From assembly GCF_020595125.1 (NCBI RefSeq), contig NZ_JACNMS010000002.1, positions 682,001-746,000 of the forward strand: DNA of 64,000 nt. Direction: 5' to 3'. The notes under the pieces are model-generated. The model was not told the origin of the DNA. It saw nothing but the letters and a program-made list of their open reading frames with translations, and ran no database searches. This DNA is from Jeotgalibacillus aurantiacus (GTDB taxonomy: Bacteria > Bacillota > Bacilli > Bacillales > Jeotgalibacillaceae). The position numbers were made by a program, and so were the translations under genes. Shown one piece after another: positions 1-64,000 of this stretch. Each line of letters opens with the position of its first letter. Positions within the stretch are counted from its first letter, which is position 1.

Positions 1-1027
1 GAAGTGTGACATTGTCAAATTCAACTTCTCCATCTGTGTTTTTCATTTCGATGGCATGCGCTAGTTCTTTTATGGTTTCTCCCGCTTCAAGAATTTCAAG
101 CAGTCTTTCACCGGAAGCCTTGGATTGTGAAAACTGGTTAATCGTAAAACCGAGGTTCATAATCGGCCAGATAATAAATCCAACTAGGCTGTAAAAAGCG
201 GTAAGCTCACCCGGAGTCAACTGTCCGTTCACCACAAGAAAGCCACCATACCCAAGCAGCAGGACGACACTTACATTTCCGAGAAACTCCATCAGTGGAA
301 AATACTTCGCCCAGACATCCGAAGTGAATATATACTTTTCCTTATAATCTTCATTGGAAGAATTGAATTTTCCAATCTGGTGTTCCTCTCTCGAAAGTGA
401 TTTAACCGTATTGATCCCACTGATATTTTCCTGAACATTTGTATTCAGCCGTCCGAATGACTGACGGACGCCACGAAACGCCGGATGTACTTTTTTATCA
501 AACTTATATACTGCGATCGCTAAAAATGGAATTGAAATCATCGTCACAATCGTCAATGGCACTGAATAATAAAGCATGAGTCCAGTTGTGACAACAAGCA
601 GTAAAATCAGCCGGATCAATTCTGCAAATCCGAACGAAAGGAAAAAGCGGAAACCTTCCACATCCGCGGTAAGACGTGACATAATATCCCCGGTCTTCGC
701 ATTATCGTAATACTGAAATGGCAGGCTCTGAAGCTTATCATACAAGCGCTTTCTCAAATCATATACAGAGATAATGCCAAATAAATCACCATTATATTGA
801 GAAATAAAGGTCGCTACCCCTTTTACAGCCATCAGCCCGATAAAACCAAATGCCAGGTAAGGTACGATCTCATACCTGCCCTGACCGACCACTTCATCAA
901 TGGTTAATTGGAGAATGATCGGATAAACGACCGTGATCAGCGTCATCACAAATAGAAAGATAATGGAAATAATAAAATGACGTCTATGAGGCCAGTAAAA
1001 CTCTTTTAATTTCTGAAAAACATCCAT
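1..1027 (-). CDS. ABC exporter half-transporter, membrane domain (3' end beyond window)
   Basis: I translated this gene directly from the complement. It opens at an ATG (1025-1027) behind an AGGAGAGGGGG-type ribosome site and reads without a stop to base 1. The start reads MDVFQKLKEFYWPHRRHF, followed by hydrophobic segments that form an ABC_membrane (type IV exporter) domain. The visible part ends at EVEFDNVTL, the usual start of the ATP-binding domain, so the nucleotide-binding half lies outside the window. The protein probably pairs with a second half-transporter to export a lipid, drug or peptide. In B. subtilis the yknU/yknV exporters lie not far beyond the ykuT-ykuU region, so an orthologue of one of them is possible, but I cannot separate it from other exporters of this large family. 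Confidence 0.85.
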   Translation of the reverse strand, partial: MDVFQKLKEFYWPHRRHFIISIIFLFVMTLITVVYPIILQLTIDEVVGQGRYEIVPYLAFGFIGLMAVKGVATFISQYNGDLFGIISVYDLRKRLYDKLQSLPFQYYDNAKTGDIMSRLTADVEGFRFFLSFGFAELIRLILLLVVTTGLMLYYSVPLTIVTMISIPFLAIAVYKFDKKVHPAFRGVRQSFGRLNTNVQENISGINTVKSLSREEHQIGKFNSSNEDYKEKYIFTSDVWAKYFPLMEFLGNVSVVLLLGYGGFLVVNGQLTPGELTAFYSLVGFIIWPIMNLGFTINQFSQSKASGERLLEILEAGETIKELAHAIEMKNTDGEVEFDNVTL

Positions 1028-1198
1028 GTGTTTTCCCCCTCTCCTGTTAAAGCATACTATTAAATATATCGGTTATCGAAATATTTTTCCACCTTTATTT
1101 TGAATTTTTTATCATTTGTTTATTTTCTAACACTTGTTGATTATATAGGATATCGAAATATAAATGATCAGTCGAATGACTGAGATCATATTAGCAAG

Positions 1199-1225
1199 AG
1201 CCGGTCTAGGACCATCCTTCGCTAG
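1199..1225 (-). repeat. Partial copy of the 115-bp structured repeat (one end only)
   Basis: The stretch around AGGACCATCCTTCGCT matches the arm-plus-core junction found at one end of the full repeats. The core is missing and it runs into an unrelated small palindrome (agaggcagacctct). It looks like a decayed or truncated copy lying 47 bp from the full copy at 1272. Confidence 0.5.
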
Positions 1226-1271
1226 AGGCAGACCTCTAAGTTTTCACATAAGTTATCATTTAGCTAAAAAC

Positions 1272-1386
1272 GTGCAGGGGGCATCCTTCGCTTTCCGCGG
1301 CCGCGCGGTGAGCCAGCTAGCGCTTCGCGCTACGCTGTCTCACCTGTCGCTTCTCTGCCGCAGGAGTCTTCGGATGCCCCCTGCAC
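1272..1386 (-). repeat. Structured intergenic repeat, subtype A (copy 1)
   Basis: A 115-bp element with perfect 15-bp outer arms (GTGCAGGGGGCATCC and its complement). The core carries GCCGC/GCGGC, CTCACC/GGTGAG and a terminal AGCGC-GAA-GCGCT hairpin. It lies in the 0.6-kb gap downstream of ykuU. Apart from this copy, a partial copy and a terminator I see nothing else in the gap; an open frame through the repeat has no ribosome site and no recognisable product. Confidence 0.9.
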
Positions 1387-1585
1387 TTTTGAGGTTTTTC
1401 AAAAATAAGGAGTGCAGAATAGAGATCTGCAAATAGTATTCCCTTTCCTTCCGGTGCTTTGAAGGCGGATTTAGATAGAAAATGAACACCTTTAGTTTAA
1501 TGGACAGGTCAAAATCAGAAGCGCTAGAGTGGTATGGATAGACATTGTCCTGGTATATTAGGGAACTTATCTGTGGTGGATCGGC

Positions 1586-1626
1586 AAAAAAAGAGACAGC
1601 TCTATATCACGAGCTGTCTCTTTTTG
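1586..1626 (-). terminator. Intrinsic terminator of ykuU
   Basis: An 11-bp perfect stem (AGAGACAGCTC with GAGCTGTCTCT) has an 8-nt loop. On the minus strand it runs into T-rich sequence just past the ykuU stop. The stem ends are A/T-flanked on both sides, so it could also act on the other strand. Confidence 0.85.
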
Positions 1627-1638
1627 GTTATGTTTGAA

Positions 1639-2181
1639 TTATAGAGTTTTCTGGCCTGGCTTCCAGTTAGCCGGGCAAAGTCCGCCTGTTTGAAGGGCCT
1701 GAAGTACGCGAAGTGTTTCATCTACATCACGGCCGATGTTGTTGTGGAACACTGTCTGGTACTGCAGTTCACCTTCAGGGCTGATGATGTATAGTCCGCG
1801 AAGTGCGATTCCTTCTTCTTCAATAAGGACACCGTATTCACGTGATACCTGATGGTTTGTATCTGCTGCAAGTGGATATTTCAGTTCGCCAAGACCATTG
1901 TCTTTACGCTCTGTGTTGATCCATGCAAGGTGTGTATGGATTGTATCAGTAGAAACCCCGATAATTTCTGCATCAAGGTCTTCGAATTCGTCGTAACGAT
2001 CTGACATTGCTGTAATTTCAGTTGGACATACAAAAGTGAAGTCCATTGGATAGAAGAAAAGTACTGTCCACTTGTCTTCTTTCATGTTTTGTTCAAGGCT
2101 AACCTTGCCAAATTCTTTGTTTGCAAGAACAGCATCCATTTCAAAGCGTGGAGCCTGCTTGCCAACCATACGTTCTGCCAT
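1639..2181 (-). CDS. ykuU: Typical 2-Cys peroxiredoxin (AhpC/YkuU type)
   Basis: A 180-residue cytosolic thiol peroxidase that reduces hydrogen peroxide and organic peroxides. The peroxidatic cysteine is C52 in the FTFVCPTE motif and the resolving cysteine is C169 in GGLCPANW, as in typical 2-Cys peroxiredoxins. I chose the ATG at 2181 because GGAGGG stands 7 nt before it; a TTG five codons upstream lies inside that ribosome site. The gene is divergent from the MscS gene, as ykuU and ykuT are neighbours in B. subtilis. I saw no clear PerR box in the 256-bp gap. A dedicated terminator follows, so it is probably monocistronic. Confidence 0.93.
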   Translation of the reverse strand: MAERMVGKQAPRFEMDAVLANKEFGKVSLEQNMKEDKWTVLFFYPMDFTFVCPTEITAMSDRYDEFEDLDAEIIGVSTDTIHTHLAWINTERKDNGLGELKYPLAADTNHQVSREYGVLIEEEGIALRGLYIISPEGELQYQTVFHNNIGRDVDETLRVLQALQTGGLCPANWKPGQKTL

Positions 2182-2374
2182 AAGAAATCCCTCCAAAAAT
2201 AATCTGCATCAAGGTGAAATCGTTCACCTCTAAAAAACTCACGTTGTTCATGATAAATGATTGCCATAGCATAGTCAATTTAATTCAGAATCAATTTGAA
2301 TGAAACTGCAGGTGAGTCTTTTTCTAAAGTATGGTCCAAATCCAATGGAATTAACCCGAATTACTTGAATCTAC

Positions 2375-2399
2375 GTTACATTGTTTGATATAAGGGTAT
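2375..2399 (+). promoter_or_regulatory. Candidate SigB promoter of the MscS gene
   Basis: GTTACA (2375-2380), a 13-bp spacer and GGGTAT (2394-2399) resemble the general-stress sigma-B pattern GTTTAA-N12-14-GGGWAW, 38 bp before the ATG. From memory, ykuT belongs to the sigma-B regulon in B. subtilis. The -35 half is imperfect, so this is a prediction. Confidence 0.4.
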
Positions 2400-2437
2400 A
2401 GTGAAAAAATCTACATATTTTTTAATGGGGTGAGTCG

Positions 2438-3295
2438 ATGGAAACTTTATTGTTCAATGCACTCGGCAGCCGGCTGGCTGACTACGAGTGGGGAGCACTC
2501 CTGATCGCCATCGGGATTGGTGCCTTAAAGATTATTGGTATTATTATTGCCTTTTTAATTGTCCGGTCGATCGGTAACCGGATCCTATCAAATGTCTTCG
2601 AAAAATATCAGGAAAAAGAAAATATTTCACTTGGTCGGGCAAAAACACTCGAAAGCCTGATAAAAAATGTATTCGGTTATGCACTGATCTTCATTTTGGT
2701 TGTGACGATTCTTCAGGTTTTCAACTATGATGTCACTGCGTTAATTGCGGGAGCCGGTATTATAGGGCTCGCAATCGGCTTTGGTGCTCAGGGGCTCGTC
2801 AGTGATGTGGTCACCGGTTTTTTCATTTTGCTTGAGAAGCAGATTGACGTAGGTGATTATATTACAACAGGAAGTTTTTCAGGCATTTGCGAAGAAGTCG
2901 GATTGAGACAGACGAAAATCCGCGGATTTGATGGTACACTTCATTTTGTCCCAAACCGTGAGATTACAGGAATGAGCAACCACTCGCGAGGCAACATGCG
3001 CGCTCTGATCGATATTGGCATTTCCTATGACGATGATATCGATAAAGCTATTGCCGTGATGCAGGCTGCCTGTGATGAAGTGGCAGCATCAAATGACATG
3101 ATCGTTGAAGGACCAAACGTACTTGGCGTTCAGACACTTGGTGCATCAGATGTCGTCATCCGCGTGATTGCCAAAACAGTTAATAACGAGCAATGGGGCG
3201 TCGAACGCGAGCTACGCAAAGTATTAAAAGAAACACTTGATAAAAACGGAATCGAAATCCCGTTCCCTCATCAAGTGTATGTCGAAAAAAAATAA
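2438..3295 (+). CDS. ykuT: MscS-family mechanosensitive channel (YkuT)
   Basis: A 285-residue small-conductance mechanosensitive channel that should vent solutes on hypo-osmotic shock. There are three membrane segments, at roughly residues 18-45, 68-88 and 92-125. The last is the Gly/Ala-rich pore helix running into GAQGLVSDVVTGFFILLE, the MscS signature. A cytoplasmic beta/alpha cage domain follows to the C terminus. The ATG at 2438 sits behind GGGGTGAG. It is divergent from ykuU and ends in its own terminator, so it is a single-gene unit, possibly stress-induced. Confidence 0.92.
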   Translation: METLLFNALGSRLADYEWGALLIAIGIGALKIIGIIIAFLIVRSIGNRILSNVFEKYQEKENISLGRAKTLESLIKNVFGYALIFILVVTILQVFNYDVTALIAGAGIIGLAIGFGAQGLVSDVVTGFFILLEKQIDVGDYITTGSFSGICEEVGLRQTKIRGFDGTLHFVPNREITGMSNHSRGNMRALIDIGISYDDDIDKAIAVMQAACDEVAASNDMIVEGPNVLGVQTLGASDVVIRVIAKTVNNEQWGVERELRKVLKETLDKNGIEIPFPHQVYVEKK

Positions 3296-3300
3296 CCCAA

Positions 3301-3334
3301 AAAACGACCTGATTTTAACAATCAGGTCGTTTTT
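3301..3334 (+). terminator. Intrinsic terminator of ykuT
   Basis: Stem AAACGACCTGAT / ATCAGGTCGTTT with a short loop, then a T-run, immediately after the ykuT stop. The A-run in front makes it potentially bidirectional. Confidence 0.88.
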
Positions 3335-3444
3335 AGAGTGTTGAATTTTAAAAGACAAACTTTAATTTTCGTGACATTAAATTAAGATCACTCTCAAAAG
3401 TGATAATTAAAGGGCTGTTGAAGTAGAGGGTTTCCACACAAAAA

Positions 3445-3559
3445 GTGCCAGGTCATTCCGTAGACTTCTGCGGCAGAGGAGCGACAGGTGAGACAGCGTA
3501 ATGCGGAGCATTAGCTGGCTCACCGCGCGGCCGCGAAAAGCGAAGGAATGACCTGGCAC
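3445..3559 (+). repeat. Structured intergenic repeat, subtype A (copy 2)
   Basis: A 115-bp element with perfect 15-bp arms (GTGCCAGGTCATTCC and complement) between the convergent ykuT and dapL genes. The inner stems are GGTGAG/CTCACC, CAGC/GCTG and the tip AATGC-GGA-GCATT. The tip differs from copy 8 (AGTGC/GCACT) by a compensated base pair. Confidence 0.92.
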
Positions 3560-3590
3560 GATTTAGAATTTCGACAACATTAAAACTGAT

Positions 3591-4706
3591 TTATTTAGTG
3601 TGTATATAATCTCTCATTAACCCGATCGCGATACCAATCGCCTTTTCGTCAGGGTTTAATTTCGCATGGTGCAATCCGTACGTTGAATCCACACCAAGCC
3701 AGAACATAAAGCCCGGGATTTCTTTAAGAAAATATCCGAAATCTTCGCCGGTCATCGCTTTTTTACAATGAACAAACTCAACACCCTCGTAAGATTCAGC
3801 AAAAGTGATAAAGTCGTTCACCGATTCCTCATCGTTATAAACCATATAATACGGCTGGTTAAACTCCGGAATAACTTCACACTCGAAGGATGCGCTGATT
3901 CCTTCACAGATTGCACGAACGCGGCTTTTTAAAATCTCCATCGTTTCCGGGTCCAGGCTTCGCATTGTTCCGTTTAATTCTGCTGTTTCAGCAATGATGT
4001 TGCCGACAGTACCGGCTTCAAGCTTTCCTATCGTTACGACACCGCTGTCTAGCGGATCCACTGAACGTGCCACAATGGTTTGAAGCTGTGTAATTAAATG
4101 GGCACCCGCCACAATCATATCTCTCGTTTTGTGAGGATAAGCAGCATGTCCACCCTTTCCTTTCATGGTGATTTTCAGTTCTGATGTATTGGCAAATAAA
4201 AGTCCAGGCTTTGATGCGACCACGCCCGCTTTGTATTCAGGCGCAATATGAAGACCCATAATTTCATCAGGCATCCACTCCTGCATTTCTTTTGACTCGA
4301 GCATTCTGGCCGCTCCGCCAGGTCCTTCCTCTGCCGGCTGGAAGATAAACAGAACATTTACTTCAGGCGGCTGATTAACGAGCTCGGTCAAAATACCAAG
4401 TGCGATCGCCATATGAAAGTCGTGGCCGCACGCATGCATTCTGCCAGGATGCTCGGAAGCAAAATCAAGTCCCGTCAGCTCTGTGATCGGCAGTCCATCA
4501 ATATCTGTCCGATAGGCAATCGTTTTGGATTCAGGTTTCAAACCTGTCAGCCGTACAAAGAGACCTGTTTCCCACTTTTTGATTTCGATTCGCTCCTGAG
4601 GAAGGCTTTCTATATAACGGAGCAAATACTGCTGTGTTTTAAATTCCTGATAGCCGATTTCAGGAATTTTGTGTAAATCTCTTCTGATTTGAACAAATGA
4701 GTTCAT
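3591..4706 (-). CDS. dapL: N-acetyldiaminopimelate deacetylase (M20 family)
   Basis: A 371-residue M20 amidohydrolase that removes acetate from N-acetyl-LL-diaminopimelate in the acetyl branch of lysine/diaminopimelate synthesis. The metal-site motif HACGHDFH lies at residues 91-98, with catalytic Asp near 69 in the YRTDIDGLP stretch and the Glu pair in AEEGPGG near 130. It is next to dapH, which makes the acetylated precursor; that pairing separates it from other M20 hydrolases such as hippurate hydrolase. ATG with AAAGGAATG eight nt upstream. A terminator lies between dapH and dapL, so dapL probably has its own promoter or depends on read-through. It is the ykuR orthologue. Confidence 0.9.
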
Positions 4707-4749
4707 TTATTTCATTCCTTTCGCGCTGTTAAACGGACATCACTTCATT

Positions 4750-4790
4750 GCAGTCAGGATCTCCAACCATCCTTAATGGTCACTGACTGC
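4750..4790 (-). other. Imperfect leader hairpin upstream of dapL
   Basis: GCAGTCA (4750-4756) pairs with TGACTGC (4784-4790), and inside it ACCAT pairs with ATGGT. It lies in the dapL leader about 45 bp before the start codon. It does not match a lysine riboswitch that I recognise, and no T-run follows, so its role is unknown. Confidence 0.45.
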
Positions 4791-4817
4791 AGGAATATCC
4801 ACACATCATTTGCTTCA

Positions 4818-4860
4818 GAAAAAAGGCTGGGACAGCACTCATCAGAGTCGTTCCAGCCTC
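4818..4860 (-). terminator. Intrinsic terminator of dapH
   Basis: On the minus strand AGGCTGGAACGACTCT pairs with AGTGCTGTCCCAGCCT around a 4-nt loop (small mismatches), then TTTTTT. It starts about 20 bp past the dapH stop, before dapL. Confidence 0.85.
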
Positions 4861-4878
4861 TTTATATGAAATCCCGTA

Positions 4879-5592
4879 TTAAAGCTGACGGAGTTCCTGT
4901 TTGATTTCTGTTTTTGACTTTGTTTTTTCATCAATTTTCTTAATCATTTTTGCAGGCGTACCGGCAACAACTGTATAAGGTTCTACGTCTTCAATAACAA
5001 TTGCGCCTGCTGCAACAACAGCACCTTTACCAACGGTTACACCTTCAAGTACAACGGCATTGGCACCAATGACAACATCATCTTCCACGACAACCGGCTT
5101 AGCTGATGGCGGCTCGATGACTCCGGCAAGAACAGAACCTGCTCCGATATGACAGTTCTTACCTACTGTTGCACGGCCTCCCATTACGACGTTCATATCG
5201 ATCATTGTTCCTTCACCGATTACTGATCCGATGTTAATAGAAGCGCCCATCATGATGACTGCATTGTCACCGATTTCAACCTGATCGCGGATAATTGCAC
5301 CTGGCTCAATACGGGCTTTAATATTTTTCAGGTCAAGCATCGGGATCGCAGAGTTACGACGGTCATTTTCAACGACATAATCCCAGATCTGATCTTTATT
5401 TTCTTCAAGTGCAGGTGCAATGTCAGCCCACTCTCCGAAAACAACGCCTGATCCTTCTGATAAAAACGTCTGAGAAGCATCACCAAAATTAATTTTGTGA
5501 AGGTCAGCACCTTTTACATATACTTTTACAGGTGTTGACTTCTTCGCATTCTGTATGTAAGAAATGATTTCATTTGCATCCATCTGATTCAT
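4879..5592 (-). CDS. dapH: Tetrahydrodipicolinate N-acetyltransferase
   Basis: A 237-residue acyltransferase that transfers acetyl from acetyl-CoA to tetrahydrodipicolinate. Residues 1-85 form the small N-terminal domain of the family ([20 protein letters not shown]). About 90-205 is a left-handed beta helix built of hexapeptide repeats ([IV]GxNAV, VIGEGT, VGKGAV). Length and N-terminal domain distinguish it from DapD succinyltransferases. The first ATG is preferred because GAGAGGAG stands nine nt before it. It is the ykuQ orthologue and functions with dapL. Confidence 0.92.
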
Positions 5593-5673
5593 TGTTGCAT
5601 TCTCCTCTCAATTGTTTGAATAATTATAAATCCTCTTTTACTTTATCAGATCACAGCATGTGTAGACAAGTGA

Positions 5674-6555
5674 TCAGTTTTTGTTCGTTTTTTCAAGGTG
5701 CAGATTGACGGATTCAATAAATGCCTCGACCTGAGGAAGCTCAAATGCAGACTGATATCCAAGCAGCCACGTATCTCTTTTCAATGCAGTCTCATCCTCC
5801 ATATTCAATGCTGTTGTATACACATCCTCCTCACCTGTCAGCGTAATTGATGGAAGGATGGCATACCCAATACCATTTAATGCCATTTGCTTACACGTTT
5901 CAATCTGATCCACCAGAATATTTTGCCTCGGCGTAATCTGAAATTGACGGTTCCACCACTCCTGAATTTCCTGATAGTAAGTGGAATCACTTTTGAACTG
6001 TATAAATGGGCGATTAGTCAAATGCAGATCTTCAATTCTGCGGATTTCCCGATCCACTAAATAAAGCTGATCCTGAAAGAGATGCATTTTCGGCCCTTTC
6101 CAATCAGGTGTCCCTCTGATAATGCCTATATGAACATCCCCATTATAAACAGCCTGCAAAATTTCACTGCTCCATCCGGTAATAAGCGAAATTCTCGCAT
6201 GAGGATTTGTCTCTACAAACAATTTCAGCACCTTTGGCAGCCAGTTCTGACCGACGATTGAAGCACAGGCGATCTTTAGCGTTCCATACACCTGGGAATC
6301 AAGTGATTGAAGCTTTTCTTTGATGCCCTCTTCTTTTGCCAGAACTTCCCTTGACAGGTTCACAATCATTTCTCCGGCAGGTGTAAGGGTGAGTCCTTTT
6401 TGAGAACGGATAAACAATGGCTTTTGCCATTCCTTTTCGATCGTCTGAAGTCTTTGTGATAATGCGGGCTGAGATACAAAAAGACGCTCTGCTGCTTTTC
6501 GCATATTCATTTCCTGAGCAAGAATATCAAGAAGACGGTAATCTGAACGGTTCAT
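5674..6555 (-). CDS. ccpC: LysR-type regulator CcpC
   Basis: A 293-residue LysR-family transcription factor. A winged helix-turn-helix covers residues 4-63 (NMRKAAERLFVSQPALSQRL) and a periplasmic-binding-protein-like effector domain covers about 90-285. The sequence is close to B. subtilis CcpC, which represses citrate synthase and aconitase genes and responds to citrate; shared stretches include LITGWSSE, IQFKSDSTY and DQIETCKQMAL. It lies just downstream of the MFS exporter gene (20 bp) and upstream of dapH. The citrate role comes from the orthologue, not from target sites seen here. Confidence 0.9.
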   Translation of the reverse strand: MNRSDYRLLDILAQEMNMRKAAERLFVSQPALSQRLQTIEKEWQKPLFIRSQKGLTLTPAGEMIVNLSREVLAKEEGIKEKLQSLDSQVYGTLKIACASIVGQNWLPKVLKLFVETNPHARISLITGWSSEILQAVYNGDVHIGIIRGTPDWKGPKMHLFQDQLYLVDREIRRIEDLHLTNRPFIQFKSDSTYYQEIQEWWNRQFQITPRQNILVDQIETCKQMALNGIGYAILPSITLTGEEDVYTTALNMEDETALKRDTWLLGYQSAFELPQVEAFIESVNLHLEKTNKN

Positions 6556-6574
6556 TTATCTTCTCCTTCTAACA

Positions 6575-8068
6575 TTATTCATTTTTTGGCAGGAAGAATA
6601 AAAGGATAAAGGCAGCAACCGCGAAGCCGAATACAATGAGGTAAACCGTGCTTAATCCACCCGTCATGGCTTCCTGTAGTCCGGCAAGCACGTCAGGATC
6701 GAGGGTGTTGCGCTGTTCTTCTTCTAGAAGACTGTTCACTGCTTCCACACCTAATCCGTTAAGCTCATCACTTTCATCTGCCGTAAAAGACCGCTGAATA
6801 GAAGCATTCAGTACGCCTCCGAGCAATGCTACACCAATCGTACTACCGAGATTTCTCATAAACATATTGGCAGCCGTTGCAGCACCTCTCAAATTCCATG
6901 GCACCGCACTCTGGATGGAAACGATAAAGGATGTCGTTGTTAATCCCATCCCAACGCCGACAAAGAATGACGACATCGCTGCCCACCACGGACCATATTC
7001 CGGCTTCATGAGAACAAACAGAAGTGTTCCTAGAATGAGTGCAGAACCGCCCATCAGACTCGTCTTATAATAGCCAATTTTAATCAGCAGTCTTCCGGCT
7101 ATTGTAGCCGCAATTGGCCACCCAATTGACATAGCTGTTAATGTAAACCCCGCTGTCCTCGCATCCTCTTCCATGACGCCTGTGACAAATGCCGGCAGAT
7201 AACTCGATATGCCGATCAACAGGACACCCGTCATGAGTGAAGCTGCATTAGCAATAAAAATGGCCCTGTTTTGCCAGATGGAAAATGGCATCATTGGATC
7301 CTCCACCTTCAGCTCATGCAGGACAAACCAGACTAACAGCAGGGCAGCGAGAACAAGTAATACGATAGCCTGCACCGAAGTCCATGAAACAGACACGCCA
7401 CCTTCAACCAGAAGGTATAACAGAAAGGTCAGCGCCAGCGTTAAAAGGATGGCACCTTTATAATCAATTGGAGATCTGTTTTTTTCTACATCCTCTTTTA
7501 AAAACAGCCATAAACCTGTGAGTGAAAGCAATCCAAGCGGAATGTTCACCCAGAATACGTATTGCCAGCCGACTGTTTCAACAAGCAAACCGCCAATTGC
7601 AGGCCCCATTACAGCTGATATTCCCCACACACTCGACAGGTAGCCCTGGATCTTAGCCCGTTCTTCCTTCGTATAAATATCTCCGACAATGGTTGTTGCG
7701 ATAGGTAAAACCGCACCTGCTCCAAGCCCCTGAATAAATCTGAACGCAATCAGCCACTCCATTGATTCAGCAAATCCGCACAAAATAGAACCAATTAAAA
7801 AGAGTGACATCCCAAGCGTCATGACCGGTTTGCGTCCGAATAAATCAGACAGTTTTCCGTACAGCAGAACCGTTACGGTGCTCATCAGCAGATAAGAAGA
7901 AAAAACCCAGCTATAGAGCTGGAATCCTCCAAGATCTGCCGTTATAGAAGGCATGGCAGTAGAAACAATCGTTGCTTCAATCGCGCCGACAAACATGGCA
8001 AGCATGACGGATGCGAGTATATAAGGTCTGTATTTAATTATTTTCTGATCATGTTCTGTTTGGCTCAT
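6575..8068 (-). CDS. DHA2-family multidrug MFS exporter
   Basis: A 497-residue major facilitator with about 14 predicted membrane helices, typical of the DHA2 (EmrB/LmrB) drug:proton antiporters. Motif A is YGKLSDLFGRKPV near residue 70 and motif C is GPAIGGLLVE near 155. A loop of about 35 charged residues occurs before the last helix. It is placed between darB (19 bp) and ccpC (20 bp), a position not filled in the B. subtilis yku cluster as I remember it, so it may be a local insertion into this operon. Substrates cannot be read from the sequence. Confidence 0.88.
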   Translation of the reverse strand: MSQTEHDQKIIKYRPYILASVMLAMFVGAIEATIVSTAMPSITADLGGFQLYSWVFSSYLLMSTVTVLLYGKLSDLFGRKPVMTLGMSLFLIGSILCGFAESMEWLIAFRFIQGLGAGAVLPIATTIVGDIYTKEERAKIQGYLSSVWGISAVMGPAIGGLLVETVGWQYVFWVNIPLGLLSLTGLWLFLKEDVEKNRSPIDYKGAILLTLALTFLLYLLVEGGVSVSWTSVQAIVLLVLAALLLVWFVLHELKVEDPMMPFSIWQNRAIFIANAASLMTGVLLIGISSYLPAFVTGVMEEDARTAGFTLTAMSIGWPIAATIAGRLLIKIGYYKTSLMGGSALILGTLLFVLMKPEYGPWWAAMSSFFVGVGMGLTTTSFIVSIQSAVPWNLRGAATAANMFMRNLGSTIGVALLGGVLNASIQRSFTADESDELNGLGVEAVNSLLEEEQRNTLDPDVLAGLQEAMTGGLSTVYLIVFGFAVAAFILLFFLPKNE

Positions 8069-8087
8069 CTGTCGGCTCCCGGCTGCT

Positions 8088-8537
8088 TTAAGAACGCTGA
8101 ATTTGTTTATGGATGTGACGCTGTAATTGTTTTAACATGACCCGTCTCGTCAGAATCCCTTCAAAATAACCGTCTTTATCCATCACACAGAGAAACGGAT
8201 GGTCGACAAGAAGGTTTAAAGCGTATTGAAACTGATCAGTCATTTTCAGACAAGGGATATTCGTTTGCATAATATCCTGCACTTTCTTTTCGTTTAAACG
8301 ATCAAATTCAATCTGCTCCATTCCGAGCATTGAATCCGTTATCATTTGTACGTTAATCAGGCCTTTCAGATGGTAGGTTGCATCCAGCACCGGTATGGCT
8401 GAGTATCCGCTTTTTGTTAACACGAGCAATGCATGTTCTGCTGTGTTCAGTTCCTGAACATGGGCAATTTTTTCAGATGGAATGATGTACTGTTCAATGG
8501 CTGTTTCAAGAAATTCCTTATGGTCGATGGTAATCAT
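8088..8537 (-). CDS. darB: c-di-AMP-binding CBS protein DarB (CbpB/YkuL)
   Basis: A 149-residue protein made of two CBS motifs (about 20-75 and 90-145). The stretch AHVQELNTAEHALLVLTK followed by GYSAIPVLD closely matches B. subtilis DarB. That protein binds cyclic di-AMP and, when free of it, stimulates the (p)ppGpp synthetase Rel and pyruvate carboxylase. I set the start at ATG 8537 (AGGGG eight nt upstream); the frame stays open further upstream but without a ribosome site. It is probably cotranscribed with the MFS exporter downstream. Confidence 0.88.
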   Translation of the reverse strand: MITIDHKEFLETAIEQYIIPSEKIAHVQELNTAEHALLVLTKSGYSAIPVLDATYHLKGLINVQMITDSMLGMEQIEFDRLNEKKVQDIMQTNIPCLKMTDQFQYALNLLVDHPFLCVMDKDGYFEGILTRRVMLKQLQRHIHKQIQRS

Positions 8538-8640
8538 TGTATAAACCCCTTTTTTAAATCTCACTGCCTTTATCATAACATAATGGTAAATTTGTTCTCT
8601 ATTATATTGGCTGGTTTTTATCATTAATTTCCAGAGTTGA

Positions 8641-8759
8641 ACCGGACCTGGACCATCCTACGCTTTCCGAGGCCGGGCGGTGAACCCGCTGTGCTTCGCA
8701 CATCGGTTTCACCTGTCCCTTTCCGCCGCAGGAGTCTTCGGATGCCCCATGCCCTGGGT
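8641..8759 (-). repeat. Structured intergenic repeat, subtype B, diverged arms (copy 3)
   Basis: The core is clear (GGCCGGGCGGTGAACCCGCT ... GGTTTCACC) with a TGTGC/GCACA tip. The outer arms are no longer perfect complements and one P2 strand (GCCTC) has drifted. It is the most decayed of the full-length copies and lies between darB and ykuJ. Confidence 0.8.
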
Positions 8760-8792
8760 ATGAAAATTTAAACTCACGTTAACATTATACAA

Positions 8793-8858
8793 GGACCAGG
8801 ACCATCCACGCTTTCCATTGTCCAGCTCCGGCGACTAGCTCCTCGAGGTCATATGTCC
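8793..8858 (-). repeat. Partial composite repeat (structured repeat end joined to second palindromic repeat)
   Basis: GGACCAGGACCATCC plus CGCTTTCC, an end of the structured repeat, runs directly into TTGTCCAGCTCCGGCGACTAGC and CTCGAGGTCAT. The second part is one arm of the second palindromic repeat seen complete at 63067-63186. The same junction occurs in both places. The right half is missing here. Confidence 0.65.
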
Positions 8859-8874
8859 GTTTTTATCCATAATA

Positions 8875-8897
8875 AAAACCGGGGTGGCCCCGGTTTG
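8875..8897 (-). terminator. Intrinsic terminator of ykuJ
   Basis: AACCGGGG / CCCCGGTT stem with a 3-nt loop, T-run on the minus strand, seven bases after the ykuJ stop. Confidence 0.88.
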
Positions 8898-8903
8898 GTG
8901 TGA

Positions 8904-9155
8904 TTACTGATTATTTTCTTCCTGAAGCAGCTCATAAATTTCGATGGCTGTCATATCGATGTTGTCGAATGGATATTTTTGAGCTTTCTGATCTTTGTCA
9001 TATACTTCAAGTTCAAATGTGTCGTTTGCTCCAAAGTATTTTACCTGACAAACGCGTTTTCCGTTCAGTTCGAAGAAACGGGAAGGTACTTCACCTGACT
9101 GATCTTGTTCCTGTAACGATTTTAAACGTTGGATAATCCCCATTAACTGAGACAT
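8904..9155 (-). CDS. ykuJ: YkuJ family protein
   Basis: An 83-residue small soluble protein nearly collinear with B. subtilis YkuJ: it starts MSQLMGIIQRLKSLQE, contains VCQVKYFG and FELEVYDK, and ends PFDNIDMTAIEIYELLQ. The family has a known fold but no established biochemical role. ATG at 9155 with GGGAG nine nt upstream. It has its own terminator. The neighbouring ykuK and ykzF of B. subtilis are absent. Confidence 0.88.
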   Translation of the reverse strand: MSQLMGIIQRLKSLQEQDQSGEVPSRFFELNGKRVCQVKYFGANDTFELEVYDKDQKAQKYPFDNIDMTAIEIYELLQEENNQ

Positions 9156-9427
9156 GTGGTATTCTCCCTTCTATTAAAAGTAAACGATTCTTTTCTTTAT
9201 AACGCCATTAATAAGATATGGGAACTTTTCAGATGTCCATTAGCGTATGAATTCACGTCCATATCAACCATGATTCCCTTTTTCGGCTATTACAAAACAA
9301 GGATTACTATACCACACAATACAATATGAGAACAGGGATTTCTTGTGTTTGCCTGCAAATCTTTTGACACTGTCTGCCTTATAAGAGAAACTAAAGGTAA
9401 GTTTAAAAGCAAAAGGAAGTGATGGTT

Positions 9428-9673
9428 GTGCCAAAGGTTGTTTTATATACACAGCCCCAATGCCCACCGTGCGAAATTGTTAAAAAATTTTTCAGGGCAC
9501 ATGAAATCCAGTTCGAGGAAATCAATATTAAAACCGATGTTGAATCAAGACAGTTTATGATAGATCAGCTCGCATCCTACTCTACCCCGACGGTACTTAT
9601 TAATGATGCTGAAGTAGTTAGAGGATTTAATCTGGAAGAACTCGCCGGAAAACTAAATATTGTTTGTGAGTAA
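9428..9673 (+). CDS. Glutaredoxin-like thioredoxin-fold protein with CPPC motif
   Basis: An 81-residue protein with the redox motif CPPC at residues 12-15, the cis-proline loop STPTVLI and a C-terminal GFNLEEL helix, all typical of the small NrdH/glutaredoxin fold. It is likely a cytosolic disulfide reductase. I prefer the GTG at 9428, because AAAGGAAGTGAT, a near-perfect ribosome site, lies ahead at good spacing; the ATG at 9422 lies inside that site. It is divergent from ykuJ and isolated. The 270 bp upstream hold its promoter region but no repeat. Confidence 0.85.
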   Translation: MPKVVLYTQPQCPPCEIVKKFFRAHEIQFEEINIKTDVESRQFMIDQLASYSTPTVLINDAEVVRGFNLEELAGKLNIVCE

Positions 9674-9692
9674 TGCATTATGCACTCCAACA

Positions 9693-9726
9693 AAAAACCA
9701 GTGAGTCCGGACTCACTGGTTTTTTT
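9693..9726 (+). terminator. Bidirectional terminator
   Basis: Perfect stem AACCAGTGAGTCC / GGACTCACTGGTT with almost no loop, T-run on one side and A-run on the other, between a plus-strand gene and a convergent minus-strand gene. Confidence 0.88.
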
Positions 9727-9728
9727 GT

Positions 9729-9965
9729 TCAGCTGTAAGCCAGCACCATATAAATGACAGTCCCGGCCCACACAATCCCTGCAAAAACATATGTTAGGAA
9801 TACCGGGTTTAAAAACAGGTTGTGCTCCCTGACTTTCGTTGAAATTTCAGCATCCTGAACGGCTTCCCTTTTCTTAACCCAATAAGCGGTTCTGAGCGTC
9901 ATGATTAAGGATCCTGCAAGAATAACGGTAATAAGAATAATCAGACCAACCGTAACTGCATCCAT
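9729..9965 (-). CDS. Small two-helix membrane protein, unknown function
   Basis: 78 residues with hydrophobic segments at about 5-25 and 55-75 and a charged link (VKKREAVQDAEISTKVREH) between them. I do not recognise a family. ATG at 9965 with AAAGGTGTG upstream supports expression. It lies 83 bp downstream of fadH on the same strand; a weak hairpin separates them. Confidence 0.7.
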   Translation of the reverse strand: MDAVTVGLIILITVILAGSLIMTLRTAYWVKKREAVQDAEISTKVREHNLFLNPVFLTYVFAGIVWAGTVIYMVLAYS

Positions 9966-10003
9966 TTTTCACACACCTTTTTTCTATAGGGTGAGTGAAA
10001 AGT

Positions 10004-10033
10004 GGATTTTTCATTCATCAATTTTAAAAATCC
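10004..10033 (-). terminator. Weak hairpin after fadH
   Basis: GGATTTTT (10004-10011) pairs with AAAAATCC (10026-10033) shortly after the fadH stop. The stem is short and A/T rich and the following T-tract is poor, so termination would be partial. Confidence 0.4.
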
Positions 10034-10048
10034 AGTGTTTATTGGGAT

Positions 10049-10810
10049 CTAAAATGGAAATGCATTGAGCCACTGTCCGCCATCAAGTGCTATACATTCA
10101 CCATTCATATATGCTGCATCATCAGATAGCATAAAGGCTGCCAGCGCAGCAATCTCTTCAGGCTTACCAAGTCTTTTTAACGGTACAGACTGAAGGGTTC
10201 TTTTTGCAGCTTCTTCAGATTCCCACAGTTTTTCAGCTCCGCCTGTTCTTTCAATTGGTCCAGGCGCAATGGCATTCGCACGAATACCATATTTATGACC
10301 CCATTCAACTGCAATTGTTCTTGTTAGTGATAGAACCCCTGCTTTTGCTGCTGCGGAATGTGCAACTCCCGCTCCGGCATTCCATGCATATGTAGCCACC
10401 ATATTGATGATAACACCTTTAATATCATTTTTAATCCAATAGTCTCCTGCAGCTTTCGTACAATTAAAGGTACCGTTTAAAACGATATCAATAACAGCTC
10501 TCCAGGCATTAGCTGACATTTTTTCAACAGGACAGATGAAGTTTCCTGCTGCATTATTAATCAACCCATGAAGCGTGCCAAATTCATCGACTGCCTTTTG
10601 CACCATTGCTTCAGCGAGCTCAGGCTCCCTTACATCCATTTGAAAATAAGCGATGTTTCCCTGACCGCTTTTCAATTCATTTACAGCAGCGATCAGCTTT
10701 TCTTCATCCCGTCCGGTGATCAGCACTGAGTGGCCATCATTCACCAGACGCTGCGCCATATATTTCCCCATCCCGTTTGAACCGCCTGTAACAATATACA
10801 CTTTTGACAT
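10049..10810 (-). CDS. fadH: 2,4-dienoyl-CoA reductase (SDR family)
   Basis: A 253-residue short-chain dehydrogenase that reduces 2,4-dienoyl-CoA with NADPH, needed to oxidise unsaturated fatty acids. The cofactor motif GGSNGMGK lies at residues 9-16 and NNAAGNF near 86. The usual YxxxK site is replaced by HSAAAKAG, as in B. subtilis FadH, and the C-terminal GGQWLNAFPF matches that enzyme. I set the start at ATG 10810, because AGGGGG touches the ATG two codons upstream and gives it no spacing. It may be transcribed with the small membrane gene downstream. Confidence 0.92.
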   Translation of the reverse strand: MSKVYIVTGGSNGMGKYMAQRLVNDGHSVLITGRDEEKLIAAVNELKSGQGNIAYFQMDVREPELAEAMVQKAVDEFGTLHGLINNAAGNFICPVEKMSANAWRAVIDIVLNGTFNCTKAAGDYWIKNDIKGVIINMVATYAWNAGAGVAHSAAAKAGVLSLTRTIAVEWGHKYGIRANAIAPGPIERTGGAEKLWESEEAAKRTLQSVPLKRLGKPEEIAALAAFMLSDDAAYMNGECIALDGGQWLNAFPF

Positions 10811-10864
10811 ATACATCCCCCTTATAATGAATGACTATTCATTCATTATACTCTTTATTGTGAA

Positions 10865-10927
10865 AATAAAAAAGCCTGATCCTGTAAAATAGTGATCTGA
10901 CACTAGATTACCTGACCAGGTTTTTTT
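10865..10927. terminator. Bidirectional terminator hairpin
   Basis: About 20-bp imperfect arms (CCTGATCCTGTAAAATAGTG with CACTAGATTACCTGACCAGG), T-runs on both outer sides, between fadH and the next gene upstream. Confidence 0.7.
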
Positions 10928-11150
10928 ATTTTGTAAAGTCCTGCTGGATGGCATGCTGCTGATGAAGCTTTGCGATCGCACGAACAATTGTTTTTTTACG
11001 ATTAAAGCCTGATGCTGTTACTGCTTTACCGTTTAATTCAGCAAAGACGGTTCCTTTATCCTGAACTGATTGAAACCCCTCGATGTAAGCCACAATTGTT
11101 CCAGCATTTGTAGGGATACGTAACAGTTGAAGCGCAATTCCTTTATTCAA
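10926..11150 (-). CDS. Hypothetical small protein with hairpin leader
   Basis: About 74 residues, with no family I recognise. It is a compact, mixed charged/hydrophobic protein with a basic C-terminal half (FNRKKTIVRAIAKLHQQH). I set the start at TTG 11150, because AAAGGAG lies eight nt upstream. An upstream GTG (11189) has no ribosome site and lies inside a 41-bp inverted repeat. It has its own TTGACA promoter. Confidence 0.6.
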   Translation of the reverse strand: MNKGIALQLLRIPTNAGTIVAYIEGFQSVQDKGTVFAELNGKAVTASGFNRKKTIVRAIAKLHQQHAIQQDFTK

Positions 11151-11164
11151 TGTAAAAGCTCCTT

Positions 11165-11205
11165 TTAACGTAATCTCATTATTTTGCACAATAATTTTAC
11201 GTTAA
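11165..11205 (-). promoter_or_regulatory. Inverted repeat between promoter and ribosome site
   Basis: Arms TTAACGTAA / TTACGTTAA (11197-11205 and 11165-11173) enclose a second pairing ATTATT / AATAAT. The element begins at the -10 box and ends next to the AAAGGAG ribosome site. It could be an operator or an mRNA hairpin controlling translation; no T-run is present. Confidence 0.6.
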
Positions 11206-11227
11206 CTTACAGCAAAGCTTATGTCAA
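11199..11227 (-). promoter_or_regulatory. Promoter of the hypothetical gene at 10926
   Basis: TTGACA (11222-11227), 17-bp spacer, TAACGT (11199-11204): consensus -35 with a weak -10 that overlaps the inverted repeat. Confidence 0.5.
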
Positions 11228-11240
11228 TCATCAGATTGTC

Positions 11241-13337
11241 CTAGCCGATTGAAAGGAGCTTTTTTTCCATTTCACACGATGGCAACGGTTTACTGAAGAA
11301 ATAACCCTGCCCCTTTTGACATTGGGCATTCTGCAGAAAACGCACCTGAAAAGGCTCTTCCACCCCTTCAGCCACCACTTCAAGCCCTAGGCTATGTGCA
11401 AGGTGAATAATCGTTTTAGTAATTGCCGCATCCTTTTTTTCAGATCTCAGCTCTTTTACAAATGACTGATCAATTTTCAGAATATCAATTGGAAATTGGC
11501 GGAGGTAGTTAAGGGACGAATATCCTGTTCCGAAGTCGTCAACGGAAATTTTCACTCCGATGTTCTTCAGTTTTTTCAGCATACTCAGTGTTTCTGTCAT
11601 ATTACTCATCGCACTCTCAGTGATCTCAATCTCCAGCAGGTCTGGATCTACATCATACTTTTTGAGAGACTCCATAATCATTTCATCAAAGTTTTCCTGT
11701 GCAAACTGTTTAGGTGAAATATTAATGGCGATCCGGGTATGCCTGATTCCTTGGCTTGTCCATTTAAACAGCTGTTGACACGCCTGATCAATGACCCACA
11801 AGCCGATCGGAAGGATTTGACCGCTTTCTTCCGCAACCGGGATGAATTCGCCTGGTGACACATGCCCAAACTTCCTGTTATTCCACCTGAGTAAAGCTTC
11901 TACACTGTTAATTTCACCATTTTTAAGATTAACCTGCGGCTGATACACAAGCGAAAGCTCGTCAAACTCAATCGCTCTTCTCAAATGGTTCTCCATCATC
12001 ATTTTTCTTGATGATGATTTATTCATTTCGACATTATAAAACTGGTACAGAGACCGTCCTTTTCGTTTAGCCATCTGGAGTGCATGACCCGCATGATTGA
12101 CCAGGCTGTCATCATCCATGCCATCTTGTGGAAAAAGACTGATGCCAATACTTGCTGAAATAAAGTATTCTTGTCCCCTGATCACAAATGGTTCAGCGAA
12201 AAGGCGGATTACACCTGAAGCCATTTTTTCGATTTCTTCTTTTGATGTTCTCTCCATTGTCATAATGAATTCATCTGCAGTGAGACGGAAAAGATTATCT
12301 GATAATCCACTGTAGCCTTCCAAACGTTTAGCGACCTTTACGAGCAGTTCGTCGCCAGTTGTATACCCAAGTGCTTCATTCAATGCTTTGAAATTATCAA
12401 GGTCAAGACAGAGAATTGCGTGTGATTCATTTTTTTGATTCGCAGTCATTTCAGCAATCCTGCTTTTTAATGCCTGTCTGTTAGGAAGACCGGTTAACCT
12501 ATCGTGAAAATGCAGGTAATTAATTTTTTCATCCGTCTCAATTTCAGCAGTTGTATCCCTTGCAATTAAATAAACTCCCTGCACTGATCCCTCAAGCTTT
12601 ATCGGAACAAATTTAGCCTGAAGTATAACCGGTTTTTCTAAGAAAGTTTTAGCCTCTAAAAAGCTGACTTCCGTAGGCGTTCCTTCCATAGAGCGATTCA
12701 GTGCCTGTTTAACTTTATTGAGCTCCTCTTCATGAAACAGTGATAATACAGGCTTACCCGGTAAGGAAGAAAGGTCACATTCAAAAATTTGTTTGGCAGC
12801 TTCATTTGCTGATTCCATGATGCCATCCCGGGAAAGTGTAAGTATTGCATCGAGGTTTTCTTCGATAATTGAACGGTAACGCTGTTCAAGAGTCTGAAGC
12901 CTGTCCCTTTCAATCTGCTCTCTCGTTACATCCCTTGCCACAGCGACCATGTAGTTTTCATTCATTTCTCCGCTGAATATAGGCGTGATACTCGTTTCAA
13001 ACGTACTGGTTCCTGATTCATCACTGATCCTGTCACGATAACGGAGATTCTTTTTTGATGCTTTAGCTTTCAAATAATAATTGTGAATTTTTCTGCCTGT
13101 CTCTTCACCCATGACCTGAAGAATGGATTTTCCTAAAACATCCTCGCGTCGGAGGTTCATGGAACGCAGGGCTGCATTGTTCACGTATAAATAAATAAAT
13201 TGATCCTTATGATCCGCTTTCATCATGTAAATAGCATCGGATGCATGAATCGTAATTAATTGTTCCAGTACACTCGGGATCATCAGAGCGGCATCTGCGC
13301 TCTCTTTCAATTCTATTCCGGAATATGAGGTGTCCAT
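11241..13337 (-). CDS. PAS-PAS-GGDEF-EAL cyclic di-GMP signalling protein
   Basis: 698 residues with no membrane helix. Two PAS domains (about 20-130 and 140-255) precede a GGDEF domain (about 270-420) and an EAL domain (about 440-690). The GGDEF signature is degraded to LTADEF, so diguanylate cyclase activity is doubtful. The EAL domain keeps the metal and catalytic residues I would expect (EALLRW, NISPKQF, EITES, DDFGTGYSS, KIDQSF, EGVEE), so it is probably a c-di-GMP phosphodiesterase tuned by its PAS sensors. I set the start at ATG 13337 behind GGAAGGAT. The architecture resembles B. subtilis YkoW (DgcW), but orthology is uncertain. Confidence 0.87.
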   Translation of the reverse strand: MDTSYSGIELKESADAALMIPSVLEQLITIHASDAIYMMKADHKDQFIYLYVNNAALRSMNLRREDVLGKSILQVMGEETGRKIHNYYLKAKASKKNLRYRDRISDESGTSTFETSITPIFSGEMNENYMVAVARDVTREQIERDRLQTLEQRYRSIIEENLDAILTLSRDGIMESANEAAKQIFECDLSSLPGKPVLSLFHEEELNKVKQALNRSMEGTPTEVSFLEAKTFLEKPVILQAKFVPIKLEGSVQGVYLIARDTTAEIETDEKINYLHFHDRLTGLPNRQALKSRIAEMTANQKNESHAILCLDLDNFKALNEALGYTTGDELLVKVAKRLEGYSGLSDNLFRLTADEFIMTMERTSKEEIEKMASGVIRLFAEPFVIRGQEYFISASIGISLFPQDGMDDDSLVNHAGHALQMAKRKGRSLYQFYNVEMNKSSSRKMMMENHLRRAIEFDELSLVYQPQVNLKNGEINSVEALLRWNNRKFGHVSPGEFIPVAEESGQILPIGLWVIDQACQQLFKWTSQGIRHTRIAINISPKQFAQENFDEMIMESLKKYDVDPDLLEIEITESAMSNMTETLSMLKKLKNIGVKISVDDFGTGYSSLNYLRQFPIDILKIDQSFVKELRSEKKDAAITKTIIHLAHSLGLEVVAEGVEEPFQVRFLQNAQCQKGQGYFFSKPLPSCEMEKKLLSIG

Positions 13338-13457
13338 AGGTTCATCCTTCCAACATATTAACAGCAGCGTCAGTAACAAATGATTCTTGTAATAGTTCCA
13401 TCATTTCAAATAACCTATAGTCTGTCAACACTGTATCACAACTTTAGTAACGATATA

Positions 13458-13484
13458 GGGGTATATTTTTAGTCATATATACCC
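13458..13484 (-). terminator. A/T-rich hairpin after ppk
   Basis: GGGGTATAT / ATATATACCC pairing just after the ppk stop. No good T-run follows, so efficiency is doubtful. Confidence 0.35.
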
Positions 13485-15569
13485 TCATTCTTCATCTTCT
13501 CGTAAGCGGTAAGCCTTTTTTAACAACTGCTCCTGAGCGTGAATCACTTCTTTCCCGTTACTTTGTACGTAATGATATTGACCGTTCTGATCCTGTACCC
13601 TTGCTTTCGTATTATCATTGAGCTGTAGTGCCAGAATCGTTTTAATTCTTTTTTTGTGCTTCTTTTCAATAATTGGAAATAGCAGTTCCACTCTTTTCTC
13701 CATGTTTCTTGTCATCAGATCAGCAGAAGACAGCATCGTCTTTTCTTCTCCGTTATGATAAAAATAATAAATTCTGCTGTGCTCAAGAAATCTTCCCACA
13801 ATACTCCTGACGTGAATATTTTCGCTGACTCCTTTAATGCCAGGCTTTAAACAGCAAATCCCTCTTACAATCAGATCTATTTTCACACCGGCAGTTGATG
13901 CTTCATACAGTTTTATAATCAGTGATTTATCAGTCAGGGAATTCATTTTTGCAATAATATGTCCATTTTTATGTTTTTTATGAAAATCAATTTCCTGATC
14001 AATCATGTTCATAAATTCATCCCTTATTGAAAAAGGGGCAACTACAAGATGATGATAAGAAGGTTTTTCTGTATAACCGCTCAAATAATTAAAAAAGTTG
14101 GTGGCATCTGTTCCGAATTTGCGTTTCGTTGTGATGATACCCATATCTGTATAAATTTTTGCTGTCTGATCGTTATAGTTTCCTGTTCCAAGATGGACAA
14201 ACCGTTCAATTTTATTATTCCGCTTTCTGACAATCAACGTAATTTTACTGTGTGTTTTCAGGAGCGTCATACCATAAATCACGTGACAGCCTGCTTTTTC
14301 AAGCTCTTTTGCCCACTGAACATTATTTTCTTCGTCAAAACGAGCTTTTAGTTCAACAAGGACCGTTACCTGTTTTCCATTTTCTGCAGCTTTTTTCAGC
14401 GCATTGATTACAGGTGAGTCCCCGCTGACTCTGTAAAGGGTCTGCTTGATTGCCAATACATCCGGATCTTCTGCAGCATCAGCAACAAAATCGACAATCG
14501 GTGTAAATGACTCATAAGGGTGGTGAAAAAACAGATCCTGATGTAATGCTTTTTCAAATAAATCTTCTCCTGATGAAAGATCTTCAGGCGGCTGTGGAAT
14601 AAAAGTATCAAATAATAAATGATCCTTATTTGGGGACACTTCTTTAACAAAAGAAAATAAAAACGATAAATCAATAGCACCTTTTATCCGATAAACGTCA
14701 TCCGGATGTACCTCTAATTCCTGCAGCAGGTAGGCAAGAAGGTCATCATCCTGCATTCCATCCACAATCTCAAGCCTGACAGCTGCTCCCCATTTACGTT
14801 TTTTCAGTTCCTTTTCAATTTCGAGCAGAAGGTCACGGGCCCCTTCTTCATGTATCGTGAGGTCAGCATTACGGGTAATACGAAAGAGCATGGAAGACCT
14901 GACATCATACCCTATAAACAATTTATCAATAAACAACCTGATTACTTCCTCAAGAAGAATATATTCCGCCCCGGTTACTGTAGGCAGTTTAATGAAACGA
15001 GGTAATACGGATGGTACCTGAACGATTGCCACCATCTGGCTTCCGCTTTCTGCCTCGAGACGGACGATCATATTTAAACTTTTATTTAACAGCATCGGAA
15101 AGGGCCTGTATGCATCTACTGCAAGCGGCGTCAGAACAGGGAAAATTTGTTCATTGAAATAACGCTCTAAATAGTTTTTCTGCTTGTGGGTACATTCAGC
15201 CATCACTTTCAGTTGAATGCCTTCTTTCTCTAAAGCAGGCAGAAGGTCACCCGTAAAGGTTTGATCCTGCAGCCTGACAAGCCTTTGGTTATACTCAGAA
15301 ATTTTTACGAGCTGACCCTTTGGTGTTAAACCGGCTTTATTTTCAGGCTTATTGAAATTAGCCTTAACCTGATCTTTAAGTCCCGCTACGCGTACCATAA
15401 AAAATTCATCCAGATTCGAGCTGAAAATCGCCAGAAATTTTAATCGTTCAAATAAAGGATTGTTCTGATCAAGTGCTTCATATAACACTCTTTCATTAAA
15501 CGCCAGCCAGCTTAGTTCTCTGTTATTAAAAAACTCCGCCTGGTCAAATGTTGATTTATCGTGCCCCAC
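13485..15569 (-). CDS. ppk: Polyphosphate kinase 1
   Basis: 694 residues, the normal PPK1 length. It polymerises the gamma phosphate of ATP into polyphosphate. The N-terminal domain opens with FFNNRELSWLAFNERVL. The two phospholipase-D-like C-terminal domains include LLKTHSKI, which carries the autophosphorylated His, and FVHLGTGNYND. GTG start at 15569 behind GGAGGG with six-nt spacing. It follows ppx by 15 bp, so the two form an operon for making and degrading polyphosphate. Confidence 0.95.
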   Translation of the reverse strand: MGHDKSTFDQAEFFNNRELSWLAFNERVLYEALDQNNPLFERLKFLAIFSSNLDEFFMVRVAGLKDQVKANFNKPENKAGLTPKGQLVKISEYNQRLVRLQDQTFTGDLLPALEKEGIQLKVMAECTHKQKNYLERYFNEQIFPVLTPLAVDAYRPFPMLLNKSLNMIVRLEAESGSQMVAIVQVPSVLPRFIKLPTVTGAEYILLEEVIRLFIDKLFIGYDVRSSMLFRITRNADLTIHEEGARDLLLEIEKELKKRKWGAAVRLEIVDGMQDDDLLAYLLQELEVHPDDVYRIKGAIDLSFLFSFVKEVSPNKDHLLFDTFIPQPPEDLSSGEDLFEKALHQDLFFHHPYESFTPIVDFVADAAEDPDVLAIKQTLYRVSGDSPVINALKKAAENGKQVTVLVELKARFDEENNVQWAKELEKAGCHVIYGMTLLKTHSKITLIVRKRNNKIERFVHLGTGNYNDQTAKIYTDMGIITTKRKFGTDATNFFNYLSGYTEKPSYHHLVVAPFSIRDEFMNMIDQEIDFHKKHKNGHIIAKMNSLTDKSLIIKLYEASTAGVKIDLIVRGICCLKPGIKGVSENIHVRSIVGRFLEHSRIYYFYHNGEEKTMLSSADLMTRNMEKRVELLFPIIEKKHKKRIKTILALQLNDNTKARVQDQNGQYHYVQSNGKEVIHAQEQLLKKAYRLREDEE

Positions 15570-15584
15570 TTTTATCCCTCCGCA

Positions 15585-17132
15585 TTACCTGTTTGAAATA
15601 ATGACCATTTTTTTGAAGTCCAACTCGATGTTCGTTTTCAATGCTTTTTCAAGGTGCTTTTTCTGCTTTCCTGCCTGATATTCCTCTGCTATTGTTCTCC
15701 CCTCAGCAAAGAGAGTAACTAATAACCCCTCACCTTTTTTCCTGATTTCAAGCTGAGAAATAATATTTCTTTTTGACCCGTTCAAACTGTAAGCAAATTT
15801 CACCAGTGCACCAATAATCCGCATTTTCTCGCGCTCATCATCAGAAAACCATTCCTGAAAAGGCTCAAGGAACTGATAAAGCATGGACTTACTTTTAAAA
15901 GATGCTACAGCAGCAATTTTAATCCGGTCCCGGTGAAGGATACCATCAATTGATCGATTGCCTATAATGTAAAAAGTGTGCTGACTGCTCGAGTCTGAAT
16001 CAATATAATCGCCTAGATAATATAAATAAGCCCCTCTTTTAATCAGCTTCAAGTCTTCCTCGTTTTCTTCAAGAACATTGAGCGCGCATAAATGGGAATA
16101 TAATTCTGTCGTCAGGGAAACCATCTGATCCGCCTGCTCTTTATTGATGGAATAATCAAATGCCAGTTCATTCAGACTTTCCATAAACACATTGTCTTTG
16201 CTTAAAGGGGCTGTATATCTTTTCATCAGTTCCTTTAAAACTATTCCTTCACGAAGGCCTTTTTTGCTGAACATAAACCCTTTGGCATCGACGATTTTAT
16301 AAAGCTCGCAGAATACCTGAGAAGCAGGGGCAATAATATCGGTGCGGTCACTCGACAGACCATCCAGTTTCTCAAGATCCTCTTTCGACATAGCGGTCAG
16401 CATATCATTTGTCTCCTGGAGATCTTTTTCCTCCATCCAGTATTGGTGCACACCAGCCACCGGATATTTAATGAGCTGCTGATGAATCTGCGCAACGTTA
16501 CGAGCACTTCCCCCAATCGCCACAATCGGAACTTTTTTATTTTTAAGCCATCCGAGGCTGTTAAATTCAGATTTTAAAAACCGGATCAGCTTTTTATGTT
16601 CGTTCTGAGTCATCTGATCCCCCTCCATAAAATCCTTTTTCAGAGAGACCGCTCCAAAAGGAAAGCTGTGAGAGTGTATCAGCTGCTTATGTTCATAATA
16701 GGTAACTTCCGTGCTTCCTCCGCCAATATCGACCGTTACTGCGGATAAAACAGGTGTAGAATGAATAACGGCCAGATAACCGAAGTATGCTTCTTCTTCC
16801 TCGGTCAGAATATTGATCTGCACACCTGTTTCATCTTTCATTCTGCTGACAATTTCCTGCTGGTTCACGGCCTGTCTGATAGCAGCCGTTGCCGCAGCCC
16901 GTACATCCTGAATGCCGTGATAATCAATAATTTCATTAAATGCGAGCAGTGCGTCTTTTAAAAGTGTCAATCCCTTTTCATTTAACTTGTTATCGTCATC
17001 CAAAAAGCTCTTCAGACGGGCAACGGTTTTAATATTCTCAATTTCTCGCATCCCTTTTTTCGGCTCATAATCATAAATGACCAGTCTGATGGTATTAGAT
17101 CCAATATCAATGACTGCAGTTTTGTTTCTCAT
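15585..17132 (-). CDS. ppx: Exopolyphosphatase (Ppx/GppA family)
   Basis: 515 residues. The sugar-kinase-like phosphatase core has the first phosphate loop at 6-16 (VIDIGSNTIRL) and the second near 138 (VDIGGGSTEV). An HD-like helical domain from about 310 onward is typical of long Ppx enzymes that hydrolyse polyphosphate from the end. I set the start at ATG 17132, which has GGGGTGA four nt upstream, rather than the open frame above it. It is the first gene of ppx-ppk; the opposing pair of activities in one operon suggests regulation at enzyme level. Confidence 0.92.
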   Translation of the reverse strand: MRNKTAVIDIGSNTIRLVIYDYEPKKGMREIENIKTVARLKSFLDDDNKLNEKGLTLLKDALLAFNEIIDYHGIQDVRAAATAAIRQAVNQQEIVSRMKDETGVQINILTEEEEAYFGYLAVIHSTPVLSAVTVDIGGGSTEVTYYEHKQLIHSHSFPFGAVSLKKDFMEGDQMTQNEHKKLIRFLKSEFNSLGWLKNKKVPIVAIGGSARNVAQIHQQLIKYPVAGVHQYWMEEKDLQETNDMLTAMSKEDLEKLDGLSSDRTDIIAPASQVFCELYKIVDAKGFMFSKKGLREGIVLKELMKRYTAPLSKDNVFMESLNELAFDYSINKEQADQMVSLTTELYSHLCALNVLEENEEDLKLIKRGAYLYYLGDYIDSDSSSQHTFYIIGNRSIDGILHRDRIKIAAVASFKSKSMLYQFLEPFQEWFSDDEREKMRIIGALVKFAYSLNGSKRNIISQLEIRKKGEGLLVTLFAEGRTIAEEYQAGKQKKHLEKALKTNIELDFKKMVIISNR

Positions 17133-17264
17133 TTCGTCACCCCACGAGGATTTTTTGTTTTCATTATAGTTCACTCTTCCCTGTCGGAGTAGAGAATAAC
17201 TTTTCTTTCACACAAATTTGATGTATACTTTACCAAATATTTAACGAAAGAGAGTGATGAAAAG

Positions 17265-17708
17265 ATGGACCATGATTATAAGACAGATGACCCTGATTTA
17301 ATTGCCCAGGCAATCTTTACAGTGAACAAACATGCCAAAACCGCTCCGGATTCCAGAGCGCTGTATGACTTGAAAAAGGCAGCCATAGAAAAGCTGATTT
17401 TAGAAAAAAAAGCCAGGAAAATCGGACTTCAGTTCTCAAGAAATCCCGGACTTAGCCAGCAGCGGTCTGATTTGCTGATTGAATGCGGACGCTATCAATT
17501 CCATATCCCACCCCAGAAAAGCGACTTTCAGGAGCTCCCTCACCTAGGTAAACTATCCGATCATGTCAGAAACCCAAAAACGAGAATGAGTCTGAAGGAA
17601 GCAAAACTGACCCTTCAGGCATACACAGGCCATAAGGTCACCAGACCAAATGAACATAGACAGCCCGCCAAATATCAAAAGCCTGTTTTTAAAAGGCTCG
17701 GAGAATAA
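17265..17708 (+). CDS. ykyB: YkyB family protein
   Basis: 147 residues, basic, no membrane segment. Recognised as YkyB from AIFTVNKHAKTA and GRYQFHIPP and from its position beside cheV, as in B. subtilis. The function is unknown. It is divergent from ppx and convergent with cheV. Its transcript should end in the GC-rich palindrome at 17714-17803. Confidence 0.85.
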   Translation: MDHDYKTDDPDLIAQAIFTVNKHAKTAPDSRALYDLKKAAIEKLILEKKARKIGLQFSRNPGLSQQRSDLLIECGRYQFHIPPQKSDFQELPHLGKLSDHVRNPKTRMSLKEAKLTLQAYTGHKVTRPNEHRQPAKYQKPVFKRLGE

Positions 17709-17713
17709 GATGA

Positions 17714-17803
17714 AAACCCCCGGCCCGCACAACAAGGAAGGTGAGTCCCGTGCTCTTCGCACATCAGACTCTCCCTGCTGCAGCGGAAGATACCCGGGGG
17801 TTT
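17714..17803. repeat. Degenerate structured repeat acting as shared terminator of ykyB and cheV
   Basis: Outer arms AAACCCCCGG / CCGGGGGTTT (10 bp, perfect) enclose GGTGAGTC...GACTCTCC and a GTGC-TCTTC-GCAC tip. This is the layout of the family with a shorter outer stem. The A-run before and T-run after suit bidirectional termination between these convergent genes. Confidence 0.65.
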
Positions 17804-17849
17804 ATTATGTCCGTGACCATTCAGGAAAGCCAACTTGTCTTTCTGTCTG

Positions 17850-18752
17850 TTACAAAATCAGACGGTCAATCGTTGTAATAAGCTGATTAATCTCAGGCTT
17901 ACTGATCTGATCGTCAGCCCCAACCTGGTTCCCTTTATGCTTAAGGTCATCTGTAATCAAAGATGAGAAAATGACAACCGGCAGCTTTTTAAGGCTTGCA
18001 TGCTCCTTGATCCGCCTTGTCAAATGATGTCCGTCCATTTGAGGCATTTCAATATCTGTTATCACAAGCTGAACGCTGTCTTCTACGTTGTCGTTACTCA
18101 CTGATAAAGATTCCAGGTAGCTGTAGGCATCTTTTCCGTTCTCAAAAAATTCAACGTTATCGTAACCGGCTTCAGATAGTGTGTCTGACAATAATCGTCT
18201 TAACAGTGGTGAGTCCTCTGCTACGACCAGCTGTTTAGAGGATCTGTCACGCTTCCCTAACTTTTTCACCATGCCGACATTGATGCCTGATTCAGGGTTG
18301 ATATCAAGAATAATGCTTTCAAAATCAAGCAGAAGAAGCATATCATCTTCACGCTTAATAACCCCGATAATTTTAGTATCGCCATTTTGATACATATCAG
18401 ACGGTTTTTCAATCTGATCCCACGAAATACGGTGAATCATAGAGACATTATCCACATGAAAGACCACTTTTTGTTTATTAAACTCAGACACGATAAATTT
18501 CTCCTGAGGTGATGTTTCTTTTTTGACGGCTCCAAGTACCGATCGCATATCGATGACAGGAAGCACCTCACCCCGCAGCTGAATAATTCCATTAATAAAC
18601 GGGTGGGAATGGGGCACCTGATTCACAGCAGCCGGCTGAATAATTTCCTTCACCTTAATGACATTGATGCCGTATTTATTATTGTTTACTTCAAACTCGA
18701 CAATTTCCAGTTCATTTGTTCCGCTTTCAAGCAGGATCCCGTTATTGTTCAT
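17850..18752 (-). CDS. cheV: Chemotaxis coupling protein CheV
   Basis: 300 residues. A CheW domain (about 12-150) couples receptors to the CheA kinase, and a receiver domain (about 173-298) follows. The likely phospho-acceptor is D233 in ITDIEMPQMDG, with the acidic pair in VAEDSPLLR. It adapts receptor arrays at the membrane. ATG at 18752 with AAGGAGAG upstream. No che or fla genes are near, as in B. subtilis, where cheV stands alone by ykyB. Confidence 0.95.
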   Translation of the reverse strand: MNNNGILLESGTNELEIVEFEVNNNKYGINVIKVKEIIQPAAVNQVPHSHPFINGIIQLRGEVLPVIDMRSVLGAVKKETSPQEKFIVSEFNKQKVVFHVDNVSMIHRISWDQIEKPSDMYQNGDTKIIGVIKREDDMLLLLDFESIILDINPESGINVGMVKKLGKRDRSSKQLVVAEDSPLLRRLLSDTLSEAGYDNVEFFENGKDAYSYLESLSVSNDNVEDSVQLVITDIEMPQMDGHHLTRRIKEHASLKKLPVVIFSSLITDDLKHKGNQVGADDQISKPEINQLITTIDRLIL

Positions 18753-18794
18753 GATATTCTCTCCTTAAACAGACATAGGTTTTTCAGCACAGCA

Positions 18795-18836
18795 AAAAAG
18801 CCTTGTTACTCCTTTTATCGGAATAACAAGGCTTGA
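18795..18836 (-). terminator. Intrinsic terminator of ykuV
   Basis: AAGCCTTGTTA / TAACAAGGCTT stem with T-run on the minus strand, 32 bp after the ykuV stop. Confidence 0.85.
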
Positions 18837-18867
18837 TCTTAAGCGATATTAGGAAAATTGTCTTATC

Positions 18868-19317
18868 TTATTTTTCTTCAGTCTGCAGCACTCTGCTCAG
18901 GCGCTTGCGAAGCATTTTCATGCCACTTCCGCCGGCCTGAAAATGACGAAGCTGACCATCCTTATCAAATACATAATAAGCTGGTACATACTGGTTCTCA
19001 AATGCTTCAGTCAGTTTATGTTCACTGTCTACATAGACAGGCTGTGAAATATCATGTCCCTGCGCTACCTGTTCAATGACCTGCATATCCAAATCATCTT
19101 CTGAACGTGGCATGTGGACAGCCACAACGTTCAAATCATCTTCATATTCATCGCGTAGTTCGTTGATCTCAGGCATTGCTTCCTTGCATAAGTGACAGCT
19201 TACTGACCAGAAGTGAATTAATGTCGGTTTTTCTCCGACCAGTTCTTCCTTTGTTACTTCATCGTTCAGCCATGCTGTTGCACCGGACAATTCCGGCATA
19301 GGTTCTCTTAACTTCAT
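18868..19317 (-). CDS. ykuV: Thiol-disulfide oxidoreductase YkuV
   Basis: 149-residue thioredoxin-like protein with active-site CHLC at 41-44 and cis-Pro loop EYVPAYYVF-like (QYVPAYYVF). The long shared stretches VVAVHMPRSEDDLD and RHFQAGGSGMKML identify it as YkuV. It has no signal peptide, so it acts in the cytosol, where B. subtilis YkuV shows protein disulfide reductase activity. Start at ATG 19317 with AGGGAGGA; upstream in-frame codons lack a site. In B. subtilis it is next to ykuU; here it is 17 kb away, beside cheV. Confidence 0.92.
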   Translation of the reverse strand: MKLREPMPELSGATAWLNDEVTKEELVGEKPTLIHFWSVSCHLCKEAMPEINELRDEYEDDLNVVAVHMPRSEDDLDMQVIEQVAQGHDISQPVYVDSEHKLTEAFENQYVPAYYVFDKDGQLRHFQAGGSGMKMLRKRLSRVLQTEEK

Positions 19318-19435
19318 AAAAATCCTCCCTGCAGCGACTCGTCCTATCACGAATAAAACTAACCCGTATAAAGGACCAAATTAAAATCATTATTAAAAAA
19401 CACAATTTCCATTATAGAAATTACGACAGTCAGAG

Positions 19436-20746
19436 TCAAGCACTGACCGAATCAACCTGTTTCACTTTGAACAATATAATGAGTCCAATAACAGCCATGA
19501 CGATCAGAGATGATAATGCGATACGGCTTGCAAGTTCTCCGTACTCCCTGAGATTCAGCGTGATGGTTCCATAAACAGCGGGTCCAATAATGGAGGACAC
19601 TTTCCCGGAAAATGCAAAAAGTCCGAAAAACTCTCCCCTTTTTTCAACTGGTGTCAGATCTACAATAAGCGTTCTCGACGTTACCCACATCGAGCCCAGT
19701 GCGACCCCAATCAATGCTCCAGCGATCCAGAACATCCACTGAGCAGTAGCAAGTGCTGCAATCGTCAGAGCGGCGATGAGAATAAAGGCGACAATCACAA
19801 CACCATTTCTTGCTCCTGTACGTTTCGTAATATACCCAAAAATAAAGGATCCTATAACAGCAGCAATAGTTGAACCGAGATATAGAATAATAAACTGACC
19901 TCCCGAAAAACCGACTACCGCCGTAGCATAAATAGCCATAATCGCAATGGTTGTCGCAATCGCATCATTTAAAAAGAAGTAAGCAATCATAAACGTAAAA
20001 ACATTTTTAAAATTTTTCATATCCTTAAAAGTCCGATAAATCGATTTATAACCCGAGAAAAATGAAGCTTTTTGAGCGATCGGTTTCTTCGGTGGATCCT
20101 TTAAGACAAAAAAGAGCGGTAAAGAAAATAACAGATACATCACAGCCGTTGGGATAAATGCCTGTTCAGGATTAGCTTCATTAACGAATAGATAAACAGA
20201 TAAACCAACGATTGTCCCAAGATATCCGACCGCAACGCCAAATCCTGAGATAAGTGGTATTTCCTGTTTCGTTCCAAGATCGCCAAGCATCGTGTCATAA
20301 AAAACAAGACTGCTGTTAAAGAAAAACTTAGCTGCGACAAAAGCAATGACGACCAAAATCAAATTTGCCGGGAGATTAAACCATTCCCCGAAGACATTAC
20401 TCTGTGCAAAAATCCCCATTAAAAAAGTAAACGCAATGGAAAACGAAGCCAGCCAGACGATATACTTCTTTTTCTGTCCCGTCCGGTCAATCCACACACC
20501 ATATAACGGTGAAAAAATTACCAGGAGAAAACTGGCCAGTGCGTTGGCATACGATATAAATGTGCTCGCCACCTGTTCCATCTCCGCACTTCCGCCAATC
20601 TGTGCGTCAAGATAAAAAGGAAAAAAGACCGTATTAATGTTCGATGAAAAAATCGTATTGGCAAAGTCATATAAAGCCCACGATAAAATCGGCAATGTAA
20701 AAAACAATTTCATTCCACTTCTCGGTGGATGATGAACCTGCTGCAT
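19436..20746 (-). CDS. MFS transporter, UMF1/Atg22-like family
   Basis: 436 residues with about 12 membrane helices. The N-terminal motif LSWALYDFANTIFSS is characteristic of the UMF1 (Atg22-like) branch of major facilitators, and VDLTPVEKRGEFFGLF near residue 355 also fits. Substrates in bacteria are unknown, with amino acids or drugs suggested for relatives. Its place next to ykuV and cheV echoes ykuC in B. subtilis, but I am not certain they are orthologous. Confidence 0.85.
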   Translation of the reverse strand: MQQVHHPPRSGMKLFFTLPILSWALYDFANTIFSSNINTVFFPFYLDAQIGGSAEMEQVASTFISYANALASFLLVIFSPLYGVWIDRTGQKKKYIVWLASFSIAFTFLMGIFAQSNVFGEWFNLPANLILVVIAFVAAKFFFNSSLVFYDTMLGDLGTKQEIPLISGFGVAVGYLGTIVGLSVYLFVNEANPEQAFIPTAVMYLLFSLPLFFVLKDPPKKPIAQKASFFSGYKSIYRTFKDMKNFKNVFTFMIAYFFLNDAIATTIAIMAIYATAVVGFSGGQFIILYLGSTIAAVIGSFIFGYITKRTGARNGVVIVAFILIAALTIAALATAQWMFWIAGALIGVALGSMWVTSRTLIVDLTPVEKRGEFFGLFAFSGKVSSIIGPAVYGTITLNLREYGELASRIALSSLIVMAVIGLIILFKVKQVDSVSA

Positions 20747-20842
20747 ATAAAAACCCCCATTTCAAAAGTACAACCTTTCCTGTTACATTCCCTTTTCCCT
20801 ATACTTATTCCTTCTTATGAATTGTTAATTTAACATTAATAA

Positions 20843-20871
20843 AAGGCCGCTCTGATAACAGAGACAGCCTA
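20843..20871 (-). terminator. Intrinsic terminator downstream of corA
   Basis: On the minus strand AGGCTGTCTCT / AGAGCGGCCT (one mismatch) then TTTTATT. It lies beyond the two repeats, in the 605-bp gap between corA and the MFS gene. Confidence 0.6.
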
Positions 20872-20881
20872 ATTCAAAACC

Positions 20882-20994
20882 GTGCCTGGTCATTCCTTCG
20901 CTCCGCGGCCGCGCGGTGAGCCAGCTAGTACTCCGCACTACGCTGTCTCACCTGTCGCTTCTCTGCCGCAGGAGTCTTCGGAATGACCAGGCAC
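20882..20994 (-). repeat. Structured intergenic repeat, subtype A (copy 4)
   Basis: 113 bp with perfect 15-bp arms (GTGCCTGGTCATTCC and complement). GGTGAG/CTCACC stem, tip AGTGC-GGA-GTACT with one wobble. It lacks a few bases of the usual CTTTCCGCGG segment. Confidence 0.9.
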
Positions 20995-21103
20995 TTTTAT
21001 TGTGCTTAATCACAACTTCTTCAAATGAGTGTAAAAATTGATCATTTTAACTAATTTACATAGTTAAAGATCCCACCGAAACGGCATCTGCCTTTTTCAA
21101 ACC

Positions 21104-21215
21104 GGGGCGTATTCCCCCTTCGCTTTCCACGGCCGGGCGGTGAACCCCTCGTGCTTCGCACAATGGTTTCACCTTTCCCTCCTCTGCCGTAGGAGTCTTC
21201 GGGGGAATACGCCCC
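21104..21215 (-). repeat. Structured intergenic repeat, subtype B (copy 5)
   Basis: 112 bp with perfect 15-bp arms (GGGGCGTATTCCCCC and complement), only 109 bp from copy 4 and in the same orientation. It carries a third P2 pairing variant (ACGGC with GCCGT) and the GGTGAA/TTCACC P3 base. Confidence 0.9.
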
Positions 21216-21311
21216 TTTATCTCAAACAACTTTTGATTAATTTTGTGAACAAACCATACCGAGAGCATTCTGCAGAACCACAGCGTTAGAGAAGCACATA
21301 TGGACGTTAGC

Positions 21312-21333
21312 GAAGGAATGCCCCGGCACGGCT
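21312..21333 (+). repeat. Partial structured repeat (one arm)
   Basis: GCGAAGGAATGCCCCGGCACG is the 3' end of a plus-oriented copy with no core or partner arm. It lies just before the corA stop. Confidence 0.55.
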
Positions 21334-21350
21334 TTCATATAAACAATATT

Positions 21351-22355
21351 TCAACGGCGATTAAAGATTCTTCTGCGTTTTTTCTTTTTGGATCTTGAGA
21401 ATCTGAGCCAGCCGATTTTACGGAAGATGACAAACATGACGCCGGCAATCATCGTCATTACGCCCAGCAGAACAAAATAACCGTATTCAAATTCAAGCTC
21501 AGGAATATAAACAAAGTTCATGCCGTATAAACCGGCCAGAAAGGATAATGGCATAAAGATTGTCGTGATGACGGTCAATGTCATCATAATATTGTTCATT
21601 TTATCTGAGCTGACTGAAATATAGTTGTCTCTGATATCTGATGAAAATTCCCGGTATGATTCGAGCATCTCATTCAGCTTAATGACGTGATCATATACAT
21701 CTGAAAAATATAATTGCTGTTCTTTCGTCAGTGCCGTCCTGTTGGCATTTAGCAGACGGTACAACAGATCTCTCGTCGGGACAAGCGACCGCCTCAGCTT
21801 TTGCATATCGTGCCGGATATCAAAAAGCCTGTCCATCAGATCGTGTGATGAATTCTCATCTGTCAATTCTTCAATCCTGTTCAATTCATCCTCGATTCCA
21901 TACACATACGGAAAATAATCATCAACGGCCGCATCCATCATTTTATGAAGAATGGAAATCGGACTTTGTTCAGAGATAACTTCTTTTCCTTTCACCAGGT
22001 CTTCCCACATTTCATCAATAAACGGAATTTTTTCGTAATGCCAGGTTACGATCATGTTGCTATTAACGAATGTATCAATCTCCTGTGCTTCATATGTATG
22101 TTTGGGCAGATGATGAAAGGTCAGGAAAATATATTGATCATAATTATCAAACTTGGGACGCTGATATTCTTTTTCCATACAGTCTTCTAAGGCGAGCGGG
22201 TGAAAGGAAAAAGAGCGCTCAAGTTCTTTTCCTTCCCGGTCCGCCGGCTGATCAAAATCAACCCAGAACCAGTGCAGATCCTGTTTTTTTGCTTCTTTTA
22301 TCGTTTTATACGTTTTTAATTCTCCGTTTTTTTCCAAACCTGCAATCCGGATCAA
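21351..22355 (-). CDS. corA: CorA-family magnesium/divalent cation transporter
   Basis: 334 residues. A large N-terminal cytoplasmic domain (about 1-265) with long helices is followed by two C-terminal membrane segments. The first ends in the selectivity motif YGMNF, and a basic tail (SRSKKKKRRR) follows. This is the CorA architecture for Mg2+ uptake, though Co2+ or Zn2+ transport is possible in the family. The start is TTG 22355, with AAAGGTGG seven nt ahead. It is divergent from patA. Confidence 0.9.
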   Translation of the reverse strand: MIRIAGLEKNGELKTYKTIKEAKKQDLHWFWVDFDQPADREGKELERSFSFHPLALEDCMEKEYQRPKFDNYDQYIFLTFHHLPKHTYEAQEIDTFVNSNMIVTWHYEKIPFIDEMWEDLVKGKEVISEQSPISILHKMMDAAVDDYFPYVYGIEDELNRIEELTDENSSHDLMDRLFDIRHDMQKLRRSLVPTRDLLYRLLNANRTALTKEQQLYFSDVYDHVIKLNEMLESYREFSSDIRDNYISVSSDKMNNIMMTLTVITTIFMPLSFLAGLYGMNFVYIPELEFEYGYFVLLGVMTMIAGVMFVIFRKIGWLRFSRSKKKKRRRIFNRR

Positions 22356-22486
22356 ACTGCTCCCACCTTTCTCTATTAAGCATATTATTATTTAGCCTTA
22401 ATCACCTGAGTTTAATCATGTGCCCGGAGATAAAAATACGTTACAATAGTAAAATATCAAAAAGAAGCAGTAAAGGTGTGAAAGTA

Positions 22487-23632
22487 ATGAACGAAACAGT
22501 CAGTCAGCTTCAAATATCAGGAATCAGACAATTTTTCAACCGGATCCAGCATATTGAGAATATGATTTCTCTTACGATTGGACAGCCTGATTTCCATACA
22601 CCCACCCACATTAAAGAAGCAGCTGCAAAAGCCATCATGGAAAATCAGACGACATATACGCATAATGCCGGAATACTTGAGCTTCGCAAGGCAGTTTCAG
22701 CGTTTATGAAAAAGAAATATGAACTTGATTATCAGGCTGAGGATGAGATTATTATCACGAATGGTGCATCACAGGCGATTGATACTGCACTCAGAACCAT
22801 TTTAAGCCCGGGACAGGATGTCATTCTTCCAGGACCGGTTTATCCGGGGTATGTTCCTGTGATTAAACAGTGCGGTGCCCGTCCTGTGTTTGCGGATACG
22901 ACAAAAACGGGCTTTAAAATGACTGCTGACCTGATCAGGGAAACATTAACCGATCAGACAACATGCATCGTTCTGCCATACCCGTCAAATCCGACAGGTG
23001 TAAGTTTGACAGAGGACGAGATCACTGAAATTGCACATCTTGCAAAGGAGAAGGATCTGTACATTATTGCAGATGAAATATACAGTGAACTCGTTTATGA
23101 CAGGCCGCATTTTTCGATCGGCAGACTGTATAAAGAGAAAACCATTGTAATTAACGGACTGTCAAAATCACATGCGATGACAGGCTGGCGTATTGGTGTG
23201 CTTATGGCTCCATCCGGGATTGCAGAACAGTGTCTGAAAGTTCACCAGTACACAGTTTCCTGTGTCTCGTCCATTTCACAGCACGCAGCTGTTGCGGCCT
23301 TTACGGACGGCATAGATGACGCAATTCCGATGAGAAATGAATATAAACTGAGGCGTGATTTCACTGCAGTTCATCTAGCTAAACTCGGGTTTACAACGGT
23401 TCATCCCGATGGTGCCTTTTACTTTTTAGCGGGTATTCCGGACGATATTTCATTGTCCTCATTTGACTTCGCCGTTGAGCTTGCAGAGCAGGCAGGTGTC
23501 GGTGTGGTTCCCGGAACTGCATTTGCCCCTTTTGGGGAAGGATATGTAAGAATTTCATACGCTTGTTCTATGGACCAGCTTCAAGAGGCTTTTATTAGAA
23601 TAGAACAGTATCTCGATAAAAAGCGCCGATAA
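22487..23632 (+). CDS. patA: Aminotransferase PatA (class I, PLP)
   Basis: 381-residue fold-type I aminotransferase. Substrate-loop motif LTIGQPDFHTPTHI, PLP-binding Asn in PYPSNPTG, Asp in IADEIYSEL, Schiff-base Lys in NGLSKSHAMTGWR, and carboxylate Arg in GYVRISYACS. B. subtilis PatA can act on N-acetyl-LL-diaminopimelate, which would link it to the dapH/dapL genes elsewhere in this window. The frame is open about 140 codons upstream, but the ATG at 22487 has AAAGGTGTG six nt before it and begins the conserved region. It ends in an arms-only hairpin. Confidence 0.9.
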   Translation: MNETVSQLQISGIRQFFNRIQHIENMISLTIGQPDFHTPTHIKEAAAKAIMENQTTYTHNAGILELRKAVSAFMKKKYELDYQAEDEIIITNGASQAIDTALRTILSPGQDVILPGPVYPGYVPVIKQCGARPVFADTTKTGFKMTADLIRETLTDQTTCIVLPYPSNPTGVSLTEDEITEIAHLAKEKDLYIIADEIYSELVYDRPHFSIGRLYKEKTIVINGLSKSHAMTGWRIGVLMAPSGIAEQCLKVHQYTVSCVSSISQHAAVAAFTDGIDDAIPMRNEYKLRRDFTAVHLAKLGFTTVHPDGAFYFLAGIPDDISLSSFDFAVELAEQAGVGVVPGTAFAPFGEGYVRISYACSMDQLQEAFIRIEQYLDKKRR

Positions 23633-23640
23633 ATGTATAA

Positions 23641-23684
23641 ACAGTGCCGGGCCATTCCTCAACTTCGGAATGGCCCGGCACTGT
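23641..23684. repeat. Arms-only miniature of the structured repeat, convergent terminator
   Basis: ACAGTGCCGGGCCATTCC / GGAATGGCCCGGCACTGT with an 8-nt loop. The 15-bp arm GTGCCGGGCCATTCC fits the outer arm pattern of the full repeats, but the whole core is absent. It sits between convergent patA and ykwC, followed by T-rich sequence, so it can terminate both. Confidence 0.75.
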
Positions 23685-23717
23685 TTTGTTCAGGCAGAAC
23701 GCAATTAATACGATCTA

Positions 23718-24590
23718 TTACAACTGCTTCTCATAGTGTTTATACAACGCCTGGGTTCCTTTAAGTTCGAACCCGGCATTTGCTGTTTCTTCATAAGATT
23801 GCAGCGCAAGCTTCAGGCCGGGCAAATCAATTCCCAACGTATTTGCTTCCTGCAACGCAATTCGAAGATCCTTAATAAAATGATGGATATAAAACCCCGG
23901 TTCATAGTCACCATTCAGAATTCTCGGCGCAAGATGGCTCAGGCTCCAGCTACCTGCTGCTCCCTGCGAAATACTCGCCAGAACCTTCTCTGGATCAAGA
24001 CCGGCTTTAATGGCGTAAACGATTGCTTCACAAACGCCTGTCATCGTGGAACCGATCACAATCTGATTACTCATCTTCGCATGCTGACCACTGCCCGAGG
24101 ATCCGTGAAAAACAATATTGGTCCCGAACAGTTCAAACAGAGGCTTTAATGTTTCAAATGATGATTCTTCCCCGCCGACCATGATGGACAATGTACCATT
24201 TTTAGCTCCAAGGTCACCTCCGGATACAGGGGCATCAAGCATCGCGATTCCTCTCTCTTTCCCTTCTTTATATAATCTTTTCGCTAAAGCAGGTGTGGAT
24301 GTAGTTAAATCAGCACAAATCGTCCCTTCCCCTGCCCGATTAAAAATACCCGTTTCACCTAAGTACACTTCTTCTACATCCTGCGGATAACCGACCATGG
24401 TGAACACAACAGCGCATTCACCTGCCAGACTTCCAACAGATTCGTGCCAGATTGCACCAGCATCCACAAGTGGATCAGCCTTTGACTTTGTTCTCGTATA
24501 AATATGTACTTCATGATTTTTCAACAGGTGCCTTACAATAGAGGCACCCATGACACCTGTACCGATAAAACCGACTTTTAATGATTGCAT
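23718..24590 (-). CDS. ykwC: Beta-hydroxyacid dehydrogenase (3-hydroxyisobutyrate dehydrogenase-like, YkwC)
   Basis: 290 residues. An N-terminal Rossmann domain (GFIGTGVMG at about 7-15) binds NAD(P). The substrate motif DAPVSGGDLGAKNG lies near 120 and the catalytic Lys near 170 in GQHAKMSNQ. It oxidises a small beta-hydroxyacid; the exact substrate (3-hydroxyisobutyrate, glyoxylate reduction) is not determinable. Start ATG 24590 is spaced eight nt from GGGAG; codons above are too close. Position next to patA and ykwB matches B. subtilis. Confidence 0.87.
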   Translation of the reverse strand: MQSLKVGFIGTGVMGASIVRHLLKNHEVHIYTRTKSKADPLVDAGAIWHESVGSLAGECAVVFTMVGYPQDVEEVYLGETGIFNRAGEGTICADLTTSTPALAKRLYKEGKERGIAMLDAPVSGGDLGAKNGTLSIMVGGEESSFETLKPLFELFGTNIVFHGSSGSGQHAKMSNQIVIGSTMTGVCEAIVYAIKAGLDPEKVLASISQGAAGSWSLSHLAPRILNGDYEPGFYIHHFIKDLRIALQEANTLGIDLPGLKLALQSYEETANAGFELKGTQALYKHYEKQL

Positions 24591-24680
24591 TTTCATCACT
24601 CCCACTCCCTATTTTCTTATCAAGTTCTGAAAATTGCAAACGTTATAGCTGATTGATAGGATGGGATGGAGGTGAGAATG

Positions 24681-25337
24681 ATGAAGAAAACGTTTTTTGT
24701 ATTCAATGATTCAAGAAGAATGGACATCCACATTAGAAACTACAAAGAAGAGGATTTTGAAAGCCTTATTCATATTCAGCGGAAAGCTTTTCCTCCTCCA
24801 TTCCCACAGGAACTTTTATGGAACCGGGATCAGCTGACTGAACATATTACCCGGTTTCCCGAGGGCGCATTATGTATTGAAGCAGATGGAAAAATTGCCG
24901 GGTCTATTACAGCTTTAAGAACAAACCGTACTGATCAGGATCATACATGGGATGAAATCACATCTGAAGGGTACATAACCAATCATGAGCCGGACGGTGA
25001 TACGATTTATATTGTGGATATTTGTGTAGATCCAGCCTTCAGGGGACTAGGGCTCGGAAAAGAATTAATGCGTGCTATGTACGAAACGGTTGTTTATTTA
25101 GGGGTAAAACAGCTTGCTGGCGGAAGCAGAATGCCGGGATATATCGATTATCAGCCAGGGATGTCACCTGAGGAGTATTTTGAAAAAGTTAAAAGCGGAG
25201 AGATTTCTGATCCAGTTGTGACATTTTTAATGAAGTCCGGCCGGGTACCGGAGCGATTGCTGCCAGGTTACCTCGAGGATGAAGAATCTGCTGATCATGC
25301 CGTTTTAATGGTTTGGAAAAACCCATTCTTAAATTAA
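24681..25337 (+). CDS. ykwB: GNAT-family N-acetyltransferase (YkwB)
   Basis: About 218 residues. The GNAT core includes IHIRNYKEEDFESLI near the start and the acetyl-CoA loop VDPAFRGLGLGKELM near 120. The acyl acceptor is unknown. The ATG at 24681 is eight nt from GGAGG; 24678 is equally possible, and the homologous region begins a dozen residues later. The divergent pair with ykwC is preserved from B. subtilis. Confidence 0.85.
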   Translation: MKKTFFVFNDSRRMDIHIRNYKEEDFESLIHIQRKAFPPPFPQELLWNRDQLTEHITRFPEGALCIEADGKIAGSITALRTNRTDQDHTWDEITSEGYITNHEPDGDTIYIVDICVDPAFRGLGLGKELMRAMYETVVYLGVKQLAGGSRMPGYIDYQPGMSPEEYFEKVKSGEISDPVVTFLMKSGRVPERLLPGYLEDEESADHAVLMVWKNPFLN

Positions 25338-25343
25338 TGGCAT

Positions 25344-25379
25344 AAAAAAAGAACCGGATTATGGGGGGAATCCGGTTCA
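25344..25379 (-). terminator. Terminator downstream of ptsHI
   Basis: GAACCGGATT / AATCCGGTTC stem with an eight-nt loop, followed on the minus strand by TTTTTTT. It is also just past the ykwB stop and could stop that transcript weakly. Confidence 0.8.
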
Positions 25380-25472
25380 CAAAAGGGAAATCAGAATGAA
25401 AAAGTATGCTTGTACTACTAATATACTTCCCCCATCTTCAAACATTTATTCCTTTAATAAGTTACATTTGCG

Positions 25473-27191
25473 TTACATATTTATTTCTTTTTTTACAGCT
25501 TCAATGACTTCCTCATTCGTTGAGAGGTTAAGCACTTTTTCAGCCAGCTCTTTCATTTTTTCCTGAGAAAGACCACTGATTTGTGAACGCGCAGGCAGGA
25601 TTGATGTTGCGCTCATTGAGAATTCATCGAGTCCAAGCCCAAGAAGAATCGGAATCGCGATTTCATCTCCAGCCATCTCTCCACACATACCAGTCCATTT
25701 ACCTTCCTTGTGAGAAGCATCGATCACCATCTTGATCAGACGGAGAATCGCCGGATTGTATGGCTGATATAAGTAAGAAATCTGTTCATTCATCCGGTCA
25801 GCTGCCATCGTGTACTGAATCAAATCGTTCGTACCGATACTGAAGAAATCCACTTCTTTTGCAAACTGGTCAGCCAGTACTGCAGTAGATGGAATTTCAA
25901 CCATGATGCCGATTTCAATAGAATCTGAAACCTCTGTTCCTTCCGCAATCAGTTCTTCCTTCACCTTTAATAGTAAAGACTTCGCTTCACGGAATTCGCT
26001 CAGGTTTGAGATCATCGGGAACATTACTTTCAGATTCCCGTAAGTACTTGCACGAAGAAGTGCACGGAGCTGAACGCGGAAAAGATCCGTTTTGTCCAGA
26101 CACATTCGGATGGCACGGTATCCAAGGAATGGATTCATTTCTTCCGGAAGGTCAAGATACGGAAGTTCCTTATCTCCACCAATATCCAGTGTTCTGACAA
26201 CAACAGGTTTTCCTTTCATGCCTTCAAGAACGGCTTTATAGGATTCAAACTGCTCATCTTCTGACGGCAGATCGTTACGTCCCATATAAAGGAATTCAGT
26301 CCGGTAAAGTCCAATGGCTTCACCACCGTTATTGATAACGCCTTCAAGATCGGCAGGTGTACCAATATTGGCTGCCAGTTCTACATGTTTACCATCAGCA
26401 GATACAGACGGCTCATTCACAAGCTTAGCCCATTCCGCTTTCTGATCAGCAAACTTTGCTGCTTCTTCTTTATAACGGCTGATAATGTCATCAGAAGGGT
26501 TGATATGAACTTCGCCATTCAATCCGTCAACAATAACAAAGTCACCGTTTTCAATTTCTTTTGTTGCTTCTTTTGTTCCCACGACCGCAGGAATCTCCAT
26601 TGAACGTGCCATAATCGCTGAATGCGAAGTACGGCCTCCAATGTTTGTTGTGAATCCTTTAACAAATTCACGGTTCAGCTGAGCAGTATCTGATGGCGTT
26701 AAGTCATCCGCAATCACAATTACTTCCTCGGAAATCATGCTTGGATTTAACACTTTTACGCCAAGCAGATGTGACAGAACACGCTTCGTTACATCACGAA
26801 TATCCGCTGCACGTTCTCTCATATAATCATTGTCCATCTGCTCAAACATCATGACGAACATATCAGCCGTTTCTTTCAATGCTGCTTCAGCATTAACACT
26901 TTCCTGACTGATTTTGTCCTCAATTGGTGAAATGAGTTCAGGATCACTCAGTACAAGAAGATGAGCTTCAAAAATAGCTGCTTTATCTTCACCAAGTTCT
27001 GTTTTGGCACGATCACGAATCACCGCCAATTCACCTTTTGATGTTTCAAGAGCCTCCTGAAAACGCTGTACTTCCTGAGCTGGGTCGTCTACTTTAGTCT
27101 GCTCAAATGACAAATCCGGTTCTACCAGGCGATATGCTTTTGCAATCGCAATGCCACTTGAAGCTGCAATACCTTTTAATACAGAAGACAT
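25473..27191 (-). CDS. ptsI: Phosphotransferase system enzyme I
   Basis: 572 residues, standard length. It takes phosphate from phosphoenolpyruvate and passes it to HPr. The phosphorylated histidine is H190 in [13 protein letters not shown]. The C-terminal PEP-binding barrel shows the conserved [17 protein letters not shown] and the active-site Cys in WTGMCGE. It begins two bases after the ptsH stop, so translation is coupled. Cytosolic. Confidence 0.97.
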
Positions 27192-27193
27192 GC

Positions 27194-27457
27194 TTATGCC
27201 AGACCTTCTTTTTTAAGTGTTTCTTCAAGGCTTGCCAGCGCTTCCTCTTCATCGCTTCCATCTGCATAGATCACGATCTCAGCTCCCTGTCCGACTCCAA
27301 GAGACATAACACCCATGATTGATTTCAGGTTTACTTTTTTACCTTTGTACTCAAGCTGAATATCAGAATCAAACTTGCTTGCTGTTTGAACAAGAATCGT
27401 TGCCGGGCGTGCGTGAATACCCGTTTCTGCTGTTACTGTAAATTGTTTTTGTGCCAT
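27194..27457 (-). CDS. ptsH: Phosphocarrier protein HPr
   Basis: 87 residues. H15 (GIHARPAT) receives phosphate from enzyme I, and S46 ([11 protein letters not shown]) is the HPr-kinase site, so CcpA-type catabolite control through HPr-Ser-P should be available. Ribosome site AAAAGGAG upstream. Unlike B. subtilis, no ptsG precedes it; a DUF4129 gene lies upstream instead. Confidence 0.97.
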
Positions 27458-27505
27458 TTAAATCTTCTCCTTTTCTGTAACTTGTATTTACAACATCACC
27501 ATACT

Positions 27506-27534
27506 AAATTATCGGATTGTCGCATCCGCGTCAA
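27506..27534 (-). promoter_or_regulatory. ptsHI promoter
   Basis: TTGACG (27529-27534), 17-bp spacer, TAATTT (27506-27511), about 50 bp before the ptsH start. It indicates that ptsHI is transcribed on its own. Confidence 0.6.
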
Positions 27535-27627
27535 TACAAACAATTTAAGTGATGATTCTGTATGTTTCTAAGAAATAAGAATAGCATGTCAACACCGTTA
27601 GTACAACGATTTTGCCGTCCACACTAT

Positions 27628-28827
27628 CTAACCATCTCTGCGGCTGCTCAACTCTTTATCAGCTTCTTTTAAAACCGTCTTAAAATACTCAGCTTCATCA
27701 TTCGTCACATCCATAGCGCCATAACGGACTCGTTCATAGATGTATGCACAGTCATTCAGCCGGGGTATCTCCAGTCTCTCGAACCATTCCCTGACTGTTT
27801 CTGACTTCTGTCTGCCTGAAGCTTTTCCGGAAAGCTTCCTTTCCAGTTTAAACAGCGCTTTCCGTATTTTATTTAAGGGTTCCTTATGATTACCCTCTTT
27901 TTCAGGTTTCATAACCATATTTGACTTTACGTAGGAGGCTTCAGCTGCTGCAGGTATCAAAATAACCTTTTTCGCCTTAACGATCAGAAGGTAAATAATG
28001 ATCCCTGATACTGCAATTAATCCCGTTATCACCAAAAACGTGATAATGGACTCTACACCAAGGACTTCCTGAAATTCGTTGTTCCCCGTCACCAGCCCCT
28101 GTTCCAGACTTCCGCTTTCACCACTCTCCCCGTCCGGCATATCAGAGATTTCAGCACGATCAATCTCTAAACCGATTAAAGTAAGAGGTAACGTAAATAC
28201 CCAGATAATACCGTCAAAAACCTGATAAAAGCCAATTCTTAAAGGTGCAGCGAGAAAATACAGAAGAACCGCCACTCCTGAAAACAAACTCCCCCATTTT
28301 AACAGTTCTCTTCCCGCGCGTTTCTTTTTATCTTTCCTGTCTGCAAAGTAATGATTCAGATACGTGCCCGCACTGTATAAGATGAAGCCTGTAATCAAAA
28401 ACAGCAGAAGCTCTGATGCCTGAACCGTTTCGTAAACAAGCTGAAAGATAAAAAACCAGATGAAAACGATAAAAAATATCATCAGATTACCGGATGTGAT
28501 CTGAGTGGATTCTCCTGTACACACTTTAACAGCAATCCAGATTGAATAAGCGGCTAATGCTGCCAGAAGTAAAACAGGCCAATCTCCGATCAAAAAACTG
28601 ATCGTAAACAGTAAAGCTGTCAATATTCCATAAACAGCCCGCCAGTTTTTCATTCTGATAACGAAAGGAAAGGCGGCTGCCAGTAATACTCCCCATATGA
28701 GTGACGCTACATGAAGAGGAAATATCCCGTTCTCTGAAAAAGCCGAGAGCACCAAAGCCGGATACAGAAAACTGAATAATATGTAAGCGACTGAACTTAT
28801 TGTATGTTTTTTTGCAGATTGTTCCAT
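27628..28827 (-). CDS. DUF4129-type membrane protein (YebA-like, no transglutaminase domain)
   Basis: 399 residues. About seven membrane segments occupy residues 10-225, one lone segment lies near 262-285, and a cytoplasmic C-terminal domain (VREWFERLEIP and IYERVRYG) resembles DUF4129. It is third in a MoxR-DUF58 operon. In B. subtilis the equivalent YebA is much longer and carries a transglutaminase-like domain. I see none of its Cys-His-Asp pattern here. The start overlaps the end of the DUF58 gene by 31 bp. Function unknown. Confidence 0.75.
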   Translation of the reverse strand: MEQSAKKHTISSVAYILFSFLYPALVLSAFSENGIFPLHVASLIWGVLLAAAFPFVIRMKNWRAVYGILTALLFTISFLIGDWPVLLLAALAAYSIWIAVKVCTGESTQITSGNLMIFFIVFIWFFIFQLVYETVQASELLLFLITGFILYSAGTYLNHYFADRKDKKKRAGRELLKWGSLFSGVAVLLYFLAAPLRIGFYQVFDGIIWVFTLPLTLIGLEIDRAEISDMPDGESGESGSLEQGLVTGNNEFQEVLGVESIITFLVITGLIAVSGIIIYLLIVKAKKVILIPAAAEASYVKSNMVMKPEKEGNHKEPLNKIRKALFKLERKLSGKASGRQKSETVREWFERLEIPRLNDCAYIYERVRYGAMDVTNDEAEYFKTVLKEADKELSSRRDG

Positions 28828-29969
28828 TTTACCGCAGTCCCCCCTGACCCAGTGATGATCCAGACTCTTCCGCTCATTTTTGACAGTCTCCCGGCAGATG
28901 CCTGATCCATTTGCCCGATGTGTATGACATCATTCGCCTGTAATTGCATCAGATTCAGCTGATTAATAACAAGATGAGATGGCAATGTTACGTCACCAAT
29001 CGATAATACACTCAGCATTTCAAGAAGTTTTCTGCTGTGACTTGTCCCCTTCTCGGGTGGCAGAAAGTAAAAGTGGGGTGATCCCTTTGTCCTTACATTG
29101 ACTGCAAGTCCGATCGAACGATTATTGCGATGGGCTTCTGTCACAAGAAAGGCAGCCTGACGGATCAGTTTTTCAAATTCAATGTTTTTCGCATGGCCGT
29201 GGGAAACATTCAGTAAAATCATCATTTTTTCTTCTGTCACGCGTTCATAAACATTCGTCTGAAGTTCACCCGTTTTAGCGTAGGCATTCCAATTCAACCG
29301 CTGAATCGTATCTCCCAGCCTATACTCACGGGTACCAGCCGGCATGGTCAGATCCTCAAACAGTGAATGAGAAGAAAGATTCTCACCTGATTTAAAAACC
29401 GGAGATAATGATTGAAACAAAACTTTTTCAATCTCCGGATAAATCAGCTTTGAATGAGAAAGATGGCTATTATACCTGAGAACCGTATCACCGTAACCAA
29501 ACAGGTGTGGAATTCTCAGTCTTACAGAAACCACTTTAGCCTTCCCTCTTCTAATCGATCGGATCGGTATAGAGACGGTAACATTCTCATACTTTTCCAG
29601 CGAAACATCCGTTTCCCATTCAACGAGTGAGCCGTTTACCGACCACTCCCCTTCTGACGGTTCGATATGATCAGATAAAAGCAGTTGCAGTTTTGCATTT
29701 TTTATCGGATACTTCCCATTTTGAAACGTTAAGAACCATTCGGAACTTTCCCCTATATGAAGTCTTTCAGCTGACCTCTCTTTTATAATGGTAAGCCCTT
29801 CGCCGACTTTATCAAGATAACGCAAGTGAAATCTGATATAAATCAGGATGACAATTCCTAATGACATCGCTTCAAACTGGGCACCAAACAAAGAAAACAG
29901 AATACCTGAAAATGCAAGCCATTCAACTGCGAGTATTCTCTTTTTTTCAACGGATTCACGTTCCCACAT
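28797..29969 (-). CDS. DUF58 protein (YeaD-like)
   Basis: 390 residues. Two N-terminal membrane segments (about 10-45), then a domain with the DUF58 core GTREYRLGDTIQRLNWNAYAKTGEL near 215-240, which belongs to a von Willebrand-A-like fold. DUF58 proteins accompany MoxR ATPases and may act as chaperone-like adaptors for protein complexes or envelope functions. It starts two bases after the MoxR gene ends and overlaps the DUF4129 gene, so it is translationally coupled. Confidence 0.85.
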   Translation of the reverse strand: MWERESVEKKRILAVEWLAFSGILFSLFGAQFEAMSLGIVILIYIRFHLRYLDKVGEGLTIIKERSAERLHIGESSEWFLTFQNGKYPIKNAKLQLLLSDHIEPSEGEWSVNGSLVEWETDVSLEKYENVTVSIPIRSIRRGKAKVVSVRLRIPHLFGYGDTVLRYNSHLSHSKLIYPEIEKVLFQSLSPVFKSGENLSSHSLFEDLTMPAGTREYRLGDTIQRLNWNAYAKTGELQTNVYERVTEEKMMILLNVSHGHAKNIEFEKLIRQAAFLVTEAHRNNRSIGLAVNVRTKGSPHFYFLPPEKGTSHSRKLLEMLSVLSIGDVTLPSHLVINQLNLMQLQANDVIHIGQMDQASAGRLSKMSGRVWIITGSGGTAVKWNNLQKNIQ

Positions 29970-29970
29970 A

Positions 29971-30900
29971 TCAAAGCCTCAGCTCAACCGGGGTATCCAC
30001 TGACTGGATGATCTCATCAAGCACCTGATCCGTTGATTTTGTCAAAGAAGCTTCTGCTGTTAATTGCAGCCGGTGTGCAAGTACATAGCGGAGCATTTTT
30101 TTAACATCTTCAGGTACGACATGATGACGACCTTCCAGAAATGCAGATCCTTGAGCCGCTTTAACGAGCGCAACCCCTGCACGGGGACTTGCTCCCCACT
30201 CAACAGAAACATGCTCTCTGGTCGCCCTGATCAACTCAACAATATAATCCGCCATTTCCTTATGTACCATAACCTCTCTTACTTTTCTGACTGCATCTTC
30301 AAGTGTATCGACTGATAGAATCGACTCAGGTTCCTGTTTTTCAGATTGCTTAATCCACTGATTAATAATGTCCGTTTCCTCTGAAAAAGACGGATAATCA
30401 GCTGGCAGCTTAAACATAAATCGGTCTAACTGCGCAAAAGGCAGCGTGAAGGTTCCCTGCTGTGACTCAACAGGATTTTGAGTCGCAATGACCATGAATG
30501 GAAAATCCACCTGAATAGTCGTACCGTCAATCGTGACCTGTCTTTCCTCCATTACCTCCAACAGGCTCGACTGCGTTCTTGGCGTGGCTCGATTAATTTC
30601 ATCGGCTAATAAGAAGTTCGTCATGACAGGCCCTTTTTTTAATTCAAACTTATGCGTCTCCGGATTAAAATAATGGAGCCCTGTTACATCTGATGGCAAT
30701 ACATCCGGTGTGAACTGAATTCTTTTGAATTTCCCTCCCGCCACTCCGGCAAAGGTTTTGGCCAATAACGTTTTACCCGTCCCGGGAACGCTCTCAATCA
30801 GTACATGTCCTCCCTGAAGCAATGCAATCAGTAAGAGTTCTGTTTCTTTTGTTCGTCCAATAACGGTCTTACTTACCTCTTTATTTACTAACTGTTTCAT
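29971..30900 (-). CDS. MoxR-family AAA+ ATPase (YeaC-like)
   Basis: 309 residues. Walker A SVPGTGKT near 45-52, Walker B LLADEINRATPRTQ near 108, sensor 1 in IATQNP, and a C-terminal lid with PRAGVALVKAAQ. MoxR ATPases are thought to remodel protein complexes together with DUF58/VWA partners, which are encoded just downstream. Start ATG 30900 behind AGGTGGAAG; the frame is open above it without a site. A TATAAT (30931-30936) lies 31 bp upstream as the likely -10. Confidence 0.9.
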   Translation of the reverse strand: MKQLVNKEVSKTVIGRTKETELLLIALLQGGHVLIESVPGTGKTLLAKTFAGVAGGKFKRIQFTPDVLPSDVTGLHYFNPETHKFELKKGPVMTNFLLADEINRATPRTQSSLLEVMEERQVTIDGTTIQVDFPFMVIATQNPVESQQGTFTLPFAQLDRFMFKLPADYPSFSEETDIINQWIKQSEKQEPESILSVDTLEDAVRKVREVMVHKEMADYIVELIRATREHVSVEWGASPRAGVALVKAAQGSAFLEGRHHVVPEDVKKMLRYVLAHRLQLTAEASLTKSTDQVLDEIIQSVDTPVELRL

Positions 30901-30990
30901 TTTCTTCCACCTGACAGATGATATACGCTTATTATACCAAAAATTCGGAAAAATAGAGTTAATCAACGATATACTTTCCCGATATAACAA

Positions 30991-31032
30991 AAGATCCCGG
31001 CAGCCAAAGTTTCCTCAGACTGCCGGGATCTT
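30991..31032 (-). terminator. Terminator downstream of the SDR gene
   Basis: AAGATCCCGGCAG / CTGCCGGGATCTT, 13-bp stem, T-rich tail on the minus strand. It separates this unit from the MoxR operon. Confidence 0.88.
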
Positions 31033-31059
31033 ATACCGAATCAGCATTCACCATTTTGA

Positions 31060-31785
31060 TTAATGCTCATAAATCATTTTTCTCGTCATACCACCATCAA
31101 TAATAAGATTTTCACCATTAATAAAGTTATTTTCAGGATCAGATAAGAACAAACATGCCCTTGCGATATCCTCAGGTTTTCCTACTCTGTTGGAAAGGTG
31201 CTGACTGTGATCAACGCCTCTCAGCTGATCATAGCCTTCTGTTGCGATCCAGCCGGGACTGATTGCATTCACTGTGATGTTTTTTTCACTTAATGTAACA
31301 GCAAGTGAATGAGTCAATGCATGAATGCCGCCTTTAGAAGCTGCATACGCTTCTGTATTCGGCTCAGACATGAATGCCCTCGTCGAACAAATATTAATAA
31401 TTGCACCGCCATTCATTCGTCTGGCTGCCTCTCTTGAGCAAAAGAATACACTTGAAAGATTCGTATGTATCACTTTTTCCCAATCCTCTGCCGTTACTTC
31501 CCAGATCGATTTAAATTCCGAAAGGCCCGCGTTATTAATCAATATATCAATAGAGCCTTCCTCCTCGTGGATCTTAGAAAACACGCGTTCAATTTCTTCA
31601 TGCTTTGATACATCAAGTACATCAGTGATGACATCAAACCCTTCATCCAATAGACGTTTCTTTTCAATTTTGAGCTTCTCTTCATTCACATCAAGCATGT
31701 ATACCTTCATCTCTTTTCCGGCAAATGCTCTTGCGACACTTAGTCCAATCCCATTAGCAGCACCTGTTACAACCGCTACTCTCAT
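31060..31785 (-). CDS. Short-chain dehydrogenase/reductase
   Basis: 241-residue classical SDR. NAD(P) motif GAANGIG at 8-14, NNAG near 87, catalytic Ser in NICSTRAF and YxxxK as YAASKG near 148, and C-terminal NGENLIIDGG. The acidic residue after beta-2 (MLDVNEEK) suggests NAD(H) preference. Substrate unknown. ATG with AAAGGAGTGG seven nt ahead; the gene begins 15 bp after the small gene upstream and is probably cotranscribed. Confidence 0.87.
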   Translation of the reverse strand: MRVAVVTGAANGIGLSVARAFAGKEMKVYMLDVNEEKLKIEKKRLLDEGFDVITDVLDVSKHEEIERVFSKIHEEEGSIDILINNAGLSEFKSIWEVTAEDWEKVIHTNLSSVFFCSREAARRMNGGAIINICSTRAFMSEPNTEAYAASKGGIHALTHSLAVTLSEKNITVNAISPGWIATEGYDQLRGVDHSQHLSNRVGKPEDIARACLFLSDPENNFINGENLIIDGGMTRKMIYEH

Positions 31786-31800
31786 TTACGATCCACTCCT

Positions 31801-31995
31801 TTAACTTCTTGGCTCATCCAGATAGGTATATACAGTATGGCCATTATGTCTTGCAATTCCTCTGAAATGCTTGAAGTCTTCTCTTGCCACAAGCACTTCC
31901 CTCACCTCATCGAACTGCTCCTTTTTAACAAACACTTCTTTTATTTCCTTATTTTTCAGCTGCTCAAACATTTGATTGATTTCTTCTTTTGTCAC
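31801..31995 (-). CDS. Small charged protein, unknown
   Basis: 64 residues, rich in Glu/Lys and Phe (EQLKNKEIKEVFVKKEQFDEVREVLV), ending HTVYTYLDEPRS. No family recognised. I set the start at GTG 31995, with GAGGTG seven nt upstream; the in-frame ATG 17 codons earlier lacks a site. It is paired with the SDR downstream. Confidence 0.6.
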   Translation of the reverse strand: MTKEEINQMFEQLKNKEIKEVFVKKEQFDEVREVLVAREDFKHFRGIARHNGHTVYTYLDEPRS

Positions 31996-32121
31996 GCTAC
32001 ACACCTCAAGCCGTATTATTTTTCTCAGCAGATTTATCACTTTCATCCTATTTTGAAACTTTTCATTCTGTCAAACGTCTACTATACTGACAACATATAG
32101 AATCAAACTGGAGGGAATGAA

Positions 32122-32862
32122 ATGAAAAAGCTGCATTTATTGATCTTTGCACTGATTTTAACATTAATCCTCGCGGCATGCGGTACAGAAACAGCTGAAC
32201 CTGCATCTGAGGACGGAACAAACGGCACATCTGAAACAGTGGACAATGAGGAAACGACCGAAGAAGAGGCTGTTGAAGAAGAGCCTGCTGAAGAAACAGA
32301 AGATGAAGCTGCTGTTGAAGAAGAAGAACCTGCTGAAGAAGAAGAGGCTGCTGAAGAAACGGCTGAAGAGGAAACAGCTGCCGGTGAAGAAAATGGAATG
32401 CGCCTGCTCGAACAGCAAATGACCGTTGAATTAAATGGAGAATCAATGGACAAAACAGCGTTTCTTCAGGAAAACACAAACAATGGATACAGTATGTATG
32501 TATTGGACGGCTTTACTTATACACCGGAAGAACCGAACGTTGACCAGGTTTTCTTTAATGAAGATCCATCTCAATACATGAGAATCGAAACATTCCCTGC
32601 AAACGAAACTGACACTACATTTGTTCAGGATCAGATGGCTGGCCAGCGTGACGCAGTCAATGCAGAAAACGCTGCCGACTGGATGCCTGAAAGCAGTCAA
32701 TTCGAAGAGGTCATTGCGGGTTACTCAACACAGACAGAAGACACTGACTATCACTCTCTTTTGGCAAAACAGGGTGATAAACTGATTAAAATGACAATGT
32801 ACTCAAAAGCCGACACCGGCACACAGGACGCTTTTCTAAAAATGGCTGAAACGATTCAATAA
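32122..32862 (+). CDS. Lipoprotein with extreme acidic linker
   Basis: 246 residues. The signal peptide ends in the lipobox LAAC, with C20 as the predicted lipidated residue, so it is anchored on the outer face of the membrane. Residues about 45-96 are almost entirely Glu, Ala and Thr, an extended highly negative linker. The C-terminal part (about 100-246) looks folded and has no domain I can name. ATG behind GGAGGG. Monocistronic, with its own terminator. Confidence 0.8.
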   Translation: MKKLHLLIFALILTLILAACGTETAEPASEDGTNGTSETVDNEETTEEEAVEEEPAEETEDEAAVEEEEPAEEEEAAEETAEEETAAGEENGMRLLEQQMTVELNGESMDKTAFLQENTNNGYSMYVLDGFTYTPEEPNVDQVFFNEDPSQYMRIETFPANETDTTFVQDQMAGQRDAVNAENAADWMPESSQFEEVIAGYSTQTEDTDYHSLLAKQGDKLIKMTMYSKADTGTQDAFLKMAETIQ

Positions 32863-32903
32863 AAAATGAGGGTGAGTCAGAAATGACCCACCCTCATTTT
32901 TTT
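32861..32903. terminator. Bidirectional terminator between the lipoprotein gene and clpE
   Basis: AAAAATGAGGGTG / CACCCTCATTTTT plus a short inner GTC/GAC pairing, with A- and T-runs, between convergent genes. Confidence 0.88.
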
Positions 32904-32910
32904 TCTATTT

Positions 32911-35004
32911 TTACTTAGAAACAATGGTTACTTCATTTTCAATTAATTCAGCACGTACATTCTTTAAATCCGGATTGTCATACATAAAGTCTGTGATCCG
33001 GTCTTCCACGTATTCCTGAATGACTCTTCTCAGAGGGCGTGCACCGAATGCAGGGTGATAGCCAAGCTCTGCAAGCTGTTCTTTTACTTCTTTTGAAACA
33101 GTAAGCTCCATACCCTGTTCCTCAATCAGTTCGTTTAATTCTTCAAGCATCAGATCAACAATTTTCACGAGATGCGCTTTTTCAAGCGGTTTAAATTCAA
33201 TGATGCTGTCAAAACGGTTAAGGAACTCGGGTTTAAAGAAGTTGCTTAATGAATCCAGGATCGATGCTTCATCTGCGGCTTCCGTTGCGCCGAAACCAAC
33301 CGCTTTTTTCCGTCCCCCGACTCCTGCATTACTTGTCATGATAATCACGGTGTCTTTGAACTGAACCGTGCGGCCCTGACTATCTGTTAGACGACCGTCC
33401 TCCATGATCTGAAGGAACATATTCATCACATCAGGATGCGCTTTTTCAATTTCATCAAGAAGCAGAATGGAATAAGGGTTACGTCTTACTTTTTCAGTAA
33501 GCTGCCCTGCTTCATCGTGACCGACATACCCTGGTGGTGAACCAATCAGCTTTGAAACGCTGTGCTTTTCCATATATTCACTCATATCCAGGCGGATCAT
33601 CTGGTCTCTTGATCCGAATAATTCTTCAGCAAGCGTTTTGGAAAGCTCTGTTTTACCTACACCTGTTGGTCCGACAAACAGGAATGAACCAGCAGGACGA
33701 TTTTTCGATTTTAGTCCTGCTCTGCTTCTGCGGACTGCTTTTGCCACCTTTTTCACAGCCTCATGCTGACCAATAACTTTATTGTTTAAGTTTTCTTCCA
33801 GAATGGACATCTTCACCCGTTCGTCCTGTTCAAGTTTACCAACTGGAATCCCGGTTTTACGTTCAACCAGCTTTTGAATCAATTCAAGGCCAACAACAGG
33901 ATATTCCGCTGATGAAGAATCGTTTTGCTTGTGCTCGAGCGCTTCTTCCTCGTCACGAAGCTTTGCTGCAAGCTCATAATTTTCTTCCTTTAAAGCCTTT
34001 TCCTTCTCTAAATGAATATGCTTCAGGCGCTCTTGGATTTCTTCTTTATCCTGATGATCCACTGTTAAATTCAATTTAGAACCAGCTTCATCCATGAGGT
34101 CGATCGCTTTGTCCGGGAGGAAACGATCCTGAATATAACGTTTTGATAACTGGACTGCGCCCTTAAGCGCTTCTTCGCTATAAGTAACCTTATGATACTC
34201 CTCATAGCGTGATGCAAGACCTTTCAGAATCTCAAACGCTTCATCAGCTGTTGGTTCTTTTAAATGAATAGGCTGGAAGCGGCGTTCAAGTGCAGCATCC
34301 TTTTCAATCTTCCGGTATTCCTTCAGCGTCGTTGCACCGACAAGCTGAAGCTCGCCTCTCGCAAGGGCCGGCTTAAGAATATTCCCTGCATCCATGGAAC
34401 CTTCAGCAGATCCAGCTCCTACAATCTGGTGTATTTCATCAATAAACAAAATGACGTTTTTACGGGACTGAACCTCTGAAACAAGCTGTTTCATTCGCTC
34501 TTCAAATTGACCCCGGATGCCCGTATTGGTCACAAGGGATGCTACATCAAGCAGGATGACTTCCTTACCTTTCAACTTCTGAGGCACTGTGCCGTCAGCA
34601 ATTTTCAATGCAAGCCCTTCAGCTGCCGCAGTTTTACCAATTCCCGGTTCTCCAATCAGCACTGGGTTGTTTTTGTTTCTTCTATTTAAAATTTCAATCA
34701 TCTGGCTGATTTCTGCGTCACGTCCAATCACTGGATCGATCAGCCCGGCTTTTGCCAGGTTGGTCAGATTTCTGCCATACTCGCCAAGAAGTCCGGCTTC
34801 TTTTTGTGCCTGTTCAGTACTTTCTTCTTTTTTGTCACGCTTTGGTGATTGACCAGCGCCATTATAGCCATTCATAGCAGAATGTAATTTTGCGCGCTCT
34901 TCTTTATAGCAGTCGGAGCACAAATGAAAATCCTGTATGCTGCCATTCAGCTGGACTCTTAATTGAACATTTGCCTGATTTGTACTGCACTTTTCACAAA
35001 TCAT
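32911..35004 (-). CDS. clpE: ATP-dependent Clp protease ATPase subunit ClpE
   Basis: 697 residues. An N-terminal zinc finger with cysteine pairs C3/C6 and C29/C32 is diagnostic of ClpE. The first AAA+ domain has Walker A GEPGIGKT at 118-125. A UVR-like coiled segment ([15 protein letters not shown]) lies near 340, and the second AAA+ domain has GPTGVGKT near 445. It unfolds stress-damaged proteins for ClpP. ATG with GGAGG upstream. Transcription is clearly under CtsR, from two boxes around the promoter. Confidence 0.97.
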
Positions 35005-35035
35005 TGTGACTCCTCCTTTAATGATTAAATGTTAA

Positions 35036-35052
35036 TTTGACTTTCTTTGACC
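35036..35052 (-). promoter_or_regulatory. CtsR operator 2 (clpE)
   Basis: GGTCAAA-GAA-AGTCAAA on the minus strand, a full match to the heptad direct repeat bound by CtsR. It lies between the -10 box and the start codon. Confidence 0.88.
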
Positions 35053-35062
35053 TTATGGCTCT

Positions 35063-35091
35063 ATTATAATTTGACCTTTTTTGACTTTCAA
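35063..35091 (-). promoter_or_regulatory. clpE sigma-A promoter with overlapping CtsR operator 1
   Basis: TTGAAA (35086-35091), 17-bp spacer, TATAAT (35063-35068). The spacer holds AGTCAAA-AAA-GGTCAAA (35070-35086), a perfect CtsR heptad repeat. Together with operator 2 this brackets the -10 region. Confidence 0.9.
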
Positions 35092-35110
35092 GTTTTTTGT
35101 TTGGAGCATA

Positions 35111-35150
35111 AAAAAACTGGAACAACCCTTGAATAGAGTCGTTCCAGTCT
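35111..35150 (-). terminator. Hairpin terminator upstream of clpE promoter
   Basis: ACTGGAAC / GTTCCAGT with a partly paired inner part, then TTTTTTT on the minus strand. It should stop transcription from the M3 peptidase gene before clpE. Confidence 0.75.
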
Positions 35151-35164
35151 AATATGATTCAGCC

Positions 35165-35205
35165 AGTGAGTTCCGCTCCAGACGGACGCTTTCCGTGTCA
35201 CTCAC
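35165..35205. repeat. Fragment of another Bacillales-type repeat
   Basis: GTTCCGCTCCAGACGGACGC plus TTTCCG flanked by GTGAG / CTCAC. This resembles, from memory, a GC-rich repeat common between genes in Bacillus genomes. Only a short fragment is present. Confidence 0.4.
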
Positions 35206-35297
35206 TTTTGTATTAAAAATATCACAGGATGATAAACTCAAAGACTCATTTTTTTCAAAACGATTTGAGGTAACGGGTAAAAAAATGATTTCTCAGA

Positions 35298-35410
35298 GGT
35301 CCGGACTCACCCGTAGACTCCTGTGGCGGAAAGGGACAGGTGAAACCGAATGTGCGTAGCACAGGCGGGTTCACCGCCCGGCCACGGAAAGCGGAGGGTG
35401 AGTCCGGACC
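35298..35410 (+). repeat. Structured intergenic repeat, subtype B (copy 7)
   Basis: 113 bp with perfect 15-bp arms (GGTCCGGACTCACCC and complement). P2 is GTGGC/GCCAC, P3 base GGTGAA/TTCACC, tip TGTGC-GTA-GCACA. It lies in the 445-bp gap between clpE and the M3 peptidase gene. Confidence 0.92.
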
Positions 35411-35448
35411 GGGTTTTCTAATTACAAACAAACCCAGTCCCCTCTAAA

Positions 35449-37146
35449 TCAAAGCTTCTGATCGTCCACTGATGAAAGCCAGAGTTCAATTTCCCCGATC
35501 ACTGACTCCACACAACCCTCCTCAAATGGAGAAAGAAGGTTCGCCTCTTTTACAAGCTCTGTAAACGGAAGAGACCCGCCAAGTTTGCATAAATGCAGAT
35601 AATCCGCCCAGGCTGCCGCGTGATTTTCACGTGACTTTTTCCAGAACTGAAACGCACAAATCTGAGCAAGTGTATAGTCAATATAATAAAACGGCACTTC
35701 ATAAATATGTCCCTGGCGCTGCCAGAATCCACCCTCGTTAAGATAACCATGATCACCATAATCACGGTGAGGAAGATATGTTTTCTCAAGCTCTTTCCAC
35801 GCTGCTTTTCTCTCAGCAGGTGTCATCTCCGGATTTTCATAGACGGTATGCTGGAACTCATCCACCATTACACCATACGGAAGAAACAGTAGTGAGCTGC
35901 TCAAATGTGAAAACTTATATTTTTCTGTTTGTTCTTCAAAAAACCTTTCCATCCACGGCCATGTGAAAAATTCCATACTCATGGAATGAATTTCTGCTGA
36001 TTCATGAGTCGGCCATCTATACTCAGGTACTTCCAGTTGACGACTCATATATACCTGGAAAGCATGCCCTGCTTCATGAGTTAACACGTCAATATCTCCG
36101 GATGTACCATTGAAGTTAGAAAAGATAAACGGTGATCCATAATCTTCAATAAAGGTGCAGTATCCTCCTGCTTCTTTCCCTTTCTTCGCTTCAAGATCCA
36201 TCAGTTTCCGCTCATCCATGAAATCAAAAAATTCTTTTGTTTCAGGAGATAGTTCACTGTACATTTCTTTTCCACGGTCAATGATCCACTGTGGATCTCC
36301 TTTAGGGGCTGCATTTCCTGACAGGAAGGACAGCGATTCATCCCAGAATTTCAATTCTTCAACACCGATTCTTTTTTGCTGCCTTTCTCTCAATTTCGTT
36401 GCTAGCGGTACAATAAATTCTTTCACCTGATCTCTGAAAGTCTGCACCATCTCAGCATCATAATCTATACGCAGCATTCTGATATAGCCGAGCTCAACAA
36501 AATTTTTGTAACCAAGCTTAAGTGCAATGTCATGTCTTACTTTAACAAGACGGTCATAAAGATCATCAAATTTTGCCGCGTGCTCTGCAAAAAAATTAAA
36601 TTTTGTTTGTACTGCCTTCTCTCTCATGTCTCTGTCTGTTGATTCTGTATAAGGATCAAGCTGAGCGAGCGTCAGCGTTTTTCCCTCAAACTCAATTTCA
36701 GCAGAAGCGACAAGTTTAGAGTATTCAGATGTTAACTTATTTTCTTCCTGCAGCAATGGAATGACTTCAGGTGAGAATCCTTTAATTGAAAAATCAGCGA
36801 GCTCAAACAGCTGCTTTCCATATTTCATTTCAAGTTCATCTTTGAACGGAGATGCGACAAGCGCTTTATAGTAATTCGTTTCAAGCTCTGAAAACTGTGG
36901 CATCACTTCATCAAAATAGTTCTTTTCATTTTGATAAAATTCATCATTTGTATCAACTGATGCCCGAATCATCGCCAGATTGTACTGACTTGAGATGGTG
37001 TTGCGATATGTATTCAGCTTATCGATAATCGTCATTTGTTCATCAGCTGATTCTGATTCTGTAAACGAAGCCAGCAGTTTTTCAAAAGTCATTTTTGCTT
37101 CTGCAAAATCCGGGCGTTTGTATTCATAATCATTAAATGTTTGCAT
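35449..37146 (-). CDS. M3-family oligoendopeptidase
   Basis: 565-residue zinc metallopeptidase of the M3 (thimet/PepF-like) family. The HExxH zinc motif is HEAGH in DVLTHEAGHAF near residue 355, and a further conserved Glu lies in ESAEIHSM about 25 residues on. It degrades oligopeptides in the cytosol. Start ATG 37146 behind GGGGGAAG; a TTG lies one codon ahead. Confidence 0.88.
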   Translation of the reverse strand: MQTFNDYEYKRPDFAEAKMTFEKLLASFTESESADEQMTIIDKLNTYRNTISSQYNLAMIRASVDTNDEFYQNEKNYFDEVMPQFSELETNYYKALVASPFKDELEMKYGKQLFELADFSIKGFSPEVIPLLQEENKLTSEYSKLVASAEIEFEGKTLTLAQLDPYTESTDRDMREKAVQTKFNFFAEHAAKFDDLYDRLVKVRHDIALKLGYKNFVELGYIRMLRIDYDAEMVQTFRDQVKEFIVPLATKLRERQQKRIGVEELKFWDESLSFLSGNAAPKGDPQWIIDRGKEMYSELSPETKEFFDFMDERKLMDLEAKKGKEAGGYCTFIEDYGSPFIFSNFNGTSGDIDVLTHEAGHAFQVYMSRQLEVPEYRWPTHESAEIHSMSMEFFTWPWMERFFEEQTEKYKFSHLSSSLLFLPYGVMVDEFQHTVYENPEMTPAERKAAWKELEKTYLPHRDYGDHGYLNEGGFWQRQGHIYEVPFYYIDYTLAQICAFQFWKKSRENHAAAWADYLHLCKLGGSLPFTELVKEANLLSPFEEGCVESVIGEIELWLSSVDDQKL

Positions 37147-37204
37147 CAATTCTTCCCCCTTGTTTTTTCAATGAAACAGATGAAATATATTTTAACACTG
37201 AAAA

Positions 37205-37234
37205 AAACCCGTATGTATAGAAGTCAACGGGTTT
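37205..37234 (-). terminator. Terminator overlapping the marR stop codon
   Basis: AAACCCGT / ACGGGTTT with T-run on the minus strand. One arm begins inside the stop codon of the MarR gene. Confidence 0.8.
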
Positions 37235-37682
37235 AATAGGATAGATCCTTAATGGAGAGACCCAGTTTTTTTAAAAGTTCAATCGCATGCTTCTGTTCTT
37301 CATCCGTCAATGCTGCCATTAACTCATGCAGGTTTTTTTCATGATCCGGAAAAATTTCCCTCATAAAACGATTTCCCTCTTCCGTCGTTTCAGCATAAGT
37401 GACCCGGCGGTCCTTTGGAGAAGCGATTCTTCTGATTAGCCCTTTTTTCTCTAATTTATCCACTACATACGTAATACTGCCACTCGCAATGAGGATTTTT
37501 CCTCCGATTTTCTGAAGTGGCTGTCTGCCTTTATGGTATAAAAGCTCCAATACGGCAAATTCAGTAGGATTCAGACCTTTCGCCTGAAAAAACTGGTTAC
37601 TCGATTCATTGATCGCCTTATATGCGCGTGAGAGCACGATAAAAAGCTTCAACGACTGTTTGTAATCCGTAGCTTCTGTCAT
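37233..37682 (-). CDS. MarR-family transcriptional regulator
   Basis: 149 residues with the MarR winged helix (about 35-105), including recognition region LIASGSITYVVDKLEKKGLIRR and the wing DRRVTYAE. Such proteins are dimeric repressors eased by small phenolic or oxidant ligands. It may be the orthologue of B. subtilis YkvE. It lies between the M3 peptidase and the phosphoesterase genes, which could be its targets, but no operator is evident. Confidence 0.87.
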   Translation of the reverse strand: MTEATDYKQSLKLFIVLSRAYKAINESSNQFFQAKGLNPTEFAVLELLYHKGRQPLQKIGGKILIASGSITYVVDKLEKKGLIRRIASPKDRRVTYAETTEEGNRFMREIFPDHEKNLHELMAALTDEEQKHAIELLKKLGLSIKDLSY

Positions 37683-37730
37683 TTTTGTCAGTCCTTTGTC
37701 TCATCTTCTTTTAAAGTATAGTCGGGCCTG

Positions 37731-38762
37731 TTAAAAGAAGTCAATAAAATCCTCAGGTGATGCCTTTTTTATCCAGTCAGACACCTTCGTTTTAATACCA
37801 ATGTCTTTTGAAACTTCAATTTCATTCATTAAACTTTCATTCAGCCATCTTCCTGCTTCAAGCTCCTGAAAATAAACGAGCTTTTCAATTACGGGATCAG
37901 GCGCATATTCTTCCATCGTAACGAGTTGCCCTGATGTTTGTTCAATTTTCCATGAGTTGCCCATTCTAGTCATCAGGATCGACACTTTACCTGCGTGATG
38001 TCCAAAAGCTCCAGGCTGAATCATCCATTTATCGTGGATTTTCTTACAGACCAGCTGATGCTGCCGCCCGGTCAGCATCACATCAATCCCTTCAATTGAT
38101 TGCGCGATCTCCAACCCCTGATCGACTGCACCGGATTTATGATCGCATGCTGCGTCATTCATTCCGCCATGATAGTTCAGAATGACAAGATCAGGCTTTT
38201 CTGTTTCATGTATAAAAGGAACCCAGCGTTTCACAGCGTCGAAAGCGTCTTCATAAAGTACATCATTTACGGTACATGGTTGATTCCCGCTTTCCCGGTA
38301 AGCTGTAATGCCAAGTATTGCGATCTTAACCCCTTTGATATTTTTGATCGTATAGGGAAAACCGAAATAAGGCTCCTTTGTCACTTTATGAACAACGTTT
38401 GCAGACAGCCATGGAAAAAAAGATCGGCTGACTGCCCTGCTCACGCATGATAAACCATAGTCAAAATCATGTTCACCTATAACTGCTCCATCGTATGCCA
38501 GATGGTTCATCACTGAAATAAGGGGATTTGGCATATAGTCGTTGAAATGAGCATAATGAAAAGCAAGCGGACTTCCCTGAAGCATATCTCCACTATCAAA
38601 AAGAAGAAGATCAGGATCTTTTTCTCTTTCCTTTTTGACAAATGAGCTGATTCTTGCCATTCCATGAGAAGATTCTTCAGAACCCCAAACGGTGGCATCT
38701 CTGACATGCCCATGAACATCACCCGTTTGAAGAATCACAATTTCAGTCTGATCTGCTTTCAA
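37731..38762 (-). CDS. 5'-nucleotidase-like metallophosphoesterase
   Basis: 343 residues. Metallophosphatase motifs in order: GDVHGH (14-19), FDSGDMLQGS near 57, GEHDFDYG near 95 (in place of GNHEFD), NYHGGMND near 196 and GRQHQL near 232. It lacks a signal peptide and the C-terminal nucleotidase domain, so it is a short cytosolic member of the UshA/YfkN group. Start TTG 38762, with GGAGGG seven nt upstream. The N-to-E change in the third motif could alter metal binding. Confidence 0.82.
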   Translation of the reverse strand: MKADQTEIVILQTGDVHGHVRDATVWGSEESSHGMARISSFVKKEREKDPDLLLFDSGDMLQGSPLAFHYAHFNDYMPNPLISVMNHLAYDGAVIGEHDFDYGLSCVSRAVSRSFFPWLSANVVHKVTKEPYFGFPYTIKNIKGVKIAILGITAYRESGNQPCTVNDVLYEDAFDAVKRWVPFIHETEKPDLVILNYHGGMNDAACDHKSGAVDQGLEIAQSIEGIDVMLTGRQHQLVCKKIHDKWMIQPGAFGHHAGKVSILMTRMGNSWKIEQTSGQLVTMEEYAPDPVIEKLVYFQELEAGRWLNESLMNEIEVSKDIGIKTKVSDWIKKASPEDFIDFF

Positions 38763-38803
38763 TCCTGATCCCTCCTCTTCATATCGGCGTTAGGCTCTGA
38801 AAA

Positions 38804-39988
38804 TCATTTTACAGGAGAAAAAATACCGAGTTGTTGAATCCTTTTTGCTGCTTCTTTAATTCTTTCCTCAGTCGCCAGCAGGGCAACCCTCACATATCCT
38901 TCACCAGCTTCACCAAACCCTACACCAGGTGCTACTGCAACGTTGGCATGCTCCAGCAGATAATCACTGAATGACTCAGAAGTAAAACCTTCAGGTACTT
39001 TAAACCAGGCAAAAAAAGAACCCTTTGGTGCTGTGACATCCCAGCCAGCTTCTGTGAAAGCCTGTACCATGACATTTCTTCTGCTCTCATAGATATCAGA
39101 CAAATCAAGAGCAGGTTCATAAGAAGCAATCAGTGCCTCTTCAGCCGCTTCCTGTACAGCACCAAATAAACTGACATGCAGATGGTCCTGCAGAACATTG
39201 ATGGCCTCAATAACTGAAGGATTACCTACGGCAAAACCAACCCGCCAGCCAGCCATATTAAAGGTCTTTGACAGCGTGTAAATTTCGAGACCATTTTCCT
39301 TTGCTCCTTTAACCTGCAGAAAACTCGGCGGTCTAACCCCATCAAAACCGATCGATCCATAAGCAAAATCATGAACGATACAAATGTTATGCTTTTCTGC
39401 AAACGCAATGGTTTCCTTGAAAAATGACTCATCAGCGGTTGCGCCTGTTGGATTATTAGGATAATTAATAAAAAGTAAACGGGCTTTATCTGCAATATGT
39501 GCAGGAATTTTGCTGTAATCCGGTAGAAATTGATTCTCTTCCAATAAAGGCATCATATGCATTTCAGCTTCCGCAAGAGATACCCCTGACCAGTAATCCG
39601 GATAACCCGGATCCGGAACAAGTACGATGTCACCTGGATTCGCAAGGCATTGCGGCAACTCCACAAGGCCAGCCTTGCCACCAAATAAAACAGCCACTTC
39701 TGTTTCAGGATCAATTGAAACCCCATACTCTCTTTTATAAAAATCTGCAACAGCCTGATGGATGTATGGCATTCCCCTGAATGGTGAGTACTTGTGGTTC
39801 AAAGGGTTTTCAGCGGCTTTCTGAAGTCTTTGTACGATATGATCCGGTGTTGGAAGATCCGGATTCCCCTGGCCAAGATTAATTATATCGTGCCCATCCT
39901 GGACCTTTTTTGCGACCTTAGAGGAAAGCTTAGCAAAAAATTGTTCAGGTAACTGATGAATTCGTGATGCTTTTTCAAATTTCTTCAC
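38804..39988 (-). CDS. mtnE: Aminotransferase MtnE (methionine salvage)
   Basis: 394-residue PLP aminotransferase. NLGQGNPDLPTP near 35, NYPNNPTG near 175, Asp in VHDFAYGSIGFDG, Schiff-base Lys in YTLSKTFNMAGWR near 240, Arg in GYVRVALL. The sequence follows B. subtilis MtnE, which converts ketomethylthiobutyrate to methionine. Start GTG 39988, with GGAGTG five nt upstream; the longer frame runs through the divergent mtnU. None of the other mtn genes lies in the window. Confidence 0.87.
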   Translation of the reverse strand: MKKFEKASRIHQLPEQFFAKLSSKVAKKVQDGHDIINLGQGNPDLPTPDHIVQRLQKAAENPLNHKYSPFRGMPYIHQAVADFYKREYGVSIDPETEVAVLFGGKAGLVELPQCLANPGDIVLVPDPGYPDYWSGVSLAEAEMHMMPLLEENQFLPDYSKIPAHIADKARLLFINYPNNPTGATADESFFKETIAFAEKHNICIVHDFAYGSIGFDGVRPPSFLQVKGAKENGLEIYTLSKTFNMAGWRVGFAVGNPSVIEAINVLQDHLHVSLFGAVQEAAEEALIASYEPALDLSDIYESRRNVMVQAFTEAGWDVTAPKGSFFAWFKVPEGFTSESFSDYLLEHANVAVAPGVGFGEAGEGYVRVALLATEERIKEAAKRIQQLGIFSPVK

Positions 39989-40072
39989 AATGACACTCCT
40001 ATCCACTTTCCAATCTTTGCTGTAAATGTTATAACGGAAAAGTGCGAATGTAAAGATTATTATGGAAAGCGG

Positions 40073-40858
40073 GTGGACATTATTAACATTGCCATTTTTC
40101 AAATGGATATCGCGTTTGGAAATCCTGAAAAAAATTACGAAAAAGTGAACGAGTGGATGAAAAAAATAAATCCGGATGAGACAGATACCATCGTTCTTCC
40201 GGAGCTTTGGACAACCGGATATGACCTTACTAGACTAGATGAAATCAGTGATAAAGATGGAAAACGAACTACAGCATTTCTGCAGAATCTTGCTAAATCC
40301 TACCGCGTTAATATAATTGGAGGCTCCTATGCCAAACAGACGGACGAGGGGATTTTCAATACAATGGTCGTGGTGGACAAAGAAGGAGTGATCATTCACG
40401 AGTACAGTAAGCTTCATCTGTTCAAACTAATGAATGAGCATCATTTCCTGCAGCCGGGAAATGATGAACCGGGATTTATAATGGATAACACTCATTTTGC
40501 CGGTTTTATTTGTTATGACATACGATTCCCTGAATGGATCAGAAAACCCGTATTATCCGGAGCCAAAGTGATCGTCGTAAGTGCAGAATGGCCTGCTCCA
40601 AGAATTGACCACTGGTTAACTCTTCTTAAAGCACGAGCCATCGAAAACCAATCATATGTTGTCGCGTGTAACAGGGTTGGCTCAGATCACGAAAATGTTT
40701 TTGGCGGTCGTTCTATAGTGATTGATCCATGGGGAAAAGAAATCGTGACCGGATCAGATCAGGAAGATATTTTATACGCGCGGATTGATCTGGAAGTATC
40801 ACAGGAAGTCCGCAACAGGATTCCCGTTTTTGAAGATCGCAGACCTGATTTTTATTAA
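40073..40858 (+). CDS. mtnU: Carbon-nitrogen hydrolase MtnU
   Basis: 261-residue nitrilase-superfamily amidase. The catalytic triad shows as Glu in LPELWTTGYDL near 44, Lys in YSKLHLF near 110 and Cys in GFICYDIRFPEW near 145. MtnU-type enzymes hydrolyse alpha-ketoglutaramate or ketosuccinamate left by glutamine-using transaminases, which fits the divergent mtnE. GTG start at 40073; the ribosome site (GGAAAG) is weak. Confidence 0.85.
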   Translation: MDIINIAIFQMDIAFGNPEKNYEKVNEWMKKINPDETDTIVLPELWTTGYDLTRLDEISDKDGKRTTAFLQNLAKSYRVNIIGGSYAKQTDEGIFNTMVVVDKEGVIIHEYSKLHLFKLMNEHHFLQPGNDEPGFIMDNTHFAGFICYDIRFPEWIRKPVLSGAKVIVVSAEWPAPRIDHWLTLLKARAIENQSYVVACNRVGSDHENVFGGRSIVIDPWGKEIVTGSDQEDILYARIDLEVSQEVRNRIPVFEDRRPDFY

Positions 40859-40871
40859 ATTGCATATAACC

Positions 40872-40908
40872 GAAAAGTGGAATGATCAAATGAATCATTC
40901 CACTTTTT
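40872..40908. terminator. Bidirectional terminator between mtnU and the kinase gene
   Basis: AAAAGTGGAATGATT-type 14-bp stem with a short loop and flanking A/T runs, between convergent genes. Confidence 0.88.
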
Positions 40909-40910
40909 TA

Positions 40911-42323
40911 TCAGACATCCAACGGAAAAGTTAAACGGAACTCAGTCCCTTCCCCTTCCTTACTCCTGACATCTACATAGCCGCTATGCTCTTCAATAAT
41001 TTTAAAGCTTACTGGCAATCCAAGACCTGTACCATGCTCTTTTGTTGTATAAAAAGGTTCATTTAGCTTGCTTAGTTTTTCTTCCGGTATGCCACAGCCA
41101 TTATCCCGCACCATCACGATCACCTGATCTTGATCCTCTTCAATATGGATTTCAATAAATCCTTTTTCTTCAATCGCTTCAATACCATTTTTGATCAGAT
41201 TAATCACAACCTGTTTCAAACGGTGAGGATCCCCTTTTACGAAAGCGTTTTCACAACAGGAAAGCATATTAATTTCAATATCATGCATGACAGCTTGCGG
41301 CTTCATTAATTCAGCCGATTCCTGTAATACATGAGATAAATTAAAACGTACGTTCTTGCTATCTTTTGGTTTAGCGAGCATTAGAAATTCAGTCATGATC
41401 GATTCAATACGCTGGAGTTCCGATGTAATTACATTAAAATACATCGAATGTTCCGTTTTTAGAGCCGCTTCAAGTAACTGGATAAACCCTTTTAATGAAG
41501 TCATAGGATTTCTGATTTCATGAGCAATACCTGCTGCCAGCTGACCGACGACTTTCAATGTATCATTTCTGTCCACCTGATTTAAAATACTGATGATGCC
41601 TGTTATGTCTCGCATCACGTATAAATCATATTGCTGATAAATGTGCTCAACTCTGCTGACTTCATAGAAATTATCATTCAGTGTTATGACTCTTGTCGAT
41701 AATCCGTTTGGCCGATACATATCCTGCTGTTGTTTAAAACGTTTGGTACTGATAGAATGATGATGTTTTTCAAGCATACTTTGCAAATCAAAAGCATCTT
41801 TATCCTGTTGAGTATAAATGCGAAAAAGTTTTTCAGCGAATCTGTTTACCTTTACAATCTTATGCTGTTTATTCACGACTAATAAACCGTGAACTGCCTT
41901 ATCAAATATATTTGCAAGTGCTTCCTGCTCAGCAAAATCAAAAGCTGTTCCCTTTTCCAGGATCAGCATATTCACATTTTGAAATTGCAGTGGGACAAAA
42001 GAAAACTTGATCAGCAAATCTTCTTTACCATCCCTTTGGATATTCAGATGATAGTCACTTTCTTTCAGCTGGTTTACACTGTTCCTCAGCCATGCTGTGC
42101 TTTTTGTATCCATTAATTGGAACAGGTTTTGACCCTGTGCCCAATAATCTGCAAATTCATGTTTAGTGCTCGAATTTACAAAAAGAATATTTCCTTTTTG
42201 ATTAAAAAGAATGGCACTTTCTTTCATATGGTGTAAAATCGTCTTGGCGATTGAAAGTTCATTCCCGTTATTCAGGAGGCTTTGATCAGATTCCTGCTGA
42301 TCTATTCTTTTGGATAATCGCAT
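40911..42323 (-). CDS. PAS sensor histidine kinase (KinE-like, sporulation-type)
   Basis: 470 residues, no membrane helices. Two PAS-like regions (about 25-125 and 135-235), a HisKA domain with the phosphorylated His in AAGIAHEIRNPMTSLKGF near 270, and an ATPase domain with N-box VVINLIKNGIEAI, G1 DNGCGI and G2 GTGLGLPVS. The H-box and ATPase resemble the orphan kinases KinA-KinE that feed the Spo0F phosphorelay. No response regulator gene is adjacent, and kinE lies close to mtn genes in B. subtilis, so a KinE role is likely but unproven. Confidence 0.82.
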   Translation of the reverse strand: MRLSKRIDQQESDQSLLNNGNELSIAKTILHHMKESAILFNQKGNILFVNSSTKHEFADYWAQGQNLFQLMDTKSTAWLRNSVNQLKESDYHLNIQRDGKEDLLIKFSFVPLQFQNVNMLILEKGTAFDFAEQEALANIFDKAVHGLLVVNKQHKIVKVNRFAEKLFRIYTQQDKDAFDLQSMLEKHHHSISTKRFKQQQDMYRPNGLSTRVITLNDNFYEVSRVEHIYQQYDLYVMRDITGIISILNQVDRNDTLKVVGQLAAGIAHEIRNPMTSLKGFIQLLEAALKTEHSMYFNVITSELQRIESIMTEFLMLAKPKDSKNVRFNLSHVLQESAELMKPQAVMHDIEINMLSCCENAFVKGDPHRLKQVVINLIKNGIEAIEEKGFIEIHIEEDQDQVIVMVRDNGCGIPEEKLSKLNEPFYTTKEHGTGLGLPVSFKIIEEHSGYVDVRSKEGEGTEFRLTFPLDV

Positions 42324-42446
42324 TTTAATCCCTCATTTTCCTTAAAGATACTATCCTGATTAGGATTTATGCCAATTTCACCAGATTTATTCTTATGGTA
42401 AACGGGTAATGAAACAAAATGACAAGCAAAAAAGAGTGGTGATTAT

Positions 42447-43469
42447 ATGTCCAGTCGTGATTATTTTTTTGATAATGCTAAGTTTTTATTAATATTTCTT
42501 GTCGTGTTTGGTCACGCTATCCAAAGTATTACGCAGGAGGACCCTCTTTTAATGGGGGTTTACCAGACAATTTACTTTTTTCACATGCCGGCATTCATTC
42601 TGATTGCAGGCTATTTTGCAAAGGGCGTTTATAAAAGCGGTCTTCTTTTCAAGCTGTTTAAAAAGCTGATTATTCCATACCTCATTTTTCAGGTGATCTA
42701 TTCTGTTTACTACTATTTCCTGAGAAATGAGCAAAACCTTGAAATTGACCCGCTTAACCCCGAATGGTCACTGTGGTTTCTCATCAGTATGTTTTTTTGG
42801 AGTTTGCTTTTATTACTGTTTAATCATGTACTGAAGCTCAAACCAAAAGCAGCTATGCTGATCAGTATTGGAATTGGACTTTTGATCGGGTTTGTAAACG
42901 ATTATTCTTCGGTTCTGAGTTTATCAAGGACATTTGTATTTTTCCCATTTTTCCTTGCCGGATTTTACCTGGACCGATCATTTTTCACACGGATCAAATC
43001 AAGAAATTTAAAGCTCGTTTCTGCTTTTTCTCTTATTATCGCATTTTTATTTATGATTGTTCTTCCGGAGTTTAGCAGTAAGTGGCTGTTCGGCTCCCAT
43101 TCCTACGAAGACCTTGGTATGCCGGTTGAAACGAGCCCGTTGCTGAGATTAAGTATATATGCAATGAGCTTTTATTTAACAGCAGCTTTCTTTTCACTGG
43201 CACCGGAATCAAAAACCTTTTTTACAAAGTGGGGAGTTAATACGCTCTACGTTTACCTCTTCCACGGCTTTATTATTCAATTGTACAGGGAAAGCGGGAT
43301 CGATTTAATTGTAAATCCATATATGTCCCTTTTCATCATCCTCACTGCATCCATTGCTCTGACGATCATTCTGTCCTCAAAATGGGTGGCGGCAATCAGC
43401 CAGCCGATCGTAGAGCTTAGGGCAGCAAAAGCGCGAAAACTTTTAGTTAAAAAGCCTGATGTGAAATAG
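42447..43469 (+). CDS. Acyltransferase-3 family membrane protein (YkrP-like)
   Basis: 340 residues with about ten membrane helices. Acyltransferase-3 signature YFFDNAKFLLIFLVVFGHAI near 5-25, with the conserved His in FGHA, and FHMPAFILIAGYF near 50. These proteins O-acylate sugars in the cell envelope, usually with acetyl groups; the acceptor is unknown. The position beside a KinE-like kinase suggests B. subtilis ykrP. It ends in its own terminator. Confidence 0.82.
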   Translation: MSSRDYFFDNAKFLLIFLVVFGHAIQSITQEDPLLMGVYQTIYFFHMPAFILIAGYFAKGVYKSGLLFKLFKKLIIPYLIFQVIYSVYYYFLRNEQNLEIDPLNPEWSLWFLISMFFWSLLLLLFNHVLKLKPKAAMLISIGIGLLIGFVNDYSSVLSLSRTFVFFPFFLAGFYLDRSFFTRIKSRNLKLVSAFSLIIAFLFMIVLPEFSSKWLFGSHSYEDLGMPVETSPLLRLSIYAMSFYLTAAFFSLAPESKTFFTKWGVNTLYVYLFHGFIIQLYRESGIDLIVNPYMSLFIILTASIALTIILSSKWVAAISQPIVELRAAKARKLLVKKPDVK

Positions 43470-43499
43470 CGGCATAATAAGCCGCTATTCACATTTTTT
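43459..43499 (+). terminator. Terminator of the acyltransferase gene
   Basis: ATGTGAAATAGCGGC pairs with GCCGCTATTCACAT (one bulge), then TTTTTT. The left arm overlaps the last codons and stop. Confidence 0.85.
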
Positions 43500-43637
43500 C
43501 CTATTTTAACATCAGATGAGGAAAAAATAAACAGTCATTAACAAAATATTCATTATAAAGAACGATCCACCCTCCCATTGTCCCCAAAGCACTCCTCGTG
43601 TAAAATAAGAGCGTATTGCCAAAAAAGGAGTCTTCAA

Positions 43638-45359
43638 ATGAAAATTGTACTATCCACATTAAATGCTAAATATATTCACACCAACCTTGCCATCCGATAC
43701 TTAAAAAGCTATTCCAAAGATTATCCTATTCAGCTGAAAGAATATACGATAAAAGATCCCCTGATTAATATCGTTTCAGACCTGTATTCAGAAAAGCCCG
43801 ATATTCTCGGCTTCAGCTGTTATATATGGAATATCGAAGAAACGATTCAGGTTATTGAAATGTGCAGAAAAATCTCACCTGAAACAAAAATCATCATTGG
43901 CGGTCCTGAAGTTTCCTATGACGTTCCCTACTGGTTAAAACGTCTTGACGATAAAATTGATTACATTGCAGTTGGTGAAGGTGAAGAGACTTTTAATCAA
44001 TTGCTCGATCACTTTCACGGTAAGTTGACACTTGATGAGGTAAATGGCATTGCTTACCTTAAAGACGGTAAGGTAAAAGTTCATCCTCAAACCAATAAAA
44101 TCAATCTGAAGGAACTTCCATCTCCATTCAGGTTCGAAGAGGATCTTCCTCATTTATCAAAAAGGATTACGTATATAGAAACGAGCAGAGGCTGTCCATT
44201 CCAGTGCCAGTTCTGTTTATCATCAATCGAAGTCGGCGTACGCTATTTTGATCGTGAAGCGATGAAGGAAGAGATTCGTTTTCTTATGGATAATGGGGCA
44301 AAAATCATTAAGTTTGTCGATCGGACTTTTAACATCAGCAGGAGCTATGCACTTGAAATGTTTGATTTCCTGATCAAAGAACACCTTCCCGGAACTGTAT
44401 TTCAATTTGAAATCACAGCAGACATTATGCGGCCTGAAGTGATTCAATACCTTAATGATCATGCTCCAAACGGTCTTTTCCGGTTTGAAATTGGCGTACA
44501 ATCAACGAACGATGAAACAAATGAACTTGTAAAACGAAAACAGAATTTCGAAAAACTGAAAAGAACCGTTACCATGGTTCGGGATGGCGGGAAAATTGAT
44601 CAGCACCTTGACTTAATCGCCGGCTTACCGGAAGAGGATTATCATTCTTTTAAAAAGACCTTTAACGATGTATTTGCTATGAAACCCGAAGAGCTTCAGC
44701 TGGGATTTTTGAAAATGCTTCGAGGGACTGGTCTGCGAATTAATGCAGCTAACCACGATTACGTTTATATGGACCATGCGCCTTACGAAATTCTAAAAAA
44801 TAACTGTCTGTCGTTTGATGATATGATCAGAATTAAACACGTTGAAGACGTGCTCGAGAAGTACTGGAATGATCACAGAATGGATCAGACGATTCATTAC
44901 CTTACATCAGAAGTATTCGATACGCCTTTTGATTTCTTTCAGGATTTCGGGACGTTCTGGGATCGTCAGGGCTGGGCCAGAATTGGACATCAGCTGGAGG
45001 ATCTCTTCATCAGACTTCACACATTCCTGAAAACAGCTAAACCTGATGCCGTCCCGTATGCTGAGCATCTGATGAAAAAAGATTATCTGATGAACCAAAA
45101 ACAAAAGCCACGTAAAGCATGGTGGGTTAAAAATGAAAATGATGAGTGGCAAAAAGAACTGTACGGTCTATTATTCAATCAACCGTCAATCGCGGGTTCA
45201 GAGTTCGAAAAATTAAACCTGAGTCAAAAAGATCTTCATAAACATACCGTACTTGAAAAAGGTTTTAATGACCGTTACATTCTTGCTTACTACCCGCCTC
45301 AGGGTTCACCTGAAATGTATGATTTTGACCATGATGGTATAAAACTTAAAACCACTTAA
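43638..45359 (+). CDS. B12-binding-domain radical SAM protein (DUF4080)
   Basis: 573 residues. An N-terminal cobalamin-binding-like domain (about 1-145, with GFSCYIWNIEE and IIGGPEVSYD) is followed by a radical SAM core with the cluster cysteines C186, C190 and C193 in SRGCPFQCQFCLSS. A C-terminal region of about 200 residues belongs to the DUF4080 type. The DxHxxG lower ligand motif is not present, so any cobalamin would bind base-off/His-off or not at all. Reaction unknown. I set the start at ATG 43638 behind AAAGGAG; upstream codons lack a site. Confidence 0.85.
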   Translation: MKIVLSTLNAKYIHTNLAIRYLKSYSKDYPIQLKEYTIKDPLINIVSDLYSEKPDILGFSCYIWNIEETIQVIEMCRKISPETKIIIGGPEVSYDVPYWLKRLDDKIDYIAVGEGEETFNQLLDHFHGKLTLDEVNGIAYLKDGKVKVHPQTNKINLKELPSPFRFEEDLPHLSKRITYIETSRGCPFQCQFCLSSIEVGVRYFDREAMKEEIRFLMDNGAKIIKFVDRTFNISRSYALEMFDFLIKEHLPGTVFQFEITADIMRPEVIQYLNDHAPNGLFRFEIGVQSTNDETNELVKRKQNFEKLKRTVTMVRDGGKIDQHLDLIAGLPEEDYHSFKKTFNDVFAMKPEELQLGFLKMLRGTGLRINAANHDYVYMDHAPYEILKNNCLSFDDMIRIKHVEDVLEKYWNDHRMDQTIHYLTSEVFDTPFDFFQDFGTFWDRQGWARIGHQLEDLFIRLHTFLKTAKPDAVPYAEHLMKKDYLMNQKQKPRKAWWVKNENDEWQKELYGLLFNQPSIAGSEFEKLNLSQKDLHKHTVLEKGFNDRYILAYYPPQGSPEMYDFDHDGIKLKTT

Positions 45360-45484
45360 TTATTTTTAACGGGGTGAGACAAAATATTGTTTCATCCCTT
45401 TTTAATTTCAGTTTAAAACGCTCACATTTTTCATTTTAGTCAATTGGTCTGTTATAAGAAATTATCCTTAGTAATACTAAAAAA

Positions 45485-45599
45485 GTGCAGGCGACATCCG
45501 TAGACTCCTGCGGCAGAGAAGCGACAGGTGAGACAGCGTAGTGCGTAGCACTAGCTGGCTCACCGCGCGGCCGCGGAAAGCGAAGGATGTCGCCTGCAC
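45485..45599 (+). repeat. Structured intergenic repeat, subtype A (copy 8)
   Basis: 115 bp with perfect arms (GTGCAGGCGACATCC and complement). P2 CTGCGGC/GCCGCGG, P3 GGTGAG/CTCACC plus CAGC/GCTG, tip AGTGC-GTA-GCACT. It is the least degraded subtype A copy, between the convergent radical SAM and ktrD genes. Confidence 0.93.
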
Positions 45600-45619
45600 G
45601 ATTATAAAAACTTTAAAAG

Positions 45620-46969
45620 TTACCCAATAATAACCCGCTCTTTTGGATAATGGAATTTCTCTTTCTTGTTGTTTCCACCAATCATAAAGAGGAAAGAAAT
45701 CAGCCCAACGCGTCCTACAAACATCAGTATCATTAAAATAATTTTACTTGGAGTAGATAAGGATGGTGTAATCCCCATTGACATACCTGAAGTTCCGAAA
45801 GCGGAAGTAACCTCAAAAATAACAGAGATCAGACTTTGTTGTTCAAAAATCATGATAAGCAGTATGGACAGCATCGACATAGTGGTTGCCAAAATAATAA
45901 CAACATATGATCTGAAAACATCAATTAGATGTATTTCACGGCCAAAAACCTGAATCTGCTCTCTGCCTCTTGAAAAATTAATTAAAAATAAAACAGCAAT
46001 CGCAAGTGTTGTGGTTCGAATTCCCCCACCAACTGAGCTCGGCGATGCTCCAATAAACATTAAAAGACTTAAAACAAGTTGAGTAGGCTCTGAAAAAGTG
46101 CTCACATCGAGTGTTGTAAGTCCACCGGACCTCGTAGAAACTGAATGAAATAATGAGTAGAAAAAAGCTTCATGCCAGCTGACATCTGCAAATCGTTGAT
46201 TGTATTCTATAACAAAAATCAGCACTGTTCCCACGACCATTAAAATACCAAACGTTAATGTCGTAAGTTTGGTAAATAGTGAAAACCTGAAATGCCCGGA
46301 TTTGTTCGCCAAAAACTGTTTTAATTCAATTAAAACAGGAAAGCCGATCGCACCAAGGATAATAAGGAAAATGGTAATAATCTGAACAAAATAATCGTTT
46401 GCATATGGAATCAATGATTGTCCGGTTATATCAAATCCCCCGTTTGTAGTCGCTGAAACAGAAGCAAACAGTCCATGAAGAAGTGCCTCTCTCCATGTAT
46501 CATAAAACTGGGTAAAATAAACACTCAGGAATAAAGCCCCTATTATTTCAATCAGGAGAAGAATTTTAATAATTTCAATAATCAGCTTTACAACTCCTGA
46601 TAAATTGTACTGATTATGGTCCACCATGATCAGCTGTCTTTCCCTCAGACCTATTCTCTTCCCAATCAGAAGCCAGACGAAGGTCCCGAGAGACATAATC
46701 CCAATCCCCCCCAACTGGAGGATCAGCATCACCATGACAATGCCAAATACCGTATATTCTTCGGAAATAGAAATAACTGTCAAACCAGTTACACTAACCG
46801 CACTGACTGCAGTAAATAATGAATCAATAAGCGAAACTTCCTGTCCCGGCTTATGTACACCCGGTAACCTTAATAAAGCAAACGACAAACTGATCGCAAA
46901 AAAGTAATATGCTACTATTAACTGAGCAGGCTTTAGCATTCTGATTCTGTTTTTAAACCTTTGCCACAT
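45620..46969 (-). CDS. ktrD: Ktr potassium uptake membrane subunit
   Basis: 449 residues. Four M1-P-M2 repeats typical of TrkH/KtrB channels, with selectivity loops containing SVTGL, TTNGGFD, STRSGGL and FGTSGMS. It forms the K+-translocating dimer gated by a KtrA/KtrC-type nucleotide-binding subunit, which is not encoded here. That isolation, and the closeness to sigI-rsgI, favour KtrD over KtrB. No c-di-AMP (ydaO-type) riboswitch is visible in the 276-bp gap upstream. ATG with AAAGGAC. Confidence 0.85.
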   Translation of the reverse strand: MWQRFKNRIRMLKPAQLIVAYYFFAISLSFALLRLPGVHKPGQEVSLIDSLFTAVSAVSVTGLTVISISEEYTVFGIVMVMLILQLGGIGIMSLGTFVWLLIGKRIGLRERQLIMVDHNQYNLSGVVKLIIEIIKILLLIEIIGALFLSVYFTQFYDTWREALLHGLFASVSATTNGGFDITGQSLIPYANDYFVQIITIFLIILGAIGFPVLIELKQFLANKSGHFRFSLFTKLTTLTFGILMVVGTVLIFVIEYNQRFADVSWHEAFFYSLFHSVSTRSGGLTTLDVSTFSEPTQLVLSLLMFIGASPSSVGGGIRTTTLAIAVLFLINFSRGREQIQVFGREIHLIDVFRSYVVIILATTMSMLSILLIMIFEQQSLISVIFEVTSAFGTSGMSMGITPSLSTPSKIILMILMFVGRVGLISFLFMIGGNNKKEKFHYPKERVIIG

Positions 46970-47187
46970 AATATAAGTCCTTTCTGAAACACAATAATTA
47001 AGTAACTGATCATTTTCTATATCATGGTCTTACTGAACAGCAGTCAATCCCGTTAAATCTCATGTTGTTCACTCTTTCCTACAGGATCAAAGAATACCGT
47101 AAAATCTATACTTAAGCTTATCTGATTTTCACCGGTTTTGAAATGATTTTTCCATGTAGTTTTTCTGAACAACGTAATTCAATAAAA

Positions 47188-47229
47188 AGAAACCGGTATC
47201 CACAGTTTTTAATGTGAATACCGGTTTCC
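47188..47229 (-). terminator. Terminator of sigI-rsgI
   Basis: GAAACCGGTATCCACA / TGTGAATACCGGTTTC (one mismatch), T-rich tail on the minus strand, 16 bp after the rsgI stop. Confidence 0.88.
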
Positions 47230-47244
47230 CAATTAACGATGATT

Positions 47245-48363
47245 TCACTCATTTTTATCTTTTTTGTTACCATTGCCGGGATGTTCTTCATCTTTTTCTT
47301 TTTTTCCATTTCCATTGTTATTACCCGGGCCCTTATTTTTATTGTCCTTATTATCAGGACTTTTATTAGCGTTGCCAGAATGATGGTTCTCTTTATTTTT
47401 ATTGTGATCGCTCTCACTTTCTGTCTTTACAGGAGTGGCTGCCTTTTCTGGATCGTCTTTTTGTTTATCTTCTTTTCTTTCTTCATTCCGTTCCTGCTTT
47501 TGTTCTTTCATATTCTGCCCATGAGATGCAGCAGATGGTAAGTGGTCTTTATTTTCAGCTGACTCCTCAGGCTGCCCATTTTGCTCTGAGTGATCAGGTC
47601 CATGAATTCCAGATGCTTCTGTTACATCTTTTTCATGGGTCTCTGTTAAGATTTTATCCACTTCCGTCTTTTCGAGCGGAGGCAGAATAGGCTGTTCTTT
47701 CAAAGGCATCATAGTCAGTACATTCTTTTTTTGGGTAATCAATTTACCAAAGGAAATTCCCTGATTTTTTGCAGCAGCAAGATCTGAAACCGCACCTTCC
47801 TGTATAGAAATGGAAGCAGTGTTGTTCACTTTATTTTCCTGAACAGACCATTCATCAAGCCTCTCTCTCAACACTTTTTGAAAGTTAGTGGAAGATTCAT
47901 TTGTATAAACTGCAGAGATCGTAACCGTTTCGTTGTTTTCATTAATAAAGCCTGCTTCACCACTGACAGCAATGATTTCAGACATTGCTTCCTGAATGCT
48001 CTCCCCGTTCAGGTTAAGCTGATTCTCTAATTTCTCAGCATCTTCATTCACACTGGTCCATTGAATTACTTCGGCTTTTTCATTAATCATCAGCTCAAAG
48101 CTCGGATTAATATCTACAGCAATATGTGCATAGGTTTCCTCATTGAAGTAAGGGTTCACGAGAAAAAACATAATCATTGCAACTGCTGCCATCGCTCCAA
48201 TCGAGGACAATCCGCCTGGGATCCTTCGTTCCAGAGGATAAGAGACTACTTCTTCCCCTATTGAAAGAGATCCGGAAGGTTTTGCAACCTTACAAAACTC
48301 CCCATTTCTTGTCATCAGCACAACATGACGTTTATGTATTTCCATGACCAATCCTTTTTTCAT
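47245..48363 (-). CDS. rsgI: Anti-sigma factor RsgI
   Basis: 372 residues. The cytoplasmic N-terminal anti-SigI domain (1-52) is followed by one membrane helix (about 54-71) and an outer juxtamembrane domain containing AVDINPSFEL. The N86-P87 bond matches the site where RsgI family members cleave themselves. Beyond about 240 the protein is disordered and very hydrophilic, with Asn/Lys/Glu/Asp repeats, likely a wall-spanning sensor tail. The start ATG overlaps the sigI stop as ATGA, so the two are coupled. Confidence 0.9.
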   Translation of the reverse strand: MKKGLVMEIHKRHVVLMTRNGEFCKVAKPSGSLSIGEEVVSYPLERRIPGGLSSIGAMAAVAMIMFFLVNPYFNEETYAHIAVDINPSFELMINEKAEVIQWTSVNEDAEKLENQLNLNGESIQEAMSEIIAVSGEAGFINENNETVTISAVYTNESSTNFQKVLRERLDEWSVQENKVNNTASISIQEGAVSDLAAAKNQGISFGKLITQKKNVLTMMPLKEQPILPPLEKTEVDKILTETHEKDVTEASGIHGPDHSEQNGQPEESAENKDHLPSAASHGQNMKEQKQERNEERKEDKQKDDPEKAATPVKTESESDHNKNKENHHSGNANKSPDNKDNKNKGPGNNNGNGKKEKDEEHPGNGNKKDKNE

Positions 48364-49109
48364 TGCAAACTCTCCTTCACATATTCCTGCAGATACGGAA
48401 AATCTCCATCAAGTAATACAACTACTGCAATAATATATTTGCGGTTTCTTTCAATCGTTTTTCTACTCAAATCAATTTCTTTCTCTATTTTCTTAATTGG
48501 CAGCCTTTTTTTCTCTTTCAGTTCCCGTAACCAATCTTTGTTTGATTGAACGAGCCTGGCAATAAAAATCGCATTTTCCCTTGCATCTGAATGTTTTGGC
48601 GCGTTTTCAGCCAGTTCTTTGAACGAAAGTTTATAGGGTAACAGAGCCTGACTATAATACAAAATCTCTTCTTTACGTTCATTAATTGTGTTTTCAAGCT
48701 GAAAATGTTCCATCGCCTGCCAGGATTCATGAGCTTTCATTACCGATTCTTCACTGTCCGCTTTGTCATAGGTCAGATCCGCTTTTTCCCTATGATCCTT
48801 TCTGATTTTATCAATCAATTTTCTTCTGATGACAATCTCAGCAAATGTTAACAATGAAGCTCCACGGTCCGGATGATAATTCATGATGGCTTCATGGAAG
48901 GCAATGAGACCAATACTGTACTCATCATCTGTGTCATAAATATATCTTTTACATACTTTGGACACTGTTTTTTTAATATACGGCTTATAATCCTTAAGTA
49001 CTTCGTTAAGTAATTCCTGATCTCCATTTTGAATAACGACGATTTTGTCTTCGAGTGAAGACTGGCTTGAGAATTTATAAATACCTAGTAAAAGAAATGG
49101 AATCACCAT
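48360..49109 (-). CDS. sigI: RNA polymerase sigma factor SigI
   Basis: About 249 residues of the sigma-I type. Region 2 includes YDTDDEYSIGLIAFHEAI and FAEIVIRRKLIDKIRKDH; the C-terminal DNA-binding part ends with KKIEKEIDLSRKTIERNRKYI. In B. subtilis SigI responds to heat and cell-wall stress. The start is uncertain: GTG 49115, ATG 49109 or GTG 49106 all lie within reach of GAGGTG; I use ATG 49109. A candidate SigI-dependent promoter lies upstream, consistent with autoregulation. Confidence 0.9.
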   Translation of the reverse strand: MVIPFLLLGIYKFSSQSSLEDKIVVIQNGDQELLNEVLKDYKPYIKKTVSKVCKRYIYDTDDEYSIGLIAFHEAIMNYHPDRGASLLTFAEIVIRRKLIDKIRKDHREKADLTYDKADSEESVMKAHESWQAMEHFQLENTINERKEEILYYSQALLPYKLSFKELAENAPKHSDARENAIFIARLVQSNKDWLRELKEKKRLPIKKIEKEIDLSRKTIERNRKYIIAVVVLLDGDFPYLQEYVKESLQ

Positions 49110-49193
49110 CTTCACCTCAATTCAACCTGTTATAGCAGAATTGTAACGGTAAATTCCGAAGAATGGAAGATAAAGCTTTCTTTTATATAAACA

Positions 49194-49223
49194 TTCGGTG
49201 ATGAAAGATTGAATTATGGGGGT
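49194..49223 (-). promoter_or_regulatory. Candidate autoregulatory SigI promoter
   Basis: ACCCCC (49218-49223), 20-bp spacer, CGAA (49194-49197) on the minus strand upstream of sigI. The hexamer and the CGAA element match my recollection of the SigI consensus. Confidence 0.55.
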
Positions 49224-49251
49224 ATATTGAACAATTATATTTTCTGTATAA

Positions 49252-49284
49252 AAATACACCACAGCTATAACAGCCGTGGTGTTT
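49252..49284 (-). terminator. Terminator of terC
   Basis: ACACCAC / GTGGTGT, with extra AGCT-type pairing in the loop, T-rich tail on the minus strand, directly after the terC stop. Confidence 0.8.
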
Positions 49285-49287
49285 ATT

Positions 49288-50082
49288 TTAATAATGAGCA
49301 GTGCTTGTATTTTCCTGTCCGCCACGCTTCTTTGCAAGCAGGAAGCCTCCTACCGCGATCACGACTAAAACAGACCAGAAAATCAGCTTCCATGTTGTTG
49401 AGTGTGGAAAATGAGTGTCAATTAAAGCAAGGTTCGGGTGCCCAAGCGTTAGTACAGCAAGCTTAACCCCTACCCAACCAACAATCAAAAATGCTGTTGT
49501 TTCTAATAACGGGTATTTACCAAGCAGTTTAACGAACCAGTGGGCAGCAAAACGCATAATAATCAGACCAATGAGTCCTCCAAGGAAAATAACGATAAAT
49601 TGAGCGCCATCAATACCGCCAATTTCAAATGCACCAACTGCTGGTAACGTAATGGCTAAAGCAACCGCAGCAAGCATCGAATCAATGGCAAATGCAATAT
49701 CAGCGAGCTCAACTTTCAATACTGTCATCCAGAAGCCTGACCCTTTCTTCACTGCTTTCTCCGCTTCAGCCGCGTCTGTCAGTTCATCATTTTTGGTAAC
49801 GATCTGCTTAACAATATGACTGATCGAAATATAAAGAAGATAAACTGCTCCTATTGCCTGTACCTGCCATACATCGATTAATACAGCGATCAGGAATAAA
49901 GAAGCTAACCGGAAAACAAACGCCCCGAATAATCCGTAAAATAATGCCTTTTTTCTTTGTTCTTCCGGTAAATGCTTGACCATTACAGCCATTACAACCG
50001 CATTATCGGCCGCAAGAATTCCTTCTAACCCGATCAGGATCAGCAGGACCCATGCGTATTCCAGCAACAATGCTGCATCCAT
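49288..50082 (-). CDS. ykoY: TerC-family membrane protein (YkoY-like)
   Basis: 264 residues with about seven membrane helices. TerC signatures include the intramembrane acidic residues in EGILAADNAVV near 20 and ADIAFAIDSMLAA near 128. B. subtilis TerC proteins (MeeF/MeeY) export Mn2+, in part to metallate secreted enzymes. The yybP-ykoY riboswitch in the leader supports a manganese-export role. ATG with GGAGGAG upstream. Confidence 0.9.
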   Translation of the reverse strand: MDAALLLEYAWVLLILIGLEGILAADNAVVMAVMVKHLPEEQRKKALFYGLFGAFVFRLASLFLIAVLIDVWQVQAIGAVYLLYISISHIVKQIVTKNDELTDAAEAEKAVKKGSGFWMTVLKVELADIAFAIDSMLAAVALAITLPAVGAFEIGGIDGAQFIVIFLGGLIGLIIMRFAAHWFVKLLGKYPLLETTAFLIVGWVGVKLAVLTLGHPNLALIDTHFPHSTTWKLIFWSVLVVIAVGGFLLAKKRGGQENTSTAHY

Positions 50083-50130
50083 AAAATCTCCTCCAAATTT
50101 GTTTTAACCGAATCGCCTTTTTAGACAGCA

Positions 50131-50165
50131 AAAAAGACCTTCACCTAATAAAGGCAAAGGTCTTG
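50131..50165 (-). terminator. Riboswitch-controlled terminator of terC
   Basis: On the minus strand AAGACCTTTGCC pairs with GGTGAAGGTCTT, followed by TTTT. It sits between the aptamer and the ribosome site, as expected for transcriptional control. Confidence 0.8.
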
Positions 50166-50275
50166 CTAAGCAAATAAATGCCATTATGGCCGATGAACGG
50201 CAATGTTCATGTCATGACGACCATAATTAGCTATGTACGATCCATAGCTACAGCTACTCCCCCTTGACAACTGTC
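50160..50275 (-). ncRNA. yybP-ykoY riboswitch (Mn2+ sensor)
   Basis: The leader contains GGGGGAGTAGCTGTAGCTA, the conserved entrance strand of the class, and a long paired region (GGTCGTCATGAC, GCCGTTCATCGGC). It stands upstream of a TerC gene, the classic partner. Mn2+ binding would favour read-through and raise exporter expression. The 3' conserved loop is less clear to me, so the boundaries are approximate. Confidence 0.8.
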
Positions 50276-50297
50276 AGAGTGATATTCGATTAACGAT

Positions 50298-50325
50298 ATT
50301 ATATCATGCTGGTAAAAGAAAGCAA
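50298..50325 (-). promoter_or_regulatory. Promoter of the riboswitch-terC unit
   Basis: TTGCTT (50320-50325), 16-bp spacer, TATAAT (50298-50303), 23 bp before the aptamer. It lies at the very end of the upstream SDR gene. Confidence 0.6.
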
Positions 50326-50328
50326 TCT

Positions 50329-51420
50329 TTATTTTATTTCACGATGAAATCTTTTGTCGTGCTTGTTTTCCTCGTAAAAACGGACCATCGATGGAATCGC
50401 TTTTAGAAAATCCGGACATTCTATCCCCGACTGTCGCAGATCTTTCTCTGACTGACTCTGATCAAACTCAGCTTCCCAAAAGAAGTAATCAAGCCCTTCC
50501 TTTTCAGCTTTTATATATTTTCGTACAGAAGGAATCGATAATGTTAACTGAACTGCTTTTACAGGCATCGTAAAAGAAGGTGTTCTGCCAGCCTGCTCCT
50601 GCATAATAAACCGGTATACTTCCCTGGCAGGGTATGGATTCGGATCAGTTAAATGATAGGTTTTCCCTTCTCCTTCAGGTAGATGTGCCAGATAGTTTGC
50701 TGCCTGTATGACATAGTCGTACGGAACCACATTTAATTTAGCGCTGCTTTTCCCCATATACGGAATAACAGGAATGGACTTTACTTTATCAATGATATTC
50801 ATAAGATAATAGGGCCCGTCAAACTTTGTCGTATCTCCACTTTTGGTTGAGCCTTTGACGATAGCAGGTCTGATAATGGTCACAGGAACTTCCGATTTCA
50901 TTTTTTCAACAAGTACTTCCGCCTCAAACTTTGAATGTTCATAATGATTCCGAAACGCGTCAGGTCTGATCAGCTCTGTTTCTTTAATGACACCATTTCT
51001 CTTACCTGCGACATAGGCAGTGCTGAAATAAACGTATCTCCTGATATTTGGGAGTGTACGCACCCACTCGTTAACATGGTGCGTTCCTGTAACATTCACT
51101 TGAAATGCCGTGGATTTTGGCACAGCAAGATCGTATACAGCAGCCAGGTGCCACACATAATGAATTTTATCTTTCAGATACGCTGATGCCGAATGCGTCA
51201 TCCCCAATTCCGGTTTTGTAATATCCCCCTGCACAATATGAAAGACAGATTCGGATTCATTGATTTTTTTCAATTCTTCCAGTCGTTCTGAAGCCTGTTT
51301 TTGCATAGACGGCATGACGAGCAGATAAATGCTTTTTGACCCACTTCCTGAAATCCATTCCTTTAAAAGCTGCTCGCTCAAAAAGCCTGGAAATCCTGTC
51401 ACAAAATAACCGGTTTTCAA
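50329..51420 (-). CDS. Extended SDR, thioester-reductase-like NAD(P)-binding protein
   Basis: 363 residues. The cofactor motif TGFPGFLSEQLL lies at 6-17 (TGxxGxxG type), and the active site YEHSKFEAE (YxxxK) near 153 follows Ser/Thr in YFSTAYVAG. The sequence family (NAD-binding_4) includes fatty acyl-CoA reductases and thioester reductase domains, here as a stand-alone protein. Substrate unknown. Start TTG 51420, with GGGGG eight nt upstream; a TATAAT lies 20 bp above. Confidence 0.78.
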   Translation of the reverse strand: MKTGYFVTGFPGFLSEQLLKEWISGSGSKSIYLLVMPSMQKQASERLEELKKINESESVFHIVQGDITKPELGMTHSASAYLKDKIHYVWHLAAVYDLAVPKSTAFQVNVTGTHHVNEWVRTLPNIRRYVYFSTAYVAGKRNGVIKETELIRPDAFRNHYEHSKFEAEVLVEKMKSEVPVTIIRPAIVKGSTKSGDTTKFDGPYYLMNIIDKVKSIPVIPYMGKSSAKLNVVPYDYVIQAANYLAHLPEGEGKTYHLTDPNPYPAREVYRFIMQEQAGRTPSFTMPVKAVQLTLSIPSVRKYIKAEKEGLDYFFWEAEFDQSQSEKDLRQSGIECPDFLKAIPSMVRFYEENKHDKRFHREIK

Positions 51421-51512
51421 TTCACATTCCCCCTTGGTGTTATTATACAAAATCAAGCTGGTATGTACGAATCAGCTGCAGATCTTTTTCAATTGATTCA
51501 AATAACAAAAGC

Positions 51513-51606
51513 GCCTGAAAACCGCGTTGTTAATAGATAGCGAAATCATACACCCATCATAATGGAGGCGTCATATTACTCACTATAAAAACAACGGTTT
51601 TCAGGC
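51513..51606 (-). terminator. Long 94-bp hairpin between the RND gene and the SDR gene
   Basis: GCCTGAAAACCG plus GTTGTT pairs with AACAACGGTTTTCAGGC (17 bp, one bulged base). The 58-bp interior also folds (ATAGTGA/TCGCTAT, ACGCC/GGTGT, CCAT/ATGG). A modest T-rich tail (GCTTTTGTT) follows on the minus strand. It may be the RND terminator or a miniature element. Confidence 0.65.
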
Positions 51607-51636
51607 ACTTATTCATTTTACTGCAGCAAAACGGTT

Positions 51637-54600
51637 TTATTCAGTCGTTGTATTTGGTGCAGTTTTATTCTTTTTATTCATTCTTCTTGTTTCTTTATCT
51701 ACAAAACTGTATACAATCGGAACGATATACAGTGTCAGGAACGTTGAGCTGATTAAACCGCCAATAACTGTAATCGCCATCGGCTGGTTTATCTCGGTCC
51801 CTTCACCGATTCCTGCAGCCAGTGGTACCAGACCTAGAATCGTTGTCAGTGCAGTCATCAGAATCGGTCTTGCACGGTCGCGTACTGAGGTGACAATGGC
51901 GTCATAACTGCTCATTCCTGAAGCTTTTCGCTGATTAATGTAATCAACAAGAACAATCCCATTATTAACAACAATACCTGACAGAACAAGTAAACCGATA
52001 ATCGCGGTTACGCTCACCGGAGTCTGTGTGACAAACAGGGCAATCGCAACGCCAATAACGGATAGCGGCACTGTAAACATGATAACAAATGGATATTTGA
52101 AGGATTCAAACTGTGCAGCCATCACAAAATAAACAAGAACGATCGCCAGCACAACGGCTAAAAGCATATCGTTAATGGAATCCTCAAGTAACTCACGGTC
52201 TCCTCCAAATACTACTTCCGTTTCTTCAGGCAGATCAAGATCAGCAATGACCTCATCCACTTCAGTTGAAATAGCACCAAGGTTTGTAGCAGAGGTATAG
52301 GTTGCCGTAAATCCAACTGCTGACTGCTGATCAATACGCTGAATGGACACTGGTCCTTCTGCAATCGTAATATCAGCCAGCTCCTGCAGTTCAACAAACT
52401 GACCGCTCGGTGCACGGAGCGCCAGCTGCTCAAGTCCTTCAAGCGTATTCGCTATTTCTTCCTCATACTGAATAAAAACACTGTAAACCTGTGAGTCGTC
52501 TGTAATAATCTGCGTAGCAAGTGTTCCTCTCGTAACAGCATTTACTTCCTGAGCGATTTGAGCAGGTACAAATCCATACTCTCTTGCTTCATCACGGTTG
52601 ATTTCAAGCTGTACTTCTTCAACCGTATCTTCAAGGTCCGTTTCGACTTCGGTAATCGCATCCATTTCGAGCAATGCTTCCTCTATGCGTGCCACTGATT
52701 CATCGAGGCGGCTTTCATCCGTATCACGCACATCAAATGACAGTGTCTGCGGTGAAGTTCCGGTAGCAGTCTGCAATGATGCAGATACTTCAGCTGTTTC
52801 ATTTACAGCCAGTGCAGCATCCTCAATGTCATCTGTAATATTTTCAATGAGCTGGAATACTGACAGGTCACGTTCACCTAAAGGAACCATTTTCACAGAA
52901 ATATCTGCAATCGAACCGTCAGCACCTCCGTCAAATGAACCTTGTTGTGTTTGTCCGATCTGGCTGACATATACATCGATGGATTCCTCCTGACGAAGTT
53001 CCTCTTCAATGGCTGCTACTACCCGTTCAGTTTCTTCGATGGCCGTTCCATTTTCAAGGTTGACACGGATACTGAAGAAACCTTCGTCCGTTGCAGGCAG
53101 GAATTGTGTCCCTACAGTAGATATGCCGTATCCTCCAACCCCAAGCAAGCCAATCATGATTAAAATTGGAATCCAGCGTTTACGTAAAGACCATTTGACC
53201 GTTTCATTGAATCTTCTCAGAAAACCGGATTCCCTGCGGATTTTCTCCAGGTTTTCCTTTGGTTCCTTAAGCAGCTTACTCGCAAGCATCGGTACAACGG
53301 TCAATGCCACAACCAGTGAAGCAAATAAACTGAATGAAATGGTCAATGCGAACTCAGTGAACAGATCTCCGATCAATCCTTCAATGAAGACAACCGGCAC
53401 AAAAACTGCCACTGTCGTCAAGGTAGATGCCGTAATGGCACCTGCAACCTCTTTCGCTCCATCAGCAGCTGCTGTTTTAGGTTCTTTTTTCATTGACAGG
53501 TGCCTGTAAATGTTTTCAAGTACAACAATAGAGTTATCGACAAGCATCCCGATTCCGAGTGCTAATGCACCTAGTGTAAAGATGTTCAATGAAAAGTCAG
53601 AGAAAAACATCAGCACAAACGTTACGATTACTGAATAAGGAATCGCAACCCCGATAATGATTGGACTTTTTACATTTCTTAAAAAAAGAAACAGGACAAT
53701 CATGGCAAACAGTCCACCGACAATCAGTGAATTTCCGATGTTGCCGATTGCCAGCTGTATATAATCCCCCTGGTCAAACAACACATCTGCTGTGATTGAT
53801 TCATATCGGTCTTCAGCAAGTAATTCATCCAGTGATTCCTTAAAAGCTGTGGACACGTCAGCTGTATTTGCATCTGATTCCTGCAGTACGCTGATCAAAA
53901 CAGCCTGTTCATCATTGGCCCGTGTAATCACGTTCTGCTCCGCCTCACCAAACGTCACTTCCGCAACATCAGCGACCGTGATATCTTCACCGGAAACCGG
54001 ATCTACGGTAATAGGCAATGCTTCAATATCCTCAACAGACGTCAACGTACTTAATATACGGGTAGTGAGATTTTTACCGTCTGTTTCAACGGGATCTCCC
54101 GGGAAGGATACATTATTTGATTGAATCGTTTGCAGAACATCGTTTTGTGAAAGACCGAATTCCTGCAGCTGATCCTGATCGAGCTGAATGCGGACTTCTT
54201 CTGCAAGTGAATTGGAAATGTCTACACTTGCGACACCTTCTGTTCTGGTCAACTCAAGTTCAAGTTCTTCAGCAAGCTCTCTGATATCTGTTTCAGTATC
54301 AGAAGAACGAAGGCTGAGCTGAATGACCGGAAACTGAGATGGATCAAATTTCAGCACCCGCGGATCATTTGCTCCTTCAGGCACCTCTACCTGAGAGACA
54401 GCCTGCTGGATATCACTTTCGATCTCATCTATATCCGTTGCAAAGTCAAATTCCAAAAAGACCAGATTTGATCCTTCTTCAGATGTAGATGAAACATTTT
54501 TTAGACCCGGCAGCAGCGCGACCTGTGACTCAATCGGCTTCGTTACTTTTTCAAGTACCTCTGTCGGTCCAGCCCCTGGATATGAGGTTACGACCACCGC

Positions 54601-54732
54601 AACAGGCGGACTGATGTCCGGGATCAGTTTAATTGGGATCCTTGTAAGAGAGATGGTTCCCAGTAAAATAACAAGCAGCATTGTGACAATGGTGAACACC
54701 GGCCGCTTAATTGAAAATTGACTTAGATTCAA
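51637..54732 (-). CDS. RND-family efflux permease (HAE1/SwrC-like)
   Basis: 1031 residues, full length for an RND pump. Twelve membrane helices (one, large extracellular loop, six, second loop, five). The proton-relay Asp occurs in GMLVDNSIVVLENIYRH (TM4), and the second half repeats VVNNGIVLVDYINQ. Gram-positive relatives include SwrC, which exports surfactin and other amphiphiles. No membrane-fusion or outer-membrane partner is encoded nearby, so it may work alone. ATG at 54732; TTGATA-17-TATAGT promoter upstream. Confidence 0.9.
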   Translation of the reverse strand: MNLSQFSIKRPVFTIVTMLLVILLGTISLTRIPIKLIPDISPPVAVVVTSYPGAGPTEVLEKVTKPIESQVALLPGLKNVSSTSEEGSNLVFLEFDFATDIDEIESDIQQAVSQVEVPEGANDPRVLKFDPSQFPVIQLSLRSSDTETDIRELAEELELELTRTEGVASVDISNSLAEEVRIQLDQDQLQEFGLSQNDVLQTIQSNNVSFPGDPVETDGKNLTTRILSTLTSVEDIEALPITVDPVSGEDITVADVAEVTFGEAEQNVITRANDEQAVLISVLQESDANTADVSTAFKESLDELLAEDRYESITADVLFDQGDYIQLAIGNIGNSLIVGGLFAMIVLFLFLRNVKSPIIIGVAIPYSVIVTFVLMFFSDFSLNIFTLGALALGIGMLVDNSIVVLENIYRHLSMKKEPKTAAADGAKEVAGAITASTLTTVAVFVPVVFIEGLIGDLFTEFALTISFSLFASLVVALTVVPMLASKLLKEPKENLEKIRRESGFLRRFNETVKWSLRKRWIPILIMIGLLGVGGYGISTVGTQFLPATDEGFFSIRVNLENGTAIEETERVVAAIEEELRQEESIDVYVSQIGQTQQGSFDGGADGSIADISVKMVPLGERDLSVFQLIENITDDIEDAALAVNETAEVSASLQTATGTSPQTLSFDVRDTDESRLDESVARIEEALLEMDAITEVETDLEDTVEEVQLEINRDEAREYGFVPAQIAQEVNAVTRGTLATQIITDDSQVYSVFIQYEEEIANTLEGLEQLALRAPSGQFVELQELADITIAEGPVSIQRIDQQSAVGFTATYTSATNLGAISTEVDEVIADLDLPEETEVVFGGDRELLEDSINDMLLAVVLAIVLVYFVMAAQFESFKYPFVIMFTVPLSVIGVAIALFVTQTPVSVTAIIGLLVLSGIVVNNGIVLVDYINQRKASGMSSYDAIVTSVRDRARPILMTALTTILGLVPLAAGIGEGTEINQPMAITVIGGLISSTFLTLYIVPIVYSFVDKETRRMNKKNKTAPNTTTE

Positions 54733-54786
54733 CGGTTAACGCCCCTTCCGCTGATTACACAAAACCAGCATTTTACTCTATCTTTC

Positions 54787-54815
54787 ACTATACTGACTCG
54801 TGTGTCGTTTATCAA
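54787..54815 (-). promoter_or_regulatory. Promoter of the RND pump gene
   Basis: TTGATA (54810-54815), 17-bp spacer, TATAGT (54787-54792), 54 bp before the start. Confidence 0.65.
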
Positions 54816-54856
54816 TTTTAAATACGGTTGTTCACAATATGATCAAATGCTTTTAA

Positions 54857-56230
54857 TTAATCAGCTTTTGTCAGGGTCCAGCCTGTTACACTGAACACGA
54901 TTGTCAGCAGCGGACAGATCAAACAAAAGAAGGCAAACGGAAGATAATCCAATGTCGCCACTCCGAGAACATCTGTTAAAAACACACCGCAAACACCCCA
55001 TGGTACAAGCGGATTAATGACCGTACCCGCATCTTCCAGTACTCTTGAAAGATTTTTTCGTTTCAGTCCCGATTCATCCACTCTTTTGGCAAATGTTTCA
55101 CCTGTTAAAAGGATGGATAAATACTGCTCTCCTACAAGCACATTTGTGCCAACAGCTGTTGTACCCGCCTGCAGCAGAACCTTTCCCTGGTTTCCATCTG
55201 AGCGGATGGTTGAAAACATTTTTTGGATAATACCCGTTTTAAATAGCATTCCACCCAGGCCAAGTGCTAACAGAACAAGTGAAATTGTAAAGAACATAGA
55301 CTCCAGTCCGCCCCTTGAAAGCAATGAGTTAACAGCTTCATTTCCCGTATCTGCAGAATAGCCTGAGAACAAAATGCCGAAAAGCTGTTCAGCGGGAGTT
55401 GAGGTATGAATATAAGAAAGTGCGATACTGAAAAGGCTTGTCATGATCAGAGATAACAGTGCAGGCACCTTCCGAAGAGCCAGAATAAACAGCAGAATAA
55501 TCGGCAACAAACTGTATAGATGGATCAGATTGGACTGCTCCAGGGCACTTCTGATCAGCTCAATTTCACTCGTTGCAGCTGATCGTCCGGGAGAAAGAAT
55601 CATAAACATGACAATAGAAATGATAAAAGCAGGTACCGTTGTCCATGACATATTTTTAATGTGTTCAAACAGATCAACTCCCACTACCGTTGAAGCAAGG
55701 TTGGTCGTATCAGATAATGGTGACATTTTGTCCCCGAAAAATGCACCTGACACAACTGCACCTGCTGTAATGGCAAGCGAGACATCCAGCGCAGAAGAAA
55801 TGCTGATAAATACAACGCCAAGTGTTGCAGCTGTCGTTAACGAGCTTCCAATACTAATTCCAATGATAGAAGTAACGGCAAATACAATGGCAAAATAAAA
55901 AGGCAATTCTGCCATGGCAAGGCCGTAAAACATTAACGTAGGAATTGCACCTGAAATTAATAAAGCGCTAATCAGTAACCCGATAAAAAGAAAGAGAAAG
56001 ACAGCATTAATTCCCGAGGCAGTACCTTCAGCCAACCCTGTTTGCATTTGCTTAAACGGTACTCTCTTAACTAATCCATATATGAATAAGATGATGATAG
56101 ATCCAATCATCGGTATGTGTGGAACCGCCCCAAATCCGATCATTGAAACTGACATCACTCCTATAATAACTGCAATCAATCCTATTGCTTCTCCAAGTGT
56201 TGGTGTCATTGCACCTTTAATTTTCTCCAT
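54857..56230 (-). CDS. NhaC-family antiporter, probable tyrosine carrier
   Basis: 457 residues with about 12 membrane helices of the NhaC ion-transporter superfamily. Conserved GISIGSSLTTAATLGVVF near 128 and FFGDKMSPLSDTTNLA near 163. The family is annotated Na+/H+ antiporter, with some members exchanging malate/lactate. Here the gene is controlled by a T-box whose specifier reads as UAC (Tyr), so tyrosine uptake is the better guess; T-box-regulated NhaC genes of this sort have been proposed as tyrosine transporters. ATG behind AAGGAGG. Confidence 0.85.
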   Translation of the reverse strand: MEKIKGAMTPTLGEAIGLIAVIIGVMSVSMIGFGAVPHIPMIGSIIILFIYGLVKRVPFKQMQTGLAEGTASGINAVFLFLFIGLLISALLISGAIPTLMFYGLAMAELPFYFAIVFAVTSIIGISIGSSLTTAATLGVVFISISSALDVSLAITAGAVVSGAFFGDKMSPLSDTTNLASTVVGVDLFEHIKNMSWTTVPAFIISIVMFMILSPGRSAATSEIELIRSALEQSNLIHLYSLLPIILLFILALRKVPALLSLIMTSLFSIALSYIHTSTPAEQLFGILFSGYSADTGNEAVNSLLSRGGLESMFFTISLVLLALGLGGMLFKTGIIQKMFSTIRSDGNQGKVLLQAGTTAVGTNVLVGEQYLSILLTGETFAKRVDESGLKRKNLSRVLEDAGTVINPLVPWGVCGVFLTDVLGVATLDYLPFAFFCLICPLLTIVFSVTGWTLTKAD

Positions 56231-56256
56231 AAAACATCCTCCTTAAAATACAGAAA

Positions 56257-56292
56257 AAACCCTCATCCCTTAACACTGGGACGAAGGTTTCT
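56257..56292 (-). terminator. T-box terminator hairpin
   Basis: AACCTTCGTCCC pairs with GGGATGAGGGTT around a short loop, then TTTTTT. It is the alternative to the antiterminator that uses the TGGGTGGTACCGCG strand. Confidence 0.88.
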
Positions 56293-56490
56293 CCGCGGTA
56301 CCACCCAAATTAGCTTTCGCTCTCTTTACTGAATCGTACATCCATTATAGCAGGTGTAATTCGATGATAAAAAGGCCTGAGTTTCCACCAGCCACTCAGT
56401 CTCTGCTTTTTGCCTGTTTACATCTACTCCGTCTGCCGGATCATCGCAATATACTGTTTCACTTAAACGCTTTTAAGCGATAAAGAATAC
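56259..56490 (-). ncRNA. T-box leader of the NhaC-type gene (apparent Tyr specifier)
   Basis: The 14-nt T-box core TGGGTGGTACCGCG lies at 56293-56309. Stem I shows AGTA, AGAGA and GGTGGAAAC in the expected order. The specifier loop reads GAAT-TAC-ACC, giving UAC (56358-56356) as the likely codon. Uncharged tRNA-Tyr would stabilise the antiterminator and switch on the carrier. A register shifted by one base (UUA, Leu) cannot be fully excluded without folding. Confidence 0.9.
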
Positions 56491-56494
56491 TGCT

Positions 56495-56522
56495 ATATTA
56501 ACATATTTGTACGGTCAGTCAA
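56495..56522 (-). promoter_or_regulatory. Promoter of the T-box transcript
   Basis: TTGACT (56517-56522), 16-bp spacer, TAATAT (56495-56500). It starts right after the stop of the EAL gene. Confidence 0.6.
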
Positions 56523-56528
56523 GTCTTT

Positions 56529-57554
56529 TTAGGATGCAAACGGTTTTTTAAGCTCCGGTATGATCGCTTTTTCTGAAGGCTTTCCGATCAGGTAACCCTG
56601 CCCGAGATCAAAACCGATTTTTTTACACACTTCCAGTTCTTCATTTCTTTCCATGCCTTCAGCAAGCACCTTTATACCAAGTTGTTCAGAAGTTTGGTAC
56701 ACACGGTGAAGAAAATCCTGCTTCTGATGATCCTGATCACAGAATGAAACGTATGACCGGTCAATTTTCACATAATCAGGTTCCAGCATCTCTAACATTT
56801 CGATTGTTGAAAAGCCGGCTCCAACATCGTCAAGCGCTACTTTCATTCCTTCACGTTTATAAGTCTGAAAAACTTTCTTTAAATGATCGACATCTTTGAT
56901 TTTTTCTGTTTCTACCACTTCAAAAACAAGATCTCTCGGATCCACATGATATTTATTGACGATCTGAAACGTGTGGCGGAGGCAGAATTCAGGGTTATAA
57001 ATGGTTGACGGCAGAAAGTTGATAAAGCTCTTTACGCCAGGGTCAATTTTGTCTTTTCTTGCCTTAATGGCTTCTTCTCTTGCTCTTTGATCCAGGAGTG
57101 AATGCATTTCAGCGGCGTTTGCCACCTGAAACAGCTCGTAAGGAGATATAGGATTTTCATTTTTATCAGCACGCAGCAGTGATTCATAGCCATACAGCTC
57201 TCCATTTTTAATATCCATAATTGGCTGCAGATGGCTGACCATTTTGCCATGCTGAATGAAATGTACTGTATTTCTATGTCTCAGCCTTACTGAAAATAAG
57301 TGCATAGGCATAAAGCGTGTAAGATGACCATTGCTTGAAACGCCACATTGAATTTCAGCGTCAAGCTTCTCTTCCATTTCTGCGAGTATCATTTCTATTT
57401 CCTTCAGGCTTGTATAGTCGCGGTAAAAAATACCTTTATCATGATCAAAGTCGAAGCTCAGTCTTGAGATCTCACTTTCATTAGCCTTAACGTAAAAAGT
57501 TCCTTTGTCATCAAAGCTGACAGATACTCCACAGTGAACGCATTGTGATTTCAT
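56529..57554 (-). CDS. Stand-alone EAL-domain protein
   Basis: 341 residues, cytosolic. An N-terminal segment (1-90) of unknown type begins with a CxxC pair (QCVHCG). The EAL domain covers about 100-335, with ESLLRA in place of EALLRW, NFLPSTIYN, EVVETEKI, DDVGAGFS, KIDRS and AEGME. Most metal ligands appear kept, so c-di-GMP hydrolysis is possible, but the altered motif also fits a c-di-GMP receptor. ATG 57554 chosen because GGAGTGA stands eight nt ahead; a GTG four codons earlier touches that site. Promoter not evident. Confidence 0.83.
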   Translation of the reverse strand: MKSQCVHCGVSVSFDDKGTFYVKANESEISRLSFDFDHDKGIFYRDYTSLKEIEMILAEMEEKLDAEIQCGVSSNGHLTRFMPMHLFSVRLRHRNTVHFIQHGKMVSHLQPIMDIKNGELYGYESLLRADKNENPISPYELFQVANAAEMHSLLDQRAREEAIKARKDKIDPGVKSFINFLPSTIYNPEFCLRHTFQIVNKYHVDPRDLVFEVVETEKIKDVDHLKKVFQTYKREGMKVALDDVGAGFSTIEMLEMLEPDYVKIDRSYVSFCDQDHQKQDFLHRVYQTSEQLGIKVLAEGMERNEELEVCKKIGFDLGQGYLIGKPSEKAIIPELKKPFAS

Positions 57555-57701
57555 CTTTACTGTCACTCCCCATCCCTTATTTATTGCTTTAACTTTTATA
57601 CATCTACCCTATATATACATACTTTATTCCTATTTAGTAAAATGATAATACTTTTTTTGTGAATTTTTCAGGATTTTTTTGAGGTGAGTAAATTTGATTA
57701 T

Positions 57702-57757
57702 ATGCATTTTGAAGTTGAAACAACTCTTTAATGAAATGTTTCAACTTCAAAATGCAT
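57702..57757. repeat. Perfect 20-bp inverted repeat
   Basis: ATGCATTTTGAAGTTGAAAC (57702-57721) and its exact complement (57738-57757) around a 16-nt spacer, upstream of the EAL gene and downstream of prfC. It has no T-run on either strand typical of a terminator, so it may be an operator, a processing hairpin or a mobile-element remnant. Confidence 0.85.
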
Positions 57758-57771
57758 AGTTTTTTAAAATC

Positions 57772-57884
57772 GTGGAGGGGACATCCTACGCTTTCCGTGG
57801 CCGGGCGGTGAACCCGCCTGCGCTTCGCACAGTCGGGTTCACCTGTCCCTTTCCGCCACAGGAGTCTTCGGATGTCCCCTCCAC
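57772..57884 (-). repeat. Structured intergenic repeat, subtype B (copy 9)
   Basis: 113 bp with perfect arms (GTGGAGGGGACATCC and complement). P2 GTGGC/GCCAC, P3 GGTGAACCCG/CGGGTTCACC uninterrupted, tip TGTGC-GAA-GCGCA (one wobble). Confidence 0.92.
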
Positions 57885-57923
57885 TTTGATTTATTGAAAT
57901 AAATTTTGTTTTTCGAAAAAATA

Positions 57924-57966
57924 TGCCTTGGCCATCCTTCCGAAAGTGAAAGGGATGACCAAGGCA
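57924..57966 (-). repeat. Arms-only miniature of the structured repeat
   Basis: GCCTTGGCCATCC and GGGATGACCAAGGC form an imperfect stem around about 14 nt. The arm fits the outer-arm pattern of the family and no core is present. It lies 49 bp past the prfC stop and may end that transcript. Confidence 0.6.
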
Positions 57967-58014
57967 CTATGCATGTAAATTTATCATTCAAAATAATTTA
58001 AAGTTCAGTCTTGA

Positions 58015-59580
58015 TTAAAGCAGGCTGTATAATTTGATTTCCGGGTGTTTGTCTGAGAACCATCTCATGGCGAAGTCGTTTTCGAAAAGGAAGACGAGTT
58101 TGTCGTAGCGGTCTTTTACGAGCAGGCTTCTTTGAGATGACATGGAGTCTTTAATGTCTTCTTCGTTTTCAATCCACCTTGCCATCTTTGATCCGATGTT
58201 TTCCATCATAACATCCGTGTTGTATTCATTTTTCATGCGGTGTTCGAAAACTTCGAACTGGAGGTGACCGACTGCTCCCAAGATCACTTCTTCTGTTCTG
58301 AGTGTGCGGTAGAGCTGGATGGCACCTTCCTGAACGAGCTGATTGATTCCTTTATGAAAATGTTTTTGCTTCATCACGTTTTTCGCCGTTACCCTCATGA
58401 AGAGTTCAGGAGTGAACTGAGGAAGCTTTTCGAACTGATAGCTTCTTTTACCGCCGGTCAGCGTATCACCGATCTGGTAGTTTCCGGTGTCATGAATACC
58501 GATAATATCTCCGCTTACTGCATTATCGACTGTGTTCCGGTCATCTGCCAGAAATGATGTGGATGAGCTCAGTTTAATCGTTTTTCCTGTCCGGCTAAGC
58601 TGGACAGGCATTCCTCTTTCGAACTGGCCGGAGCAGATACGAAGGAAAGCAATCCGGTCACGGTGGGCAGGGTTCATGTTTGCCTGAATTTTAAAGATGA
58701 AACCTGAAAATTCTTCACTGACAGGATCTATGCTGCCGATATCTGTTTCACGCGGCTGCGGTGACGGGGCAAATTCAAGGTAGGTTTCCAGAAATGTCTG
58801 AACACCGAAATTTGTGAGGGCACTCCCGAAAAACACCGGTGTTACTTCGCCATTGGCAAGTCTTTCTTCCGTGAATTCATTACCAGCCTCATTTAGCAGC
58901 ATTATATCCTCAAGTGCCTGATCATATAATGAAGATTCTTTAATGGTATGATCTCCTTCGAGTTCACCTTCTTCGTTTAATGGAAGAAAACGATCTGCTT
59001 CATCCGTTCGGAACTGTTCAATACGGTGATGATGACGATCGTAAATGCCTAAAAACTCTTTCCCCATTCCAATCGGCCAATTCATCGCATATGATTCAAT
59101 TCCTAAGACTTCTTCAAGCTCTTCCATAATCTCAAGCGGCTCTCTTCCCTGACGGTCAAGCTTATTGACAAATGTAAAAATCGGAATACCACGCATTTTA
59201 CATACTTTGAAAAGCTTCAGTGTTTGTGCTTCAATCCCTTTTGCTGCATCAATAATCATGACAGCACTGTCAACCGCCATTAGAGTACGATACGTATCCT
59301 CACTGAAATCCTGGTGTCCGGGTGTATCAAGGATATTAATTCTTTTTCCATTATAATCAAACTGCATGACAGATGATGTTACTGAAATGCCACGCTGCTT
59401 TTCTATCTCCATCCAGTCGGAAGTGGCAAACTTTCCTGACTTTTTCCCTTTTACTGTTCCCGCTGCCCTGATGGCTCCACCAAACAATAGAAGCTGCTCA
59501 GTTAATGTCGTTTTCCCTGCATCCGGGTGAGAAATAATCGCGAAAGTCCTTCTGGATAAAACTTCTTCTTTTAATGTCAT
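58015..59580 (-). CDS. prfC: Peptide chain release factor 3
   Basis: 521 residues, the usual RF3 length. A translation GTPase that removes RF1/RF2 from the ribosome after peptide release. P-loop SHPDAGKT at 17-24, switch [10 protein letters not shown], and NKLD for guanine recognition. The N-terminal [14 protein letters not shown] and [18 protein letters not shown] stretches are specific to RF3 rather than EF-G. I set the start at ATG 59580 behind GAGAGG. Confidence 0.95.
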
Positions 59581-59699
59581 GATTTTATTTCCTCTCTTCA
59601 TTTCATTCCTTCATCCATAATAGTAGTTCAAAGAAGAGAATGCAATCTCACTTTCAGCACATACTAACACTCAGTCAACAGAAAAAAGCACATTCAGAA

Positions 59700-59728
59700 T
59701 TGAAGAAAAACTGTACACGTTGTATAAA
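59700..59728 (+). promoter_or_regulatory. Promoter of the DUF4397-sortase operon
   Basis: TTGAAG (59700-59705), 17-bp spacer, TATAAA (59723-59728). Three TGTAC motifs (59712, 59734, 59746) surround and follow it, spaced about one or two helical turns apart, and could be operator sites. Confidence 0.55.
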
Positions 59729-59777
59729 TAAATTGTACAAAAGCTGTACGAACAAAAAAACAAGGAGAGTGGAAAAT

Positions 59778-60587
59778 GTGAAGAAATTGTTAGGCTCATT
59801 GTTAGCGGCTGTCATGATGATGGCTATGATGGGAGGCGCAGCTCTTGCTGACAACCATGAAGGTGGAGAAGGTTGGGTTAGAATCCTTCACGCATCTCCA
59901 GACGCACCGGCTGTTGACGTCTATGTAAATGGTGAAGCAGTAGTTGAAGGCGCGGCATTCAAAGATTACACAGATTACTTAGCACTACCTGCTGGTGACC
60001 ATGAAGTGGAAATCTTCCCGGCAGGCGACACAGAAACGGCTGTTATTTCTGAAACATTAACTGTTGAAAGCGGAATGTACTACACTGCATCTGCAATCGG
60101 AACTCTTGACAGCATTTCACTTAACGTAACTCAGGACGATCTGACAATTGGCGAAGGCATGACAAAAGTTCGTGCAGGACACTTCTCACCTGATGCACCT
60201 GCAGTTGATGTAGGTCTAATCGGTGGAGACGCTGTATTCAGCGGAGCTGAATTCCCTGCTGTAACTGATTTTGCTGAGCTGGAAGCTGGATCTTATGACC
60301 TTGAAGTACGTACTCCAGAAGGTGACCAGGTTCTTGACCTTTCAGGAACTCAGCTTGAAGCTGGAATGGCTTACAGTGTATATGCTGTAAACACACTTGA
60401 CAGCATTGAAGCATTAGTATTAACTGCACCAGCTGCAAACGCTATGCCATCTGAAATGCCTGAAACAGGTATGGGTGGAATGGCTGCTGAGGAAAACAAT
60501 TCATTCATGCTATATGCTGCAGCAGCTGCATTAATGGGTGGAGCGGTTATTGTTTTCGCAGTACGCAGACGTGCTCACAATAACTAA
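59778..60587 (+). CDS. Sortase-anchored DUF4397 surface protein
   Basis: 269 residues. A signal peptide (1-23, cleavage after ALA) is followed by two tandem DUF4397 domains (about 33-120 and 126-212), each starting with a variant of VRxxHxSPDAPAVDV. The end is a sorting signal: MPETG at 227-231, an LPxTG variant, then a hydrophobic helix and RRR. So it should be exported and covalently fixed to the wall. GTG start at 59778, with AAGGAG about nine nt upstream. It is followed after four bases by its probable sortase. Role unknown; perhaps adhesion or biofilm. Confidence 0.85.
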   Translation: MKKLLGSLLAAVMMMAMMGGAALADNHEGGEGWVRILHASPDAPAVDVYVNGEAVVEGAAFKDYTDYLALPAGDHEVEIFPAGDTETAVISETLTVESGMYYTASAIGTLDSISLNVTQDDLTIGEGMTKVRAGHFSPDAPAVDVGLIGGDAVFSGAEFPAVTDFAELEAGSYDLEVRTPEGDQVLDLSGTQLEAGMAYSVYAVNTLDSIEALVLTAPAANAMPSEMPETGMGGMAAEENNSFMLYAAAAALMGGAVIVFAVRRRAHNN

Positions 60588-60591
60588 TTAA

Positions 60592-61257
60592 ATGAAAATT
60601 AAAGCTTTATTAATCGGGTTGATCTTCCTGCTGAGTGCATGCTCAGCAGGCGATCAACCTTTTTCTGCAGAACCTGAAACCGCTCCGGCTGCAGAAAGTG
60701 AGACAGAATCAACCGCTGTTCAGGAAGAACAGGAGCAGAACGAAAACCGGATTCAGGTTTCAGATGCACCCAATCCTTTTCTTGCCGCTCAACAACAGAC
60801 GATTACCCCTTCAAGATTAGTGATTCCGGCTATCAACGTTGATGCAGTCATTAACCCTTATGGATTAGATCCGGAGTCTGGTGGCATGGCAGTACCTGAT
60901 AACGGTGAAGAAGTCGCCTGGTATGAACCTGGATATAAACCGGGGCAAAAAGGGAACGCAGTCCTTGCAGGACATGTAGACAGCGAAAAAGCACCTGCTG
61001 TCTTTTGGGATCTGAAGGAACTTACTGAAGGTGACGAAATTCATGTTTACGATGAATCGGGAAAAATGCTCACTTACGTTGTAACGAAAACCGAAATTTA
61101 TGACCGCAATGAAGCGCCAATTCAGGAAATATTCGGCGTATCCTCTAAAGAAAAACTGAACCTGATTACATGTACCGGTTATTTTGATCGTGACATAAGA
61201 AATTATGTTGACCGGATGGTTGTGTATACTGAATTAAAATCAGATTCAGCAGCTTAG
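60592..61257 (+). CDS. Class F sortase with lipoprotein signal
   Basis: 221 residues. The N-terminal signal ends LLSAC, a lipobox with C17, instead of the usual uncleaved membrane anchor. After an acidic linker (about 20-55), the sortase domain shows the catalytic His H128 in LAGHVD, Cys C194 in LITCTG and Arg R208 in YVDRMVV. It should attach the DUF4397 protein encoded just upstream. The four-base gap carries no ribosome site, so translation is probably coupled to the substrate gene. Confidence 0.85.
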   Translation: MKIKALLIGLIFLLSACSAGDQPFSAEPETAPAAESETESTAVQEEQEQNENRIQVSDAPNPFLAAQQQTITPSRLVIPAINVDAVINPYGLDPESGGMAVPDNGEEVAWYEPGYKPGQKGNAVLAGHVDSEKAPAVFWDLKELTEGDEIHVYDESGKMLTYVVTKTEIYDRNEAPIQEIFGVSSKEKLNLITCTGYFDRDIRNYVDRMVVYTELKSDSAA

Positions 61258-61285
61258 TAATTTCGCATTTTCAAAGAATGTGACG

Positions 61286-61335
61286 GACCTGCACCTGCTA
61301 CCCGTTCACGGATAGCAGGTGCAGGTCTGTTTGTT
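61286..61335 (+). terminator. Terminator of the sortase operon
   Basis: Perfect 15-bp stem GACCTGCACCTGCTA / TAGCAGGTGCAGGTC with a 12-nt loop, then T-rich sequence. Confidence 0.9.
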
Positions 61336-61345
61336 TTAAGAAACT

Positions 61346-61585
61346 TTACATTTCAGACGTCCACTGCTTAATTCTCTGGCTCAGTTCACTTGCTTCTTCC
61401 TGTGTCATGACCTTTTCTAATGATTCTCTAATGTTCCGGCTGGTTTCTTCACCAGATTCCTCGTATTTGTACAAGTAGGACCAATGGACAGATGGTATCG
61501 CGATCAGGATCGTTTCCTCTTTTCTGTTTTCATGAATAAATACGGACCTTTGTCCGTTTGAACCATAGCTTTTTCTAATTTTCAA
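61346..61585 (-). CDS. YueH-like small protein
   Basis: 79 residues starting MKIRKSYGSNGQRSVFIHEN; a central IPSVHWSYLYKYEE and the C-terminal helix with QWTSEM recall the YueH family from memory. Function unknown. I prefer TTG 61585, nine nt after GAGGAG; the ATG three codons upstream directly touches that site. Convergent with the sortase operon. Confidence 0.6.
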   Translation of the reverse strand: MKIRKSYGSNGQRSVFIHENRKEETILIAIPSVHWSYLYKYEESGEETSRNIRESLEKVMTQEEASELSQRIKQWTSEM

Positions 61586-61644
61586 GTAGTTCATCTCCTC
61601 TGATGTCAGACATCATACTTTTATTGACGTTTCTGTGACGGATA

Positions 61645-61673
61645 TTGAAACGCTTGCATTTGCATTGTAGAAT
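61645..61673 (+). promoter_or_regulatory. nupC promoter
   Basis: TTGAAA (61645-61650), 17-bp spacer, TAGAAT (61668-61673), 55 bp before the start. Confidence 0.6.
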
Positions 61674-61728
61674 GATATCAGCATTTTGACAAGAATGCGC
61701 ATATAAATAAGATAGGAGCTGTAAAATA

Positions 61729-62946
61729 ATGAATATTCTCTGGGGATTAGCTGGTATTGTGACCATTCTTGGAATCGCTTTCCTCTTTTCTAATAACCGT
61801 AAGAGCATCAAGTGGCGTCCGGTATTAGTCGGGCTTGCAATTCAGCTGACATTTGCCTTTCTCGTTCTCCAAACGAGTATTGGAGCGAGCTTCCTTGAAG
61901 CATTAACTTTTGGTGTCAATAACATCATTGGTTATGCGAATGCCGGTATTGACTTCGTATTAGGCGGATTTGCTTATCAGCAGCAGGAAGGCGGATTTGT
62001 ATTTGCGATTAACGTGTTGACGATTATTATTTTCTTCTCGTCTTTAATCTCGGTTCTTTACTACTTAAAGATCATGCAGTTTGTCATTAAAATTCTTGGT
62101 GGCGGACTATCATGGTTACTTGGCACAAGAAAAGCTGAGTCCATGTCTGCTGCTGCAAATATCTTCGTAGGACAAACTGAAGCACCTCTTGTTGTTAAAC
62201 CTTACATTGCTAAAATGACTGATTCTGAACTGTTTGCCGTTATGACAGGTGGACTTGCTTCGGTAGCAGGTTCTGTTCTGATTGGATATTCATTGCTTGG
62301 TGTACCACTTGAATATTTATTAGCTGCGAGCTTCATGGCCGCTCCGGCTGGTCTTGTGATGGCAAAAATGTTTGTACCTGAAACAGATAATCGTCCTGAC
62401 CCTGAAGATTTTAATATGGAAGCCGATGAAGAAGCTTCGAACGTGGTTGACGCGGCTGCACGCGGTGCTGCAACTGGGCTGCAGCTTGTATTAAATGTTG
62501 GTGCGATGCTTATTGCCTTTATCGCTCTCATTGCTTTGCTGAACGGTATTTTAGGTGGAATTGGTGGTCTTGTTGGATTTGACCAGCTTTCTATTGAGCT
62601 GATCCTTGGTTATGTCTTTGCACCACTTGCGTTTGCGATTGGTATTCCTTGGGATGAAGCGATCCGTGCGGGTAACTTCATTGGACAGAAGCTTGTTCTG
62701 AATGAGTTTGTAGCTTATGCGAGCTTTGCACCTGAGATTGATCAGTTCTCTGAAAAGTCAGTTGCAATCATTACGTTTGCTCTTTGTGGATTCGCAAACA
62801 TTTCTTCACTTGCGATTCTATTGGGTGGTCTTGGTAACCTTGCACCTAACAGACGTCCTGATATTGCGCGTATGGGTATTCGTGCTGTTGCAGCCGGAGC
62901 GCTTGCTTCAATGCTATCCGCTGCGATTGCAGGTATGTTCTTCTAA
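61729..62946 (+). CDS. nupC: Concentrative nucleoside transporter (NupC family)
   Basis: 405 residues with about ten membrane segments of the CNT family. The order Nucleos_tra2_N, gate and Nucleos_tra2_C is recognisable: [15 protein letters not shown] near 143, [11 protein letters not shown] near 183, and [25 protein letters not shown] near 305-330. It imports nucleosides with H+ or Na+. ATG behind AGGAG. Monocistronic, with its own terminator. The precise nucleoside preference is not readable. Confidence 0.92.
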
Positions 62947-62980
62947 TTCTCAGAGGTTATTTTTTTACAGATATGTACCG

Positions 62981-63019
62981 AAAAAGCGTCACAACTCATA
63001 AGGTTGTGACGCTTTTTTA
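62981..63019 (+). terminator. nupC terminator
   Basis: AAAAGCGTCACAAC / GTTGTGACGCTTTT stem with T-run. Confidence 0.92.
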
Positions 63020-63040
63020 AATAGCGGGTTATTATAAATC

Positions 63041-63280
63041 GGGTCAGGGACATCCTCCGCTTTCCTTTGTCCAGCTGCGGCGACTAGCCCCTCGAGGTCA
63101 TAAGTCAAAGATGAAAGAGGGCGAAGATCAGCCCTCTTTTCATCTTCGCCTTATGCTTGTCGGGGCTGGACGAGTCGCCTTCGCTTTTCTGTGGCCGCGC
63201 GGTGAGCCAGCTTGCGCTACGCACTGCACTGTCTCACCTGTCGCTCCTCTGCCGTAGGAGTCTGCGGATGTCCCTGACCC
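63041..63280 (-). repeat. Composite structured repeat (copy 10) interrupted by a second palindromic repeat
   Basis: Outer arms GGGTCAGGGACATCC / GGATGTCCCTGACCC are perfect, and the P3 stem and tip (AGTGC-GTA-GCGCA, imperfect) are present. About 125 bp interrupt one side of the core between CGCTTTCC and CGCTTTTC, a near-duplication at the junctions. It lies between nupC and the convergent murE-like gene. Confidence 0.85.
63067..63186. repeat. Second palindromic repeat, nested
   Basis: One side carries GTCCAGC, GGCGACTAGCCCC and CATAAG; the other carries CTTATG, GGGGCTGGAC and AGTCGCC. In the centre GATGAAAGAGGGC pairs with GCCCTCTTTTCATC, making a long hairpin of about 120 bp. A half copy is at 8808-8858. 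Confidence 0.75.
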
Positions 63281-63321
63281 TTTTTAAGTCAATAATCATG
63301 CGGATGTTTTTTGCAGGTAGT

Positions 63322-63354
63322 TAAAAGGACCAGATTAGTTTCGGTCCTTTTAAT
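63322..63354 (-). terminator. Terminator of the murE-like gene
   Basis: TTAAAAGGACC / GGTCCTTTTAA with an 11-nt loop, T-rich on the minus strand, about 30 bp past the stop. Confidence 0.75.
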
Positions 63355-63382
63355 ATAAAGTCTACTAAATATATGACTGAAT

Positions 63383-64000
63383 TCAGAAGCGTTCTTTTAT
63401 GACTTCAAGTGCGATGCCACTGTCACTGTGTGGGTATTTGGTGTTTTCGATAATCTGATAGTCTTCGTGACCCTTTCCTGCGAAGATAATGATATCGTCC
63501 GGTTCTGCCTGTTGCATGAGGTGACGGACAGCCTCTCCTCTATCACCGATGCATGCGTATTGATTGTGAGTCATTCCTTTTTCAAGATCGCCTGTGATGC
63601 TGTCATAGTCCTCATAGCGCGGGTCATCTGTTGTCAGAACAACGTAATCTGCGAGTGAGGCCATTTCTGCCATAGCCGGCCGCTTGGATTTATCGCGGTT
63701 GCCTCCGGTACCAATTAAAAACAGGATCCGGTTTTTCTTAAACGGCATAACCGATTTAATGGCTTTTTCAATGGCATCAGGTGTATGGGCATAGTCAATA
63801 TAAATTGATAAAGGCGCATCCGTTGGTACCCTCTCCATTCTACCTGAAACCGGGGCAATGGTACGAAGGTGTTCAACCAGCTCACTGACCTTATAGCCTT
63901 TTGCATAGAGTGCTGCAATTGCTGCCAGTGTGTTTGAAACGTTAAAGGTTCCAAGAAGCTGTGTTTCAAGCTGATACACGCCGTCTGGAGAATGAAGTGT
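63383..64000 (-). CDS. murE: MurE-like UDP-MurNAc-tripeptide ligase, C-terminal part
   Basis: The frame is open from the window edge to 63383, so only the last 205 or so residues are visible. They include the end of the Mur-ligase central domain (LGTFNVSNTLAAIAALYAKG), SGRMERV, the IDYAHTPDAIEKAI motif, GTGGNRDKSKRP and GKGHEDYQ, all typical of MurE. MurE adds the third amino acid to the peptidoglycan stem. The specificity loop reads TTDDPRYED rather than the DNPR of classic diaminopimelate-adding enzymes, so the amino acid added is uncertain. The gene is not in a division/wall cluster here. Confidence 0.87.
   Translation of the reverse strand, partial: TLHSPDGVYQLETQLLGTFNVSNTLAAIAALYAKGYKVSELVEHLRTIAPVSGRMERVPTDAPLSIYIDYAHTPDAIEKAIKSVMPFKKNRILFLIGTGGNRDKSKRPAMAEMASLADYVVLTTDDPRYEDYDSITGDLEKGMTHNQYACIGDRGEAVRHLMQQAEPDDIIIFAGKGHEDYQIIENTKYPHSDSGIALEVIKERF

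Follow-up and report, generated by a model that had tools for sequence, protein, structure and literature searches.

The window analysed here, a stretch of 64,000 nucleotides from Jeotgalibacillus aurantiacus (contig NZ_JACNMS010000002.1, positions 682,001 to 746,000), carries nine copies of a structured repeat whose outer arms vary between copies yet are self-complementary, raising the question of how such arms can diversify while remaining paired. Covariation is usually accepted as proving that compensatory changes arose in place; with a sister species offering many orthologous sites, the origin of the paired changes can be tested directly. The account that we favour, with slightly more confidence than doubt, is that the repeat is an old, non-autonomous, terminator-associated mobile element built around a conserved hairpin about 115 nt long, that its arms are kept paired, and that their diversity arises by exchange of elements.

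Repeat Copies in the Window

All nine copies lie where the sequence-only reading of the window had placed them, and their P2, P3, and tip variants agree with its description. The 15 arm bases are fully complementary in eight of the nine copies, according to folds, arm list, and sequence, the exception being the decayed type B copy at 8641 (8644..8754, + strand), the sister version of which has perfect arms and a nested module. A core of type A is seen in the copies at 1272..1386 (+, arms GTGCAGGGGGCATCC; both arms are retained in the sister, where the 5' part of the core is lost), 3445..3559 (−, arms GTGCCAGGTCATTCC, belonging to a young arm class), 20882..20994 (+, arms GTGCCTGGTCATTCC, shared with the sister), and 45485..45599 (−, arms GTGCAGGCGACATCC; the sister shares these arms, and its core is identical). 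Intact type B copies are located at 21104..21215 (+, arms GGGGCGTATTCCCCC, shared with the sister), 35298..35410 (−, arms GGTCCGGACTCACCC; arms again shared with the sister, where the core is identical), and 57772..57884 (+, arms GTGGAGGGGACATCC). The copy at 63041..63280 (+) is a composite, in which arms GGGTCAGGGACATCC enclose a type A core and a nested second module of about 124 bp (TTTGTCCAGCTGCGGCGACTAGC...TTCGCTTTTCT; 63067..63190, +, right boundary approximate) that enters after NCGCTTTCC; the sister genome has similar composites, spread over five stretches. One arm with its junction is left as a remnant at 21309..21335 (−).

The claim that all copies are intergenic holds within the window for ORFs of at least 80 aa, apart from a doubtful 90-aa ORF over the 1272 copy, and is not absolute in a wider sample, because 13 of 106 full-length copies overlap an ORF in crude longest-ORF gene calls. 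This sample, drawn from the focal genome (G000), comprises 119 distinct copies, including 106 of full length, 105 parsed, and 102 with at most four arm mismatches; the genome of the sister species (G004) was sampled over 1.17 of about 3.5 Mb.

The focal genome contains at least 150 matches to the repeat model, which also finds matches in 168 of the 249 genomes searched in the same order; the family is widespread there and yet has no Rfam match at gathering score in the window, in line with the earlier failure to recognise a named family. A loose threshold around the 3445 copy returned 10 Rfam matches, all far below gathering. No published description of the repeat was found in titles and abstract openings, a core-sequence query included, in a search that covered subscription journals poorly. 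Bhal-1 of Bacillus halodurans, as described in the available part of PMC2267715, could be a relative.

Pairing and Covariation among Copies

In an alignment of 40 copies, both sides were altered at 21 of 41 pairs, and pairing was retained in 98.6% of 1634 cells, compared with 84.2% in shuffles that keep the relatedness of the copies. The covariation score of 0.358 (0.089 when shuffled in the same way) was reached by none of 500 shuffles, and pairing dropped to only 36–48% when the 3' partners were shifted along. Among the 102 usable copies of the focal genome, 75 have perfect 15/15 arms, which represent 60 distinct perfect arms, and mismatches occupy 32 of 1530 arm pairs. The arms, which follow the consensus G[TG]GCCGGG..CATCC, are thus variable between copies yet self-complementary, as had been proposed. 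In 20 pairs of type A copies from G000, the cores diverge by less than 1.2%, and the arms nevertheless by 33% of their positions.

Comparison of Orthologous Sites

The two genomes were compared at 56 orthologous site rows, without an outgroup. Sixteen rows share arms and core type, and five more do so with the nested module in one species only; three share arms and were scored as different in core type, two clearly (L033 and L141, A versus B) and one uncertainly (L036). Arms and core both differ in 11 rows and arms alone in one, in three rows an element is present only in opposite orientation, 16 have no parsed element, and in one the focal copy is unparsed.

At the 24 same-arm sites, substitutions affect 11 of 710 arm bases, 30 of 1330 core bases, and 135 of 2117 flank bases. 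Arms therefore change about four times more slowly than flanks (Fisher, 4e-8), indicating that arm pairing is probably kept by purifying selection, although base composition could partly account for the slow change. Within these same arms, nine pair changes are one-sided and only one is two-sided; the latter is located at L144, which carries one more one-sided change. A maintained structure, as first claimed from the window, is accordingly borne out in the fold, while the accompanying idea that pairs change together in place is not, since these numbers imply that both stepwise compensation and arm-to-arm repair in place are rare. Very strong covariation here coexists with little compensation at orthologous sites, and much of the signal consists of differences between whole elements, which calls for caution in covariation-based RNA discovery in repeat families.

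Because 12 sites have different arms and 11 of these a different core type as well, the comparison suggests that arm diversity comes mainly from whole-element turnover. At ten of the 12 sites (L138 and L055:1784 were excluded), the arms are no closer to each other than those of random copies (p 0.98 and 0.54). Half-arm exchange, hinted at by L127, is unsupported by this ten-site set. Core inversion was also considered, and the three opposite-orientation cases, as far as they were listed, look more like independent insertions or like an intergenic stretch that was inverted as a whole.

Insertion Unit and Association with Terminators

The copied sequence extends beyond the hairpin. The 3445 copy is part of a 249-bp unit (3333..3581, −) consisting of a 22-nt leader (3560–3581), the hairpin, and a 112-nt tail (3333–3444), and a second copy of this unit occurs at L123 (G000:C4, near 109 kb). 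There, the unit stands between two copies of a 32-bp host terminator hairpin, which differ by one mismatch; in the sister, the terminator hairpin is single, the element is absent, and no arm is present. L123 is a well-shown insertion with target duplication and an empty site, and the one clear case of its kind. Of 105 copies scanned, only two are flanked by direct repeats of at least 12 bases (none among 300 random pairings), so target duplication is not general.

The one copied unit seen whole reaches 22 bases to the left and 112 bases to the right of the hairpin; the site comparison behind this covered 21 of the 24 sites with the same arms and 10 of the 12 with different arms. The sequence-only reading had found it unusual for transposon ends to be variable yet self-complementary; the variability is real, and the puzzle weakens because the copied unit passes beyond the arms, which are thus not its termini. 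Since the 112-nt tail is common to only two copies (two matches in G000, none in G004), the size of 249 bp is not general. An autonomous relative was sought through this tail, with the same two matches as the result. The leader and the tail end of the unit look weakly like inverted repeats, by eye only.

Terminator-like hairpins lie within 40 nt before the 5' arm in 26 of 105 copies and on the other side in two of 105, with the 40-nt window and the energy limits set after the data were seen; in 16 of the 26 the spacing to the arm is 20–26 nt. In an intrinsic terminator a stable hairpin runs directly into a series of T; here, the 5' arm is preceded by AAAACC, and T follows the 3' arm in 92, 62, and 72% of the 105 copies at +1 to +3 and in 47% at +4. 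Neighbouring genes are more often convergent than divergent (34:7 in G000; 27:9 in G004, about 15 each being expected). Against the favoured account, 79 of the 105 copies have no terminator-like hairpin nearby, and in tandem gene pairs the element runs against the genes twice as often as along them (34:17 in G000, 32:16 in G004), meaning that many copies are not behind the terminator of the upstream gene.

Copies absent from the sister belong to the young ATTCC arm class in nine of nine cases, compared with 8 of 39 at occupied sites (48 of the 56 sites were taken in, and eight partial or unclear ones excluded). Five of the nine sites look clean (L038, L118, L052, L133, and L054), and others are occupied in the sister by a different or incomplete element; apart from L123, such absences could alternatively reflect deletion from the sister genome. 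That the young class retains its arms disfavours the reading that arms are made anew at each insertion.

Proposed Mechanism and Alternative Explanations

According to the favoured account, units of hairpin and flank would insert behind host intrinsic terminators, as seen in full at one site and hinted at by position at 26 other copies. Spreading would copy the arms faithfully, the young ATTCC class being the one missing from the sister, and once inserted, the arms would stay paired, probably through purifying selection. Pairing would most likely be selected because the hairpin serves transcripts at their 3' ends, either as an additional terminator working roughly in both directions or by stabilising the 3' end. 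Whole elements, and sometimes cores within retained arms, are seen to differ among sites and would have been exchanged, presumably by recombination or re-insertion, so that arm diversity would arise by exchange rather than by stepwise compensatory mutation. A more specific version is possible though doubtful, in which a mobile element homes to terminators by hairpin shape, landing in a single orientation and always some 22 nt away; it would duplicate the terminator and thereafter serve as an exchangeable cassette, with arm and core identity swapped between sites and only pairing selected.

The main reading from the window had been that a selected RNA structure evolves in place by stepwise compensation. 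Strong covariation, slow arms, and the two-sided change at L144 are all consistent with it, but the excess of one-sided changes in same-arm orthologues is not, and G-U pairs, the usual wobble intermediate, are scarce (11/2370, compared with 149/2210 in a control set from the sister genome, 182 other terminator-like hairpins picked by folding, which admits G-U). Nor is the strand bias of mismatches firm, with G-U versus A-C counts of 5 versus 15 in G000 (p 0.04) and 6 versus 7 in G004 (pooled p 0.08), and we claim no one-strand RNA signal from it; stepwise compensation is therefore regarded as unlikely. The other process put forward, hairpin-templated repair or template switching, would rewrite one arm from the other and change several pairs per event. 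Such a mechanism has been reported for RNA genes (PMC8794818, in the part available) and predicts that stems stay perfect while several of their pairs change together, which would suit the near-perfect arms and the few G-U pairs. It operates inside one hairpin, whereas here whole elements differ per site, and it predicts one orthologue-like arm beside a rewritten one, whereas the arms are either both different or both kept, apart from point changes on one side. Such one-sided mismatches also persist in orthologues, and the nine one-sided changes against one two-sided disfavour it as a frequent process; we consider it quite unlikely.

Another explanation is that the core inserted into the loop of pre-existing host hairpins, the arms being the host's own. 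The A-rich and T-rich edges, the C-TNCG form of both core junctions, which resembles tetraloop ends, and two clear sites where the species share arms but not the core type would fit such capture. On the other hand, the arms have a consensus, the young class carries its arms along, and the empty site at L123 is armless. Capture of terminator tetraloops is further disfavoured because, for the CATCC class, an exact arm hairpin without a core did not turn up: GNNNCATCCTNCGGATG has no exact match in G000 or G004, with 153 matches at one or two mismatches. Capture thus appears highly improbable. It is also very unlikely that the family is an ordinary REP/REPIN-like repeat mobilised by a RAYT transposase, even though the genome has two RAYT-like genes (both above the Pfam and below the NCBIfam cut-off), and REPINs, as far as the available part of PMC3116915 describes them, are likewise many short intergenic palindromic units per genome with compensatory differences in paired segments, including their spacers. 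The element is absent within about 1.5 kb of either gene, the hairpin flanking the one at L375 is of another kind (GGGGACGGAGC), and REPIN ends are conserved with a variable spacer, the reverse of the conserved core and variable arms of the present family.

Comparison with Other Interspersed Repeats

The terminator-associated element proposed here resembles, by description only, the pneumococcal BOX, RUP, and SPRITE repeats, which are also structured and interspersed; BOX contains a variable number of inner boxB modules, paralleling the nested module, and SPRITE resembles a terminator (PMC3049150). The accessible part of that source makes no mention of insertion behind terminators. Miniature inverted-repeat transposable elements (MITEs) are recognised by conserved terminal inverted repeats, target-site duplication on insertion, and ends that match an autonomous element in the genome; the arms here differ between copies, the ends of the one copied unit look weakly like inverted repeats by eye, and duplication is clear at L123. 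The bcr1–bcr18 repeats of the Bacillus cereus group are interspersed, folding, and mobile-looking, and thus alike by description only, in a related bacterial group. Group IIC introns insert next to terminator hairpins, as is proposed for the present element, and no group II intron RNA was matched in the window at Rfam gathering score. The sole RVT_1 match in the genome lies within a 1296-aa frame.

Architecture and pairing of the hairpin element

All nine hairpin copies claimed for the window by the sequence-only reading were found there, and a covariance-model search of the 3.5 Mb host genome (G000) returned at least 150 element matches. In the 5' to 3' direction of a single strand, the element runs from AAAACC and a 15-nt arm through TNCGCTTTCC, nested stems with a tip of the GTGC..GCAC type, and CAGGAGTCTNCG to the arm's complement and a brief T-rich stretch. 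Its core is of type A (CGCGCGGTGAGCC..GTCTCACCTGTCGCT) or type B (GGGCGGTGAACCC..GTTTCACCTGTCCC), and the base N of TNCG is complementary between sides in 65 of 100 copies versus 31 expected.

An alignment of 40 copies is paired in 98.6% of 1634 cells; 0 of 500 shuffles reach its covariation score, which is four times their mean, and pairing collapses when the structure is slid as a control. The arms are complementary at 15/15 positions in 75 of the 102 usable G000 copies, with 60 distinct perfect arms, and mismatches are confined to 32 of 1530 pairs, five of them G-U. The sampled part of the sister genome G004 (Jeotgalibacillus sp. R-1-5s-1) gave 36 perfect copies among 56 and 24 mismatches in 840 pairs, including six G-U. 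As a control, 182 terminator-like hairpins of G004, elements excluded, contain 149 G-U in 2210 pairs; this contrast is only indicative, because the controls were picked by folding, which admits G-U.

Inside one genome, arm and core sequence are nearly uncoupled. In G000, where 47 type A copies with equally long cores were compared, cores less than 1.2% apart (20 pairs) carry arms differing at a mean of 33% of positions, and more distant cores show 32-38% arm difference (Spearman 0.11); the arm-core correlation in G004 is 0.25 (24 copies).

Comparison of the same sites in two species

Sequence flanking the 106 full-length copies in G000 was searched against 1.17 Mb of G004, where 56 sites were placed, mostly at 85-98% flank identity. 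The arms are the same in both species at 24 sites and different at 12; the G004 element lies solely in opposite orientation at three sites, no G004 element was parsed at 16 (several of these with partial ones), and one focal G000 copy was unparsed. At the same-arm sites, the core type is also shared at 16; at five more it is shared but just one of the two species has a nested module, and at three it is scored as different (loci L033 and L141 are clearly A versus B, L036 is uncertain).

Substitutions at the same-arm sites amount to 11/710 bases in arms, 30/1330 in cores, and 135/2117 in flanks (arm versus flank, Fisher 4e-8), and one-sided changes affect nine arm pairs against a single two-sided one, indicating that arms are kept and that in-place paired change is rare at this distance. 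The earlier proposal that pairs change together fits the differences between copies, where 21 of 41 pairs in the 40-copy alignment show both-side changes, but is not supported as a frequent in-place process.

At 11 of the 12 different-arm sites, the core type differs too. Ten of the 12 were tested, and their arms show no more similarity than those of random copies (p 0.98 for the outer seven positions, p 0.54 for positions 8-13). Their left flanks are fairly similar (mean identity 0.83), and right-flank identity is 0.64, near the unrelated-sequence background of 0.55; 21 same-arm sites gave 0.95 left and 0.89 right. The pattern at the different-arm sites resembles either separate insertions at a fixed left boundary or replacement starting from it, a route that we infer.

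A second repeat module (TTTGTCYAGCTSCGGCGACTAGC...) lies inside the hairpin at window positions 63067-63190 and 8809-8857 and at many G004 loci, beginning directly after NCGCTTTCC or NCGCTTTCT in 11 of the 15 listed starts; its presence varies between orthologues sharing arms. At L055 and L155, the intergenic stretch between oppositely oriented copies appears inverted or rearranged relative to G004.

Insertion and genomic position

Arms ending in ATTCC occur in 9/9 G004-absent copies versus 8/39 occupied sites (Fisher 1.4e-5; lists hand-compiled, minus eight partial or unclear sites, with only five of the nine absences looking clean), so this young class appears to spread carrying its arms almost unaltered. 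The copy at 3445 (L051) and L123 share a unit of 249 bp, in which a 22-nt leader precedes the hairpin and roughly 112 nt of tail follow it. Direct evidence that a unit inserted at a terminator and duplicated that terminator comes from L123: the 32-bp terminator hairpin GCCCTTTTGTYTTTATTTGAGACAAAAGGGCT stands on both sides of it, and the G004 counterpart has such a terminator hairpin once and no element.

A terminator-like hairpin whose T-run ends no more than 40 nt to the left of the arm accompanies 26 of 105 G000 copies, spaced 20-26 nt in 16 of them, versus 2 of 105 on the right by the same test read inward (Fisher 7e-7). The element 5' end is the gene-nearer end in 74/92 G000 and 43/58 G004 copies, and neighbouring genes are more often convergent than divergent (34 versus 7 in G000; 27 versus 9 in G004, about 15 each expected). 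Two results speak against a simple rule: 79 of 105 G000 copies lack a terminator-like hairpin close by, and in tandem gene pairs, elements oriented opposite to the genes outnumber those oriented with them two to one (34:17 in G000; 32:16 in G004). A possible role at transcript 3' ends is suggested by the location of copies behind genes, the slow change of the arms, and the T-rich edge on the element's right. Immediately before the copy at 57772, a 29-bp inverted repeat with zero spacer and 90% complementarity occupies 57701-57758.

Distribution and candidate movers

A covariance-model search confined to the order gave matches at E 1e-4 in 168 of 249 genomes, representing 72 of 105 genera. Among 40 relatives searched, G004 is the nearest by match scores. 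Another Jeotgalibacillus genome (G007) has 137 element matches; of 30 loci there, 29 could be parsed, and their arms are made of variable paired segments, many of them enclosing a constant internal loop. For G081, which belongs to a different family, parsing succeeded at 11 of 18 loci; ten carry the arm GGAAATATAC, and the remaining one has a 7-bp remainder. Twelve loci of G157 and G181 have the arms GGAAATACAC and close variants with few positions changed and pairing kept. Hypervariable arms were accordingly not found at these 11 and 12 loci of the three other-genus genomes.

The mover search covered PF01797 and PF00078. Two RAYT-like Y1 transposase genes of G000, L374 (C1:206 kb) and L375 (C1:175 kb), score below the NCBIfam cut-off; no element lies within about 1.5 kb of either. 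On both sides of L375 stand GGGGACGGAGC hairpins, which form a REP-like family of their own. A reverse-transcriptase domain (PF00078) is located within a 1296-aa open frame at L379 (G000:C3:15162-15734). The window also contains a tandem 12-18 bp GAAGAAG-rich repeat (32245-32392), which perhaps codes for a glutamate-rich stretch.
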